A stretch of DNA of 64,000 nucleotides, taken from Polytrichum commune. Lineage: Eukaryota; Streptophyta; Polytrichopsida; Polytrichales; Polytrichaceae. The notes under the pieces were generated by a model that saw only the letters and a list, made by a program, of their open reading frames with translations, did no database searches and was not told the origin of the DNA. The first letter of the stretch is position 1, and every line of letters begins with the position of its first letter. This document shows, piece by piece, positions 1 through 64,000 of the stretch. A program made the position numbers and the translations under genes. Location: the NCBI GenBank assembly GCA_950295325.1, contig OX485803.1, positions 71,191,554 through 71,255,553 on the forward strand. Direction: 5' to 3'.

Positions 1-1710
1 CTCCTCCTCTTTCATCCTGATGACAATGGTGACTTTAGGGAGAGCATTGAAGACCACTTTGCTGCTTTTGGGTTCACGATCTTCAAGGAGTGGCTGGGAG
101 TCAACCGTCTTCGCCTATCTTCAGCTAAGCATAAGGACAAGACCACCAACCTCTTCCAAGTTGTACTACTTGTTCGTGCCACCAAAACAATTGGATCCGA
201 CCTTGATAAGCGGCCGCGGCACTCGTCATTTCGGCTTCGCGATGCCAATGAGCTCAAGGCTCTTGGCATTGAGCTCGACATGGATGATGCGATCATGAAT
301 TATACCGCAACTCCTCTCATGGACGGCTCCAAAGCTTGGCGTGGTCCCCGTGAGAAAGATATTGCTTTCATGTCCTCCTTGATAATGGCCACTACGGACA
401 TTGGACAGGTTGTGGTGGACGTTAATGCGGGCGTTGGTATGTCCTAATTCCTAGTTGAGAACCTCTAAAAACTTAGAAATTTGGCTATATGAACTAGTTG
501 GTTGACTTAAATCTGGCCTTAGATGTTAGAGGTCTGAAATGTTGAATTTGTGGCTCACTAAGTAAGGGGCTGACTCTGATGTGGCTTAGTTAGGTCTTTA
601 ATGAGGCTCAAATTGTTGATTTTGTGGCTAACTAAGTAAGGGGCTGACTGAAATGTGGCCTTACTTGGTTCTTGAATTAGGCTCACAGTGTTGATTTTGT
701 GGCTATCTGTGTTAGGGGCTGACTGAAATGTGGCCTTAGTTAGGCCTTCAATTAGGTTCAAAATGTTGATTTTGTGGCTAACAGAGTAAGGGGCTGACTG
801 GAATATGGCTTAGTTAGGTCTTTAATGAGGCTCAAATTGTTGATTTTGTGGGTAACTGAGTAAGGGGGCTGTCTGAAATGTGGCCTTAGTTAGGCCTTGA
901 ATGAGGTCTGATGGGTTGATTTTGTGGGTAACTGAGTAAGGGGGCTGACTTACATGTGGCTTAGTTAGGTCTTGAATTAGGCTCAAAGTGTTGATTTTGT
1001 GGCTAACTGAGTAAGGGGGCTGTCTGAAATGTGGCCTTAGTTAGGCCTTGAATGAGGTATGAAATGTTGATTTTGTGGGTAATTGAGTAAGGGGGCTGAC
1101 TGAAATGTGGCTTACTCCGCAACAGGGACTTGTATCCATGCATGCAGGCAGCTTGGGCGCCATGTCGTTGCTCTTGAGGAGGACGAGGACACCTTCAACC
1201 GTGTCCTTAAGCCACTCAAGAGTGTTCAGCCTGCAGTGAAGGCTCCATCCATTGTTGTTGCTCCCACGCAGGCTACACAAGGCACGCAGAAGAGGCAGCC
1301 GGCCTTGAAGCGATCGAGGCCAGAGCTCTCGCAGTAAGTGAGTATGATGACCTTCTTCGCTTATTTTCCTTGTCCATTCGGCTTTTACACTTTCCATCCT
1401 CTTTCTTACAATTTTCGTGTTTTTTTTTAGACTTGGCGTTGGTGCGGATGTGTTGGGTACTCCCACCATGGGTTTCACATTGCCTATCTATGCCCATGAT
1501 ATGGCGATGGTACTAGCGGCACAACCTTCTCCTACCGAAGCTAGTACTCCGTCTCCGGGTTATGACCCCCGTGCCTTAGACTTCTTCGACCTTTCCGCGG
1601 AGGTGGATAATGAGTGCCATAGCTTAGATTCCACTTCAGATGAGGGCGGCCATGAGGGTAGTATCTTTGGAAGTAGGGAATCTAGTAGTGACGACCTCAT
1701 TGTTGAGTGA
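1..1710 (+). CDS. Gene M: DNA methyltransferase-like protein, 3' part of gene
   Basis: Three exons are supported by GT...AG borders and one continuous frame: 1-435 (frame open at the window edge), about 1125-1333, and about 1430-1710 with stop TGA. Across the first junction the protein reads VVDVNAGVG then TCIHACRQLGRHVVALEEDE. This fits the SAM-binding motif I (D-x-x-x-G-x-G) followed by an acidic residue at the end of the next strand, as in N4/N6 DNA methyltransferases of the order 'catalytic part first, motif I last' (beta class). The preceding stretch around DIAFMSSLIMATTDIGQ resembles the helix before motif I in that class. The last exon is acidic and serine-rich. Gene A carries a similar segment with an exon junction at the same place, so M is probably the 3' half of a ParB-methyltransferase gene whose 5' half lies outside the window. 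The catalytic motif is not in view. The methyltransferase call is moderate; a target cannot be given. Confidence 0.55.
436..1124 (+). repeat. Tandem repeat of about 75 bp filling intron of gene M
   Basis: About eight imperfect units, recognisable by GTTGATTTTGTGG recurring near 614, 690, 764 and 839 and onward to about 1065. They lie inside the intron that splits methyltransferase motif I. Units contain a weak inverted piece, GGCCTTAGTTAGGCC (5-bp arms), but none of the 20-24-bp dyads found in the introns of genes A, B and C. Confidence 0.8.
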
Positions 1711-3289
1711 TTTTGGGTTTGATTGATTTGTTGGTTTGATTTATCGGTATATGGATTTATAAAGTGTGGTGTGGATTTCAATATTCCAATTATGTCATTG
1801 AATGCATCTTTTCGTTGTTCCCGCATTGCATTCTTCATTTTTGATCACCATCTATAATGTTCACCCTCAAATGTTCACCATCTATAAATGTTGAGCAATA
1901 TACAAATCTTAACATGTCCTAACTATAAGCAATTGTGAAGAGTAATTCTGAGAGAATACCATACACAAAATTGCAAACCCAATCAAAACTTTATTCAATA
2001 TCAAGTTTACAAATCATGTGTGAATTATGAATGTACTTCAGTCGTTAACATTTATAGATTCAACTTTACAAATAAGGGAACACCATTTTGTTAACAATTA
2101 ACAAAATGAGGGCGGCCATGAGGGTAGTATCTTTGGAAGTAGGGAATCTAGTAGTGACGACCTCATGGTTGAGTGATTTTGGGTTTGATTGATTGGTATT
2201 TGGATTTATAAAGTGTGGTGTGGTTTTCAATATTCCAATTATCAAAAATGATATGAGGTGCACACCTATATTACACAATGGTCTACATTGATGTTGATGA
2301 CGTGGAGGAGGAAGACATTGATGATGTTGTCAGTGTGGAGGAAGCCTTGGGGGTAGAGGAAGGCATACAGGTTGAGAACCTGGCAGGCGTAATTACTATC
2401 CTTGGTGATAGTGATGCAGATGAAGAAGGCAATCTTGATGATAATGGTTCTGGCTTCTATTATCGTTTTCATACATTTTTTCAATGATTTCTTGCGATCT
2501 TAGGCAGATGCTGGGTTGAATAAATGGTCGCAAGTACACTGCCAATGTTTGCTAATCCAGGTGGTAACTTAGATATCTGTTTTGAATTTTTTAGAATTCA
2601 GTTTATTGGTCATAAGGTTGTATTTGTGTTTGTTTGGGTAGGTTAGGTGTTTAGTTTTATTTGCAGACTCGTCGGTAGGAGAATATGTGCCAGTTGTGGG
2701 CATTTGCGAATGGGATTTATCATCTGTCTAGCCCCCTCCAAAAACAAGTCCGATACTTGACAACAGATCTTTCTAAATCTTATACTGTTTACCCTCATGT
2801 ATTTATGAATGTATTTCAGTCGTTAACATTTATAGAGTCAACTTCACAAAGAAGTGAACACCATTTTGTTAACAATTAACAGGTTTAACATTTATAGTGT
2901 GCAATATGTATGGAGTAGAATAAAGTAAGCATTTGGAAATGGTTAACACTTATAGGTGTAACAGTAATAGAGGGTGGACCGTATGTGGAGATTTGTTTTC
3001 GCCAACCTCCTTCGTGTCACGTTCAAATAGTAAATATTATTTAATTTACCGTATTATATAATATAGCACACCATTTCGGTAATTATAATTGTGACATCAT
3101 AGTGATGTAAGCCCTAATTTTGTATTTTATTTTAATATTTCTATGTTTCAAAAATCTATTAACTTTATGAATAGGGAAATGTTACTTTATTTCCACGGTA
3201 ATAGAGTCCATAACTCTCCACATTTTCTAAAAATAGTTCTTCCATTTTCCCTCAATCCCACGGTTATAGGTGCATTTTCTCTCTCATAT
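1711..3289. other. Intergenic DNA with duplicated pieces of gene M
   Basis: No convincing gene. Positions 2107-2240 repeat the end of the last exon and the 3' flank of gene M (1641-1795) with few changes, including GAGGGCGGCCATGAGGG. A second duplicated block links 2034-2105 and 2813-2883 (both contain CAGTCGTTAACATTTATAGA). An acidic open frame at 2278-2487 has no recognisable domain and may be a relic of a similar acidic tail. Confidence 0.6.
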
Positions 3290-3377
3290 CATGTCTCAAA
3301 TTGAGTTCTCCGCTCTTCGGTCTCTGCTCTTCGGTCTCTGCTCTCTGCTCTCCGCTCGCATACTAACTTTCCCCGGG
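3290..3377 (-). repeat. Terminal-like repeat, inverted copy of the window's right edge
   Basis: This segment is nearly the reverse complement of 63914-64000. On the minus strand it starts GGGGAAAGTTAGTATGCG, followed by GAGCGGAGAGCGG-type repeats, and ends near a short ATTTGAGACATGA-like block. Similarity stops at the GGGG side in both places, so that side is probably the true end of an element extending leftwards here, towards gene M. A diverged third copy starts at 62097. Confidence 0.5.
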
Positions 3378-3454
3378 GGGAGGGGGGAGCATGTGAAAAT
3401 CGATATACAATTGAGGCATAATATATCACACACAATGGCACACCATGTAGTATT

Positions 3455-4300
3455 TCAAATGAGTTTATTATATTTCGCGTGAGCGTACAACTCTCTGTAC
3501 ATATAGTCCTTCGGATCCATGTATCTTTCGCCTATCGGATTACAACTAAGGAACCGGGGCACGGGTAGTCCGCTCCCCACGAGCGTTTGAATGTACTTAA
3601 GTAGGTCTAACAAAAAGCGGTCTCGGACCTTCTCGACCGTCCACGTGGGGCAAACTATGAAGTTCGAGGTCGGGTTCAAAATGTTTTTGGAAGCGCTGTC
3701 GTCCACCATCAACGTGTTGTCACGGGTGGGGCGAACGTCGTAGGGACAGCCGACCATGGTCGGACGCTGGTCCCATACGACTGGCTTCAAGACCTTAAGA
3801 AATTGGTTTACGGCGGGGTTGTTGGGCTTCTTCACAACCCTGCCCTCGGGGGTGTATAATGTTTTACAAGAATCCTGTCCTAGGACCAAGCACGGGGGTT
3901 GGAGTCCCTTGAAGATGAACTCCACGACGGCCTGGGTATTCTCGGACTTCATGGAGCTCCAAATGATCACCCACCATTTGGATAGGGCGACCTGTAGGAA
4001 GCGCCGAAGGGACGGGCGGAGGTACACTAGCTTGCTTTTGATGTACGCGGGGGGTCCATCGTAGTTGGCGTCCTCGGGCTTGCAGAAAGGCACCGTAGGG
4101 ACCCTCGGACAATGCACGCACTGGACAAGGACCCCGTTGAGGTCTAGCACCAGGAACCGGGTCTTGGGAGGCGAAGGTGGCGAGGGCAAAATCGGGGGGA
4201 CCACCGCGCTGTCCTCCACACTCCTCGGAGAGGATCGGTGGGGAGCTGTGACGCTATGCTCCGAACCCTGCGGCGACGAGCGAGAGAAGGCGGACGAGGA
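3455..4300 (-). CDS. FCP1-type (HAD) phosphatase-like module, likely last exon of gene A
   Basis: FCP1/NIF-family phosphatases remove phosphate from serine, for example on the RNA polymerase II tail. The protein has FLVLDLNGVLV in place of the DxDxT/V catalytic loop, then LRPSLRRFLQ, VIIWSSM, and LMVDDSASKNILNP, in the usual order of the FCP1 homology domain. The second aspartate of the loop is asparagine (DLN), a change expected to weaken or remove phosphatase activity. The frame stays open upstream to an acceptor-like AG at 4301-4302. From there the exon is 846 nt and phase 0, matching a phase-0 donor at 4757 that ends the acidic exon of gene A. A proline/serine-rich linker precedes the domain. 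I therefore think it is exon 4 of gene A, but a separate gene is possible: the join is inference, the FCP1 call is firmer. Confidence 0.68.
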   Translation of the reverse strand, partial: SSSAFSRSSPQGSEHSVTAPHRSSPRSVEDSAVVPPILPSPPSPPKTRFLVLDLNGVLVQCVHCPRVPTVPFCKPEDANYDGPPAYIKSKLVYLRPSLRRFLQVALSKWWVIIWSSMKSENTQAVVEFIFKGLQPPCLVLGQDSCKTLYTPEGRVVKKPNNPAVNQFLKVLKPVVWDQRPTMVGCPYDVRPTRDNTLMVDDSASKNILNPTSNFIVCPTWTVEKVRDRFLLDLLKYIQTLVGSGLPVPRFLSCNPIGERYMDPKDYMYRELYAHAKYNKLI

Positions 4301-4712
4301 CTATGTTATGCTATGTCCATCTCAAGCAGAACGGAAATTTTGTGCAAACACAAGAAGAATTGGACCATTGGTGGCAACAAAAACATACAAGGGGAACAAC
4401 ATACATTGGGACACGGATGCAAACATATGGGCGCCAAAAATAATAATTTTATTTTTACAAATCTCTATGTACAATTTCATTGGGGGGGACCGCGGTGAAC
4501 GAGGGCATTCACACTACCCTAATTCTACATCTACAAAATTGGTTGCGCGCCGCCAAGGTCGAGCGTAGTCAAGTGCAGGTGAGACGAAGGGGATCGCGGG
4601 GGGGCACGTTGGGGGGAGGGGGAGCAAGTGTAGAGCATGGGGGGGGCAGGGGGTGTGCATTTCCTCCTAGCAAGGGGGACACGACCACGCCAACAAGACA
4701 ATGACCCAGGAA

Positions 4713-4734
4713 GTTTGGGTCGGTCGACCCAAAC
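4713..4734. repeat. P1 dyad in intron 3 of gene A
   Basis: 10-bp arm GTTTGGGTCG, two bases GT, then the exact reverse complement of the arm. It lies in the proposed intron 4301-4756 between the acidic exon and the phosphatase-like exon. Confidence 0.85.
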
Positions 4735-4756
4735 TGGGGAGGGCTCAGTGTATTAC

Positions 4757-7700
4757 CTCGCCCTGGTCATGTCTCGACAATGTGGAAGCCTCCACCGTCC
4801 CCGCTGCCCCGCCTCTCTCGCCACCGCCTTCTCCGACGACGTCAGGAACCTTCTCCTGCAAACGATCGGCATCAGGCCCTTGTCCTAAACCAATCTCCGC
4901 ATGTGCATCATGCATGCGTTCATCGATTTGGTTAGGAGTAGAGGTATCACCAGGCCCTTGCAGGCCTTCAACATCTAGCATGGCCGTGTCTAGTTGACAC
5001 CCATGTTGGTCAAGGGAGGACTGCGCTGCAACGGGGTTTGGGTCGCCCGACCCAAACTGTCCTGCATCTGGAGAGGGCCCTTCGGACACTCCAGTGGATG
5101 GTGGGTTTGGGTCGGTCGACCCAAACATCCTGGGGTCGTCCGCTTGGTGAGGGGGCGCCATGACTATGGGGGGCCGAAGTGGTGGAGGGCCCAAAGGGGA
5201 GGAGGCTCCAGAGACGCGCCAGATGTTGGGGTCATCCACTTGCTGGACCGGCGCATACGGAACTTGGTGGGGCCGAATCAAGTGCTGGAAGCTGAAAGAC
5301 GATTGCGGCACAGGCTGCTGAGGGATGCTCTGCGGAGGGAAGCCGGGGGGCAAGTGCGGGAAGGAGCTGGAGGGAGCCACCACCAAACCTTGCGCCCACA
5401 TTCCTTGTATCACTTGTGATATCAATTCGGCGTGGGACGGAGGTTGGGCCATCACCCTCTGTCGCTCCTGCTCCAACAGGAGAGCCCTCAGCTCTGCTAC
5501 CTCGTTCCGCATTGAGGGCTTTTCAGCAGCAGCCTTCTGTAGACAGACGCGTTGCTCCTCGTCCCTCCTCATCTTCTCGTTCGCCTCCTCCACGGTCAGG
5601 ACCTCGGGCTTCACCCTAACCATGCCAGCGAACGCTGTCGGGGAGGGGGGATCTGATCTGAGCCGTTTGGCGAGCTCAATATCATCGTCGTCCTCGCTGC
5701 TTATGGCAATGGTCTCCTCCACGGAGTAGTCGCCATACAGCTTCTTCCCCTTCAACTTCCTCCTCTCCCTGAACGTGGCGGTCGCGTCCCTGGAGTACAT
5801 GTCCCGTGCATCGTCCACAGTCAGGACGGGCACGAGCTTACTCTGCGGGGTTGCCGCCCGCATCGCCTTCTTCCGTTGAGGGGCTTCGGATTGTTGCGTG
5901 AAGCCCGTTGCCCCTTCCTCGACGTCGCCTTCCTTCTCCGCCTCCTCGTGTTCCTCTGCTTCCTCCTCCTCCTCCTCAACCTCGCCACCTTCTGTGCGGG
6001 ACGGATTGCCCGGATGCAACCCGACCAGAGGTTCGGGAACTTGGGTCGTGACCCTCATGGCCATTTCCTCCGGGTTGATGCGCCTCACCCTATCAAGAGG
6101 GTTTTCGCCACCCTGAACAACCTCGTCGACGTAGCTACCCGGGATCCAATCGAGGATGTCCATCTTCTTCGCCAGCGATTTCTGCACCCTATAAAATGGC
6201 AGATCGCCATCCTCTATGTAGGAGTATATATTCAGCCCCGACATCTACACAATCCAAGTTATAGGGAAATTAGAATTTGTCGAGGCAGTCACATATACAA
6301 GACTAAGTGAAATGTGTAGTTTGGGCCGGTCGACCCAAACCTGCAAAAAGCCTAGTTTGGGTCGGTCGACCCAAACCTGCAAAGAGCCTAGTTTGGGTCG
6401 GTCGACCCAAACCTGCAAAGAGCCTAGTTTGGGTCGATCGACCCAAACTGCTTACGAGCTATAGAAAGTCACTTACCATAGCAGCATAGACAGGTTTTGA
6501 GCCTCCGAAGACGTTGAAGATGCAGTCCCCTCTCCTCGTCAGCGTCCTCATCATTCTCATGTAAAATTCCATCCGCAGCTCATCTAAAGGATAGTTCGCG
6601 TATTTAGCCTCGTCGTAGAGGCACTTGTTGGCACCCAACCCTTCTGGAACTTGGAAGAGTTTGTCCATCCGGGATATAGGGTGGTTCGGCACCTTCAACA
6701 ACTCCGCTTTGTACACGAAGTACAAACACAAGACGTTGACGAACTTGGTCTTCTTGTCCCTCAACGTCGTGTAAGCCCCCTCCGCCGGTGCGGCGATGTA
6801 GTGAGACTTGGAGACTGCATACTCCGGCTGCAGTTTCCGGACAAGCTCGTACACCTGCTCCGCCCTCCTATCCTCGACTATCCAAAGCCAGATATCTACC
6901 TCCCTGAACTTAGGGCTTGCATAATCGACGAACTTAGATAGGAAGGGGTCATAGAAGAGGGTGCTCATTGTGCCCTCAAATGAGCTTCCAGGAATATTCC
7001 TGAAATCAATCATCCCAAAAGGAAAGCGGTCCCTTGCTTTTGTCCTTATCGCCATTCTGGCGTCCTGACTTGGCCAGCCCTGAATTTTCAAAGGCTCGAA
7101 GGTGACAAGGTTGAAGTAAGCGTCCCCTTCAAACTTGACAATCTTCTTCTCCTTGATGAAGTTCGAGAACGCACACGCTGTGTGATCCGGAAGCGCCCGG
7201 TTCTTCCCACCCTTCACCATCTTGGCCCGCAAGAAGTCGTCCCCCGCTTCCCTTATTAGAGCCGCCATGGAGGCACTGGTGAACTTATATTCATCTTTGA
7301 ATGCTCTCCAGTTAGCCTCATGAACCTCGCCGTCCACGACAATATTCCTCTCTGGCACCAATTTATGCAGCTCCTGCACGATAGTCGTCTTCTTTTTCCT
7401 GTTCTCCGTCCATTCCTTCATGGTGTAGCATGAAGGAACGAAGGATTTGGGCTTTTGGAAGACAATCTTCGGGTGCACCCAACACCTCTTCGCCGTGGGT
7501 GCCACGTGCAGGATGTGCGATGCCGCCTTCTCCACCTCCGTCTCTGACAGACCTTGAAGAGTTCTAAAGAACTCTCTCACGAGAGGCTTCATCTGCTTGA
7601 AGCGCGAGGCCAGGCTAAAGAAAGCGCCAGTGTCGGGGTCGATCAAATCCCCCGTCTCGTGCTTTTCAAACACGGTTTTCCACTTCCTCCAAACTGAGTC

Positions 7701-10700
7701 CGATGCTGTAATCAAGTAAATCTCCCCCTTGAGGTCGCTGTATTTCTTTTGCTTGTGGCTCGAATTATCAATGGAGGAGAATTTGTTGATCATTTGGTAT
7801 TTGAAATCCTGCACGTGAACAAAACAGAACATTTGAATGCGTGTTAGATATGTACATGTGATTTCCAAACCATATCATGACCAACATTTACAACAAGAGT
7901 TTGGGTCGATCGACCCAAACTAAATAAACAAGGTTGCACCAGGAGTTTGGGTCGGTCGACCCAAACAATACTCACCTCCCACTTGGGATTCTTGTCCTTT
8001 GCATTCTCCCTCTCCTTGGGAGGCCTACCATAGAACTCCCACACCTCCCGCGAGGCCATGATATTCCTTATCCAGGAAGCTTGGTAAGCCCTCTTCTTAT
8101 TTCCCATATTGAAGTACCGGGAGATGTCGCTGAGCTTGGTCTCGTCGTCAGACCACACCACCAGTGCCTTCCAAACCTTCAGCTTTTCCTTCTGATTGTT
8201 GGGATCATCCCACTCATTCATGAGTTGGATTTTCTTGGATGCCTCCACGCTGTGTTGGCCGTCTATCAGCCAAAAATCGCCCTTCTGAATTGTTGGCCAC
8301 ATTTCAGGTGTAGGCATTTTCTTGAGACCCTGTGGCATCACTACAATCGTTTGCCTGTCGTCTTTAAACTGCTCGCAAACGATCTGCGCGATTATCCAGT
8401 CAACGTAGGCGTCCTCCTTTGCCCGGACACACTTCTCCGGTGGCGCTAGATGGCACTGGCTGATGTTCACGTCGAACTTGCAATCCCTGCCCATGAAAAA
8501 ACAGTGGGAGCATTTCGTCGTGAAATTGTTCACAATTTTCTGCAGCTCCCCTGCATCCACCTCTTCGCCTGGCTTCGGCATGCGCATCTCCGGTGAGACT
8601 GGCTCGTCAGTCATCACAGATGACTCTCTCGCCCTCTTGGATGGAGTTGTTTGACGGCTCCCAGAAGGTGTAGGTGTCTCACTATTCGTAGGTGTTTGGG
8701 AGGGAGTGGTCCTACGCGAGTCAGCCGGTACTGGTAGCGGCATCCTCACCGATTGAGGTCTTGACGACCCTGCTCCTTCCTCTGTGGGAGCTTTCCGCCT
8801 CACAGGTTGCTGTGATTTGGTTTTGCTTTGCAGGCCCCTGTTCAGCACGGTTATTGCATGTTTTAGTTTTGTGAACCGGCTTGAGACCTTGGTATTCGAT
8901 GTACTCCCATCGATAAATATTGTCTCCGGCTTGATAACTTCCGGTTCGACACAGGATTCTCTTGCATAGAGTGCGTCGAAAGGCTCGGAGAACTGGTGCA
9001 TGAACATATGCGCGTTCTGCACAGCCGAGTTCTCGAGGATGACGTCGGTATAGTCTCCAAGAGACTGTACCGATGCGACCTCCCATCCCGCAAGAGTCGC
9101 CCAGGTGTGTTTCTCCACGGTTCCCACCTTGACAACAAAAATCATTTTGTATGTTGAGGCTTTGACTACTTGAATAGACCAAGCGAGGACAAGCCCGTCC
9201 TTAGGGGAATAGGAGTCATCCTGCGGGGTTTCGTGCTCCTGCCACAACATGTCCGGCGCAGGTGTGGTACTTTTGGGCCACCCCCTTTCGAGGGAGCCTA
9301 AAAGTATCACACAAGCCCTTCGGTGAAGGTGGCCTGCATTTGCAGGCGCCCAAGCCGAACCCGGATGATAGGTGTATAACGTGAGTAGTTAGATTTTTAA
9401 GGGAGATTAAATATGCGTCGTAGTACCTCCGGAGGTTAGGCCTTAGTTTTTTACTAGTGTGGCTTTAAACTCCACCAACCAATTTCATATCTAGTTCTAA
9501 CCTTAACCTACAACCTATTCTACGCGCAGACGCACCAGCCTTGAAACCAAGGCAATCCTAATTTGTGAATTGGGATGGTTCTGATACACCCAACCGGGTG
9601 TGACTCATACCACCCTAACTCAACGAACGGAATAACGACAATTTGATGGACCATTCAATTCTTCCTATTTCTTTATTTAGTTCTATTTAGTTTTCTAAGC
9701 GGGGGAACTTGGCCTAAGTCCCACCCTTCACACAAATTTTTTCTTAATTACTTACTTTTGTTTGCACGTCCTGACTTACTACATTAACATATTAGGCATC
9801 ACCCCTTACCTCGGGTCTCTTGCCAACAAGGGTTTACGATTTATTTTGTATGTTTTGATTGTTAAATGTGTTTACACTGGATAGACCACGAAATGCAACT
9901 CAATGGGACCAGGGTGACGGGCGACCTGTAGGTTCAACCTGTTGCGCAATCTTCATAAATTGGGGCCATTACTCCCAATCTATGGGGCCAACAACATAAT
10001 AGTGGATTCGCGGGTCATTAACCCCACCTTTCCACCAACAACATTCAGAGTGGTCGTGTCGGTGATTAATCCGACTTACCACACACGAAACTTGCTAATA
10101 AATGAAGCTACTACCACAAAACATACCAAGGGCCCCGAAAACAATGGAATTGGGTACTCCCTTGGCGGTCAAGTGGTCAAGCCACTTGACCTTACGAGAT
10201 AGGTGAGTGGGTTTAGAGATGCGTACCTTAGCCGTGCTCCCTCCGACCCTAAATGGAAGGCTTAAGGTTAGTTAATTTACCTCAATTTTCCTCGGTTGAT
10301 TTGGGCTTGATGTAGGCCGAGCCGCTACCTCCTTCCTTGCTCCACTTTCCGAGCGTCGACCTTGCCTCCTTCTTTGTAACTAGTTTGGTAGTAAGCGTAC
10401 CTTAGTTAACAATTAAAATATAAAGTGTTATTCTGCCCTGTAATTTAATCCTAAGCATAATATTTATACTTAGTGCACCAAATTATCTTTCCAATGATCT
10501 AAAAATCACTCTAATCGGATAAGAAATGCAAAAGTTATGAGGGTTGGAAGTGTGAGGTCGATTCAACCGACCCTTCCAACCCACCTATCTACCTTCTAAC
10601 TTCAAAAATTCATAGCACATTCCTTACTACTTGGATCTAGGCTTTCCTTATACCATTGGAAAGCTATGAACAAGCTCTAACTAGAAAAATTATGACATCA

Positions 10701-12174
10701 GCAGGTTAAGCTAATAGAAATTCAGCGGACTCCTTGTAACACAGCAGTCAATCAAGAAGGCTTAAACTATGTATCTCGCCTTCAACAATTCATATCTAAT
10801 TCAAATCTTAGTCAAATCAAACGTTCTATATGACCCTGGAGAGATATTAAAAATATGTATTTGATAAAAATATGTGATTAGAAAGGTAAGCCGAAGTGAA
10901 CCCAGCAGGTCCTCTGTAATGCAGCAGTCAACCAAAAGTTCTCAAACTATGTGTCCCATCTTGCACAATTCATATCTAATTCAAATCATGCTCAAATCAA
11001 ATGTTCTAAGCCATTTTGGAAAGCTACACAAAAGTTCTACTTGGAAAAAATATAATTTCTTGGAATTAAAATTCCTATTGGGCTCGCAGGTCTGATCCAG
11101 CAGCCGCTACCCACAAGACCACCCAGTTTTTTCTACTCCATCTTTGAAAATCCATAACTAATTGTCATCTCAACCAAATCACAAATGGGAAACGGCTATG
11201 GATGGCTATATGAAATCTCTCTAAGAGAAAAATGATAAGTATCTTGTTCTAGCTTTTGAACTAAGCCTTCAGGGCATTGGCAGATGAGGTCTATAATGCC
11301 TCTACTCAAAACTCTACCATCCAACCTACCTCTACAAAAGAAGGAATAATTTTGTTGGTGTGTTAATAAACACACAACCTAACTAGGAGAGAGAGAGTAG
11401 AGGAGGTTCTCAAGCCTTTCTTTTAGACCATTGAGAATACATGCTAAAGGATTTTTTCCTAACTACATTGAAGCAGGGCTTCGCCCAAAAACTAGAGAAA
11501 GAGAGAGAGCTACAAGGTGGAAGGAGGGGTTTTTAAACCCTCTCACAAAAGGGTTGGACCCCTCCTCCACCGGATCCATTTTTCAAACCCTTTCCCGAAA
11601 TTTTGGCTCGGGGGTTTTCCCGGTTGAGGTTGCCACCCTCTCGCCGAGGTGGCTCCGACAAAAAACCTTTAGAAATCTTTCTAATTTTTCCGCCATCGAG
11701 TTGGCAAGGGGGCAAGTGGGCAAGTATCCCCCTTGCTCTCTTTCTTTTTTGTCTTCAAAATTCTTCACGCCGATTTTTTCTTCTTACGTAAAACACCTCC
11801 AATAGTCTTGTGTGCCTCACACTAACTAATAAACTAACACTTGCTTAGCTAGCATTTACTAACATTTGCTTAATAGCTAGCATCTACTAATATTTGCTTA
11901 ATAACTAGCATCTACTAATATTTGCTTAGCTAGTTGTTTTTACTAGCTAGCACATTTTTTCTACTTTGCTATCTTCTAGCACTACTTAGTTTCATTTTGA
12001 CCTTCCTTCTTCTAGGCTAAATGCTAAATGAACTAATTTTCCCTAAATTCCCTATCAATTCTAACTTTTAATGCTAACATTCTAACTAAAAGTGATCCCG
12101 CAGAGTGGTGGACCACTCAAAGGGTTCACAGCAGGCATGAACCACCTTTCGCCGGGACTTTTCTTTGGAGCCAT
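4757..12174 (-). CDS. Gene A: ParB/DGQHR-like plus methyltransferase-like protein, split by a solo LTR
   Basis: The start ATG is at 12174, directly after a CAG acceptor, so the leader is spliced. Exon 1 runs 12174-12131, then 9257-7976 once the LTR and one GCAGG duplicate are discounted (442 codons). Exon 2 is 7808-6477 (444 codons) and exon 3 is 6244-4757 (496 codons). All junctions are phase 0 and no stop interrupts them, which supports the model. If exon 3 is not spliced at its end, it stops just beyond, at 4745. Around residue 347 is WLIDGQHSVEA, typical of ParB/DGQHR-type domains (nucleotide-binding DNA clamps or nucleases), with PPKERENAKD downstream. Exon 2 ends with FNVFGGSKPVYAAM and exon 3 opens with MSGLNIYSYIEDG. 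These match, with decay, the methyltransferase motif I region of gene M at the same exon junction. Exon 3 continues into an acidic run, predicted coiled coil and a Pro/Gln-rich region. An internal ATG at 9250 could give a product lacking only the first residues. Gene B is homologous through exon 2. Confidence 0.6.
4758..5126. repeat. Two P1 dyads inside coding exon 3 of gene A
   Basis: Full dyads at 5036-5057 (central bases CC) and 5105-5126 (central bases GT). In the gene A frame both encode variants of FGSTDPNP within a low-complexity region. The reading frame is kept, so coding sequence here tolerates, or was built from, the dyads. Confidence 0.8.
6319..6448. repeat. Cluster of four P1 dyads in intron 2 of gene A
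   Basis: Copies at 6319-6340 (one arm mismatch), 6355-6376, 6391-6412 and 6427-6448 (central AT, a perfect palindrome). They are spaced exactly 36 bp apart with CTGCAAAGAGCCTA-type spacers. The intron is only 232 bp (6245-6476), so dyads make up over a third of it. Confidence 0.9.
7899..7966. repeat. Two P1 dyads in intron 1 of gene A
   Basis: Copies at 7899-7920 (perfect, central AT) and 7945-7966 (central GT), 46 bp apart, inside intron 7809-7975. The second lies just inside the 5' splice site of this minus-strand gene. Confidence 0.9.
9263..12130 (+). mobile_element. Solo LTR, copy R1 (2868 bp), inserted in coding exon 1 of gene A
   Basis: Begins TGTGGTACTTTTGGGCC and ends GGGTTCACA, so it has the TG...CA ends of an LTR. 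The 5-bp target duplication GCAGG flanks it (9258-9262 and 12131-12135). No internal retrotransposon genes accompany it. It contains a partly duplicated stretch of roughly 200 bp (about 10735-10940) that R2 lacks. An 86-codon open frame at 9942-10202 recurs in R2 and R3 but begins with TTG and resembles no domain. Removing the LTR and one GCAGG restores the gene A frame, which dates the insertion after the last functional state of gene A. Confidence 0.85.
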
Positions 12175-13620
12175 CTGTAAGAAAATAATGTGCAAGGTTA
12201 GTTTCGGTCGTTCGACCCAAACATCTATGACATGAATAGGTTTAGGTGGATTGTGTATTTTTATATTTCAGCATCATTTGTAATGATAATAAGAATGTTG
12301 TGATTATTGGATGGATTTGCATTTTATATTGTTTGTGACATGCAGGATTCCTTGATACTTTTCTTTGATACATTCCTTGATTATTATTTTGGATTGATGT
12401 GAATTTTATATTGATGCAAAATATCATGGATTTCTTTATGAGTTTATAATTAGAAGACTTTGTTTGGGTCGCTCGGCCCAAACATGATGCTTTGTTTTGT
12501 GTTTGGGTCGAGCGACCCAAACAAGGGGCTGTGTTTGGGTCGTGTCCCCAAACAGTATTATTTTAATATATTTTTTAAACTTGGCATGTAGCATATACAA
12601 TGCTTATGCATTGTGTATGCTACAACACCGTGAATCTACAAACACATATTGGTTAAAATAAAATACAATACCTTTCAAAGATGTTGTGCAGACAATTTGG
12701 AGTAGAGCAGGTTGTTCTTCCAATAATTCTCAATATCAAACAAACTGTGAGAAAGTTCAATGAGAAACTTTCAAACAACTATCAACTCTCTCAAACAGCT
12801 TTTGGATCTCTCAACCAACTCCTGAATCTCACACAGAACTACTGAATCTCTCAAAAGACTTCGAAATGTCTAAACTAACTCCTGAATCTCACACACAACT
12901 ACTGAATCTCTCAAAAGACTTCGAAATGTCTAAACCAATTCCTGAATCTCACACACAACTACTAAACCTCTCAAAAGACTTCGAAATGCCTAAACCCACT
13001 CCTGAATCCCTCACAAAACTACTGAATCTCTCAAACGACTTCGAAAACTCTCAAACAACTCTTGATACTCTTAAAGAACTCTTGAATTTCACAAGCACTC
13101 CTAAAACTTCCAGTACAAACACCTGGACCTCCCAAACAGAAGCTTTATCTCCTACACAATGTTCTACTAACTTCCCTCAGCACTTTCCAACACTCTTCAA
13201 CAGTCTTGGATTAATTTCCTTCACACTCACGCTCGAAAACCCTCCTCCGTATGTTTCTGTTTCTTTCAAAATAAACCCTAACTTCCAAGATTGCACTGCG
13301 GCTATTCTATTGTAGAGCAAGAGGAAGGAGGGAAATAGAAGAATTAGAAGAAAACAAAACGCGGGTGAATGTGAAGAAAACCCACACCAAGCCTGAATCG
13401 CCGTGGCGCTTTGCGAAAGCGGCGCTTCAGGAGAGGCGGCGCTTCCAAGCAAAGCGCGGAGCGTAAGCTTGGCGCGGAGAGAGAGAGAGAGAGAGAAAGA
13501 ATGAAAAAATGTGACGGTTGGGGTTTTGTTTGCCTCGGGAATTGGCCCCCAACCGCATGAATAGGGTGCCCACAGGTTTAGGGCACCCACGGAAACAGGG
13601 TTACAGGGAACCCTAAAACC
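12175..13620 (-). promoter_or_regulatory. Leader region of gene A with P1-like dyads and a 60-bp minisatellite
   Basis: Because the gene A ATG directly follows a CAG acceptor, this region should hold a leader intron. It contains P1 or P1-like dyads at 12201-12222 (diverged), 12462-12483, 12501-12522 (central AG) and 12534-12555 (diverged). Further out, 12800-13070 is a 60-bp minisatellite (CTTCGAAATG at 12859-, 12919-, 12979-, spaced 60). Its plus-strand open frame (12866-13315) only translates the repeat. A (GA)n run sits near 13480. No TATA box could be fixed. Confidence 0.5.
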
Positions 13621-13844
13621 TAAAGCTTGACTCTAAACCCTTAGCGGGCCTACCTCTTTAAGAGTACATAGGCTATTTGCCTCATAGCATAGGTTGCATT
13701 CTACAATATCAACTTTTTGTAAGTTGAAAACCTTTTGAGTTTGTAAGTTCCTCGCCAATTGCCTTCAAAACTAATTTTTAGTAGGTTAAAATCCTTCATA
13801 TCTTTTAATGTTGTAGGTTTTAAAATCAAAATTTGAGTACTAAG

Positions 13845-13925
13845 TGGGATCCTTGGCAGGAATTGAACCTGGCTAAGCCTTTCACCACGTTTGAAGGCCA
13901 AGGATTAACCAAGTCTTTTTTAAAG
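13845..13925 (-). mobile_element. Possible tRNA-derived SINE fragment
   Basis: The minus strand contains GGTTCAATTCC, close to the internal B box of tRNA genes, about 40 nt after a CCTTGGCCTTCAAACG stretch typical of tRNA-derived SINEs. The acceptor and anticodon stems do not pair well, so this is not called as a tRNA gene. Confidence 0.3.
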
Positions 13926-15228
13926 AGTTGATTATAAGTTATGAAAGGTTGCTAAAATTCAAATGAGTTCAAGGGTGAAAGTTCTCACCATGTTCTCATT
14001 CAACCTCTACTCTTCCTGCAAGATATAGCCTAAAGATATGTACTTAGGCCAACTAATTTCCCAATTTGAAGAAGGATGAATGGCTAAAATCCTCTCTTTT
14101 AAAAAAAATTTAGGCAAAATTTCCTAAATGTTTTTTATCACATAGGTTGATATCCTATGTTTTTAAATTGTCCATAGGCTCTTTGTCCTACACTTTCAAA
14201 ATTTTATAGGCTAAGTCACTAATTTTGTAGGCTGCATTTGTTTTAATCGGTATATTCATTAATTTGGGATTTTTTCGGCATTTTGAGAAAGTTACAAATA
14301 TAAGAACATGGATAAAATCGCACGTACATTGGAGAATGTTGTAAGATGCAAATACTTTGAAGCGGGTGTTCATATCAAGAACGCAATTAAGATCTCATAT
14401 GAAGATGGTTTAGGTAGGACGACCCAAACATTACACTATGTTGTTGTGGTTCATATATTAATTTGAGAGAAGAGAAAATCTCAAATTAGCAAATTTTAGG
14501 GTTTAGGTTCTTTTGGACCCTGCTCTAAACCCTTATTAGTTTTTTCAAAAGAACTATGGAGTACCCTAAGGTGCTACATAAAATGTGTTATTCTACAAAA
14601 CTAACCATTTATATAGCCAGCGCATTCTTACAACAAAACTTTATGCTAAACTAATACTTATCCCCTACTTACATGACACCATACCCTAAATTTTCCAAAA
14701 TCATTGAAGGCATTGGTTTCTCTTTTGTTTGAGCATGTTAGAAAAACCATATAATTGCGTTATATTTAACGATGTAACCATTCACATTTAGTCTTTACCA
14801 ATGATGCCAACAATTCACACGATATTGAATGAAAAAAAAAAGATTACACACACCCCCCAACATGTGGAACAATTTAGAATAATTGAGTGTGGAGCCTAAT
14901 AAATGAATACCTTCCCCAACTGCATTTTGCAAGGGTTTTGAAATGCACGATCCTTATTTGAAAATGCGAACATGCTCAAGTTTTAAGTACATCCCTTAGA
15001 TCGTGACTTTCACGAATCACATAGTCGCCAATAAATCATGGTTCATGATATATTTAATATATAGATTGTGATATAAGAGTAAATGGGATAAGCACAACAT
15101 CAAATGAAGCCATTCAAGCAATCATGTTGTTATTCCCTGTTCCTTCCATGTATATTAGATGATGGCGCAAGATAAAATAGATGTTGTTTGTATATGGGGG
15201 CATCAGTGAACCACAACTACATTTGGTG

Positions 15229-15256
15229 TTTAGGGTTTAGGGTTTAGGGTTTAGGA
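15229..15256 (+). repeat. Interstitial plant-type telomere repeat
   Basis: About four TTTAGGG units in tandem; a shorter run lies near 15992-16008. This unit is the usual telomere repeat of land plants. Confidence 0.8.
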
Positions 15257-16379
15257 GATAGGAGATAGGGTTATAACATATTAATCTATCCAATGTTAAT
15301 GTATAACATTGTCTTACTCGTGAGAAGAGTCTTATAGGAAGGTTATAGTGAAGACGATGTTGATTATGTTAATTTGTTATTTGAGACGTTTAAACGCGAT
15401 ATATTGATTGGTCGTGTGTTTATTCAAATAACATGAAATATTGTGGATGTTAATAGGGGTTATGGGTCCAACTTTGGATGTTTCGCTCACTTTAGGGAAT
15501 CACATATTAGTCGCTAATAAACCATCGTTCATGATGTATTTAATATATGGAATGTCATGTAAAAGTAAATCGGAGAAGCACAACATCATGTTGTTATTCA
15601 TTGTTCTCTCCACGTGTATTAGATAATGGAGGAAGATATAACAGATATTGTTTGCATAATATTATGAAGAAGAGTCTAATCGGAAGGTCATAGTAAATAC
15701 AATCTTGATCATGTTAATATGTTATATGGGACGTTTAAACATGATATCCTAATTGGTTTTGTATTTAGTCAATGCGTATTTCATGTTGTGGATGTTATAA
15801 GGGTTTAGGGTCCAATCTTGGATGTTTTGCTCTCACACATTAGTAAACTTGAAGTGAACTTGAGGATGGATTCAAGTAACATTAAAAGATTGAACTAGAA
15901 AGGGACATTGGTAGTTAGTATCCCCTTAACAACGTCCACATACGTTCGTCATTGCCACTCTTGCATGCGAGATAATAGAGCAAGGTTCTAGGGTTTAGGG
16001 TTTAGGGGGGACAAATAAATAATTCTATTCATCATGACAATGGCCTCAAGCCTTGGAAACTCTCTCATAATTGCAGCCTCCAAATGGCCCAAACCCCACC
16101 TAAATAGGTTTACACTTGAAAGCATTGAATGGAGTTGTGTTTGGATCTACATATTGGTTAAAATATACCTTGATGATACTTGAAAAAATTAATGTGGCCG
16201 CCACCCTTCCTCCCAATGGCGTATGTCATATCCACACAAAACAAAACAAATAGATTAAATAACATAGACTAAGTCATATGACGGCTGGGGTATCATAGGG
16301 GCATTGATAGATGCGCATTTTTCTATTATAAACAGAAAACGGGGAATTCTGTCAGGAGGTTTGAAATAACCTCTGCAAG

Positions 16380-16470
16380 AGAAGAAGGCGGGGAAGGCAT
16401 CCAATGACTAAGTCTGGGAAGCGGAGGTGGATAGTATAAAGGGGCGCACCCCCAAAAGTCGGTCCTTTTT
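16380..16470 (+). promoter_or_regulatory. Core promoter of transposase element T1
   Basis: CCAATG at about 16401, TATAAA at 16435-16440, then GGGGCGCACCCCC and a T-rich tract. The same order, in related sequence, occurs before T3 (AGTACTTAAGGGGACACCCCCC at 48271-48292, then ACTCTTTTTGC). Conservation between two diverged elements supports a real promoter with transcription starting about 30 bp after the TATA box. Confidence 0.55.
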
Positions 16471-16744
16471 TTCTCTTCTCCCGCTGTCGAATTCGTAGAG
16501 AGAACTCTTAGTAGGAGCTGTATTTCAAGGTTCGTGCATGCTGCCGTTCATGAGCACTTATCCATAGCATGCAAGTTCATGAGCACCTATCCACACCATG
16601 CAACCCCACTGTGAACTTTGCAATGAGCTCAAATTCAACACACCACGCAATATCCGCCGCATTATACGCCGGATTTTGTGGTGTACTTGGGCGAACCTTC
16701 ACCTTTACACTAGTGTTGGTGGGTTTTGAGTCTGACCCTATGAG

Positions 16745-19700
16745 GTTTGGGTCGACCGACCCAAACCTGTCCACTAGTGTGTTAGGGTTTATGTCTGACC
16801 CTTAACATGTTTGGGTCGGTCGACCCAAACCCCAACCCCACTGTGTTAGGGTTTTTGTCTGACCCTTATCAGGTTTGGGTCGACCGACCCAAACCTGTCC
16901 ACTAGTGTGTTAGGGTTTATGTCTGACCCTTGTGAGGTTTGGGTCGGTCGACCCAAACCCCTACCCCAGTGTCTTAGGGTTTTTTTCCTGACCCTTATCA
17001 GGTTTGGGTCGACCGACCCAAACCACTACATGGTGTGGGTGGATGTACTCTTGTGAGGTTTGGGTCGGTCGACCCAAATGTGAACCCTTTGAGTGGTCCA
17101 CCACTCTGCGGGATCACTTTTAGTTAGAATGTTAGCATTAAAAGTTAGAATTGATAGGGAATTTAGGGAAAATTAGTTCATTTAGCATTTAGCCTAGAAG
17201 AAGGAAGGTCAAAATGAAACTAAGTAGTGCTAGAAGATAGCAAAGTAGAAAAAATATGCTAGCTAGTAAAAACAACTAGCTAAGCAAATATTAGTAGATG
17301 CTAGTTATTAAGCAAATGTTAGTAAATGCTAGCTAAGCAAGTGTTAGTTTATTAGTTAGTGTGAGGCACACAAGACTATTGGAGGTGTTTTACGTAAGAA
17401 GATAAAATCGGCGTGAAGACTTTTGAAGACAAAAAAGAAAGAGAGCAAGGGGGCTACTTGCCCACTTGCCCCCTTGCCAACTCGATGGCGGAAAAATTAG
17501 AAAGATTTCTAAAGGTTTTCTGTCGGAGCCACCTCGGCGAGAGGATGGCAACCTCAACCGGGAAAACCCCCGAGCCAAAATTTCGGGAAAGGGTTTGAAA
17601 AATGGATCCGGTAGAGGAGGGGTCCAACCCTTTTGTGAGAGGGTTTAAAAACCCCTCCTTCCACCTTGTAGCTCTCTCTTTTTCTCTAGTTTTTGGGCGA
17701 AGCCCTGCTTCAATGTAGTTAGGAAAAAATCCTTTAGCATGTATTCTCAATGGTCTAAAAGAAAGGCTTGAGAACCTCCTCTACTCTCTCTCTCCTAGTT
17801 AGGTTGTGTGTTTATTAACACACCAACAAAATTATTCCTTCTTTTGTAGAGATAGGTTGGATGGTAGAGTTTTGAGTAGAGGCATTATAGACCTCATCTG
17901 CCAATGCCCTGAAGGCTTAGTTCAAAAGCTAGAACAAGATACTTATCATTTTTCTCTTAGAGAGATTTCATATAGCTATCCATAGCCGTTTCCCATTTGT
18001 GATTTGGTTGAGATGACAATTAGTTATGGATTTTCAAAGATGGAGTAGAAAAACTGGGTGGTCTTGTGGGTAGCGGCTGCTGGATCAGACCTGCGAGCCC
18101 AATAGGAATTTTAATTCCAAGAAATTATATTTTTTCCAAGTAGAACTTTTGTGTAGCTTTCCAAAATGGCTTAGAACATTTGATTTGAGCATGATTTGAA
18201 TTAGATATGAATTGTGCAAGATGGGACACATAGTTTGAGAACTTTTGGTTGACTGCTGTGTTACAAGGAGTCCGCTGAATTTCTATTAGCTTAACCTGCT
18301 GATATCATAATTTTTCTAGTTAGAGCTTGTTCATAGCTTTCCAATGGTATAAGGAAAGCCTAGATCCAAGTAGTAAGGAATGTGCTATGAATTTTTGAAG
18401 TTAGAAGGTAGATAGGTGGGTTGGAAGGGTCGGTTGAATCGACCTCACACTTCCAACCCTCATAACTTTTGCATTTCTTATCCGATTAGAGTGATTTTTA
18501 GATCATTGGAAAGATAATTTGGTGCACTAAGTATAAATATTATGCTTAGGATTAAATTACAGGGCAGAATAACACTTTATATTTTAATTGTTAACTAAGG
18601 TACGCTTACTACCAAACTAGTTACAAAGAAGGAGGCAAGGTCGACGCTCGGAAAGTGGAGCAAGGAAGGAGGTAGCGGCTCGGCCTACATCAAGCCCAAA
18701 TCAACCGAGGAAAATTGAGGTAAATTAACTAACCTTAAGCCTTCCATTTAGGGTCGGAGGGAGCACGGCTAAGGTACGCATCTCTAAACCCACTCACCTA
18801 TCTCGTAAGGTCAAGTGGCTTGACCACTTGACCGCCAAGGGAGTACCCAATTCCATTGTTTTCGGGGCCCTTGGTATGTTTTGTGGTAGTAGCTTCATTT
18901 ATTAGCAAGTTTCGTGTGTGGTAAGTCGGATTAATCACCGACACGACCACTCTGAATGTTGTTGGTGGAAAGGTGGGGTTAATGACCCGCGAATCCACTA
19001 TTATGTTGTTGGCCCCATAGATTGGGAGTAATGGCCCCAATTTATGAAGATTGCGCAACAGGTTGAACCTACAGGTCGCCCGTCACCCTGGTCCCATTGA
19101 GTTGCATTTCGTGGTCTATCCAGTGTAAACACATTTAACAATCAAAACATACAAAATAAATCGTAAACCCTTGTTGGCAAGAGACCCGAGGTAAGGGGTG
19201 ATGCCTAATATGTTAATGTAGTAAGTCAGGACGTGCAAACAAAAGTAAGTAATTAAGAAAAAATTTGTGTGAAGGGTGGGACTTAGGCCAAATTCCCCCG
19301 CTTAGAAAACTAAATAGAACTAAATAAAGAAATAGGAAGAATTGAATGGTCCATCAAATTGTCGTTATTCCGTTCGTTGAGTTAGGGTGGTATGAGTCAC
19401 ACCCGGTTGGGTGTATCAGAACCATCCCAATTCACAAATTAGGATTGCCTTGGTTTCAAGGCTGGTGCGTCTGCGCGTAGAATAGGTTGTAGGTTAAGGT
19501 TAGAACTAGATATGAAATTGGTTGGTGGAGTTTAAAGCCACACTAGTAAAAAACTAAGGCCTAACCTCCGGAGGTACTACGACGCATATTTAATCTCCCT
19601 TAAAAATCTAACTACTCACGTTATACATCTATCATCCGGGTTCGGCTTGGGCGCCTGCAAATGCAGGCCACCTTCACCGAAGGGCTTGTGTGATACTTTT

Positions 19701-20289
19701 AGGCTCCCTCGAAAGGGGGTGGCCCAAAAGTACCACACCAAACCCCTACCCCCAGTGTGTTAGGGTTTTTTCCTGACCCTTATCAGGTTTGGGTCGACCG
19801 ACCCAAACCCCTACGTGGTGTGGGTGGATGTACCCTTGTGAGGTTTGGGTCGGTCGACCCAAACCCCTACTCCAGTGTGTTAGGGTTTTTTTCTGACCCT
19901 TGTCAGGTTTGGATCGACCAACCCAAACCACTACCTGGTGTGGGTGGATGCACCCTTGTGAAGTTTGGGTCGGTCGACCCAAACCCCTACCCGAGTGTGT
20001 TACGGTTTTTTCCTGACCCTTATCAAGTTTGGGTCGACCGACCCAAACCCCTACCTGGTGTGGGTGGATGTACCCTCGTGAGGTTTGGGTTGGTCGACCT
20101 AAACCCCTACCCCAGTATGTTAGGGTTTTTTTTCTGACCCTTATCAGGTTTGGGTTGACGGACCCAAATCACTACCTGGTGTGGGTGGATGTACCTTTGT
20201 GAGGTTTGGGTCGGTCGACCCAAACCCCTACCCCAGTGTGTTAGGGGTTCAGTCCGACCCTTATGAGGTTTGGGCTGGTCGACCCAAAC
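16745..20289. repeat. P1 dyad array in the leader of T1, interrupted by LTR R2
   Basis: About fourteen dyads in two blocks. Before the LTR: 16745, 16809, 16873, 16937, 17002 and 17058. After it: 19787, 19843, 19908, 19963, 20027, 20083, 20148 and 20204, with a diverged copy at 20268. Spacing is mostly 55-65 bp, and the central bases alternate AC and GT from one dyad to the next. Spacers contain GTGTGTTAGGGTTT and CTGACCCTTATCAGG. The array lies between the T1 promoter and an acceptor (TGTGTAG at about 20483) just before the T1 start codon, so it is probably intronic. Confidence 0.88.
17079..19737 (-). mobile_element. Solo LTR, copy R2 (2659 bp), inserted within a P1 dyad
   Basis: Same family as R1, opposite orientation: plus strand starts TGTGAACCC and ends GTACCACA. 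The target duplication is CCAAA (17074-17078 and 19738-19742). Joining the flanks rebuilds one P1 dyad and its usual CCCTAC spacer. About 200 bp shorter than R1, because one copy of an internal repeat near 18250 is missing. Confidence 0.88.
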
Positions 20290-20488
20290 CTGCACCAAAA
20301 TAATTCCTGGAACTTGTTTTGGACTTGCACACAGTGTTGGGAGTTCACATTGTAGTTGTGTTGGAAATGTCTTCATCCTCGGTGTCCCCATTGATCATGG
20401 TGTCTTGCATTTTCCGATATTTGATTCTTTTGGACCCTTACATTCTTTCCATGTGTGTTGAGGTTTCATGTGCATGTGTGTAGGCGCA

Positions 20489-23400
20489 ATGGAGGGAGTT
20501 GGTGGAAGAGGGGATTCCTTCTCTGACGACATGGGCAACACCCAATCTCCGTCTGGGGATGAGCTAGACATTGTTGGGGAGGATAGTTTTGATGACAGTG
20601 CAGATGAAGGTGACTTGGGGAGTCCTTCGCCATCTGCCCCTTCTTGCCCCACTGTGGAATGTGCTGGGCTTTCACGAGCTTCATGGGTGAATTTGGATGT
20701 AGTACTTGTTAATGACAGTGGAGTTGCTGTGGCGGAGGGTATTTGTCGTAACACACATCCACAAGATTGCATTGATGAAAACCCCCTTGGCACCGAGGAC
20801 GTTGGAGTTGTTATATTGGAATCACTCGTACATTCCGAAGTTAATCCAACTCATAGGTTCTCGTTGCGAAGGTGGCCGTTGAGGAATGTGACAATTGATG
20901 GGATTAATTTGCATGAGCATGAGCGACGACACATCCAAATCCAAGAGGAGCTCCAAGCAAACATTCGGCCACGCAAAGGCCTACGGAAGTACGATACATT
21001 GGCACGTCCTATTCCGTCTGCAAATGAGTGTAAACGTCAAAGGTTGCTTTGTGAGGAGTCCATTAGAGAAGTTGCCACAAAGGATTGTTGTGTACATCGT
21101 TGTTGCCAATTGTTCCCAAGGGATAAATTGAAGGCCATCCGCGAGGAAATGTGGCTTGGAGATTTCCGTCTAAGATCCACCAAAAAGCTTGATGTCCATA
21201 GGGCGATACATGTGAACGGAGCGGGTCGCAAGGTCATCACCCTTGAGAGCATAGACGTGTGTTGTACGGCATGGTACACCATTCACGGTGTGTCGAAAGC
21301 GGAATTTTATAGACAAGCCGCGTATGCCAAGGAAGGCCGCCGGTCCCATCACCATGGGAATACGGGCTTAAAGAAACCAAGGGAAGCAACGAGACAAGCA
21401 ACCGCCACTCTGGCAACCATCATTGTCCCCCTTGCCGATGCAATGCCACACAAAACACGCACACTCGCAACCGGTGAAAAGGTTGTGGATAAGGTTCTTC
21501 CTACAGGCACGAAATGGAAAGACATATTGTTGGACGTAAACGCAGTTGGCGAGAAGGCTGGGTTGGACCCTATTTCGTTGTCGAAACTGAGTGCAATAAA
21601 AAAATCTCACTTTAGCGAATACATCACAAAAAGACGAGGCGACAAATTTGCGCGTTGTTCTAAATGCGAGAAGTTGAAACGCCTTCGAGATGCACACACG
21701 ATGGGGACAGAGTCCTATGCCGCACATCAAATGAACTATTTCAAGCATGTGAACATGCAAGAGGCACACCGTAATGATTACTACACAAATAGAGCTTTGT
21801 CCATCTCTAGGCCTTTGGAGGTCCTTACAATCATCCATGACAAAATGGACCATGCCAAAACAGCCTCACCATGTTTTGCAAATCGAATCAAAGCCACGGA
21901 CGGCCTTTTTAAGCTTTCTGTATCGGTTACAGGTGATTTCGATAACAATTGCATTGCATTACCTAAACACAAATTTGTGCTTTAGGTTTGTACTTGGGAC
22001 CATAGATGTACAGCAGGTGAATTTTTTGGTGTCATAGTTGAATATTAAACCATTGCGTTGGCTTTGCAGGGATGATTGCACATGGACATGGTGATGTCAA
22101 GTATGCTCATTATGCTCTTGATTTGTATCCGGCGGATTCAAACCACACGATAGGGTCATTTGCAAAGCTTTTACGTGATTTGGAGAAACCGCCGTCCTAT
22201 TCATCAAGATTGTTATTTGAAAACTCGGGATCAACACCTCTATATGAAGCGGTCTTGGATGGAAGAGATGTATGCGTGCACTCCTTGCCGGAGCCACCAA
22301 GTGAAGATGTGATTGCCAAGAATTTGCCCCCAACTCTGCGTGTCCAATTGGACAATTGTGCGAAGGACAATAAAAGTAGATATGTTTTTGCATATTGGTC
22401 GTTGTTGGTTGCAAAAGATATTTTCAAGGAGGTTTTTGTGTCCTTTCTATTGGTAGGCCACACGCACGACGATATCGATGCATCTTTTGGGCGGTGGAGC
22501 ATGAAGTTGCGCGAGGAGGATTTTCCAACAATCCCATTGTTGATGAAGTCGTACATGGATTTGGAGAACATTCCCGTCATCCCCCATATGATCGAGGAGG
22601 TTCCCGACTTCAAGGCATTTATAGAACCGTATATTCGAAGCGGAGCTCACCGATTGATCGGACATACGAAGGCACAACAATTTCGGTTCTACGTGCGTGA
22701 CGATGGTGTCCCCGCCATGCAATACAAGTTGTTGTGCACGTCACAAGACTGGAGCCCGCCGGAGGGTCTCCTTGTATGGCGTGTTGATGGGGAGGGAAGG
22801 ACGATGTTGCCTGACGGAGAGCCTAAGCCTTGCAAACCAATACCCATGAAGAATTTGGAGGACATTTGTAAAGGCATATCAGGCTTCATACAATATTGGG
22901 AGAGTTTGAGGGTAGCGGATGTTGGTGGATCGTGTTGGCTTCGTTACGGAAGTTGGATACAATATTGGACACGTGTTCGTGGCGCTTTGGCAAACCTTCA
23001 TCAAGATACACCCCTTACTTTAAGGCATGGGTTTTGGCCACAAACACGTGTCAATGTACAAGCTTCGGAGGCTAGTCTTTTGGGAAATGGAGAGGTTCGA
23101 GAGGAGTTTGATGTGGACGACCATTACGTGGGGCCTGCTAGTAGTCGTCCGCCACCATCTTTCCGCATTGCAGTGGATTGTCATGAAGGTTATATGCTCA
23201 TTTTGCGTCCTGGACATGAGACATATGCAAAGCCAGTGTGGGTGGCAAGAGCTTTGTCCAATCCAAATTTTGTAACTTCCAGCCCTCATTTTTGACAAAT
23301 ACAAGTAGAGTACTACCGACCGACAACACGGAATGAAGATGTTGTTCGGCATTATACAGGCTGGGATACAAACCAACACTTTCGGTGGAAGGTGGATTCT

Positions 23401-23556
23401 GAGCACGGTCCATCTTGGGTAGATACAGATTCCATATTCATAGCATGGAAACCACGGAAAAATCATAGTGGATCAGTGTCCATCCCTCAAAAGTACATAA
23501 CTTTTGCAAAAGACAACCTTGCTCGGATCGCAGAAGAAGCAACCCACGTTGAATGA
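20489..23556 (+). CDS. T1: DUF7869-like DDE-type transposase, late nonsense codon
   Basis: Two exons, 20489-21932 and 22070-23556, total 977 codons including the final stop. T3 gives 976 codons with the same intron position, which supports the model. The start ATG lies just after an acceptor. The N-terminus is acidic. CCVHRCCQLF and CSKCEKL...DAH look like zinc-binding stretches. Acidic triad candidates are MDHAKT (D about 454), QLDNCAKDN (D about 576) and GHTHDDIDASFGR (D about 615), fitting an RNase-H-fold integrase/transposase. This residue pattern is that of proteins labelled DUF7869 (label from memory). TGA at 23293-23295 replaces a His codon of T2/T3; 87 codons of homologous sequence follow, so the product would be 889 residues. 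The catalytic part is intact, so activity is possible. Confidence 0.7.
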
Positions 23557-24090
23557 GAAGTTGGTAAGATTGTGTTAGCATGATTATAGTGTAATATGTA
23601 ATTCGACAAATATATATTACTCATATGTGTGCTCCTCAAACTTGGGGCAAAGTTTGGGTAGAGCTTCTGAATGCTATATTGTTTGGGGTTGGATGAATAT
23701 CCATTTACTATATTTCAATGCAGTTGTGAAGTTCATTTTTTTATTAAGTTTGGGACTAAATTTTCCAGTGAAGAAAAATGCATTTATTGCATGTACTTTG
23801 TATGTTGCAATGTCTATATTTTATTGACCATGCTAATAATAGAAATCATTTTATATGTTTCTTGGGTGAAACTAGTTTGGAGTGCTCTACCCAAAGTGTT
23901 TTTGTTGATGAAGTTGATGTTGAGTGCTCTACCATATGTGCTTATGTACACACATAATAGATTTGGGATATTAGAACATATAATATATTTGAGATTGTTC
24001 GCAATATAGTTTCGGAACACGGAATGTTGTTTGATCCATATATTAATTTGAGACTAGAGAAAGTCTCAATTTAACGAATATAGTGTTCAA
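23557..24090 (+). other. 3' flank and terminus of T1
   Basis: Holds diverged P1-like pieces (GTTTGGGTAGAGC near 23651 and CTCTACCCAAAG near 23886). It ends with a hairpin (TTGAGACT, short loop, AGTCTCAA) followed by AATTTAACGAATATAGTGTT at about 24069-24088. The same hairpin-plus-tail ends T2 (27782-27825) and T3 (53655-53699), so it is probably the element terminus. I found no inverted counterpart (AACACTATATTCG) upstream. Confidence 0.55.
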
Positions 24091-27089
24091 TTGGTGTCGC
24101 CAATGCAGAGGATGATTTCATACCACCATGTGAGGCTTATTCGCGGGAACAATGGATCGATCTTGATGTTGTCATAATCAATGGATACAGCGTCCCCGTG
24201 GCCAATGGTGTTTGTAGGAACTCAAATCCTACGGACTGTATTGATGCAAATCCCCTTGGGGAGGAAGATGTTGGGGTGTGCATTTTGAACTCCTTACGTC
24301 CATTGGAAGTACCTCCTGGTTGGAGATTCTCTCTTCGTCGATGGCCGTTGCGAAGTGTTCTTTACGATGATGTCAGCTTGTGGAATCATGCCCGTCGTTT
24401 TGAGGAAATACAAAAGGCTTTGTTCGCCACAATGCGTCCTAGACAAGGTCGGCGTAAGTATGATTCCGTTCGCGTGCCCCGTGAACCCACGCAACGTCGT
24501 CGAGATCTAACATTGGGAAACACATCTATTAGGTCCGTAGCAACAAATGATTGTTGTGCAAAAATGTGTTGCCAACTATTTCCCCATGACAAAATCAAAT
24601 CTTTGAGACAAAAGATGTGGCTTGCGGACTTTCGTATGCGATCTGCAAAGAAACTTGAAGTCCATCGCAACATGCACTTTGATGCCGAAGGTCGTAAGGT
24701 TGTGACCTTGGAAAATATAGAGGTATGCTGCACGGCATGGTACATTATACATGCAGTTTCAAAGGCAAATTTTTATAGGTTCCGGAACTACTCGATGCAA
24801 GGACGGCGTTCTCGGTTCCATGGCAACTCTGGCACAAAGAAGCCCAGGGAGGCAACACTCCAAGCGGCTGCAACACTATCAACCATCATTATGCCATTAG
24901 CGGATGCGATGCCACACAAGACACGGACTCTGCCGTTGGGGGAAAAGGTTGTCCAGATGGTTTTGCCTACTGGGACAAAATGGAAGAACATACTTATGGA
25001 TGTTAATGAAGTTGGCGAAAAGGCTGGATGTGGGCCGATTTCGTTGTCAAAATTGAGTGTGATCAAGAATCAACAATTTGCAGAGTACATTATGAAGAGG
25101 CCTGGGGATAAGTTTGCGAGGTGTTCTGCTTGTGAGAAATACAAGGGCCTTCGAGATGCACATCCAATAGGGACTGAGTCGCACAATAGACATCAACGGA
25201 AATACATTGAGCATGTCAACAACCAAGAGGCACACCGTCAAGACTACTACAAGAATCGCGCATTATCGATAATGAGGCCAAATGAGGTTTTGACAATCAT
25301 TCATGACAAAATGGACCATGCGAAGACTGCGTGCCCTTGTTATGCGCGGAAAATAAAGGCTACAGATGGATATTTCAAGCTCCCAATATCTGTCACAGGT
25401 TCGTTGGTTTTCACATTTTTTTTACGAACCCACATACTCATCGTTAAGAGTTACGGATGTACATCCGTAAGTGTTTGTTTATTTTCTTGGCCTGCTTGCG
25501 GAAAAATTGAATTTCCTTATCATAAATGATATTGGAATGTACTTCTCATTTGTATGTGTTAATTCAGGTATGATCGCACATGGCCATGTGGACGTCAAGT
25601 ATGCACATTATGGCTTGGATTTCTATCCAGGCGACGCCAATCATACCGTAGGGTCTTTTGCAAAACTTCTACGAGATCTTGAGAGTCCGCCAACATCATC
25701 CTCTCGCGCACTTTTTGTTGGATGTGGAACAACACCGATTTATGAGGTTGTGCTAGAGGGGAAAGAAGTATGTCTATCGTCACTGCAAGAACCGCCTGAA
25801 CAACCCGTTCTTGCTAAACATTTGCCTCCAACTCTACATGTGCAACTAGACAATTGTGCCAAAGACAACAAATGTCGATACGTGTTTTGTTTTTGGTCAT
25901 TGCTCGTAGCCAAGGGCATTTTCAAAGAAGTGTTTGTGTATTTTTTGATGGTTGGCCACACGCATGATGACATTGACGCTTCATTTGGACGTTAGAGTAT
26001 GAAGTTGCACGAGGAGGATTTTCCGACGATTCCTCTTTTCATGAAATCATACATGGATTTGGATAATGTGCCAGTCATCCCGCATTTGATTGAAGAAGTG
26101 TCCGATTTCAAAGCGTTTATCAAACCATTCATTCTTAAGGGAGGTGACCGCTTAGTGGGCCATACCAAGGCTCAACAATTCCGATTCTATATGCGTGATG
26201 ATGGTCTGCCGGCCATGCAATTCAAAGTTTTGTGCACTTCCCCGGATTGGCGTCCAGAGGAAGGGATACTCGTATGGCGCCAAAATGAAGAGGGCAAATG
26301 TATGCTACATGATGGGGAGCCGAAGCCTTGCAAACCCAACCCCATGAGGAATGGACCAGAAATCATCATAGGTATATCCGGATTCATCGAGTATTGGAAA
26401 GAATTGTGCGAGGAAGACATCACAAGGCGTGTTCGGGATACCTACGAACCATTGATTGCGTATTGGGATCGCATTCGCTCAGCATTGCTAGCACCCGATA
26501 TCGATACACATTCATGTTTGACACAAGGTTTTTGGCCACAAAGCCGAGTGACAATCGTGGAATCTGAGGCCATGTTCTTCGACAATGGGGACATCCGTGA
26601 AGAGTTCGCAGCGGACGACCATTATGTTGGCCCAGCTCGTAATCGTCCGGCTCCATCATTTCGTGTGGTTGTTGATTGCTACGAAGGGTAAATGATCCTC
26701 GTACGTCCTAGAGATGAGGAGCACCCTAAACCGATTTGGTTGGTAAAAACATTGTCATCACCAAATTTTGTTCCAACTAGCCCAAATTTTCATCAAATTG
26801 AGGTGGAATATTGCCGTCCTAGCACCAAAGATCAAAATGTGCTCCGCACATATTTAGGGTGGGACACAAAAAAGGTTTCAAATGGACAATGGACTCAGCA
26901 TACGAACCAATATGGATAAACACAGATACCATACTTTGTGCTTGGAAACCACGTAAAGGTTCCAAATCAGAGACAATGACCATCCCCCAAAAACATATAG
27001 ATTTTGCCAAAGACAACTTGGCACGTATTGCTGCTGCAGAAAACGATGTCGAGAATGGAAATGAAGCTGAAGATGAAGATGGAGAATGA
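24091..27089 (+). pseudogene. T2: 5'-truncated DUF7869-like transposase
   Basis: Begins inside the coding sequence (…GVANAEDDF) directly after the T1 terminus, so promoter, leader and the first ~30 codons are missing. Exons are 24091-25398 and 25568-27089, with the intron at the same place as in T1. Lesions: TAG at 25993-25995 where T1 has Trp in GRWSMKL, TAA at 26689-26691 (Tyr in T3), and a 1-bp deletion near 26873. The intron holds a perfect 20-bp P2-type palindrome (25451-25470). Very close to T3, clearly diverged from T1. Confidence 0.8.
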
Positions 27090-27825
27090 TATTGACGTAG
27101 GCTTGGACCACAATTATTTGAAATGTGTCTTGGTTTTTCATGAAATATATGACATTGGGGTCGAATACTATATTAGACACATTTTATAGCAATTTTATAT
27201 ATTACAATTATATATCATGATTGTATTGATTTACGGATGTGGAATCCAACTTCACATGCACTATCAAATGTTTTTTATACGTTTGTGTTTTTTATATGTT
27301 TGTGTTTTTTATATGATTGTGTTTTTTATATGATTGTGTTTTTTATATGTTTGTGTTTTTATATGTTTACGGATGTGGAGTCCAAACTATATAATTATAT
27401 TGCAGATGCTAATTTGCAATTTCTTATACACACTGTCAAATTATTTTAATATTGTTGCGTTTGGGATGTGCCGTTCAATTCACCCACAATTGGCTAAGAT
27501 GTTATGTTTGGGATACGCATCCAAGAGTCCCTAGATATAAAATCAGATGGCTATTTATAGATTCGTTAATTTTGTTCAATACAAAATCAAAAATACAAAA
27601 TAATTGTGAATTTGTGATATTGGAATATTGTGTTGGCGTAATTTTGATTATCCCCCAAATAATTACTATATTTAGAAACATATATATTCATCACATATGG
27701 ATCTTTTGAACATTATGTTGCCATTGTTCCCCATGTTCCCTACGTTCACAATATTCGCATCCGAAACTACGGGTCCAATTTATTTTGAGACTTTCCAAAG
27801 TCTCCAATTAACGAATATAGTGTTA
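27090..27825 (+). other. 3' flank and terminus of T2
   Basis: Contains a short tandem run of TTTTTTATATGTTTGTG-type units at 27270-27366 and ACGGATGTGGA pieces resembling P2 half-dyads, then the element-end hairpin GAGACTTTCCAAAGTCTC and tail ending at about 27825. The repeat array of gene C begins immediately after. Confidence 0.55.
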
Positions 27826-30800
27826 TGTGATACAATCAGAGTTAGGGTAATGTGATATAAGGTTAGATATTTCTGAAATTTCAGGGCCGAGATGAGTGTC
27901 TCGGTCCCGAGACAGTTTAGCTGGTATTCAAACTATACTGTCACAATCATAGTTGATTTTGATATCTACATATGCATTATACAAGTGTTATCTGATATGA
28001 GGTCATTTATGTGAGTCTCAAGTGTAATCTGATATGAGGTTATATATGTGGGTGTGAAGTGTAATCTGATATGAGGTTTCCTATGTGGGTCACAAGTGTA
28101 ATCTGATATAGGTTAAGTTAGCAATGTTGGGTTGTAGTGTAATCTGATCTAAGCTAAGTAAGTGAAATATTATACAATCAGAGTTAGGGTAATGTGCTAT
28201 AAGGTTAGATATTTCTGAAATTCCAGGGCCGAGATGAGTGTTAGATGTGTAATCTGATATGATGTTAGTATGCACTTTGAGGTATTAATGTAATCTGACA
28301 TGAGGTTAGAAATTTGTGTTATATGTGAAATCTGATGTAACCCCTACTTATGTTTGTATTAAGGGTTATATGTGAAATCTGATATGAGGCTTAGTTAGTC
28401 AATTAAGCTTAGATAAGCTTAGATAGTCAAATATAAGATATGCTTAGTTATTGACATCTAATATAATCTTAGTGAGGGTAGTCTGACATTATTTAGTTAG
28501 TGTAACCTGAAATAATCTGAGTTTGGGCCGAGGTTAAGTATCTGTAGTTTAATTTTATTATCTGAAGTTAGTATCTGAAATATATGAGGTATCTGAAGTA
28601 TCTGAAGTTTAACCTTACTATCTGAAATTTCTGAAATTTACAGGTCCTAGTTTGAGGGTCCGAGACACTCTTTATGGTTTAAGGGTTCCAGGGCCTAGTT
28701 TGTGTGTCTCGGTCCCGAGACACTTTTTCTGGTAAAGGGTTCCAGGGCCTAGTATGAGTGTCTCGGTCCCGAGACACATTTCTGTTCCCGACACACAGTT
28801 CTGAATTTCCAGGGTATAAGCTTAGTGGGTTATCTGATATGAGGTCATATATGTGTTATCTGATACGAGGTCATATATGTGGGTCTCAAGTGTAATCTTA
28901 TATGAGGTTATATATGTGGGTGTGAAGTGTAATCTGATATGAGGTTTCTTATGTGGGTCACAAGTGTAATCTGATATACGTTAAGTTAGCAATGTTGGGT
29001 TGTAGTGTAATCTGATCTAAGCTAAGTTAGTGAAATGTGATACAAGCAGAGATAGGGTAATGTGATATAAGGTTAGATATTTCTGAAATTTCAGGGCCAA
29101 GATGAGTGTCTCGGTCCCGAGACAGTTTAGCTGGTATTCTAACTATACTGTCACAATCATAGTTGATTTTGATATCTAGATATGTTTTATACAAGTGTTA
29201 TCTGATATGAGGTCATATATGTGGGTCTCAAGTGTAATCTGATATGAGGATATATATGTGGGTGTGAAGTGTAATCTGATATGAGGTTATATATGTGGGT
29301 CACAAGTGTAATATGATTTGAGGTTTCTTGTGTGGGTCAGAAGTGTAATCTGATTTGAGGTTTCTTCTGTGGGTCACAAGTGTAATCTGATATAGGTTAA
29401 GTTAGCAATGTTGGGTAGTAGTGTAATCTGATCTAAGCTAAGAAAGTGAAATGTTATACAATCAGAGTTAGGGTAATGTGATATAATGTTAGATATTTCT
29501 GAAATTTCAGGGCCGAGATGAGTGTCTCGGTCCCGAGACGGTTTAGCTGGTATTCAAACTATACTGTCACAATCATAGTTGATTTTGATATCTAGATATG
29601 CTTTATACAAGTGTTATCTGATATGAGGTCATTTATGTGAGTCTCAAGTGTAATCTGATATGAGGTTATATATGTGGGTGTGAAGTGTAATCTGATATGA
29701 GGTTATATATGTGGGTATGAAGTGTAATCTGATATGAGGTTATATATGTGGGTCTCTTGTGTAATCTGATATGAGGTTATATATGTGGGTCTCTTGTGTA
29801 ATCTGATATGAGGTTATATATGTGGGTCTCTTGTGTAATCTGATATGAGGTTATATATGTGGGTCTCTTGTGTAATCTGATTTGAGGTTTCTTATGTGGG
29901 TCACAAGTGTAATATGATATAGGTTAAGTTAGCAATGTTGGGTAGTAGTGTAATCTGATCTAAGCTAAATAAGTGAAATGTGATACAATCAGAGTTAGGG
30001 TAATGTGATATAATGTTAAATATTTCTGAAATTTCACGGCCGAGATGAGTGTCTCGGTCCCGAGACAGTTTAGCTGGTATTCAAACTATACTGTTACAAT
30101 CATAGTTGATTTTGATATCTAGATATGCTTTTTACAAGTGTTATTTGATATGAGGTTATATATGTGGGTCTCTTGTGTAATATGATATGAGGTTATATAT
30201 GTGGGTCTGTTGTGTAATCTGATATGAGGTTATATATGTGGGTCACAAGTGTAATCTGATTTGAGGTTTCTTATGTGGGTCACAAGTGTAATCTAATATA
30301 GGTTAAGTTAGCAATGTTGGGTAGTAGTGTAATCTGATCTAAGCTAAGTTAGTGAAATGTGATACAATCAGAGTTAGGGTAATGTGATATAAGGTTAGAT
30401 ATTTCTGAAATTTAAGGGCCGAGATGAGTGTCTCGGTCCAGAGACAGTTTAGCTGGTATTCAAACTATACTGTTACAATCATAGTTGATTTTGATATCTA
30501 GATATGCATTATACAAGTGTTATCTGATATGAGGTCATATATGTGGGTCTCAAGTGTAATCTGATATGAGGTTATATATGTGGGTGGGAAGTGTAATCTG
30601 ATATGAGGTTTCCTATGTGGGTCAAAAGTGTAATCTGATATAGGTTAAGTTAGCAATGTTGGGTTGTAGTGTGATCTGATCTAAGCTAAGTAAGTGAAAT
30701 GTTATACAATCAGAGTTAGGGTAATGTGCTATAAGGTTAGATATTTCTGAAATTCCAGGGCCGAGATGAGTGTTAGATGTGTAATCTGATACGATGTTAG

Positions 30801-32470
30801 TATGCACTTTGAGGTATTAATGTAATCAGAGATGAGGTTAGAAATTTGTGTTATATATGAAATCTGATGTAGCCCCTACTTATGTTTGTATCAAGAATTA
30901 TATGTGAAATCTGATATGAGGCTTAGTTAGTCAATTAAGCTTAGATAAGTTTAGATAGTCAAATATAAGATATGCTTAGTTATTGACATCTAATATAATC
31001 TTAGTGAGGGTAGTTTGACATTATTTAGTTAGTGTAACCTGAAATAATATGAGTTTGGGCCGAGGTTAAGTATCTGTAGTTTAACATTATTATCTGAAGT
31101 TAGTATCTGAAATTTATGAGGTATCTGAAGTATCTGAAGTTTAACCTTACTATCTGAAATTTCTGAAATTTCCAGGTCCTAGTTTGAGGTTTCTTATGTG
31201 GGTCACAAGTGTAATCTGATATAGGTTAAGTTAGCAATGTTGGGTTGTAGTGTAATCTGATCTAAGGTAAGTAAGTGAAATGTGATACAATCACAGTTAG
31301 TGTAATGTGATATAAGGTTAGATATTTCTGAAATTCCAGGGCCGAGATGAGTGTCTCGGTCCGGAGACATATTTTCTGGTCACAATCATTGTTCATTTTG
31401 ATATCTAGATGTGCCTAGTTAAGGTTGAGATAAGGTTGAATTTGGGTATTGTAAAGGTAAACTGATTTGAGGTTAGATATCTAGGTTAGATTTGTGTGTT
31501 TGTAAGGTCAATGTGATATGAAGTTAGCTAGCAATGTGAGGTAAGAGGTTGAGTTATGAGGTTGAAATATAGTGCCGAATTCAACTGTCTCGGTCCCGAG
31601 ACATTATATTAGCCTACCAATATCTACCACCATGTTATTTATGACTTGTAACATGGAATGAGTGTAAACTTATAAAGGTAGTTATGAAGTTGAATACTAT
31701 TCTATAAATCAAGTGTCTCGGTCCCGAGACTCTATTTGAACCTCCCAAACTCTACAACCTGACTATGAGTTTAGGAGATATAAGTGTAATCTGATAGGTG
31801 CGTAATATGATCTAACTTTAATGATTGTTAGTTCTGAAACTGATTTTTAGAGTTGATTTCTAGTGTCTCGGTGCCGATACACTATTTCACCATATCAAAT
31901 TCTGGCACATCACGCTGAGTGTAGCTTTAATCTGATATATGTACAAGGATAAGTGCCAAGTTATAGTGTCTCGGTGCCGAGACACTCTTTGAGCCTATCT
32001 GATTTCTTACTTAGTGTGAGTGTCTCTGTGCCGAGACACTGTTTGAAACACTGAAACTCTAATACCTCAATCTGAAATTTAATGTAATCCGATATAACGT
32101 AAACCAATATATGTGTAATCTGATCTAAGTGTAAGTGTAGGTAGTTATGATTTTGAATTTGAGAGTTGATTTATGGTTGTCTCGGTCCCGAGACTGAATT
32201 TTAGCCTATCAAACTATACTACCTCAGTATGAAATAAGAGTTATATTGTAATCTGATGTATGTGTAATCTGATCTAAGTGTAAGTGTAGGTATTTATGAT
32301 TTTGAATTTGAGAGTTGATTTCTGGTTGTCTCGGTCCCGAGACTGAATGGTAGCCTTTCCAGCTCTAATTCCCCAGTCTGAAATAAGAGTTATATTGTAA
32401 TCTGAGATATGTGTAATCTATTATATTTTATTTTCATGCTCTCTCCTAGATTAACTAGTGCATATATTTT
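27826..32470 (+). repeat. Large tandem array with P3 dyads in the leader of gene C
   Basis: Repeats of roughly 350-550 bp, each with GGGCCGAGATGAGTGTC leading into a P3 dyad: arm GTGTCTCGG, two bases (TC, or TG further 3'), then the reverse complement. Clear dyads include those starting near 27896, 28706, 28757, 29105, 29522, 30048, 31585, 31711, 31966 (perfect arms), 32175 and 32325. Nested within are 35-41-bp units of the GTAATCTGATATGAGGTTATATATGTGGGTC type. The array ends at the acceptor TTTTGCAG (to 32474) before the gene C start, so most of it should lie in a leader intron. Confidence 0.85.
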
Positions 32471-32489
32471 GCAGGTAGAGAACAACGCA

Positions 32490-34397
32490 ATGGAGGATGG
32501 AGAAGGGCTTGGAGAGAGAGATCCTGCTCTTTCTTTGTTTTCTCTAGACTATTCTGAAGAGTGTCAGGATGAGGAAGAAGAAGGGCCTGGAGATAGAGAT
32601 CAATATGAAGGGGATGAGGATGATATCAAGACCCGACAGAAACTTAACTCCATAGCCACGATTTCACGACTGAGAGTCCAACCCTTAAGTTCATCTAGGT
32701 TTCCGATTCTTTTGTGTAGAATGGTGGCCATGCCCATGGTGAGGCCAACTCTCACAAGCGATCTTGCTAAGTTGGAGCAGGAGTTTGTGCATGGGTATAG
32801 AGAGGGTGCATCGGTCTTTTATGTGACAGTGACCAATGAAGAAGGAAAAACACAGGAGGTTACTGAGGCTGACAAGGCATCTTGGGATCCGATTTGGAGA
32901 GCCAAGAATGAGGAGTTCAACTCATTCCTTCTGTCAGTTCCGGAATTAGCCGGTTTTACGAATTTGTGGTTTTTTGTGTGTGACGGGAACCACAGGCGGC
33001 AGGCCTGGTTGAATCATATTGAACGACTTCATAAAACAGATGAGGCCTGGCATTTTCTTGTGGATAGCATCCTCCTGGACACCAAGGGTAAAATCGGTAT
33101 TGTTATGCAAGTTATGCACAACATAAACAAGTAAGTTTTGGGGATCCATTTTGCAAATCCATTTCATTTATGTACGTATATTATAGTCTTCTTGTGTTTA
33201 ATCTATCGTTTTTGCTTGTAGACATACGGAAGACTCTCACGTGAAGACAAACACAGTTCACACTTTATTCAGAGTGCAAAAGTATGGACTTATGCCTCTT
33301 GAACAATACAAAGAAATTTTGACCCCCTCTGATATTAAAAGATGCCAGAAATCTCAAACTTCGAAGAAGACGTGGTATTCATTAAATCTACATGTATTCA
33401 CGAGCTTCATCTTCCAGGTATGATGTGATGTTCCTGCTTGATGATGTAATTACTCTGATGTCAATTTCCATTCAACATTTTGTATTTGTAATTGCTGTTC
33501 AAACATAGTTTTCTAAACTAACTATGATAATCCCTTTGCAGCACGAACTGGCACTTGCTGCAGATGAGGGTGTTCTTCAACTTCTTGAGCAAACGGATGG
33601 AGAGGTCTCCGCTGCTGAAAAAACAGCGGCGATAAAGGTCGCAACTTCATAAGAAAATGTCAAAACTAGTCTGTGTGGCAAACCCGGCTTTGACAGATGG
33701 ATGGCTTCGGGAGGTATGTCCACAACTTTAAAATCCATTCTACATTTTCCAATATACTCATAAACTCCATGGTCTTAACATATTTCTGTATGGTTGATAG
33801 ATTGCGCGTCACTATACTCTTAATTCAATTGCCCCCGAGCTCAACTTAGAGAAATTGCAGTTGATCGCTACTGCAAAGGCATCACCCGCTTCAAAAATCA
33901 AATGGTTGGAATATTTCAATTCCTCTTTGTCAACACGTGAGGCTCGCAAACTGCCAACCAAGCCAGCCAATGAGGACAAATTGCAGGCATTCCTAGCCAA
34001 AGCATGTTTTTGGGAAGGAGTGAGTAAACAACCCCCTATGTGCCCTTTATTTCTGTGCTCCTTGATTTGATCACATGCATTAAATGGTCTTCAATTTGGT
34101 TTCACGTTTTTTTCAATATATGTGGGAAATTCTTGTTCTTATATTCTCTCTATATCTATAGATATCCGATCAGGCTTGCATTATATTTGAAGATATTTTG
34201 CGCCAAGACAGACTTGCTATCAACTTTGCAATACCCAGTGAGCCCTTGACCTTGGCCGCATACATCGAGGACTGTAGAATGAAATTATGGGACAACGCTT
34301 TCCCTACATTCTTCCGAGGGCAGGAGGCCTTTAACAAAACTCACGAATTTGAGGGATTTAATGGGACAGACTTGATTGTCCGAAAAGTTATCTTTCG
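32490..34397 (+). pseudogene. Gene C: ParB-like protein, 3' end lost and frame broken
   Basis: ATG at 32490 follows an acceptor at 32473-32474. Exons 32490-33130, 33222-33417, 33542-33713, 33801-34019 and 34162-34397 all have GT...AG borders. The N-terminus is acidic. Then comes FPILLCRMVAMPMVRP and, near residue 165, FFVCDGNHRRQAW: spacing and wording fit a ParB/Srx-like domain (DGNHR box) better than in A and B. Later exons are helical, ending DLIVRKVIFR at a donor. Exon 3 needs a 1-bp shift near 33651, because the frame otherwise meets TAA. No further exon is found before LTR R3 at 36406, so any methyltransferase part has been lost. Flanked on both sides by P3 arrays. Confidence 0.55.
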
Positions 34398-34429
34398 GTG
34401 AGTTCTCTCCTTTCATGATACAGTTTTAT

Positions 34430-36405
34430 ATGTGTGTTAGATGTGTAATATGATATGATGTTAGTATGCACTTTGAGGTATTAATGTAATCTGACATGAG
34501 GTTAGAAATTTGTGTTATATGTGAAATCTGATGTAGCCCCTACTTATGTTTGTATTAAGGGTTATATGTGAAATCTGATATGAGGCTTAGTTAGTCAATT
34601 AAGCTTAGATAAGCTTAGATAGTCAAATATAAGATATGCTTAGTTATTGACATCTAATATAATCTTAGTGAGGGTAGTCTGACATTATTTAGTTAGTGTA
34701 ACCTGAAATAATCTGAGTTTGGGCCGAGGTTAAGTATCTGTAGTTTAACATTATTATCTGAAGTTAGTATCTGAAATTTATGAGGTATCTGAAGTATCTG
34801 AAGTTTAACCTTACTATCTGAAATTTTTGAAATTTCCAGGTCCTAGTTTGAGGGTCCGAGACACTCTTTATGGTTTAAGGGTTCCAGGGCCTAGTTTGTG
34901 TGTCTCGGTCCCGAGACACTTTTTCTGGTAAAGGGTTCCAGGGCCTAGTATGAGTGTCTCGGTCCCAAGACACCTTTCTGTTCCCGACACACATTTCTGA
35001 ATTTCCAGGGTATAAGCTTAGTGGGTTATCTTATATGAGGTCATATATGTGTTATCTGATACGAGGTCATATATGTGGGTCTCAAGTGTAATCTTATATG
35101 AGGTTATATATGTGGGTGTGAAGTGTAATCTGATATGAGGTTTCTTATGTGGGTCACAAGTGTAATCTGATATACGTTAAGTTAGCAATGTTGGGTTGTA
35201 GTGTAATCTGATCTAAGCTAAGTTAGTGAAATGTGATACAAGCAGAGATAGGGTAATGTGATATAAGGTTAGATATTTCTGAAATTTCAGGGCCAAGATG
35301 AGTGTCTCGGTCCCGAGACAGTTTAGCTGGTATTCTAACTATACTGTCACAATCATAGTTGATTTTGATATCTAGATATGCTTTATACAAGTGTTATTTG
35401 ATATGAGGTTATATATGTGGGTCTCTTGTGTAATCTGATTTGAGGTTTCTTATGTGGGTCACAAGTGTAATCTGATATAGGTTAAGTTAGCAATGTTGGG
35501 TAGTAGTGTAATCTGATCTAAGCTAAGTAAGTGAAATGTGATACAATCAGAGTTAGTGTAATGTGATATAAGGTTGGATATTTCTGAAATTCCAGGGCCG
35601 AGATGAGTGTCTCGGTCCCGAGACAGTTTAGCTGGTATTCAAACTATATTGTCACAATCATAGTTGATTTTAATATCTAGATATGGTTTATACAATTGTT
35701 ATCTGATATGAGGTTATATATGTGGGTCACAAGTGTAATATGATATAGGTTAAGTTAGCAATGTTGGGTTGTAGTGTAATCTGATCTAAGCTAAGTTAGT
35801 GAAATGTGATACAATCAGAGTTAGGGTAATGTGATATAAGGTTGGATATTTCTGAAATTCCAGGGCCGAGATGAGTGTCTCGGTCCCGAGACAAATTCGA
35901 TGGTATTCAAACTATACTGTCACAATCATAGTTGATTTTGATATCTAGATATGCTTTATACAAGTGTTATCTGATATGAGGTTATATATGTGGGTCTCTT
36001 GTGTAATCTGATATGAGGTTATATATGTGGGTCACAAGTGTAATATGATTTGAGGTTTTTTATGTGGGTCACAAGTGTAATCTGATATAGGTTAAGTTAG
36101 CAATGTTGGGTAGTAGTGTAATCTGATCTAAGCTAAGTTAGTGAAATGTGATACAATCAGAGTTAGGGTAATGTGATATAAGGTTGGATATTTATGAAAT
36201 TCCAGGGCCGAGATGAGTGTCTCGGTCTCGAGACAGTTTAGCTGGTATTCAAACTATACTGTCACAATCATAGTTGATTTTGATATCTAGATATGCTTTA
36301 TACAATTGTTATCTGATATGAGGTTATATATGTGGGTCACAAGTGTAATCTGATATAGGTTAAGTTAGCAATGTTGGGTAGTAGTGTAATCTGATCTAAG
36401 CTAAG
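34430..36405 (+). repeat. P3 dyad array in the 3' intron of gene C
   Basis: Starts 33 bp after the last gene C exon. About 34435-35370 is nearly identical to 28245-29180 upstream of the gene. P3 dyads lie near 34900, 34952, 35303, 35607, 35877 and 36216. The array is cut in mid-unit (…CTAAGCTAAG) by LTR R3. Confidence 0.85.
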
Positions 36406-39245
36406 TGTGGTACTTTTGGGCCACCCCCTTTCGAGGGAGCCGAAAAGTATCACACAAGCCCTTCGGTGAAGGTGGCCTGCATTTGCAGGCGCCCAAGCCG
36501 AACCCGGATGATAGATGTATAACGTGAGTAGTTAGATTTTTAAGGGAGATTAAATATGCGTCGTAGTACCTCCGGAGGTTAGGCCTTAGTTTTTTACTAG
36601 TGTGGCTTTAAACTCCACTAACCAATTTCATATCTAGTTCTAACCTTAACCTACAACCTATTCTACGCGCAGACGCACCAGCCTTGAAACCAAGGCAATC
36701 CTAATTTGTGAATTGGGATGGTTCTGATACACCCAACCGGGTGTGACTCATACCACCCCAACTCAACGAACGGAATAACGACAATTTGATGGACCATTCA
36801 ATTCTTCCTATTTCTTTATTTAGTTCTATTTAGTTTTCTAAGCGGGGGAACTTGGCCTAAGTCCCACCCTTCATACAAATTCCTTCTTAAATACTTACTT
36901 TTGTTTGCACGTCCTGACTTACTACATTAACATATTAGGCATCACCCCTTACCTCGGGTCTCTTGCCAACAAGGGTTTACGATTTATTTTGTATGTTTTG
37001 ATTGTTAAATGTGTTTACACTGGATAGACCACGAAATGCAACTCAATGGGACCAGGGTGACGGGCGACCTGTAGGTTCAACCTGTTGCGCAATCTTCATA
37101 AATTGGGGCCATTACTCCCAATCTATGGGGCCAACAACATAATAGTGGATTCGCGGGTCATTAACCCCACCTTTCCACCAACAACATTCAGAGTGGTCGT
37201 GTCGGTGATTAATCCGACTTACCACACACGAAACTTGCTAATAAATGAAGCTACTACCACAAAACATACCAAGGGCCCCGAAAACAATGGAATTGGGTAC
37301 TCCCTTGGCGGTCAAGTGGTCAAGCCACTTGACCTTACGAGATAGGTGAGTGGGTTTAGAGATGCGTACCTTAGCCGTGCTCCCTCCGACCCTAAATGGA
37401 AGGCTTAAGGTTAGTTAATTTACCTCAATTTTCCTCGGTTGATTTGGGCTTGATGTAGGCCGAGCCGCTACCTCCTTCCTTGCTCCACTTTCCGAGCGTC
37501 GACCTTGCCTCCTTCTTTGTAACTAGTTTGGTAGTAAGCGTACCTTAGTTAACAATTAAAATATAAAGTGTTATTCTGCCCTGTAATTTAATCCTAAGCA
37601 TAATATTTATACTTAGTGCACCAAATTATCTTTCCAATGATCTAAAAATCACTCTAATCGGATAAGAAATGCAAAAGTTATGAGGGTTGGAAGTGTGAGG
37701 TCGATTCAACCGACCCTTCCAACCCACCTATCTACCTTCTAACTTCAAAAATTCATAGCACATTCCTTACTACTTGGATCTAGGCTTTCCTTATACCATT
37801 GGAAAGCTATGAACAAGCTCTAACTAGAAAAATTATGACATCAGCAGGTTAAGCTAATAGAAATTCAGCGGACTCCTTGTAACACAGCAGTCAATCAAGA
37901 AGGCTTAAACTATGTATCTCGCCTTCAACAATTCATATCTAATTCAAATCTTAGTCAAATCAAACGTTCTATATGACCCTGGAGAGATATTAAAAAGATG
38001 TATTTGATAAAAATATGTGATTAGAAAGGTAAGCCGAAGTGAACCCAGCAGGTCCTCTGTAATGCAGCAGTCAACCAAAAGTTCTCAAACTATGTGTCCC
38101 ATCTTGCACAATTCATATCTAATTCAAATCATGCTCAAATCAAATGTTCTAAGCCATTTTGGAAAGCTACACAAAAGTTCTACTTGGGAAAAATATAATT
38201 TCTTGGAATTAAAATTCCTATTGGGCTCGCAGGTCTGATCCAGCAGCCGCTACCCACAAGACCACCCAGTTTTTTCTACTCCATCTTTGAAAATCCATAA
38301 CTAATTGTCATCTCAACCAAATCACAAATGGGAAACGGCTATGGATGGCTATATGAAATCTCTCTAAGAGAAAAATGATAAGTATCTTGTTCTAGCTTTT
38401 GAACTAAGCCTTCAGGGCATTGGCAGATGAGGTCTATAATGCCTCTACTCAAAACTCTACCATCCAACCTACCTCTACAAAAGAAGGAATAATTTTGTTG
38501 GTGTGTTAATAAACACACAACCTAACTAGGAGAGAGAGAGTAGAGGAGGTTCTCAAGCCTTTCTTTTAGACCATTGAGAATACATGCTAAAGGATTTTTT
38601 CCTAACTACATTGAAGCAGGGCTTCGCCCAAAAACTAGAGAAAGAGAGAGAGCTACAAGGTGGAAGGAGGGGTTTTTAAACCCTCTCACAAAAGGGTTGG
38701 ACCCCTCCTCCACCGGATCCATTTTTCAAACCCTTTCCCGAAATTTTGGCTCGGGGGTTTTCCCGGTTGAGGTTGCCACCCTCTCGCCGAGGTGGCTCCG
38801 ACAAAAAACCTTTAGAAATCTTTCTAATTTTTCCGCCATCGAGTTGGCAAGGGGGCAAGTGGGCAAGTATCCCCTTTGCTCTCTTTCTTTTTTGTCTTCA
38901 AAATTCTTCACGCCTATTTTATCTTCTTACGTAAAACACCTCCAATAGTCTTGTGTGCCTCACACTAACTAATAAACTAACACTTGCTTAGCTAGCATCT
39001 ACTAACATTTGCTTAATAACTAGCATCTACTAATATTTGCTTAGCTAGTTGTTTTTACTAGCTAGCACATTTTTTCTACTTTGCTATCTTCTAGCACTAC
39101 TTAGTTTCATTTTGACCTTCCTTCTTCTAGGCTAAATGCTAAATGAACTAATTTTCCCTAAATTCCCTATCAATTCTAACTTTTAATGCTAACATTCTAA
39201 CTAAAAGTGATCCCGCAGAGTGGTGGACCACTCAAAGGGTTCACA
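36406..39245 (+). mobile_element. LTR copy R3 (2840 bp) without target duplication
   Basis: Same ends as R1 (TGTGGTAC...GGGTTCACA) and very similar to it throughout. The flanking 5-mers differ (CTAAG before, AGTCT after), unlike R1 and R2. It joins an intron of gene C to the 3' coding part of gene B. This is what recombination between two LTRs at different sites, with loss of the DNA between them, would leave. Confidence 0.8.
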
Positions 39246-41859
39246 AGTCTCCTCCACAAGCTCCTTGGGGTGTGGTGGGGACAACGAGTAGACTTTCCTG
39301 AACACCTTGTGAGGTTTAATAGGCAGTCGCCCAGTTGGTGAAGACTTGCGTGTCAAGAAATAAAGTTGCACGGCCCCCACTTGCTTCACCCCCCTTGCCT
39401 CTTGAATAACAGTGATCCCTTCTGTCTTCGCCGGGATGTAGGTGTTGTGGTACAGATCGTATTCGAGGTCCATCGTTGATGTGTATAGATGGACAACGGA
39501 TGTGGACCTCTCTTGCTCTACAATCCATAACCACACATGAGGCTCGAAGAGGGCAGGCGAGCGATAGCTCTTGAATGCTTTTAAAAAGGGGTCGTAGAAG
39601 GGTGCTCCCGCAACGTCTTGTTTCCAAGCTCCGGGAATCGCACGAAAATAAAAAATGGCGAAAGGGCAACCCCGAGGGTCATCTCTCACAGAGGCTCTTG
39701 AAGCATGGGTGTCCCATGTGCCGAACTTCAGGCCCTTTGTGACCGTGCAGAATCTCGCAAACCCTCCGAATTTCGTTTTCTTTTTCCTATTGAGAAAGTT
39801 CACGTACAACCCTGCCTCCCTCTCGTCAATGGATCCCTTCTTTTCGTTTCTTCTGGATCGTTGGGCAAGGAAGGATGATGCCCCTCTTATCAAAGCTCGC
39901 ATGGACACGCCATTGATGTGGTATTCACCCTTCAGCTTCCTCCAATTCTCCCACACGATCTCACCATCGCTATTTATGAGGTTGTGGGAGGGTAGCAATT
40001 TGCTTATCTCCCTTATAGCCATGGTCTTCTTCTTCCTGTAATCGCACCATTCCTTAATGTGGTACGTAGAGGGCTTCATATGCTTCGGCCTCTTCAGAAA
40101 GATTTTAGGATAGGGCAGAGTCCTTCTAGGAGTCCCTAGAAGGATGTGTTCTGCTGCCCTGTACAGCTCTGAGTCCATCAATCCTTGGAGGGGACGAAAG
40201 AACTCTCGCAGGATTGGTGGTACCTTAATCTTTGAATCGCTCTTGTACATGTTCTCCGTATCTGGATTCACAAGGTCCCCGTTGTTGTGGGCATCGAAGA
40301 GTCGCAACCATATTGCCCACGTCTCCTCTGTTGCAGTGATGAGCTTGAGTTCACCCTTTAATTCATGCACTGTCTTCATGCCGCTTGTCTTCATGTCTAT
40401 ACTCGAGAACTTTGTCAAGATGGCATTGCTGAATGTCTGCAAGAGGCATGAATTGCAAGAAATTAGTACATCGAAATTAGTAGACATTAAATTCAAAGAA
40501 TTGAAGCAGTGGAACGAGAAGGGGCAGGTTTATGGACGTGCGTCCGTAAATATATATGAGTGACATACCTGCCATTAGGGTTCTTGACGACTGCATTGTC
40601 TCTTTCTTTTGGGGGACATTCGTGCTCCACCCACAAGGTCCTCCCAGCCACGATGTTGGCTGCCCATGAAGCCTCGAACTGCCTAACTTTATTTCCTTGG
40701 TTCATGAAAGCAGATATTGCTATGAGCTGGTTAGAGTCCTTGGAATGCACGACGAATGCCTTCCAATATCGGATTGTTTCCTTCAATGGGTTTTTCCACT
40801 CGTCGTCTTCAAGGAGAGCTTTTGCAGCCATCACACTATGTTGGCCGTCGACTATGTAAAACTCTCCATTCTTGAGAATTGGCCAATTTTTCTCGTTGAC
40901 TTCTACTATAGGATCCTTTGGTGTGACACAAATGGTCTGCCTGTCAAATTTGGGGTTGTTCATGGTGTTGTTCATTTGCCACCATACCCCGCTTTCTTCT
41001 TTCGCTCTGGTATTCATACTCTTGGTGCCCTTGTGGCATTTGTAGACGTCTACGTCGAAAGTGAAATACCTGCCCAGCGGCCAGCAACCCTTTGTCTTCT
41101 CATCGAATTCTTGGAAGATCTTTGTGAAGAGTTCGGCGTCAGGGCGTTGACCATTTTTAGGAGAGGAACGACAGTTAGTGTGGAGCTGACATCTGGACCC
41201 TCTTTTAGCCCAGATGACTCCATCTGCGAGTGAGAGTGTTTACTCGTCTGTCTGCTCCCTCTTGATGCACCACTCTGCGAGGGCCTTGAGGTTTCTGGCA
41301 CAGGTTTGGGCACACGCTTGGGTCGTTCAGAAACGACTTGTTTCTTCTTCTCCTTCCCCTTTCTGGCCTCTAGCAACGCCCCATTCACTCTTGTAACATT
41401 GTTCAAGAGTCGTCCAAGCCGCTTACCCGTCCAAGGTGCATTGCATGCATAGTCTTGGAACTCCGTCTGGAGATTGAAGCAAGCCGCATCTGTACTAGCA
41501 TTTTCACATTCATTTTTGTTGAAGGGGTGGTAGGATTCATGCAAAATGAATGTGACCCGATCTTCTTTCTTCTCAAGGTCAATAACTACATAGTCCCCTT
41601 GGGCCACTGCACACTCTACTATCCAGGATTTAAGCTTTATCCACTTTTCGGCTTCATCTATGTCCGACTTAATTTGATATGTAAATCTAAGCACAAATAT
41701 CTCTTTCTCGTCCTTCTCTACCAGTACTGTCCAATTATCTACAATTTCATCTTGTGGCTTGTAGTGGTCGTTGGGGCTGATGTCTTTGATATCTTTTGGC
41801 AGCGGAGGAATGAGAGCCTCTGCGAACATCTCAATTGCGTGTCTCTTTTTAGATGCCAT
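39246..41859 (-). pseudogene. Gene B: ParB/DGQHR-like plus methyltransferase-like protein, truncated
   Basis: Homolog of gene A. ATG at 41859 follows TTGCAG, as in A (both begin MA-KK). Exon 1 is 41859-40569 and exon 2 starts at about 40436 or 40428. FYIVDGQHSVMAAK (D codon at 40849) and CPPKERDNAVVKNP match A, and exon 2 aligns with A along its length (for example KFSSID, YDPFL, VWLWIVE). The reading frame shifts by one base near 41165-41210, before NGQRPDAELF. Exon 2 stops at the LTR junction 39245/39246, before methyltransferase motif I; the acidic and phosphatase-like exons of A have no counterpart here. Its leader and intron carry P2 instead of P1. Confidence 0.6.
40528..40551. repeat. 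P2 dyad in intron 1 of gene B
   Basis: Slightly diverged P2: arms GTTTATGGACG and CGTCCGTAAAT around TG, inside the intron between the two gene B exons, at the place where gene A has two P1 dyads. Confidence 0.75.
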
Positions 41860-41916
41860 CTGCAAATGGTGACATACACAACATGTTCGAATTATGGTCA
41901 ATGGATGTAGATCTAA

Positions 41917-42682
41917 CTTTACGAACGCGCGTTCGTAAAGTTTTGCATATTCTATCAATTATATCTTTTAAAGAATGTTATAGTGAATACGCAAATCGCG
42001 TACATTATATGCTCAATCGCGTACATTATATGCGCGTCCGTGACCTCTGTACATATATGATAGAAAATGATGTGCTTACTTATATATGTCTAGTTTACGG
42101 ACGTGCGTCCGTAAACTCTGCACATATATTATATACAGAATTAGTTGTCATATATGCCTAGTTTAGGAACGTGAATCTGTAAAGTTTTCAATCATTTTAT
42201 ACTATTGACAAATCTCTATATGTTACGGACGGGCGTCTGTAACCTCGACATATATTATTCAGTGAATTATTACTTATTTTGCCTAGTTTACGGACGCGCG
42301 TCCGTAAACTTTTCAAATATTTTATTCAGGAAAAGTTTATGCTACTTACAATTCTTTTGATGTTACGGACGTGCGTCCGTAAACTACTCACATGTATTAT
42401 TCAGTGGATTATTACTTATTTTGCAAAGTTTACGGACGCGCGTCCGTAAACTTTGCAAATATTTTATTCAGGAAAAGTTTATTCTATTTACAATTCTGTG
42501 GAAGTTACGGACGCGCGTCCGTAAACTCCGCATATATATTGTGTGAGGGTCTTCTTTCTCACCCACACAAGGTCCATAAAGTTTACGGACGCGCGTCCGT
42601 AAACTCCGCATATATATTGTGTGATGGTCTTCTTTCTCACCCACACATGGTCCATAAAGTTTACGGACGCGCGTCCGTAAAC
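41917..42682. repeat. P2 dyad array in the leader of gene B
   Basis: Consensus: arm GTTTACGGACG, two bases CG, reverse complement (24 bp, perfect palindrome). Good copies at 42093-42116 (central TG), 42286-42309, 42428-42451, 42581-42604 and 42659-42682, with near-perfect ones near 42362 and 42504 and diverged ones near 42163 and 42225. The copy at 41917-41940 has arm CTTTACGAACG and is still perfectly symmetric. The array lies just upstream of the acceptor that precedes the ATG, so it is probably in a leader intron. Confidence 0.88.
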
Positions 42683-44170
42683 TTTAAGGGGTTTATTGGT
42701 TACTGTAAATTAAACATTCTGGAGCATTTGCGGAATAGGTTATTTTCATTAATGACCCGCATTTTTCGGGATTTTACCTTGTCTTCTAATATGGTATTGC
42801 TCTCCAAAGAATGCAATATGGCACAGCACTGCAATAGCAACCTCTGCACTGCAAAATTGAGAAAATTATACCCTTTCAGAACACTGACATGTCCAAAACT
42901 AAATGATTCTTAGAGCCTGGCGATATGCAAAGTACCAAACAAATTCAGAATTGCTTGAATGTGGAATCTCACTTGCTCTCAAGGTTGTTGGAGCTCACAT
43001 GCTTTGAAGCTAACCTTAAGCCCTAAACCACAACAACCAAAGAGTGCAATCATACAAAATGCGATTGCAATGTTATAGAAATGTTACCTTTGTAGAATGT
43101 TTTCTCCTGCTCCTAAACTACAACTCCTACTCGTGCTGCAGGTAAAACCGACTGCAAATCAACAATATAATTGAGGTTAGAAACCTCGAGTAATGCAATG
43201 GTACTCCTAAATTGCATCGAAACCACAAAAAAACCCTACTACAAACATTAAACTGGATTGAACATGGACATCACATTGAAGTGTCCTTTCAAAACAAAAC
43301 ATGTGATTTCTTTGATCTTGGAAGAGGCAAAGATTTCAATAGGAAGAGAAATGAACAAGGCCTACAAGATCCCCAAAACAATGAAATTGAACAATGAGAA
43401 TGACAAAATGAGAATGACAAAGGAGAATGAGCATTGACAAAGGAGAATGCAATTGCAATGTCATTCTACACCAGCAAGACCAGCAAGAGCAACAAAAAGA
43501 CCAGCATGTTGATCACAGCATGAACACCAGCAAGAGCAACAAAAAGTATGCGAACACAAGGTTACCTGAAGAGCAAATATGTGGAAACCTATGTACATCA
43601 AAGGATAGCGCCAAATAACTTTTGGCAGATCATGGGGTAGCCGAAAGAAACCATACACAAGTAAATATATTCTCTGCAATAAATCAGTCCAACTGTTAAT
43701 GTAATCCAGCTTCAACAAGGAGCAACTTAAAACCAACCTAAAATATTTAGATCAAGCAAGAAAGAAAAGAAGATAAACACTCATCGCTATCTATCACTGG
43801 AAGGTGTGGTATGCTCTCTAGAATGTAAATGGGTTGAGGTTTTCTCCACACCTGAATCCCAGCAAGAGCACGAAGCAGCAGGAACGAAGAGAGCATGAAC
43901 ACCAGCAAGAGCAGCAAGAGCAACACCACAAAGAGAGCAGCAAGAGCGAAGAGAAACGAAAACGAGGAGGGCGAAAATGAGCTCCTGAAAACCCTAAAAC
44001 CCTAATGAGGAACGAGGGCCTCCAATCGCCCCGACCCCAAACATCGCATCACCCCGCGCCCAAACGCCACGCGTTCACCACACGTGGCATAACCCTATTC
44101 GCCTAGCCATTGTGGTTTGTGTGTGTTGAGAAGAGATTGGAGTACATGCTCAAAAATTGTTAACCATCTA
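42683..44170. other. Upstream region of gene B and intergenic DNA
   Basis: No gene recognised. 43470-43560 and 43860-43950 contain CAGCAAGAGCAACA-type low-complexity repeats whose open frames are repeat translations. The promoter and first leader exon of gene B should lie here but could not be fixed. Confidence 0.4.
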
Positions 44171-45973
44171 CACCCTAACCTTGATAATGTCACACCCTCC
44201 GTTTCACCAAAAAGTGTGATATAAACAAGGTGTGACATACTTGATAATGTCACATTTTGTGCATAATGTGATATTATAAAAAAATATGTAGAAAATCAAA
44301 ATATAATTACAATTTTTAAAAAAAATACGAGACTTCAATGTTTCTGAATGTAAAATCTAATTCAAAATTGTGAATAACAACAAGAGCACATCATAATGTG
44401 TCATTGAGATCAGGTAAAGACCTCTCACTAGAGACAAAGAAGCTTCTAATGTCACATTGTTTTGTTGATGTTAAATGTGCAACACCAATTCTAATGAGTT
44501 TGTCATGGATTTTTTCCATTTCTAACAACTCATGAGTGCTCAAAATATGAGAACCTTGGCTAGCCATAAAATTCAAAACATCTTTAGCATATTTTTGTGC
44601 ATTGCTTAGCTTCACTACTTTAGACTCATCATCACTGCTATCAACAATCAACGGGTCCACTTCCATGGAATCAAGAACCTGTTCGCCATCTTTGCACTAA
44701 TTGCACAAACTTCTCAATAGAAAATTCCACCTCAAAATCATCTTCACCTTCCATGTTTATGTACTCCAAAGGACAAAGCTTTTCTACAGGCTTGCCTTCA
44801 ACATCCAAACCCAAATTTAATGCGGCGATGAGTCTACCCAATTTCAAAGTTGCTTCCTCCATTTTGGACTTCATACGTTCATCAAGATTGTTTATATCTG
44901 CATTCCACTCTGCAGGCAATATGGCGGACTTTCTCCAACAATTTCTAATGGTTTGATCATCTAATTCATGCCATGCCGCCACACACCATAGCATAGCTTG
45001 AAATACATCAACATTCAATTTCCCCAAATCTTCATTTGAGTTGTTATCAATTTGTTGCAAAGTCCAGGCAACAAGCTTGCGCTTATAGCACATTTTGAAT
45101 GCTGCAATCACTCCTTGATCCAAAGGTTGAACAACTGAAGTCACATTTGGTGGAAGGAACAAGATAGTGATATGGGAGAGTACAAAATCATTAAACCCAT
45201 CTATAACTTTCTTGACCTCACCATGAATATCATGGCTTCTTGCAAATTGCTTCTCGGAAATGTTTTACCAGCTCTAAATCTTCAAGGTTAAGAGGCATTT
45301 ATCGACATTGGAAATGGCTACTGAAGGAATGCAACTAAGGTGCTTACCATGTGTGCGCCATCTTCAACGGTAGCCACAAAATCCTCAGGAACCACCGATT
45401 GATCAACTTCCACCTCACAATGCAATTCTCTGAAAATGCCACAGAATGAATGCCAATAGTCTAAGTTTGAAACAGAGAAATCAATTACAAGGTCTTCAAC
45501 ACCGAACTGATTCAACAAGCCTCAAAGCTTCAAAAGTACCATTTAGGAAGAAACCTTGTGGATGCAGCAGTTTGTTGAGGAGAGTGGCAAGAAGATGAGG
45601 GGCAGAGCGGTGTGTGGAGCGGCGAGAGGAGAGAGCATACGATGCAGGCAGAGCTGCGAGAAGTTGATCTGCGAGAGAAACCGTTGCTTCTTCAGCACAT
45701 GAGATTCAAGATTCAAGAACCCAAGATTCAAGCGGAAGCATGTGAAGATGCCGACGTCATCCATAGAATTTGTTGTCCATCCGGCCTTTTTTCATCCATG
45801 TTACTTGTTATTATCACACTTACACTACAAATTTTGAAAAAAAAATGTGACATTATCGAGGGTGATAGTGATAATAACGAGGGAGTTTTACACTATGGAA
45901 ATCGGTTTCAAACTTTTAGGTGACAATATCAAGGTGTTCTATTAACAAGTGTGATATTATCAAGGTTAGGGTG
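44171..45973 (-). mobile_element. pogo/Tigger-type DNA transposon with TIRs
   Basis: Left end CACCCTAACCTTGATAAT and right end ATTATCAAGGTTAGGGTG are matching terminal inverted repeats (about 24 bp, one or two mismatches), flanked by TA on both sides (44169-44170 and 45974-45975). That is the target duplication of the Tc1/mariner/pogo superfamily. The minus strand carries a transposase remnant. Confidence 0.85.
44391..45180 (-). pseudogene. pogo-type transposase remnant (C-terminal DDE part)
   Basis: FLPPNVTSVVQPLDQGVIAAFK is diagnostic of the DDE_1 domain of pogo/Tigger/jerky transposases. NCWRKSAILP and the end KQCDIRSFF also fit. A one-base frameshift near 44670 separates 44671-45162 from 44391-44666. 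The N-terminal DNA-binding part is missing or decayed (45181-45900), so the copy is inactive. Confidence 0.8.
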
Positions 45974-48260
45974 TAGACGCAATAGTCAAACATAATTGCG
46001 TAGACCTGTATCATCTTTTGATAACTGATGAGAGAATATTTATTTCGACAATGGATGAGATATTTAAACAAACTTTGAATTTCATGAAGAAAGTTGTTAT
46101 AGGCACGAAATGGATTTGCTAATCATATCGCACTAATGACGTTTTCCACTTTTTTGCGTCAATGGAATACCACATGTACTATATTAAGATAACGATAGTC
46201 TAGAATGAAGTTAAGTAAAAGCACATAGTTCATTATTTTTGCGTTAATAGATTTGCAAAAATAACATGCGTTTACATGGTTTAGGGTTTGTTACATGGTT
46301 TGTTACATGGTTTAGGGTTTGCCTCATAGAAGAATTGAATTGTTACAAAGGAGGGATTTCTCATGTGATAATTGTCAATATGTGGTTTAGCTTATTGACG
46401 CAATTCATGAATTTTCTGATTACGTTGGCCAAGATTGGGTAAAAGGCTATACCAGGACAACTTAATTCAAAATCATAATTAATCTAAGAATGTCAACAAT
46501 TTTGATTAATGTTGACTACATTGTAAATTTCAAGTTACACTAATTTTTTAAAATTAAATGCAAGGGTATGGACTATACCCAAGTGCCCCCGGTTTTGGTA
46601 AGTAAATGGCCTACTCACTGCCGGATTGTTGTTTGGGTAATTAGAGTGAGGCGAGTGGTTGTCAACATTGCATGTATTGATACATAGAGATTTTTTAAGT
46701 TTATACCCCTAATTGATAATCTAATTGTCAATGTTACCACTACATAAAGTGAAATAATCATGTGTTTGTTTCAATAAAACTTAATTGTGACACCTAAATG
46801 ATACCAAAATAGTCTTTTAAAAGTATGGTAACCATCACGGTTCAATAGTCAACATAATTGCGGGGACCTATATGAACATTTCATGAACATGAGAATCTTC
46901 ACTTTTGATATTAATGAGTGAAATATTCATACGAGCTCTGAAAGAATTCATTATTCTAGGAAACGTAAAAGTATTGAAATTATAGGATGTGAGGTTGAGT
47001 AACTCAATTATTGTAAGATTTTCTTTGTGGAGTTGTTGTAATATAAAGGTAAGCGGGCTTTAAATAATGCTATGTTTGGCTCACATGAAAGGATAACAAG
47101 TCCCGTCTAAATCTTGTACTTGCCTCTAAGGGGTAGATTTTACCCAGCCAAAGAAAGATTTAAAATAATGAAAGGCAAGGTTACCCATAAATTTGCTTCA
47201 CTTTTGAAGTGTTTATGGTTTTATTTTACAAAATTTAAAGGTAGTCATATAGTTTTGAATTACTTCCACTTAAGCCTTGACATGTATTGGAAGTTATTCA
47301 GTTAACCATGCTTGCACTATGTCCTCGTGTTTGTTTATGGTTGGGCGGTTATAGGGTTTAGGGTATCACGTATGAACTAATGAGAGTATCCCCCTTCTGT
47401 CACCAACTTAATATTGCTTGCCTTAATAATATTTGGATACCCTACCCTCCCCTTCTCTCTATAATGTTACTTTGAACAACAATTGCTATTGTTTGAGTCA
47501 TTGCTATAGATAATGTACTAAAAATTGTTTTTTTCTCACGTATAGTACATGAAGAAGGCTAGTATTAGTTTTTTTGAAATAAATGTTGATGTATTGAAGG
47601 GGGCCCTAAGGTTAAGAGAGGAAATTGACAATATTGATTTTAATGCAACCCATAGTACCTATGACAATAGATGTGCTACTTTCATGTGCTACTTTAGATG
47701 TCCTCAAAGTTTGTGTACGTATTAATACAATTATGTATAGGTGTGTAAAGGTGGGTAAATTAAACGGGTTAAATGTTAGGGTGGTGGCCAATGTAATTAC
47801 GATATTAAATGCAAGATGAGAGGAGATAACATGATATTGGAGTGAATATCATTACATTGTATGCAAAACAATAAAATGGATGCTAGTTTAATTTTGAATG
47901 ACATGTATTTTTATACTCCATGCACTATTGTTGTTGTTGTGGTTTATTTTTTACACGATACTATAATGTTCTGTCTACTAATTCTACAATGACCTCTCAA
48001 TATTAGGTACTTCAATATTATAAACCACACCTCAACAATGTTCAATGCTCATATATTATTAGCCAATTTGCTTTGTTGTCCACCATAAATACATAGATGC
48101 CTTTTGTTTTGTCATTATGTGGACTCATGGTCTATGCATGTTGTCCACTATGAATACACATTCCATTGTAAGGCTGGCACTCGGAATGTAGTAATGTTAG
48201 GTTTTTATTTATAGGACGTAGTTGGTGGCGAGTATCCTATGTTGGAAAACGGATCCAAGG
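45974..48260. other. AT-rich intergenic DNA without recognisable gene
   Basis: Only short open frames without domain signals. A TTTAGGG-related stretch (TTACATGGTTTAGGGTTTG) repeats near 46275-46320. Confidence 0.5.
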
Positions 48261-48264
48261 GAAA

Positions 48265-49718
48265 ACGATGAGTACTTAAGGGGACACCCCCCCACTTCGG
48301 GACTCTTTTTGCATCTCAGATGTGGGTTGCGCTGCTTGGACCCTTGTAGTGTGCTGGATGTTTATTTTGTGCAGGTACAGATCTTATTGCAATGGACCTT
48401 TTATACCCTAAACACTAAATTCCAAGCCCTAAACCCATTAGTGGAGGCAATTTTTATGTGGGTTGCACTCTCTGGATCCTTGTAGTGTGATTGATTATTA
48501 TTTATGGCAGGTATCGTTCCTGGTGTAAGGTTCCTATTATGGCGCCGCAAATCACGGAGGTTTACGGACGCGCGTCCGTAAACCTTAAACCTCTTGGTTA
48601 ATTGATTATCTATTGCTCTGAGAACTGTACTTGATCTAGTACTCATGTACATTGAGGTTTACGGACGCGCGTCCGTAAACCTTCGTACCTTGTGGTGCCA
48701 TAGTTCGGTGTTGCACCTGAACTGGGATCATTACCACTTGCCTTTTAGAGTATGCAATCGAGACTGTAAATTTACGGACGCGCGTCCGTAAACCTTCAAC
48801 CTCTTGGTTAATTGATTATCTATTGCTCTGAGAACTGTACTTGAGCTAGTACTCATGTACGTTGAGGTTTACGGACGCGCGTCCGTAAACCTGCGTACCT
48901 TGTAGTGACATAGTTCAGTATTGCACCTGAACTGGGATCATTACCACTTGCCATTTAGAGTATGCAATCGAGACTGTAAATTTACGGACGCGCGCCCATA
49001 AACCTTAAACCTCCGGGCGCTTTGTTCCTTTGTTGCCTTGAGCATTGTCTTTGTGCTCGTACTGAGGTCCAGATAGGTTTACGGACGCGCGTCCGTAACC
49101 TGCAAACCTCTGGTGCCATAGTTTTGTGCCATGTAGAATATTACGTTGAGACTGTACGGTCAATGGAGGCATAAGATCCCTAAACCCTAAACTTACATCA
49201 CCCTATGTCTCATAGTATAATATTTTGACATTCATAAAATACACTAGGAAGCGCGTATGTTAACCTCTTCAAACTCATAGTCGTCAGGCTTGGGTAAACA
49301 TGTCCGTGGCACCTGGACCTCTTGGGTCCCTAAACCTCTATGTGTCTTGGACAACACTGGCTTTTGACATTTGGATGTTTTCGGACGCGCGTCCGTATTC
49401 CTAAGTTGTATAGTTTGCGGAAATATTTGCGCATGATAATGACCTCTTTGATCACGAAGAGATTTACGGATGCGCGTTGTCTGGACCTTTCCGCAGACTA
49501 TGAACAAATAAATGTATTTGTATACGCGTATGCTTGCACTGATAATGTTGTTACATGGAGGTATACGAACGCGCGTTCGTATACCCTAAACCCTTTGTTT
49601 CCAGGCCATGAAATCCATTATTGTTCACATTGTGTTTCATTGACAATAAGCGTTAGGCCTATCCATATCATTTATTGAATGGGATATTTTAACATACTCT
49701 TCGTTTGGATCACTTGTA
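48265..49718 (+). promoter_or_regulatory. Promoter and leader of T3 with a P2 dyad array
   Basis: The TTAAGGGGACACCCCCC box near 48275 matches the T1 promoter. P2 dyads follow at 48560-48583, 48657-48680, 48770-48793, 48867-48890, about 48980 (diverged), about 49077, about 49377 (diverged) and 49560-49585. Two 210-bp units (48584-48793 and 48794-49003) carry the first ones. The dyad at 49560-49585 has altered but still fully symmetric arms (GGTATACGAACG and its complement). An acceptor CACTTGTAG at 49711-49719 precedes the ATG. Confidence 0.75.
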
Positions 49719-49724
49719 GTGGCC

Positions 49725-52700
49725 ATGGATTCCAACATCAATGATAGTGCATTCGAGTTCTCTTCGGAAGCGTCAAGCTATGCTAGCGAATTTGAAGATG
49801 TCGTGGAACAGGAAACTACAATTGGTGTCGCCAATGCAGAGGATGAATTCCTTCCACCATGTGAGGGTTATTCGCGGGAACAGTGGATTGATCTTGATGT
49901 TGTCCTAGTCAATGGATGTGGCGTCCCCGTGGCCGATGGTGTTTGTAGGAATTCAAATCCTACAGACTGTATTGATGCAAATCCCCTTGGGGAGGAAGAT
50001 GTTGGGGTGTGCATTTTGAATTCCAAACATCCATTGGAAGTGCCTCATGGTTGGAGATTCTCTCTTCGTCGATGGCCGTTGCGAAGTGTTCTTCATGATG
50101 GTGTCAGCTTGTGGAATCATGCCCGTCGTTTTGAGGAAATACAAAAAACTTTGTTCGCCACAATGCGTCCTAGAAAAGGTCGGCGTAAGTATGATTCCGT
50201 TCACGTGCCTCGTAAATCCACGCAACGTCATCGTGACCAAACATTGGGAGACACATCTATTAGGTCCGTAGCAACAAAGGATTGTTGTGCAAAGAGGTGT
50301 TGCCAACTATTTCCCCGTGACAAAATCAAATCTGTGAGACAAGAGATGTGGCTTGCGGACTTTCGTATGCGATCTGCAAAGAAACTTGAAGTTCATCGCA
50401 ACGTGCACTTTGATGCCGAAGGTCGTAAGGTTGTGACCTTGGAAAATGTAGAGGTATGTTGCAAGGCATGGTACATTATACATGCAGTTTCAAAGGCAGA
50501 TTTTTATAGGTTCCGGAATTACTCGATGCAAGGACGGCGTTCTTGGTTCCATGGCAACTCTGGCACAAAAAAGCCCAGGGAGGCAACACTCCAAGCGGCT
50601 GCAACACTATCAACCATCATTATGCCATTAGCGGATGCGATACCACACAAGACGCGGACTTTGCCGTCGGGGGAAAAGGTTGTTCAGATGGTTTTGCCTA
50701 CTGGGACAAAATAGAAGAACATACTTATGGATGTTAATGAAGTTGGCGAAAAAGCTAGATGTGGGCCGATTTCGTTGTCAAAATTGAGTGTGATCAAGAG
50801 TCAACAATTTGCAGAGTACATTACGAAGAGGCCTGGGGATAAGTTTGCTAGGTGTTCTGCTTGTGAGAAATACAAGGGCCTTCGAGATGCACATCCAATA
50901 GGGACCGAGTCGTACAATAGACATCAACGGAAATACATTGAGCATGTCAACAATCAGGAGGCACACCGTCAAGACTACTACAATAATCGTGCATTATCGA
51001 TAATGAGGCCAAATGAGGTTTTGACAATCATTCATGACAAAATGGACCATGCGAAGACTGCGTGCCCGTGTTATGCGCGGAAAATAAAGGCTACAGATGG
51101 ATATTTCAAGCTTCCAATATCTGTCACAGGTTCGTTGGGTTTCACATTTTTTGGCGCACCCACATACTAATCGTTAAAAGTTACGGATGCACGTCCGTAA
51201 GTGTTTGTTCATTTTCTTGGCGTGCTTGCGGAAAAATTGAATCTCATTCTCATAGCTGATTTTGGAATGTACCTCTCATTTGTATGTGTTAATTCAGGTA
51301 TGATCGCACATGGCCATGTGGACGTCAAATATGCACATTATGGCTTGGATTTCTATCCAGGCGACGCCAATCATACCGTAGGGTCTTTTGCAAAACTTCT
51401 ACGAGATCTTGAGAGTCCGCCAACATCATCCTCTCGTGCTCTTTTTGTTGGATGTGGAACAACACCGATTTATGAGGCTGTGCTAGAGGGGAAGGAAGTT
51501 TGTCTATCTTCACTGCAAGAACCACCTGAACAACCCGTTCTTGCTAAACCTTTGCCTCCAACTCTACACGTGCAACTGGACAATTGTGCCAAAGACAACA
51601 AATGTCGATACGTGTTTTGTTTTTGGTCATTGCTCGTAGCCAAGGGCATTTTCAAAGAAGTGTTTGTGTATTTTTTGATGGTTGGCCACACGCATGATGA
51701 CATTGACGCTTCATTTGGACGTTAGAGTATGAAGTTGCACGAGGAGGATTTTCCGACGATTCCTCTTTTCATGAAATCATACATGGATTTGGATAATGTG
51801 CCAGTCATCCCGCATTTGATTGAAGAAGTGCCCGATTTCAAATCGTTTATCAAACCATTCATTCTTAAAGGAGGTGACCGCTTAGTGGGCCATACCAAGG
51901 CTCAACAATTCCGATTCTATATGCGTGATGATGGTCTGCCGGCCATGCAATTCAAAGTTTTGTGCACTTCCCCGAATTGGGGTCCAAAGGAAGGGATACT
52001 CGTATGGCGCCAAAACGAAGAGGGCAAATGTATGCTACCTGATGGGGAGCCAAAGCCTTGCACACCCAACCCCATGAGGAATGGACTTGAAATTATCAAA
52101 GGTATATCCGGATTCATCGAGTATTGGAAAGAATTGTGCGAGGAAGACATCACAAGGCGTGTTCGGGATACCCACGAACCATTGATTGCGTATTGGGATC
52201 GCATTCGCTCAGCATTGCTAGCACCCGATATCGATACACATTCATGTTTGACACAAGGTTTTTGGCCACAAAGCCGAGTGACAATCGTGGAATCTGAGGC
52301 CATGTTCTTCGACAATGGGGACATCCGTGAAGAGTTCGCTGCGGACGACCATTATGTTGGACCAGCTCGTAATCGCCCGGCTCCATCATTTCGTGTGGTT
52401 GTTGATTGCTACGAAGGGTATATGATCCTCGTACATCTTGGAGATGAGGAGCACCCTAAACCGATTTGGTTGGTAAAAGCATTGTCATCACCAAATTTTG
52501 TTCCAACTAGCCCAAATTTTCATCAAATTGAGGTGGAATATTGCCGTCCAAGCACCAAAGATCAAAATGTGCTCCGCACATATTTAGGGTGGGACACAAA
52601 AAAATGTTTCAAATGGACAATGGACTCAGCATACGAACCAATATGGATAAACACAGATACCATACTTTGTGCTTGGAAACCACGCAAAGGTTCCAAATCA

Positions 52701-52820
52701 GAGACAATGACCATCCCCCAAAAACATATAGATTTTGCCAAAGACAACTTGGCACGTATTGCTGCTGCAGAAAACGATGTCGATAATGGAAATGAAGCTG
52801 AGGATGAAGATGGAGAGTGA
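49725..52820 (+). pseudogene. T3: DUF7869-like transposase with two nonsense codons
   Basis: Exons 49725-51129 and 51298-52820, 976 codons in all, same architecture as T1 (zinc-like cysteines, MDHAKT, QLDNCAKDN, GHTHDDIDASFGR). TAG at 50712-50714 replaces Trp of TKWK, and TAG at 51723-51725 replaces Trp of GRWSMKL. The second lesion is identical in T2. Otherwise the frame is open and the acidic C-terminus (EAEDEDGE) is present. The intron holds a P2-type dyad with two mismatches (51181-51200). Confidence 0.82.
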
Positions 52821-53699
52821 TATTGACGTAGGTTTGGACCAAAGTTATTTGAAATGTGTCTTGGTTTTTCATGAAATATATGACATGGGGGTCGAATACT
52901 AGTATATTAGACACATTTTATAGCAATGTTATGGATTACAATTATATTGCATGATTGTATTGATTTATGGATGTTGAATCCAACTTCCCATGCGCTATCA
53001 AATGTTTTTTATATGTTTGTTTTTACGGTTGTTATAGATTACAATTATATTGCATGATTGTATTGATTTACGGATGTGGAATCCAACTTCCCATGGCTAT
53101 CAAATGTTTTTTATATGTTTGTTTTTACGGTTGTTATAGATTACAATTATATTGCATGATTGTATTGATTTACGGATGTGGAATCCAACTTCCCATGTGC
53201 TATCAAATATTTTTTATATGTTTGTTTTTACGGATGTGGAGTCCAAACTATATAATTATATTGCAGATGCTAATTTGCAATTTCTTTTACCCACTGTCAA
53301 ATTATTTTAATATTGTTGCGTTTGGGATGTGCCGTTCAATTCACCCACAATTGGCTAAGACCTTTATGTTTGGGATACACATCCAAGAGTCTATAGATAT
53401 AAAATCAAATGGCTATTTTTAGATTCGTTATTTTTGCTCACTACAAAATCAAAAATACAAAATAATTGTGAATTTTTGTCATTGGAATATTGTGTTGACG
53501 TAGTTTTGATTATCAACTAAATAATTACTATATTTAGATATCTATATATAGTATTCACATATGGATCTCCTAAACATTGTGTTGCCATTGTTCCCCATAT
53601 TCCCCATGTTCCCTACGTTCACAATATTCGCATCCGAAACTATGGGCCCAATTTATTTGGAGACTTTCCAAAGTCTCCAATTAACGAATATAGTGTTTA
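52821..53699 (+). other. 3' flank and terminus of T3
   Basis: Three tandem units of about 103 bp (52935-53235) with ACGGATGTGGAATCCAAC and TGTTTTTTATATGTTTG; T2 has one or two units. Ends with the hairpin GAGACTTTCCAAAGTCTC at 53661-53678 and the tail to about 53699, as in T1 and T2. Confidence 0.65.
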
Positions 53700-56600
53700 T
53701 GCAAGGTGTTGATATTTTCCTTCCTTCGAATTTCCTACTCCTTGAGAGAATGAGTCAAGATTCTCTCAAGTAGGTAGAAGATGGGTGATTTGTGATTTTG
53801 AGATGTCGCAGTAGCTAGGTGATACCCTCATTCCACTCTACCTTGATCATCTCCTATGGAGTCCTTTGTGGATCGACGATGGCCTCCTTTGTATTTCCAA
53901 TACATCTCGTTCTCCATCTGTCTTCCACGAGGTTCACTCGGTTTCGCTTTAAATACCCTATCCACATAATTTTCAAGACCCTACAAGTTGCTTAACACCT
54001 CGAGTCAACAAAGCCATGTTGGCACAAGTTCATAATCTCCCTTTCACCCAATATGTTTCTCACTATACTAGAACCAGTGGTTGTCGTTTCTCTTATACGT
54101 GCTTTCCATATTCTTGATGTTGACATGGTAAATGGATATTTACCAAGAGCCTTGGGTAATAATAGGGCAATTTAGTTCCAAGGGAGGTTTAAGCAAATAT
54201 TTTTTATATTTTTAGCCATTTGACTTCCCAATGAAAAACTATAGTGACTTGAATTTGAATTTCTAACAAAGTAATGAACTAAAAACATGTAACAATACCC
54301 TTATTCATTTCCAAATCCTATAAGGTATTTGTTGCATGGTCGCCAAATATTAAAAATTCTTTTATCTACCCCCTGGTAGTATGGTCATTCTTACCAAACT
54401 TGTATTGTTCTACCCTTCACTATCCTAGCATACCTTATTGGTAATGGCTGCTAATTGTACCATTTTTTTTATTCAACCTACATGTATTGGTTCTTGAAAT
54501 ACCTTAGAGATACCGGTATTGGCACTCACTACCCCACCCATCCTACCTCATAATACCCAATTGCCTACTTGCCAACTACAGTCTTAACACTTAAAGGTCA
54601 GGGGGCGGGGGGGTTGAGAGGACTATTGAGAGGCCTTGAGAGGATTGTTTCGTCATCCAAAAGTTGACAACTATCATGTCCTCCATTCATAACACTTACA
54701 TTGCCGTATTTGGTAGTGAATATTATGAGGTTATTGTCTCATTCACGTAATTGGTTATGTGACTGCCATGCACATAATAGATTATGCTTCGACCTTTCAA
54801 ACCCTCCTTTATGCTATTGGCTCTCCTACCAGTTTCGCCTAGCTTTCCTACTTGGTTTTTCCTATTGGTCTATCCATACAAAATTGATACAAAATTAACT
54901 AGTGCTAAGGATGGGAAAAATTACAAAATTACACCTTATGAGCAAAAGAAAAATGGGCACATAATCAAGCATCAAAAGACAGCTAGGATTGAAGAAAGGT
55001 GAAGGGAGGAAGATCGCCATGGCCATTGAAGAGTGGAGCTTGGAGGAACAAGGGACGACCGAGGCTTTGAAAATCGAAGGGGGATGGATTGTTTTAAAAG
55101 TGGATTTACACCTTGCCAAAGACTCCCTCCTTAAGACCCCAACAAGGATTCCCTGGTCTAAGACCTTGCCCAAGACTCCCAAGTTAAGACCACCAAGGAA
55201 GACCCTAGCTAAAGACCCCCGACAAAGACCCCAACTCAAGACCTAACGAATACCCTGGTCCAGGGAAATGACAAAGACCTAGTATCAAGACTTAGAACTT
55301 AGGAGATCTTAGACTTAGTATGTTGCAACCCTTGCTAGCTCCTTAACAATCTTGCCAATTTTCATTCTAGCAAAGATTACGAGCGCTAACCCTTCGCATT
55401 CCGCCATGCTAATGGTTAGCTCCTCCTACCCTGGACCTTAAAGTTCATAAGAGGAGAACCAACCCTCCTACTTTGCTTTCGGGACTCACCTCTTAATTGC
55501 TAACCAATTCTTAGATGTGGACTTTCATCCATGAAAATCCAATCTTATGTTGATCATCGTATTGCCAGAGCAACACTATAACAACCCAAACCATACTAGG
55601 CAACTATGGCCTCACATTGGGCCAATGCCCATGGAGGCCGTGCCGTTCGGCCTCAGGTAGGTGAAGCCACACCACCTCACCCATATAAGCCTCTAGGACT
55701 CTAGGCGGGGCCCCTACCCCACCGTCAAGAAACCTTTTGTCTCTCTACCAAGAGTTGGGGCCAAGTAGACATTTTCCCTTAGCCGCTGGGCCTAGACGCC
55801 CCTAGCAGCTTCAGACCATCATAACTTCCTTATGTTATCTTTGATGCAAACAAGAAACCACTCCATCTTCATCTACGCTTCACGTAGATGCCAATGGATT
55901 CCTCACTTGACCCATCCGGGCAAGTATTAAGGAAGTTATGCATGTTCAAACCTTGGCAGTCCCGGGAGCCACTCATAAGCCACTGCTGTACCAGGGCGCT
56001 GTCCCGGGATAGCGCCCCATTCAAATTGCCATAACTCCTAGCTGACACCTTCGATTGAGGTGTTCTTAAGCATTGTAGAATCTATACGCCATAAGCTACG
56101 CATAACTGATGGCCTTACCCTCGTGCCTCCTAGTCTCAGTGGGTGGTAGACGTTCGCAACGCCCGGGGCCCTCACCCACACCATGGTCACTTGGGCCCTC
56201 TCACCAACGGTACCACAAGTCCCGAGTGTCACTCCAGGGTCCCCCTTGTGCCCATGGTGTTTTGAGCACTCCTCATGGAGAGGTGCACAACATAGAAAGT
56301 AGTTGAGAATAACTACTTTAACCACCATATGTTTGTGGAAAATACATTTAAAAGCGATTAAAACAACACCTTTAACTATATATTTATTGCTACTAAATAT
56401 AGGTTGTAGGGACATCACATTTCTATATTTAATCATTTTAATAATCAAAATATAACTATATTATTTCTACATCTCACGAACTATAAAAAAAAAGGAATTA
56501 AAAGACCATATTACACTTCCTTGGCCCCAAACAATTTACATGAGGTATCACCAAGGTCTCGATATAGGTGAGAAACCACTTGGGACTTGGAAATGAGAAT

Positions 56601-56841
56601 TGGATTCCTAGAATGACAATTGGAACTTGACATATGGATACTCAAAATTTTACCTACAAATCCAGGAGCTCCAATTGAGTCTTACTCATAGCAATACTTA
56701 GAATTTTGAAGGCTTGAAGACTTTCACTTGATTTTTGGAAATCACTTAGAAATTGGAAAACATGTAACTTAAGTGACTTGAGATACTTAGATATTTAATA
56801 CACTTAGAAACTTGATAATTGGAGCTACTTGTACATGAGAT
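53700..56841. other. Intergenic DNA without recognisable gene
   Basis: 55000-55250 has an AAGACCCC-type low-complexity stretch whose frame (54989-55246) is Lys/Pro-rich and probably not a gene. 55560-56290 is unusually GC-rich and could be a fragment of an unrelated retroelement, but no ends or domains were seen. Confidence 0.45.
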
Positions 56842-59800
56842 TGTGAACCCTTTGAGTGGTCCACCACTCCGCAGGATCACTTTTAGTTAGAATGTTAGCA
56901 TTAAAAGTTAGAATTGATAGGGAATTTAGAGAAAATTAGTTCATTTAGCATTTAGCCTAGAAGAAGGAAGGTCAAAATGAAATTAAGTAGTGCTAGAAGA
57001 TAGCAAAGTAGAAAAAATATGCTACCTAGTAAAAACAACTAGCTAAGCAAATGTTAGTAAATGCTAGTTAAGCAAATGTTAGTAGATGCTAGTTAAGAAA
57101 ATGTTAGTAGATACTAGCTAAGCAAATGTTAGTAGATGCTAGCTAAGAAAATGTTAGTTTATTAGTTAGTGTGAGGCACACAAGACTATTGGAGGTGTTT
57201 TGCGTAAGAAGACAAAATCGGCTTAAAGACTTCTGAAGACAAAAAAGAAAGAGAGCAAGGGGGCTACTAGCCCACTTGTCCCCTTGCCAACTCGATGGCA
57301 AAAAATTAGAAAGATTTCTAAAGGTTTCTCGTCGGAGCCACCTCGATGAGAGGGTAGCAAGCTTAATCGGGAAAACCCCCGAGCCAAAATTTCGGGAAAG
57401 GGTTTGAAAAATGGAGCCGGTGGAGGAGGGGTCCAACTCTTTTGTGAGAAAGTTTAAAAACCCCTCCTTCCACCTTGCAGGAATTCTCTCTTCTTCTAAT
57501 GCTTGGGCAAAACCCTGCTTAAATATAGTTAGCAAAAAATCCTTTAGCATGCATTCTCAATGGCCTTAAAGAAAAGTTTGACAAACTCTTCTACTCTCTC
57601 TCCTAGTTATAATGTATGTTTATTAACACACCAGCAAAATTATTCATTTCTTTTGTAGAGGTAGGTTGGATTATAGAATTATTTTAAGTGGAGGCATTGT
57701 AGACCTCATCTGCCAATGTCCTGAAGGCTTAGTTCAGAAGCTAGAACAAAATACTTATCATTTTTTTCTTAGAAATATTTCTTATAGCTATCCATAGCCG
57801 TTTCCCATTTGTGATTTGGTTAAGATGACAATTAATTATGGATTTTCAAATATGGAGGAGAAAAACTGGGTGGTCTTGTGGATAGCGGCTGCTGGATCAG
57901 ACTTGCGAGCCCAAAAAGAATTTTAATTCTAAGAAGTTATATTTTTCCCAAGTAGAGTTTTTGTCAGGTTTCCAAAATTGCTTAGAACATTTTATTTGAG
58001 CATGATTTGAATTAGATATGAATTGTGGAAGACGGGACACATAGTTTAAGAACTCTTGGTTGACTGCTGCATTACAAAGGATCTCTTGGGTTCACTTCGG
58101 CTTAACTTTCTAATCACATATTTTTATCAAATAAATATTTTTAATATCTCTCCAAGGTCATATGGAACGTTTGATTTGAATAAGATTTGAATTAGATATG
58201 AATTGTTGAAGGCGAGATACATAGTTTAAGCCTTCTTGATTGACTGCTGTGTTACAAGGAGTTTGCTGAGTTTTTATTAGCTTGACATGCTGATGTCATA
58301 ATTTTCCTAGTTAGAACTTGTTCATAAATTTTTAATGGTATAAGGAAAACCTAGATCCAAGGATTAAAGAATGTGCTATGAATTTTTGAAGTTAGAAGTT
58401 AGATAGGTGGGTTGGAAGGGTCGGTTGAATCGACCTCACACTTCCAACCCTCATAACTTTTGCATTTCTTATCCGATTAAACTGATTCTTAGATCATTGG
58501 AAAGATAATTAGGTGCACTAAGTATAAATATTATTCTTAGGATTAAATTACAGTGTAAAATAAATACTTTATATTTTAATTGTTAACTAAGGTACGTTTA
58601 CTACCAAACTAGTTACAAAGAAGGAGGCAAGGTCGACGCTCGGGAAGTGGAGCAAGGAGGAAGGTAGCGGCTCGGCCTACATCAAGCCCAAATCAACCGA
58701 GGAAAATTGAGGTAAATTAACTAATCTTAAGCCTTCCATTTAGGGTTGGAGGGAGCGCGGCTAAGATATGCATCTCTAAACCCACTCACATATCTCCTAA
58801 GGTCAAGTGGCTTGACCACTTGACCGCCAAGGGAGTACCCAATTCCATTGTTTTCGGGGCCCTTGGTATGTTTTGTGGTAGTAGTTTCATTTATTAGCAA
58901 GTTTCATACGTGGTAGGTCAGATTAATTACCAACATAATCACTCTTAATGTTGTTGGTGGAAAGGTAGGATTGATGACCCGCGAATCCACTATTATGTTG
59001 TTGGCCCCATAGATTGGGAGTAATGGCCCCAATTTATGAAGATTGCGCAACAGGTTGAACCTACAGGTCGCTCGTCACCCTGGTCTCATTGAGGTGCATT
59101 TCATGGTCTATCCAGTGTAAACATATTTAATATTCAAAACATACAAAATAAATCGTAAACCCTTGTTGGCAAGAGACCTGAATCGGAAACTTAATTAATT
59201 CGGTAGATAACACCACCATTCAAACCATTGATGTCTGAATGGGTTTGAGATGACACTCAACCTTCAAAGGACCTGCACGAAGCCTTAGAAGGTTCCGAGG
59301 TAAGGGGTGCACCAACCAGGTAAGGGGTGATGCCTAATATGTGAATGTAGTGAGGTAGGACGTGCAAACGAAAGGAAGTAATTAAGAAGGAATTTGTGTG
59401 AAGGGTGGGACTTAGGCCAAGTTCCCCCGTTTAGGAAACTAAATAGAACTAAGTAAAGAAATAGGAAGAATTGAATGGTCCATCAAATTATCGTTATTCC
59501 GTTCATTGAGCTAGGGTGGTATGAGTCACATCCGGTTGGTGTGTATTAGAACCATCCCAATTCACAAATTAGGATTGCCTTGGTTTCAAGGTTGGTGCGT
59601 CTGTGCGTAGAATAGGTTGTAAGTTAAGGTTAGAACTAGATATGAAATTGGTTAGTGGAATTTAGAGCCACAATAGTAAAAAACTAAGGCCCAACCTCCA
59701 GAGGTATTACGACGCATATTTAATTTTCCTTAAAAATCTAACTACTCACGTTATACACCTATCATCCGGGTTCGGCTTGGGCACCTGCAAGTGCAAGTCA

Positions 59801-59867
59801 CCTTCACCGAAGGACTTGTGTGATACTTTTAGACTCCCTCGAAAGGGGGTGGCCCAAAAGTACCACA
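56842..59867 (-). mobile_element. LTR copy R4 (3026 bp), older and diverged
   Basis: Same family as R1-R3 in minus orientation (TGTGAACCC...GTACCACA). The flanking 5-mers GAGAT and GAGTT differ at one base, consistent with an aged target duplication. It retains the internal repeat missing in R2 and carries an extra piece of roughly 130-150 bp near 59179-59325 that ends in a small duplication of GGTAAGGGGTG. Many scattered substitutions make it the oldest copy here. Confidence 0.8.
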
Positions 59868-62096
59868 GAGTTCCAGAAGAAGCATAATTTAGGTTAATTA
59901 GAATAATATGGAGATAGATACTTAGAGTCACTTGATACCCAAAGAGTTAAATTATTGGATAAACTATGGCACTCAGGACACGTGGATTACTTGGAAACTT
60001 TATACATTTAGAACTTAGATTTCTACACAGGGACTACGCACATGTGACTTGAGTACTTATCCAAACCATCAAGTGGGCCAAATGCCTTATCCCTTCATAC
60101 TCAAACACAACTTAGAATTTCACTTCAATGAGGAACATCCTATCAACTAGGTGGATTGGATAATTAAATAAAAACATACATTCTCTTTTATGTTTTTGAG
60201 ACAAAAGGCCAACACCGCCAACGAAGACGTACATTTTGAATCATGTTCAAAACACTTATGAGAAAAATCCTAAAATTATTAAACAAAATTTTCTTTTGGC
60301 ATTTGATCGGAAGAATGTTTGAGATAGGATTTGGTATCATGAAGGGAATAACTATACTTACAATTAGTAATACATGTTAAGAATGATGTTAGACATGCAA
60401 GATTCTTTACTACTCTAAAGACACTTAACCTTGACATTGAGGTTTTAGGGGAACATAGGCTTATAAAATACTTGAGCACCTAATACTCAAGAGTTTTCAA
60501 AAATCCTTGATAAGCCTTCCAACTAAGAGGAAATCATACCCCTTGCAATTAATCGTGCATATGTCTACCTTCAAGGATATTGGAATTATGTGAAGTCTAA
60601 TTCCGATAGGGGTGATGTTCATGTAACCGGTCAGTAGTGGGTTACACCGTCTAAGGTTGAGGGTTGAAGGGCACCTCAACAAAGGAATCTTGCTCTCATA
60701 CAATCCACACAAATAGGTAGCCTTCATAAAGTACTTAATGAAAAAATGTTCACAACAAAAACATTGTTCCCAGTGCTCAAAATTGAAGCCCTCATATGAA
60801 TTTCATTTTGAAGGGCTCTGAAATTTCAGCATTGCAATTGAAGGGCATATCTAAATCTAGGACATCAATGGAAAAATTTCAAAGAAATATAAAACTTATA
60901 TTAAAATTATGCATGATTTGCATGGTACATGCTTCTAGTACAATGAAATAATGAAGAATCAACCATCTAACTCCACCTCTTGAAGTGACAATGCCCTATG
61001 CTTGTTGGTTACTGTAACGGTTTTCCAAGTGTCAAAAATGCCATTCCAATCCATGAATTCAACTCCCAAATTGTTTAAGCTAATATGAGCCCAAAATGGT
61101 TGCTCATATTTGTTTTATGTTTAGAATCTATTTAGAATTGCATTTGGAGTGTTATTGAAACAATCAAAAGTATAAAAGAGTGAGGCTTGGTGTGGTTTAT
61201 GTTTTAGGCCTCAAGCCTATTTTGTGTGGTTAATTAGAAGTTTAGTGGCATTAGGGAGTGTTTTGGTTAAGTGTGTAGTGTTTGATGAAGCAAGGGGAAG
61301 GGCCTTGGATTTAAATGTTTGATTTAGAACATGTTCTTGTTGGTTTAGGGGGTGATGGTTTAGTGGATAGGATAAGGTCCTACTAAGTAGGAGAAGGTTA
61401 AGGGGTTTGTGGTTTGGGTGCCCTCTCTCCCTTTCTCTTCTCTCCACCTCTCTTCTCTTCTTCTTCTTCCTCTCTCTCTCTCTCTCTCTCTCTCCTCTCT
61501 ATGATTTTTGAGCTCTTAGAGCTAGAAATAATGTGTGAATTACTCGGGGGGGGGGGGGTAGTCATTGGTTGGAGTAGCAATATACGTGCGAACAAATGAT
61601 AGGGTATTTTAAAAACATGAGGGCTAAAAATTATAAATGAACTTAAGAGTAATATAGGGTATCAAAAATGGCATTGGACATCTTTAAAGTACTATAGGGT
61701 ATGGAATAATAGGTAATTTGGAATTATAAGTAATGCAAGCCATTTTTCTATTAACCCAAAGTAGAAATTTACATAATGATAGCATGTGAAAAAAAAAAAA
61801 GAATTGAAAGTAATACCCCCCTATAAAATAATGGTTGTTCGCACCTATATCCTTAACTTTTTAACACACTGCCCCCCCCCGAGGTGAATTAGGTAGGGGG
61901 ATTAGGGAAATTAGTGGAATTAGGTAGGAAGTTAGGTAGGGGGATTGGGGAAGTTAGTGTAATTAGGTAGGGCTTAATGTCGCGAACTAAGGAGCCTGCC
62001 GGTTGTGGGAATTGTACGAACTAAGGAGCCTGCCGGTTGTGGGACTGTCGCGAACTAAGGAGCCTGCTGGTTGTGGGAATTGTGCGAACTAAGGAG
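59868..62096. other. AT-rich intergenic DNA with simple repeats
   Basis: No gene seen. (TC)n at 61469-61500, a G run near 61546, an A run near 61790 and a C run near 61872. 61980-62095 holds three to four copies of a 37-40-bp unit with GCGAACTAAGGAGCCTGC. Confidence 0.55.
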
Positions 62097-62145
62097 GGGA
62101 AACTTAGTAGTGTGAGCGGAGAGCGGTGATTGGAGAGCGGAAAAT
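62097..62145 (+). repeat. Diverged copy of the terminal-like repeat
   Basis: GGGGAAACTTAGTAGTGTGAG followed by CGGAGAGCGGTGATTGGAGAGCGG matches the segment at 63914 and, inverted, that at 3290-3377. A related CCTATTTCCATGGATTTAGGGG follows at 62187; the left copy has the counterpart CCTATAACCGTGGG at the equivalent place. Confidence 0.5.
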
Positions 62146-62603
62146 TTAGATTTTATTGGGTAATTTTAGGAGAAGCAGTGCCTATTTCCATGGATTTAGG
62201 GGTAGTTTGAATTCAATTTGTTGGAAAGGCACCCCATTCCCATGGACATAAGAACCATGAATTGTTCGAGAAACCAACGGATCCTATAGGCGTGGAAGAT
62301 TCCATTTGTTCTCAAACATCCTATAGTCTAGGTTTCAAATGTTTCATATTAAATTAGGGCTGACGTCACCAATTGAAATCAAACATTAACATATGATGAA
62401 CAACTTAAGTGTACATAAATGATTTCCACAAAGTGATAAATTGCGCCAAATAGGTAGGGTACTATTTCCAAGTACGATTAGATTTCAATAATTACCATAC
62501 ACAAAATATTTGATTGGCCGAGAAAATGTTCATGAAGTTAGGTGCCAAACTCAAGACTTACAAAAATGTGTATTCAGTTCAAGTAGCTATATACAACCAT
62601 CAT

Positions 62604-63234
62604 CTACTTTAGTTCCATCTGCACCCTATCGGCCGGGCATGTCCAATATGGGTAAAAGGATTCAAAGATCATGCCATAGAACTCCTCCGCACACCAGCAG
62701 CTCTCCAATTCATCCCTTAGCTTAGCCAATGAACGCAATGACAAATCCCCCAAGTCCGACATAAGAATCCTCCGCGAAATTTTTGAGCTGACGTGGCGGC
62801 TATGAGAGAACCACATCATGTTCATTTGAAATTGTGTGATGAGGTTATGTTCGCGTGGCAAACACACCCTTAAGTCTACATTGGGACCCATGGCGTATTC
62901 ATATTGAGCCAAACGAAGAGCATTGTACTCCACACTTTTATCCACAACATTTTTCCATGATTTGCAACATAGCCTCAAATCGTGGATTAGCGACAAACAA
63001 CTTTGGGTGTCCAATACCGTCTCCCGGCCCGTATCCACATTTGTAGCACCCACCAATAAGTTGGGAACTAAGACTGACAATTGTACATCTAGGTCCAAAT
63101 GCAATACGAGTGGCTCCATTACGTGCAATTAGAGCGATCTTCCACAACTTGATGAACAAATGATGAGGTACACAAATGAACTCAAAAATCAAGTAAATTT
63201 TGGCCAAGAACTTAACCTCAACCCAAAGACTCAA
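62604..63234 (-). pseudogene. F-box-like protein remnant
   Basis: Two overlapping minus-strand frames together look like one decayed gene. 62938-63234 gives VPHHLFIKLWKIALIARNG, and 62604-63128 gives LRLCCKSWKNVVDKS and a further 110 residues. PxxLxxKxW...LRLCCKSW is the pattern of an F-box (substrate adaptor of SCF ubiquitin ligases), with an insertion between the halves. A frameshift joins the two. It lies beside terminal-like repeats and may have been captured by an element. Confidence 0.35.
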
Positions 63235-63501
63235 GAATGCTTAAAATTCACAAGAGCCTTAACCTCACACACAAGAGCATACAATCTGAAATTTTTGGCC
63301 AAGGCCTTAACCTCACACACAAATGAACTCAAAAATTAAGTGAATTTTGGCCAAGGCCTTAACCTCAACCCAAAGACTCAACAATGCTTAAAAATTGGCC
63401 AAGGCCTTAACATCAAACACAACATACTAGAATCTCAAATTTGGCCAAGGCCTTAACTGGGCAAACTTAGTAGTATGAGCGTAACCGTTACAAAACAAGA
63501 T

Positions 63502-63912
63502 GAGAATCTGGTGTGAGGGGCCGAAACCTCAAGCCCATTCGAATTACACCCATTGATTACACAAATTGTTAAACACAAAACAAGAGGAGAATCTGGTGTG
63601 AGGGGCCGAAACCTCAAGCCCATTAGAATTTGACACTTAGATTGCACACATTGTCAAACACAAAACACGAGGAGAATCTGGTGTGAGGGGCCGAAACCTC
63701 AAGCCCATTAGAATTTGACACTTAGATTGCACACATTGTCAAACACAAAACAAGAGGAGAATCTGGTGTGAGGGGCCGAAACCTCAAGCCCATTAGAATT
63801 TGACACTTAGATTGCACACATTGTCAAACACAAAACAAGAGGAGAATCTGGTGTGAGGGGCCGAAACCTCAAGCCCGTTAGAATTTGACACTTAGATTGC
63901 ACACATTGTCAA
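63502..63912. repeat. 85-bp tandem repeat, five units
   Basis: GAGAATCTGGTGTGAGGGG recurs at 63502, 63587, 63672, 63757 and 63842, exactly 85 bp apart. Each unit includes GAGGGGCCGAAACCTC, a small hairpin (GAGG/CCTC). Ends directly at the terminal-like repeat of 63914. Confidence 0.9.
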
Positions 63913-63913
63913 A

Positions 63914-64000
63914 GGGGAAAGTTAGTATGCGAGCGGAGAGCGGTGAGCAGAGAGTGGTGAGCGAAGAGCGGAGAGCGGAGAACTCGATTTGAGACATGAA
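63914..64000 (+). repeat. Terminal-like repeat at the right window edge
   Basis: GGGGAAAGTTAGTATGCGAG followed by CGGAGAGCGGTGAGC-type repeats, near-exact inverted copy of 3290-3377, with the GGGG end inward. It probably starts an element that continues beyond the window. Confidence 0.5.

Follow-up and report, generated by a model that had tools for sequence, protein, structure and literature searches.

Two described systems are close to the locus reported here. In Arabidopsis VANDAL transposons, VANC21 motifs occupy introns of both VANC and VANB as well as the region ahead of VANA (PMC5735166, in the part of that report available). In algae, giant transposons (Sola1-1_Ec32 of Ectocarpus, and elements of green and red algae) carry a ParB-methyltransferase accessory protein, encoded opposite the transposase and proposed to bind and mark its own element (PMC12477816, likewise in part). 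Literature searches returned no report of target sites for these algal ParB-methyltransferases.

In the window (the whole 64-kb stretch of DNA analysed), a gene, here termed gene A, was found whose product resembles the algal transposon proteins in joining a predicted ParB domain to a predicted methyltransferase fold on a giant transposon, opposite the transposase, and differs from them in having the DPPY motif replaced and a NIF module added. Transposons with ParB-methyltransferase proteins were already known from algae; in the elements studied here candidate sites are explicit and vary with the protein, whereas the available part of the algal account names no sites (PMC12477816). These candidate sites are explicit in several matched protein-palindrome pairs, and were the reading proposed below true, VANC-like self-recognition would have arisen independently a second time, here using a bacterial partition domain to read the sites.

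Gene A and its host transposon

Gene A was read as four exons on the minus strand, in phase 0 at each join and with GT-AG borders by eye. The first-pass annotation had described phase-0 exons free of stops over more than 1,600 codons once an LTR was discounted, and 1,647 codons without a stop were found downstream of the inserted LTR; the 4757/4300 join is compatible with GAG/GT...AG/TCC in the sequence. The stretch 12201-13620, formerly taken as coding, is now read as leader. The features of gene A and its element, together with the palindrome P1, GTTTGGGTCG-NN-CGACCCAAAC, were located as follows.

3455..4300, minus strand: gene A exon 4, NIF/FCP1-like phosphatase module with DLNGVL (Pfam and motif)
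4713..4734: gene A intron 3, one P1 dyad (dyad scan)
4757..6244, minus strand: gene A exon 3, with two in-frame P1 dyads at 5036-5057 and 5105-5126
6319..6448: gene A intron 2, four P1 dyads in 36-bp steps (dyad scan)
6477..7808, minus strand: gene A exon 2, likely helix-turn-helix region and predicted beta-class methyltransferase-like fold (sequence and models)
7899..7966: gene A intron 1, two P1 dyads (dyad scan)
7976..9260, minus strand: gene A exon 1, N domain and predicted ParB-like domain (sequence and models)
9261..12130: solo LTR splitting gene A exon 1, 5-bp duplication GCAGG (by eye)
12131..12174, minus strand: first 44 bases of gene A exon 1 (MAPKK...), preceded by an AG acceptor and with a start that agrees with homologue P0012 (sequence)
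12201..12522: gene A leader, three P1 dyads (dyad scan), with a fourth, degenerate, at 14408-14429
16745..20289: array of 15 P1 dyads ahead of the transposase, interrupted by solo LTR 17079-19738 with duplication CCAAA (by eye)
20489..23553, plus strand: transposase (DUF7869) of gene A's element; the last open frame stops at 23295 and homology continues to 23553
24043..24087: right terminal inverted repeat of the gene A element; the left end is absent from this copy, in which homology ends at 3375

Gene A is the accessory gene carried by a DNA transposon of 17-19 kb, in which it lies back to back with, and divergent from, the transposase gene; DUF7869 was the only domain detected in the transposase. 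Three intact copies end in 28-bp inverted repeats with 4-bp target duplications, read by eye as ACTT, AAGG and ATAA (3/3). In this they resemble Sola transposons, which make 4-bp target duplications. Copies of the gene are spread over contigs C1-C7, six of which measure 42-78 Mb; one of these copies, copy D, has no match to the solo LTR at 9261-12130, and the pair of P1 dyads in exon 3, 69 bp apart, recurs in copies B, C and D.

Predicted protein

Exons 1-3 of gene A matched no Pfam family at E up to 1, profile A3 searched against PDB sequences had a single match (E 0.89), and a PHROGs search gave nothing better than E 0.099. Structure models support a ParB N-terminal domain, with KorB and ParB structures among the structural matches, and a beta-class methyltransferase fold with the motif IV region ahead of the motif I region; both folds had been anticipated by the first-pass annotation. 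For the likely helix-turn-helix region, alignments reach model residue 555 (161 residues to 7bnr_A), with an rmsd of 13 A across the hinge. GERR, the CTP motif of the ParB family, was absent, GQHS being present in 10/10 rows of alignment A2. Exon 4 matched the NIF domain PF03031 at 2.5e-13 (Pfam); DxDx, the catalytic motif of NIF/FCP1 phosphatases, was absent, with DLNG in its place in 5/5 elements; the first-pass annotation had suggested a possible degenerate FCP1 module.

Compared with bacterial ParB-parS, Noc-NBS and KorB, gene A shares a predicted ParB domain, a likely helix-turn-helix and palindromic candidate sites near its own gene, and differs in the replacement of GERR, in the attached methyltransferase and NIF modules and in its eukaryotic introns. 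With the beta-class DNA methyltransferases M.BceJIV, CcrM, RsrI and MboIIA it shares the predicted fold and the order of motif regions, but the catalytic motif of these enzymes is absent. At the DPPY place, D-F/Y-R/C-x-x-P was found in 56/79 homologues, the rest not matching or not covering it; a [DNS]PP[YFW] match at any position was found in 1/79 (P0004), and motif I was FGG[ST]K in most homologues, as against FxGxG. An active DNA methyltransferase that modifies the dyads to mark the element encoding it, as has been proposed for the algal proteins (PMC12477816, in part), would agree with the modelled fold and motif order; given the state of these motifs, we consider this improbable. The observation behind the first-pass annotation was confirmed, and its picture of a ParB-methyltransferase gene with its own recognition sites in its introns is supported in part.

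Distribution and conservation of the P1 palindrome

The window contained 28 P1 dyads against 0.03 expected (at most 3 mismatches), and exact P1 was found 9,731 times genome-wide against 0 for the reversed pattern. Introns 1, 2 and 3 held 2, 4 and 1 dyads and the leader 3 plus one degenerate (14409), in agreement with previous counts that gave about four for the leader; the two dyads in exon 3 and the array ahead of the transposase are additional. In 20/20 sampled copies (20 of 95 scored), dyads lay within 450 bp of exon 2 on both of its intron sides, and none lay in exon 2 itself. In each of five full or near-full elements, all introns of gene A hold dyads, as does the stretch separating the divergent genes; in the P2 element among the five these dyads are partly at 2-3 mismatches.

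The position between gene A and the transposase in these five elements, and the KorB and ParB structures among the model matches, would suit a protein that binds the dyads as a repressor, an activator or a part of the transpososome, with no silencing role; ParB/KorB autoregulation and TnpA of En/Spm are precedents. However, dyads are missing from the element ends, save that in three copies a degenerate one lies about 0.5 kb in from the left end, and many are intronic, kilobases from the promoter side. We regard such a role as unlikely, though a serious contender.

Conservation is confined to the 22-bp palindrome. In 134 P1 dyads, whose choice at no more than 3/18 mismatches sets a built-in floor of 83%, the arms were 98% conserved, the central pair 53% and the flanks 39% (top base), yet 101/134 dyads were perfect. 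Around the dyads CpG observed/expected was 0.34-0.51, yet 250/268 dyad CpGs were intact in dyads subject to the same choice bias. Several dyad sets form tandem arrays, with steps of 36, about 46 and 56-78 bp, and a match to the protein tree (below) would follow from descent by itself, as would be expected had the dyads spread neutrally with tandem repeats; the unrelated flanks beside conserved arms, and the survival of CpGs in CpG-depleted DNA within dyads chosen at no more than 3 mismatches, make this quite improbable.

Departures from the consensus were one-sided at 50 bases and mirrored at 0 within P1 elements, and 34 one-sided and 8 mirrored within P2 elements. The one-sided P1 departures indicate that sequence is kept and not mere pairing. 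Perfect palindromes inside introns could form RNA or DNA hairpins acting in splicing or as small RNA, with no protein reader, but exon 3 and the region ahead of the transposase also hold dyads, the dyad class follows the protein clade, and none of the P1 departures is mirrored; this account is very improbable.

Palindrome type and protein clade

Two further palindromes were prominent in the window, P2 (18 copies at no more than 5/24 mismatches) and P3 (21 copies at no more than 4/20), and the P1, P2 and P3 zones do not overlap one another. Exact genome counts were 1,310 for P2 and 1,310 for P3, identical figures on which no argument is built. P2 belongs to a sister lineage of gene A, 35-40% identical, which has this other palindrome in the same places, and which is represented in the window by the following features.

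24088..27824, plus strand: P2-type transposase region fragment; over 3.2 kb it is 95% identical to 49819-53024, and it carries the same terminal repeat
39246..41859, minus strand: second ParB-like gene, A' (exons 1-2), interrupted by LTR 36405-39245 and with one frame shift within exon 1
40528..42682: ten P2 dyads distributed over intron 1 and the leader of A' (dyad scan)
48560..49584: array of eight P2 dyads ahead of the second transposase, with one more in that transposase's intron near 51181
49725..52820, plus strand: second transposase; two in-frame stops interrupt it, its open frames finishing at 50714 and 51725, and the right terminal repeat ends at 53697

Among homologues, palindrome type follows protein clade. 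With class definitions derived from the same homologues later counted, P1-type dyads were found in 30/48 P1-clade homologues with a readable flank (60 in total) and P2-type in 0, and P2-type dyads in 9/15 P2-clade homologues with a readable flank (16 in total) and P1-type in 0. The remaining 18/48 and 6/15 readable flanks, where a short tail can be read in one frame only, had no dyad. Controls gave 0 dyads in 100 shuffled flank sets and 2 matches in 25,435 residues of P1-clade protein cores. Looking in read-through peptides for palindromes of any kind gave a high background (71/79/133 matches against 23-39/27-52/77-103 in shuffles), and class patterns were used instead.

On the tree, from which rows below 290 residues were dropped before counting, the P1/P2 split required 1 change over 30 rows and the four P1 sub-types 3 changes over 20 rows, with 0/500 shuffles as good in either case. 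Fine class labels were set by hand for P0005, P0026, P0027, P0051 and the two window genes, and P0054 and P0055 were left ambiguous. P2 sub-types in eight P2-clade rows did not track the tree (141/500 shuffles as good). Sub-type CGGTCG had an exact count of 0 genome-wide; GGGCCG and CGAACG are other sub-types named.

Proposed function

Because the palindrome at the corresponding positions in the sister lineage is a different one, the gene A protein likely recognises its own element. By analogy, we propose that it is a transposon-encoded self-recognition and anti-silencing factor of the VANC kind, a reading to which we assign a probability of about 0.5. The protein, with its predicted ParB domain, helix-turn-helix and methyltransferase fold lacking the catalytic motif, would bind its own palindromes as a dimer, the helix-turn-helix reading the dyad. 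Binding at many sites would protect the element, keeping silent chromatin off its promoters and introns as in the VANC analogy, and the degenerate phosphatase module might contact the transcription machinery. As with VANC, a non-transposase protein would be paired with short, family-specific motifs that cluster in introns and ahead of the transposase and are arranged in tandem repeats; the VANC21 motif YAGTATTAY is non-palindromic and belongs to another kind of transposon, whereas the gene A sites are palindromic (PMC5735166, in part). The predicted fold of gene A is probably also unlike that of VANC, exons 1-3 having matched no Pfam family at E up to 1.

One candidate reading was that P1 is private to gene A. 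P1 is also present near C3 genes, on elements without gene A; the site is therefore not private, and that candidate was rejected. More tentatively, and with some doubt, a ParB-parS-like eukaryotic code can be envisaged, in which at least two kinds of transposon lineage with a ParB-type reader would mark both introns and promoters with a palindrome of their own (P1-P5), the code would speciate by mirrored substitutions, and C3 elements would have adopted the palindrome of another lineage, perhaps to exploit its protection. Viral contigs contained neither exact P1 nor any relative of P0011.

Gene C and the P3 zone

The P3 zone surrounds a third gene.

27896..36236: 21 P3 dyads, TGTCTCGGNNCCGAGACA, on both sides of gene C
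32490..34398, plus strand: gene C, with DGNHRR motif, ParB-like by motif only

The structure model of gene C was of low confidence (pLDDT 45) and hhalign against gene A profile A2 gave no significant kinship (probability 0.3), so its assignment as ParB-like follows from the motif. A transposase-like open reading frame faces gene C and is SWIM-like at E 0.076, below the Pfam cut-off. Plant-type TTTAGGG runs were also present (by eye).

Gene A and its palindromes

Gene A, the minus-strand ParB-like/methyltransferase-like gene in the window, had been described in the first-pass annotation as a run of phase-0 exons with the same dyad (a palindromic candidate site) in every intron and about four in the leader. 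The gene was read as four exons, all in phase 0 and with GT-AG at the intron borders, of which 1,647 codons lie below the LTR, and dyads of palindrome class P1 numbered 2, 4 and 1 in introns 1, 2 and 3, so both points held; the leader contained three P1 dyads and one degenerate one. Two more lay in exon 3 and an array of 15 preceded the adjacent DUF7869 transposase, giving 28 P1 dyads across 4714-20288 (≤3 mismatches; 0.03 expected). In an untargeted tally of perfect palindromes in the window, P1, P2 and P3 ranked as the top three and occupied separate zones. Exact P1 occurred 9,731 times in the window's genome (407.8 Mb) and the reversed pattern 0 times. Tandem repeats without dyads were present at 529-1116 (~75 bp) and 63170-63913 (85-150 bp).

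P2 palindrome: GTTTACGGACGCGCGTCCGTAAAC
P3 palindrome: GTGTCTCGGTCCCGAGACAC

Element structure and copies

Gene A belongs to a transposon. Three more copies on the same contig (C1) carried gene A, leader dyads, the dyad array and a transposase pointing away, and terminated in 28 bp inverted repeats, AACACTATATTCGTTAAATTGAGACTTT; the repeats of B and D match perfectly, and those of C differ at three positions.

Copy B, C1:628333: ~18.1 kb; flanking duplication ACTT; exon identity to the window 76-85%, exon 3 split in two pieces (77 and 56%)
Copy C, C1:1193037: ~18.6 kb; AAGG; 93-98%
Copy D, C1:2113298: ~17.0 kb; ATAA; 96-99%
LTR copies of one family (four): 9261-12130, 17079-19738, 36405-39245, 56842-59867

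In 3/3 of these copies, the left terminal repeat has a degenerate P1 dyad (3 mismatches) at a distance of ~0.5 kb. The window copy (W) lacks its left end, lost at 3375, and was entered by two solo LTRs, one within exon 1 and the other within a dyad, neither of which was matched in copy D. The LTR at 36405-39245 was without a duplication by eye and connects a P3 element to exon 2 of A', the window's second ParB-like gene, which suggests recombination between two elements.

P1 dyads in introns 1/2/3 numbered 2/4/1 in W, 4/3/1 in B, 3/2/1 in C and 3/3/1 in D, and the exon 3 pair, spaced by 69 bp, was present in all four. A protein search of the window's genome gave 1,230 candidates, from which 95 exon-2 copies were scored and 20 sampled, at about every fifth along the list with the window's own excluded. 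At ≤2 mismatches, P1 dyads flanked exon 2 at no more than 450 bp on the side of intron 1 in 20/20 and on that of intron 2 in 20/20; exon 2 itself contained no P1 dyads, and classes P2-P5 were absent around it in the same sample.

A sister lineage with P2

Gene A', 39246-41859: same gene as gene A, sister lineage
P2 element, C1:31278001-31295073: carries the same gene; left end outside the stretch examined

Two further exons were recovered in the P2 element, exon 3 at 25% and exon 4, the NIF exon, at 41%. Its P2 dyads occupied the leader, the array, each of the three gene introns and one intron of the transposase, with 2-3 mismatches in intron 3 and in the transposase intron; the intron-1 dyad was tallied under exon 1 because the protein alignment ran past the splice site. 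At ≤3 mismatches, P1 was absent from this element and P2 from the four P1 elements. The terminal repeat is common to both lineages. A DDE_1 transposase fragment (Pfam, 1e-17) lies between A' and its transposase at 44671-45264.

Palindrome and protein clade

Two protein searches yielded 79 clusters of homologues. In many of them the open frame reads on past the exon, and the dyad is thereby spelled out in the translated tail. Among the 60 proteins of the P1 clade, 30/48 readable flanks had a P1 dyad and 0 had P2; the P2 clade (16 proteins) had P2 in 9/15 and P1 in 0; three outer rows had none. As controls, 2 P1 matches occurred among 25,435 core residues of P1-clade proteins, and 100 shuffled sets gave no dyad matches. 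One P2-clade protein (P0011, 863 residues) has exons 1 and 2 contiguous, and represents a spliced transcript or else a copy without introns. Peptide-decoded sub-types varied on both arms.

CGGTCG: P0005 (also one plain P1), P0007; none found by search of the window's genome
CGGGCG: P0008, P0045, P0014 (its contig equal in length to that of P0045)
GGGCCG: P0006, P0061
CGAACG: P0024, P0026-P0028

In a tree built from 62 exon-2 rows, one change accounted for the P1/P2 label (30 rows) and three for the four P1 sub-types (20 rows), each matched by 0/500 shuffles; P2 sub-types (8 rows) were out of step with the tree (141/500). As a lead only, resting on one evolutionary event, the presumed recognition helix reads W-x-R-[LV]-F in CGGACG/CGGCCG readers and W-T-[QT]-F-F in CGAACG readers.

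Descent alone would also give this match between palindrome and protein tree, but leaves the survival of the palindromes unaccounted for: across 134 P1 dyads, chosen at ≤3 mismatches, conservation was 98% in the arms, 53% in the centre and 39% in the flanks, 101 were perfect, and 250/268 dyad CpGs were intact, the CpG observed/expected ratio of the DNA around them being 0.34-0.51.

Possible function

Several palindromes lie between the divergent genes and others in introns, in the P2 lineage those of both genes. PMC5735166 places motifs of VANC21, an anti-silencing protein of Arabidopsis VANDAL elements, in VANC and VANB introns and upstream of VANA, and PMC10398659 reports loss of silent marks with VANC21 binding. 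On this shared layout (introns and upstream of the transposase side) we favour sequence-specific anti-silencing, in which the element's own predicted ParB/helix-turn-helix protein would act at its palindromes; autoregulation by the gene A protein is the main rival. PMC12477816 describes a 21.5-kb Ectocarpus Sola1 element encoding a ParB-like and methyltransferase protein opposite its transposase, cites similar green and red algal proteins, and suggests that such proteins act on the element encoding them by binding and modifying it. The literature searched contained no report of such transposon proteins from land plants, or of their sites. Unlike the algal proteins, gene A has a degenerate enzyme and a NIF module, and its elements add explicit candidate sites that co-diversify with the protein.

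Gene C and the sharing of P1

Gene C, 32490-34398: ParB-like by motif only; amid 21 P3 dyads
C2, a gene C relative upstream of the window (L018, 10 kb upstream; also L028): amid 30 copies of P4, TTGTCGGATCCGACAA; faces transposase-like ORFs
C3 genes, two stretches (L021-L023, L026, L027): 20 and 15 copies of P5, CTGTGCGTTAACGCACAG

P1 is common to two kinds of element, since, besides P5, P1-type dyads number 18 and 17 in the two C3 stretches, where some lie between a pair of transposase-like open frames and others directly upstream of C3. In one stretch these span 15 kb and may represent more than one element; 28 P3-type dyads also occur in one C3 stretch. Exon 3 of gene C, as read by eye, has an in-frame TAA near 33650.

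Follow-up and report, generated by a model that had tools for sequence, protein, structure and literature searches.

The VANDALs are Mutator-like elements. En/Spm is a two-gene transposon with many short TnpA binding sites in subterminal repeats, and as a CACTA transposon it has ends that start with CACTA and produces a 3-bp duplication. Bacterial ParB-parS systems combine palindromic sites, similar in length to those described below, with a protein bearing a DG-H motif. For VANC, which is encoded by the transposon VANDAL21 of Arabidopsis, both binding and hypomethylation have been demonstrated (PMC5735166). The VANC motif YAGTATTAY is repeated, often in tandem, in the introns and upstream regions of its own transposon and is nowhere called palindromic in the main text of that paper, which also describes the domains of VANC as DUF1985/DUF287 and reports that targets differ between related VANC proteins, whose evolution is coupled to that of the motif (PMC5735166).

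The stretch of moss DNA analysed here (the window; 64,000 nucleotides of Polytrichum commune, assembly GCA_950295325.1, contig OX485803.1) contains three families of palindromic dyads which the initial annotation had assigned to three ParB-like genes, A, B and C. The counts confirmed these as real and separate families. At up to three mismatches P1 (GTTTGGGTCGNNCGACCCAAAC) has 28 matches, 19 of them exact, which span 4713-20289 with none elsewhere in the window, P2 (GTTTACGGACGNNCGTCCGTAAAC) has 15 (8 exact; 40528-49400) and P3 (GTGTCTCGGNNCCGAGACAC) has 21 (4 exact; 27896-36217). The three stretches do not overlap, and 100 dinucleotide-preserving shuffles of the window yielded 0 matches for each family. 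The arms of the dyads are constant and their central two bases variable. Many dyads are arranged in tandem arrays. Perfect inverted repeats of the window with arms of at least 9 bases all represent P1, P2, P3 or symmetric variants of P2, barring three at 2084, 40121 and 53657, the last of which is a subterminal repeat. Two of the symmetric P2 variants (41915-41942 and 49560-49585) are of the type of a fourth dyad, P4. The genome-wide count that the initial annotation had proposed gave 9231 exact occurrences on one strand for P1, 1147 for the P2 22-mer, 997 for P3 and 2909 for P4, with 0 for the reversed pattern of each. The dyad phenomenon is larger in extent than originally described.

Genes A and B are parts of high-copy transposable elements. 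The element carrying gene A and the P1 dyads comprises the following features:

3375-24087, no strand assigned: P1 element (E1), its left end truncated, with two LTR-like insertions inside; based on a collinear copy and the shared right end.
3455-4219, minus strand: NIF/FCP1-like phosphatase open reading frame within the P1 element (Pfam NIF, E 1.7e-13).
4713-7966, plus strand: nine P1 dyads of gene A, distributed over introns 1 and 2, exon 3 and the sequence after the stop.
4745-9261, minus strand: gene A, DGQHS-motif protein (open frames, splice sites), with part of exon 1 at 7976-9261, exon 2 at 6477-7811 and exon 3 at 4745-6244.
9262-12130, minus strand: copy 1 of the LTR-like insertion S (TG...CA), missing in the C1 copy, with a 5-bp target duplication.
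12201-12522, plus strand: three P1 dyads upstream of gene A, in its presumed leader.
16745-20289, plus strand: array of 15 P1 dyads before the DUF7869 gene, split by an LTR-like insertion.
17079-19738, plus strand: copy 2 of the LTR-like insertion S, inside a P1 dyad, with a 5-bp target duplication.
20468-23295, plus strand: presumptive transposase gene of the P1 element, with DUF7869 in its second exon (Pfam DUF7869, E 6.3e-41) and exons within 20468-21985 and 22072-23295.
24060-24087, minus strand: 28-bp terminal inverted repeat at the right end of the P1 element, identical to the left one in three copies.

E1 is collinear at 95-98% with a copy at C1:2114168-2129768, and the window and 11 fetched copies with unrelated flanks (seven paired, four single) share the exact base at which the right end falls. 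The P1 element is approximately 16.6 kb long and displays the hallmarks of a cut-and-paste DNA transposon, since in all three copies examined at both ends the 28-bp terminal inverted repeats are identical and the target duplications (GTAT, AAAA and ACAA) are 4 bp long. With the matching left terminal repeat and the target duplications at hand, the inverted repeat at the right end (24048-24069) was no longer read as that of a Helitron, and membership in the CACTA (En/Spm) group was rejected because the ends begin with AACACTATATTCG and the duplication measures 4 bp. Matches to gene A were scored at 150 places out of 912 candidates, with identities of 94-100%. Hundreds of element copies in the genome encode a probable DNA-binding protein.

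The placement of the dyads in the initial annotation is correct for introns 1 and 2, while the leader of A can only be presumed from position because the 5' part of the gene is broken by an LTR-like insertion. Two P1 dyads lie in a coding exon of A, where they are read in frame (5036-5057 and 5105-5126), and one directly behind the stop (4713). The many dyads in presumed leaders and introns would be compatible with palindromes that work in RNA, as hairpins affecting splicing or yielding small RNAs. However, the spacer preceding the DUF7869 gene also holds large arrays, and the arms are only two bases apart, which makes this explanation highly improbable. Outside the dyads, 40 of 48 CpG changes between two compared P1 copies are transitions, the pattern expected of methylated DNA. 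The lower CpG loss inside the dyads (1/77, versus 55/831 outside) is not significant (p 0.079), and a protection of dyad CpGs was dropped as an explanation.

DUF7869 is a candidate transposase and was found within 15 kb of A/B genes at 32 of 150 listed places compared to a random mean of 3.4, in 25 of the 32 in divergent orientation. This linkage, together with the En/Spm-like combination of many short sites with a divergent gene pair, would fit dyads that act as sites of the transposition machinery, bound by a TnpA-like co-factor or by the DUF7869 protein itself in the manner of the subterminal repeats of En/Spm. However, neither the left 1.47 kb nor the right 3.8 kb of the P1 element contains a full P1 dyad, for which reason a TnpA-like subterminal role is not the first choice. 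In view of this and of the two observations on P2-type and C-type elements given below, such a function seems unlikely.

The P2-type elements are represented in the window by:

24088-27824, plus strand: remainder of a P2-type element interrupted by the P1 element, comprising its 3' part with a DUF7869 gene and, at the end, the right terminal repeat.
39201-41858, minus strand: gene B, DGQHS-motif protein, frameshifted, its 3' end cut by the insertion at 36405-39245.
40528-42682, plus strand: P2 dyads of gene B, located in its intron 1 (40528) and its leader (42093-42682), with one P4-type dyad at 41915-41942.
48560-49585, plus strand: P2 array before the second P2-type DUF7869 gene, with a P4-type dyad at 49560-49585.
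49719-53697, plus strand: right end of a P2-type element with its DUF7869 gene (Pfam DUF7869, E 1.3e-29; terminal repeat).

The insertion at which the 3' end of gene B was lost is LTR-like, and the fragment at 24088-27824 is 91% identical to 49819-53697. As claimed initially, A and B are homologs, sharing 36% identity over a 908-column alignment; a third subfamily, B3, is 58% identical to B and has P4 as its own dyad, which deviates from that of B at a single base in each arm. The P2 array (48560-49400) precedes a DUF7869 gene, as does the P1 array (16745-20289). The terminal repeats of P1 and P2 elements differ in only 2 of 22 bases though their dyads differ widely, and thus the reader of the dyads should differ from the reader of the ends, which argues against the transposition machinery.

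Gene C belongs to repeated elements of a second kind and is accompanied by the third dyad family:

27896-36217, plus strand: 21 P3 dyads around gene C.
32409-34398, plus strand: gene C, DGNHRR-motif protein, first exon at 32409-33134 and probably more exons downstream (open frames).

Matches to gene C were scored at 150 of 1208 candidate places (identity 100-41%). Two of the six C copies with at least 80% identity among the matches listed for C1 below 19.9 Mb had, by position, no exact P3 site nearby. In 20 fetched distant loci plus the window we found nine C-type dyad types including P3, most of which keep a CGG-NN-CCG core and vary in the outer arm. A dyad of the own family is present in 13 of the 20 loci; no convincing dyad was detected in the other seven (L073-L079, the 67-74% tier). 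The same exact palindromic arm occurs at least twice in six of 11 C-type sequence sets, compared to a maximum of one both in shuffles and in six control stretches. One C-type element (L085) has a 16-bp inverted repeat at its edges as possible ends, without a target duplication. In a 22-kb region around one C-type gene bearing 14 dyads no DUF7869 protein match was found. Dyads therefore go with the DGQHS/DGNHR gene, which is a further point against their use in transposition. DUF7869 is not entirely missing near C genes, however, as it lies within 15 kb at five of 150 listed places (random mean 1.7, maximum 5).

The dyad type largely tracks the ParB-like subfamily, a linkage which the initial annotation had suggested to examine. 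At the 13 fetched A-type loci all 118 dyads are P1, at the 25 B3 loci 258 of 259 are P4 with one tie, and at the three B loci 49 of 58 are P2, with three ties and six P4-like sites. These six sites, all in L005, lie past a TIR-like end and thus probably belong to a neighbouring element. Among the matches listed for C1, 17 of 22 multi-site dyad clusters have the cognate gene inside or adjoining (P1 3/5, P4 4/5, P2 6/7, P3 4/5) and five have none, in a comparison made by eye and by position only on part of C1. A protein tree required two changes for the three dyad labels (0 of 200 shuffles), a result which adds little since the labels were entered by protein class; class and dyad coincide in all dyad-bearing A and B3 loci and in the B elements, and the tree left out L038 and L067 (no dyads) and partial-domain loci such as L039, L046 and L063. 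P1, P2 and P4 are separated by only two changes.

Since the loci are transposable elements, element and site move together, and linked inheritance within an element would alone yield the observed linkage. The co-divergence of protein and site proposed initially is partly supported, in that the dyad follows the subfamily in A, B and B3. Among the C families no graded co-divergence was detected: half-site and protein distances gave a Spearman coefficient of 0.16 for the nine families (3832 of 5000 permutations as low) and of -0.06 for the 13 loci (1370 of 5000 as low). This result, the linkage expected from descent and the tandem arrangement of many dyads would all suit passive repeats that spread within each family by tandem duplication and gene conversion and have no protein reader. 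However, the dyads are kept while the DNA between them diverges: intron 1 identity is 91% in dyad columns versus 60% in other columns for A (10 of 13 loci, window counted) and 94% versus 67% for B3 (20 of 25 loci), with a bias towards conserved columns inherent in the selection of dyad columns by pattern match. The constant arms around two variable bases, the symmetric variants and the recurrence of palindromy across nine C-type dyad types likewise speak for a reader, so that passive repeats appear quite improbable.

The proteins owe their ParB-like label to a single short motif, and neither profile searches nor structure prediction confirmed it. This motif, DGQHS/DGNHR, is the sole support of the label used initially; Pfam ParB_N (PF02195) misses these genes: its search of the genome retrieved four places on the minor contigs C10, C12 and C23, none of them in these elements. 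The hmmscan of the A, B and C exons gave no Pfam match above the cut-off and listed neither ParB nor the VANC domains DUF1985/DUF287. Below any cut-off were profile matches to the ParB-like phrog_1033 (E 0.18 for A, 0.38 for C) and to TIGR03187 DGQHR (E 0.35 for B3). The AlphaFold2 models are of low confidence (mean pLDDT 48.1 for C, 40.5 for A) and show only the DG-H motif between a preceding strand and a following helix. A/B and C were kept apart instead of being treated as a single protein family, as the hhalign alignment was confined to 18-20 columns at the DG-H motif, with a probability of 2.9-3.9%.

Based on these results we infer that the DNA transposon families of A, B and B3, and the second kind of repeated element in the case of C, each encode a putative DNA-binding protein that presumably recognises its family's own internal dyads as a symmetric dimer; we assign this reading a probability of roughly 0.55. 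Rather than at the ends, the dyads are located before both genes and in introns, and those of P1 extend to a coding exon and to the sequence past the stop. A self-recognition which keeps the element genes expressed would be the most likely role, whether through transcriptional self-activation or, like VANC in VANDAL elements, through opposing silencing by the host. Site and protein may have diverged jointly, so that each family would serve only itself. A simple autoregulation, in which the protein represses or activates its own gene and the DUF7869 gene via the dyads without any anti-silencing, would fit the dyad clusters before both genes but is less probable, as the additional sites in introns, within coding sequence and past the stop exceed the needs of promoter control.

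The self-recognition could moreover follow a design common to a large set of transposon families, which we put forward as a very tentative extension: a dimer whose inner contact stays fixed, as CG-NN-CG in A/B and as CGG-NN-CCG in most C families, and whose freely re-coded outer contact provides the private family address. If the DG-H motif belonged to a true ParB fold, the protein might load at the dyads and spread along the element, protecting its entire length from silencing.

If self-recognition is true, the moss elements would represent an independent second case of transposons with a sequence-specific self-recognition protein and co-evolving targets. No such system was present among the matches listed for the literature on plant-genome transposons with ParB or palindromic sites and on moss DNA transposon superfamilies. 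The twelve dyad types in one genome (P1, P2, P4 and nine of C) would correspond to many specificities with clean palindromic sites, and the twelve putative protein-site pairs to a natural experiment on the change of DNA-binding specificity, a possible source of programmable epigenome tools and a test of why recognition systems diverge among transposon families.

The initial annotation had taken ParB-parS as the nearest parallel. Since the loci proved to be transposable elements, the transposon-encoded VANC proteins appear to be closer than the plasmid system, from which the elements also differ in lacking a Pfam ParB_N match and in having many sites dispersed in mobile elements; nor was a ParA gene noticed in the element. 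En/Spm resembles them as a two-gene transposon with many short sites, but the dyads are internal and not subterminal. With VANDAL21/VANC they share a motif repeated, often in tandem, in non-coding parts of the encoding transposon, and related families with different motifs (P1, P2 and P4 following A, B and B3; the C-type families). In contrast to VANC with its DUF1985/DUF287, the proteins bear the DGQHS/DGNHR motif, and a DUF7869 gene and target duplications of 4 bp set the A/B elements apart from VANDALs. The dyads are palindromic and measure approximately 16-24 bp, and the binding shown for VANC is predicted here, as is a possible hypomethylation.

The initial annotation had described three dyad families (palindromes built of arm, two bases and arm) as private to genes A, B and C. 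These families are real and occupy separate stretches of the window without overlap, as listed with matches at up to 3 mismatches:

4713-20289, P1 dyads (gene A), 28 matches, 19 exact
27896-36217, P3 dyads (gene C), 21 matches, 4 exact
40528-49400, P2 dyads (gene B), 15 matches, 8 exact

Shuffled sequences gave 0 matches for each family (100 shuffles per family), and a search of the window for perfect inverted repeats (arms of at least 9) yielded little besides the dyad families. In the genome searched (408 Mb, 64 contigs, 7 of them large) exact sites numbered 9231 for P1, 1147 for the P2 22-mer and 997 for P3, the reversed pattern being found 0 times for each. A fourth family, P4 (TTTACGAACG-NN-CGTTCGTAAA; cognate gene B3), occurs 2909 times and differs from P2 by one base per arm. 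Each P2-type region of the window has one P4-type dyad closest to the gene (41915; 49560 with 2 mismatches), which is an exception within the P2 elements.

Positions 3375-24087 are collinear with C1:2114168-2129768 at 95-98% identity and form a single repeated unit, the P1 element; two LTR-like insertions break up the window copy and are missing from the one on C1. Further features of the window include:

9262-12130, TG...CA LTR-like sequence
17079-19738, TG...CA LTR-like sequence
36405-39245, TG...CA LTR-like sequence
56842-59867, TG...CA LTR-like sequence
44671-45162, DDE_1 transposase gene fragment (Pfam E 1.6e-15)

The TG...CA sequence (2.7-3.0 kb, four copies) resembles a solo long terminal repeat. 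Target duplications of 5 bp were observed at two of the four copies, one of which sits within a P1 dyad. At 36405 the flanks of the copy are dissimilar, with P3 DNA on one side and gene B on the other, as if this junction had been made by recombination.

At the right end of the P1 element similarity breaks off at the same base in the window and in 11 fetched ends (out of the best 40 of 1013 candidates), with unrelated DNA outside. The left end is truncated in the window; in three fetched copies its first 28 bp are the inverted right end, and these copies are flanked by the 4-bp direct duplications GTAT, AAAA and ACAA. The complete element of about 16.6 kb carries gene A on one strand and, divergently on the other, a DUF7869 gene (Pfam E 6.3e-41), as well as an ORF for a NIF-like phosphatase (E 1.7e-13). 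P2-type elements likewise contain a DUF7869 gene, and their terminal repeat departs from that of P1 at only 2 of 22 bases. Among the matches listed, at least 32 of the best 150 DUF7869 places lie within 15 kb of an A or B place (3.4 on average and at most 10 in 200 random draws), at least 25 of them divergently; these counts are lower bounds, since each list holds the best 150 of about 900-1500 candidates. We infer that the DUF7869 protein is the presumptive transposase.

The P1 element ends at 24087/24088 exactly within a P2 element's DUF7869 gene (a nested insertion); the P2 element itself ends at 27824/27825 beside P3-type repeat DNA. The two DUF7869 copies of P2 type share the position of a stop codon (25993-25995, 51723-51725); the P1 copy seems to encode tryptophan there. 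A subterminal inverted repeat lies some 17-18 bases away from the right end of P2 (53657-53680) and P1 (24048-24069) elements and is not identical in the two. A second DUF7869 gene class, with open frames of 692 aa, occurs genome-wide in many near-identical copies; the four listed on C1 adjoin no A or B gene among the matches listed.

The proteins A, B and B3 form related subfamilies with a DGQHS motif. Domain matches ranged from 100% to 58% identity for B, where some cluster near 83% and others at 58% (best 150 of 885 candidates), and were all at least 94% identical for A (best 150 of 912). The coding motif had 671 genome matches vs 27 for the reversed control. Forty of 100 listed DGQHS places, all on C1, were fetched as a non-random sample spread over codon signatures, together with 1 A, 2 B3 and 3 B loci from the P1-site and B-domain listings. 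Of these 40 places, 35 contained a recognisable domain; the other five had neither the domain nor any perfect palindrome that includes CG and has arms of 9. With each dyad (up to 3 mismatches) assigned to the nearest type, the 13 A loci contained 118 P1 dyads and no other type, the 25 B3 loci 258 P4 dyads and one tie, and the three B loci 49 P2 dyads, three ties and six P4 dyads. These six, all at L005:240-1161, probably belong to a neighbouring element because they are located past a terminal-repeat-like end at 3565. No dyad was present in L038 (A) or L067 (B3), both with a partial domain only.

The proposed linkage was largely borne out in the fetched loci, where dyad type follows subfamily. 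Judged by eye in part of C1 and among the matches listed, 17 of 22 multi-site clusters hold the cognate gene or lie beside it (P1 3/5, P4 4/5, P2 6/7, P3 4/5). The remaining five may be non-autonomous or decayed copies:

C1:640864-646099, P4 cluster
C1:462875-478028, P1 cluster
C1:2154319-2159887, P1 cluster
C1:25983483-25984032, P2 cluster
C1:468608-471946, P3 cluster

Gene C belongs to a distant family with a DGNHR motif (best 150 of 1208 candidate places, identity 100 to 41%). By position only, among the matches listed on C1 below 19.9 Mb, six C copies are at least 80% identical; four of them have a P3 cluster, and no exact P3 site lies at two copies of 84% identity (80356, 2514092). A family dyad was present in 13 of 20 loci fetched from those listed at up to 75% identity.

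Half-sites of C-type dyads (two bases separate each from its complementary second arm; not all copies are perfect)
L072: GTGTTTCGG
L085: CCCTCTCGG
L084: L085 dyad with one arm altered (GGGTCTCGG), hence an imperfect palindrome
L086, L088, L091: ATCCCACGG, one site per fetched piece, further sites upstream of L086
L087: AGGCCTCGG
L089, L090: CACTGTCGG
L081: GGGTGCCGT
L083: TATTGGCGG
L080, L082: AATTCTGCA

The seven loci L073-L079 (67-74% tier), two of them with a stop codon, showed no convincing dyad; L074 and L075 contain a weak palindrome. Exact palindromes with arms of 7 repeated the same arm at least twice in six of 11 sequence sets (10, 4, 4, 3, 3 and 2 copies), compared with a maximum of 1 in 40 shuffles each and in six control stretches; the other five sets failed this strict count. 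An inner CGG-NN-CCG is common to seven of nine C-clade dyad types, while the outer bases vary. Among dyad-bearing loci, pairs at least 84% identical have the same or nearly the same dyad and pairs up to 75% do not. No gradual relation of half-site distance to protein identity was detected across nine families (Spearman 0.16, 3832/5000 permutations as low) or 13 loci (-0.06, 1370/5000).

In intron 1 the dyad columns are 91% identical vs 60% in other columns at 10 A loci, and 94% vs 67% at 20 B3 loci (including one mis-cut row, L063), although the choice of columns, at least half of whose rows fit the dyad pattern, itself favours conserved ones. Two A dyads lie within a coding exon. CpG changes outside the dyads of two P1 copies are mainly transitions (40 of 48), which points to methylation. 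CpG change was rarer inside dyads (1/77 vs 55/831, P1 and B3 pairs pooled), without reaching significance (p 0.079).

A transposase is expected to target terminal repeats. Since these stay nearly constant while the dyads change, a reader other than the transposase is favoured. The A/B/C proteins are candidate readers, as their genes are accompanied by dyads both with DUF7869 nearby (A, B and B3 surroundings) and without it: one C gene with 14 dyads has no DUF7869 within its 22 kb. Of the best 150 DUF7869 places, at least five lie near a C place among the matches listed (random mean 1.7, maximum 5), none divergent.

The label "ParB-like" is supported only by the DGQHS/DGNHR motif, which resembles ParB and DGQHR proteins, but a ParB_N search of the genome gave only four places over the cut-off, all on the minor contigs C10, C12 and C23, which may be organellar or bacterial. 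Other profiles matched the A/B/C proteins below threshold, hhalign aligned A/B with C profiles over 18-20 columns at the DG-H motif (probability 2.9-3.9%), PDB sequence searches gave no credible match and AlphaFold2 models of the A and C proteins were of poor quality.

VANDAL transposons of Arabidopsis encode VANC proteins, which bind a short motif that recurs in introns and upstream regions and bring about a loss of methylation; their targets have come to differ, evolving together with the motifs (PMC5735166). Because the moss elements match this layout, we propose with moderate confidence a VANC-like role for the A/B/C proteins and their dyads, the main rival being that they serve autoregulation instead. 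The moss elements differ from VANDAL/VANC in protein family, element type and site symmetry, whereas their layout is closely matching.
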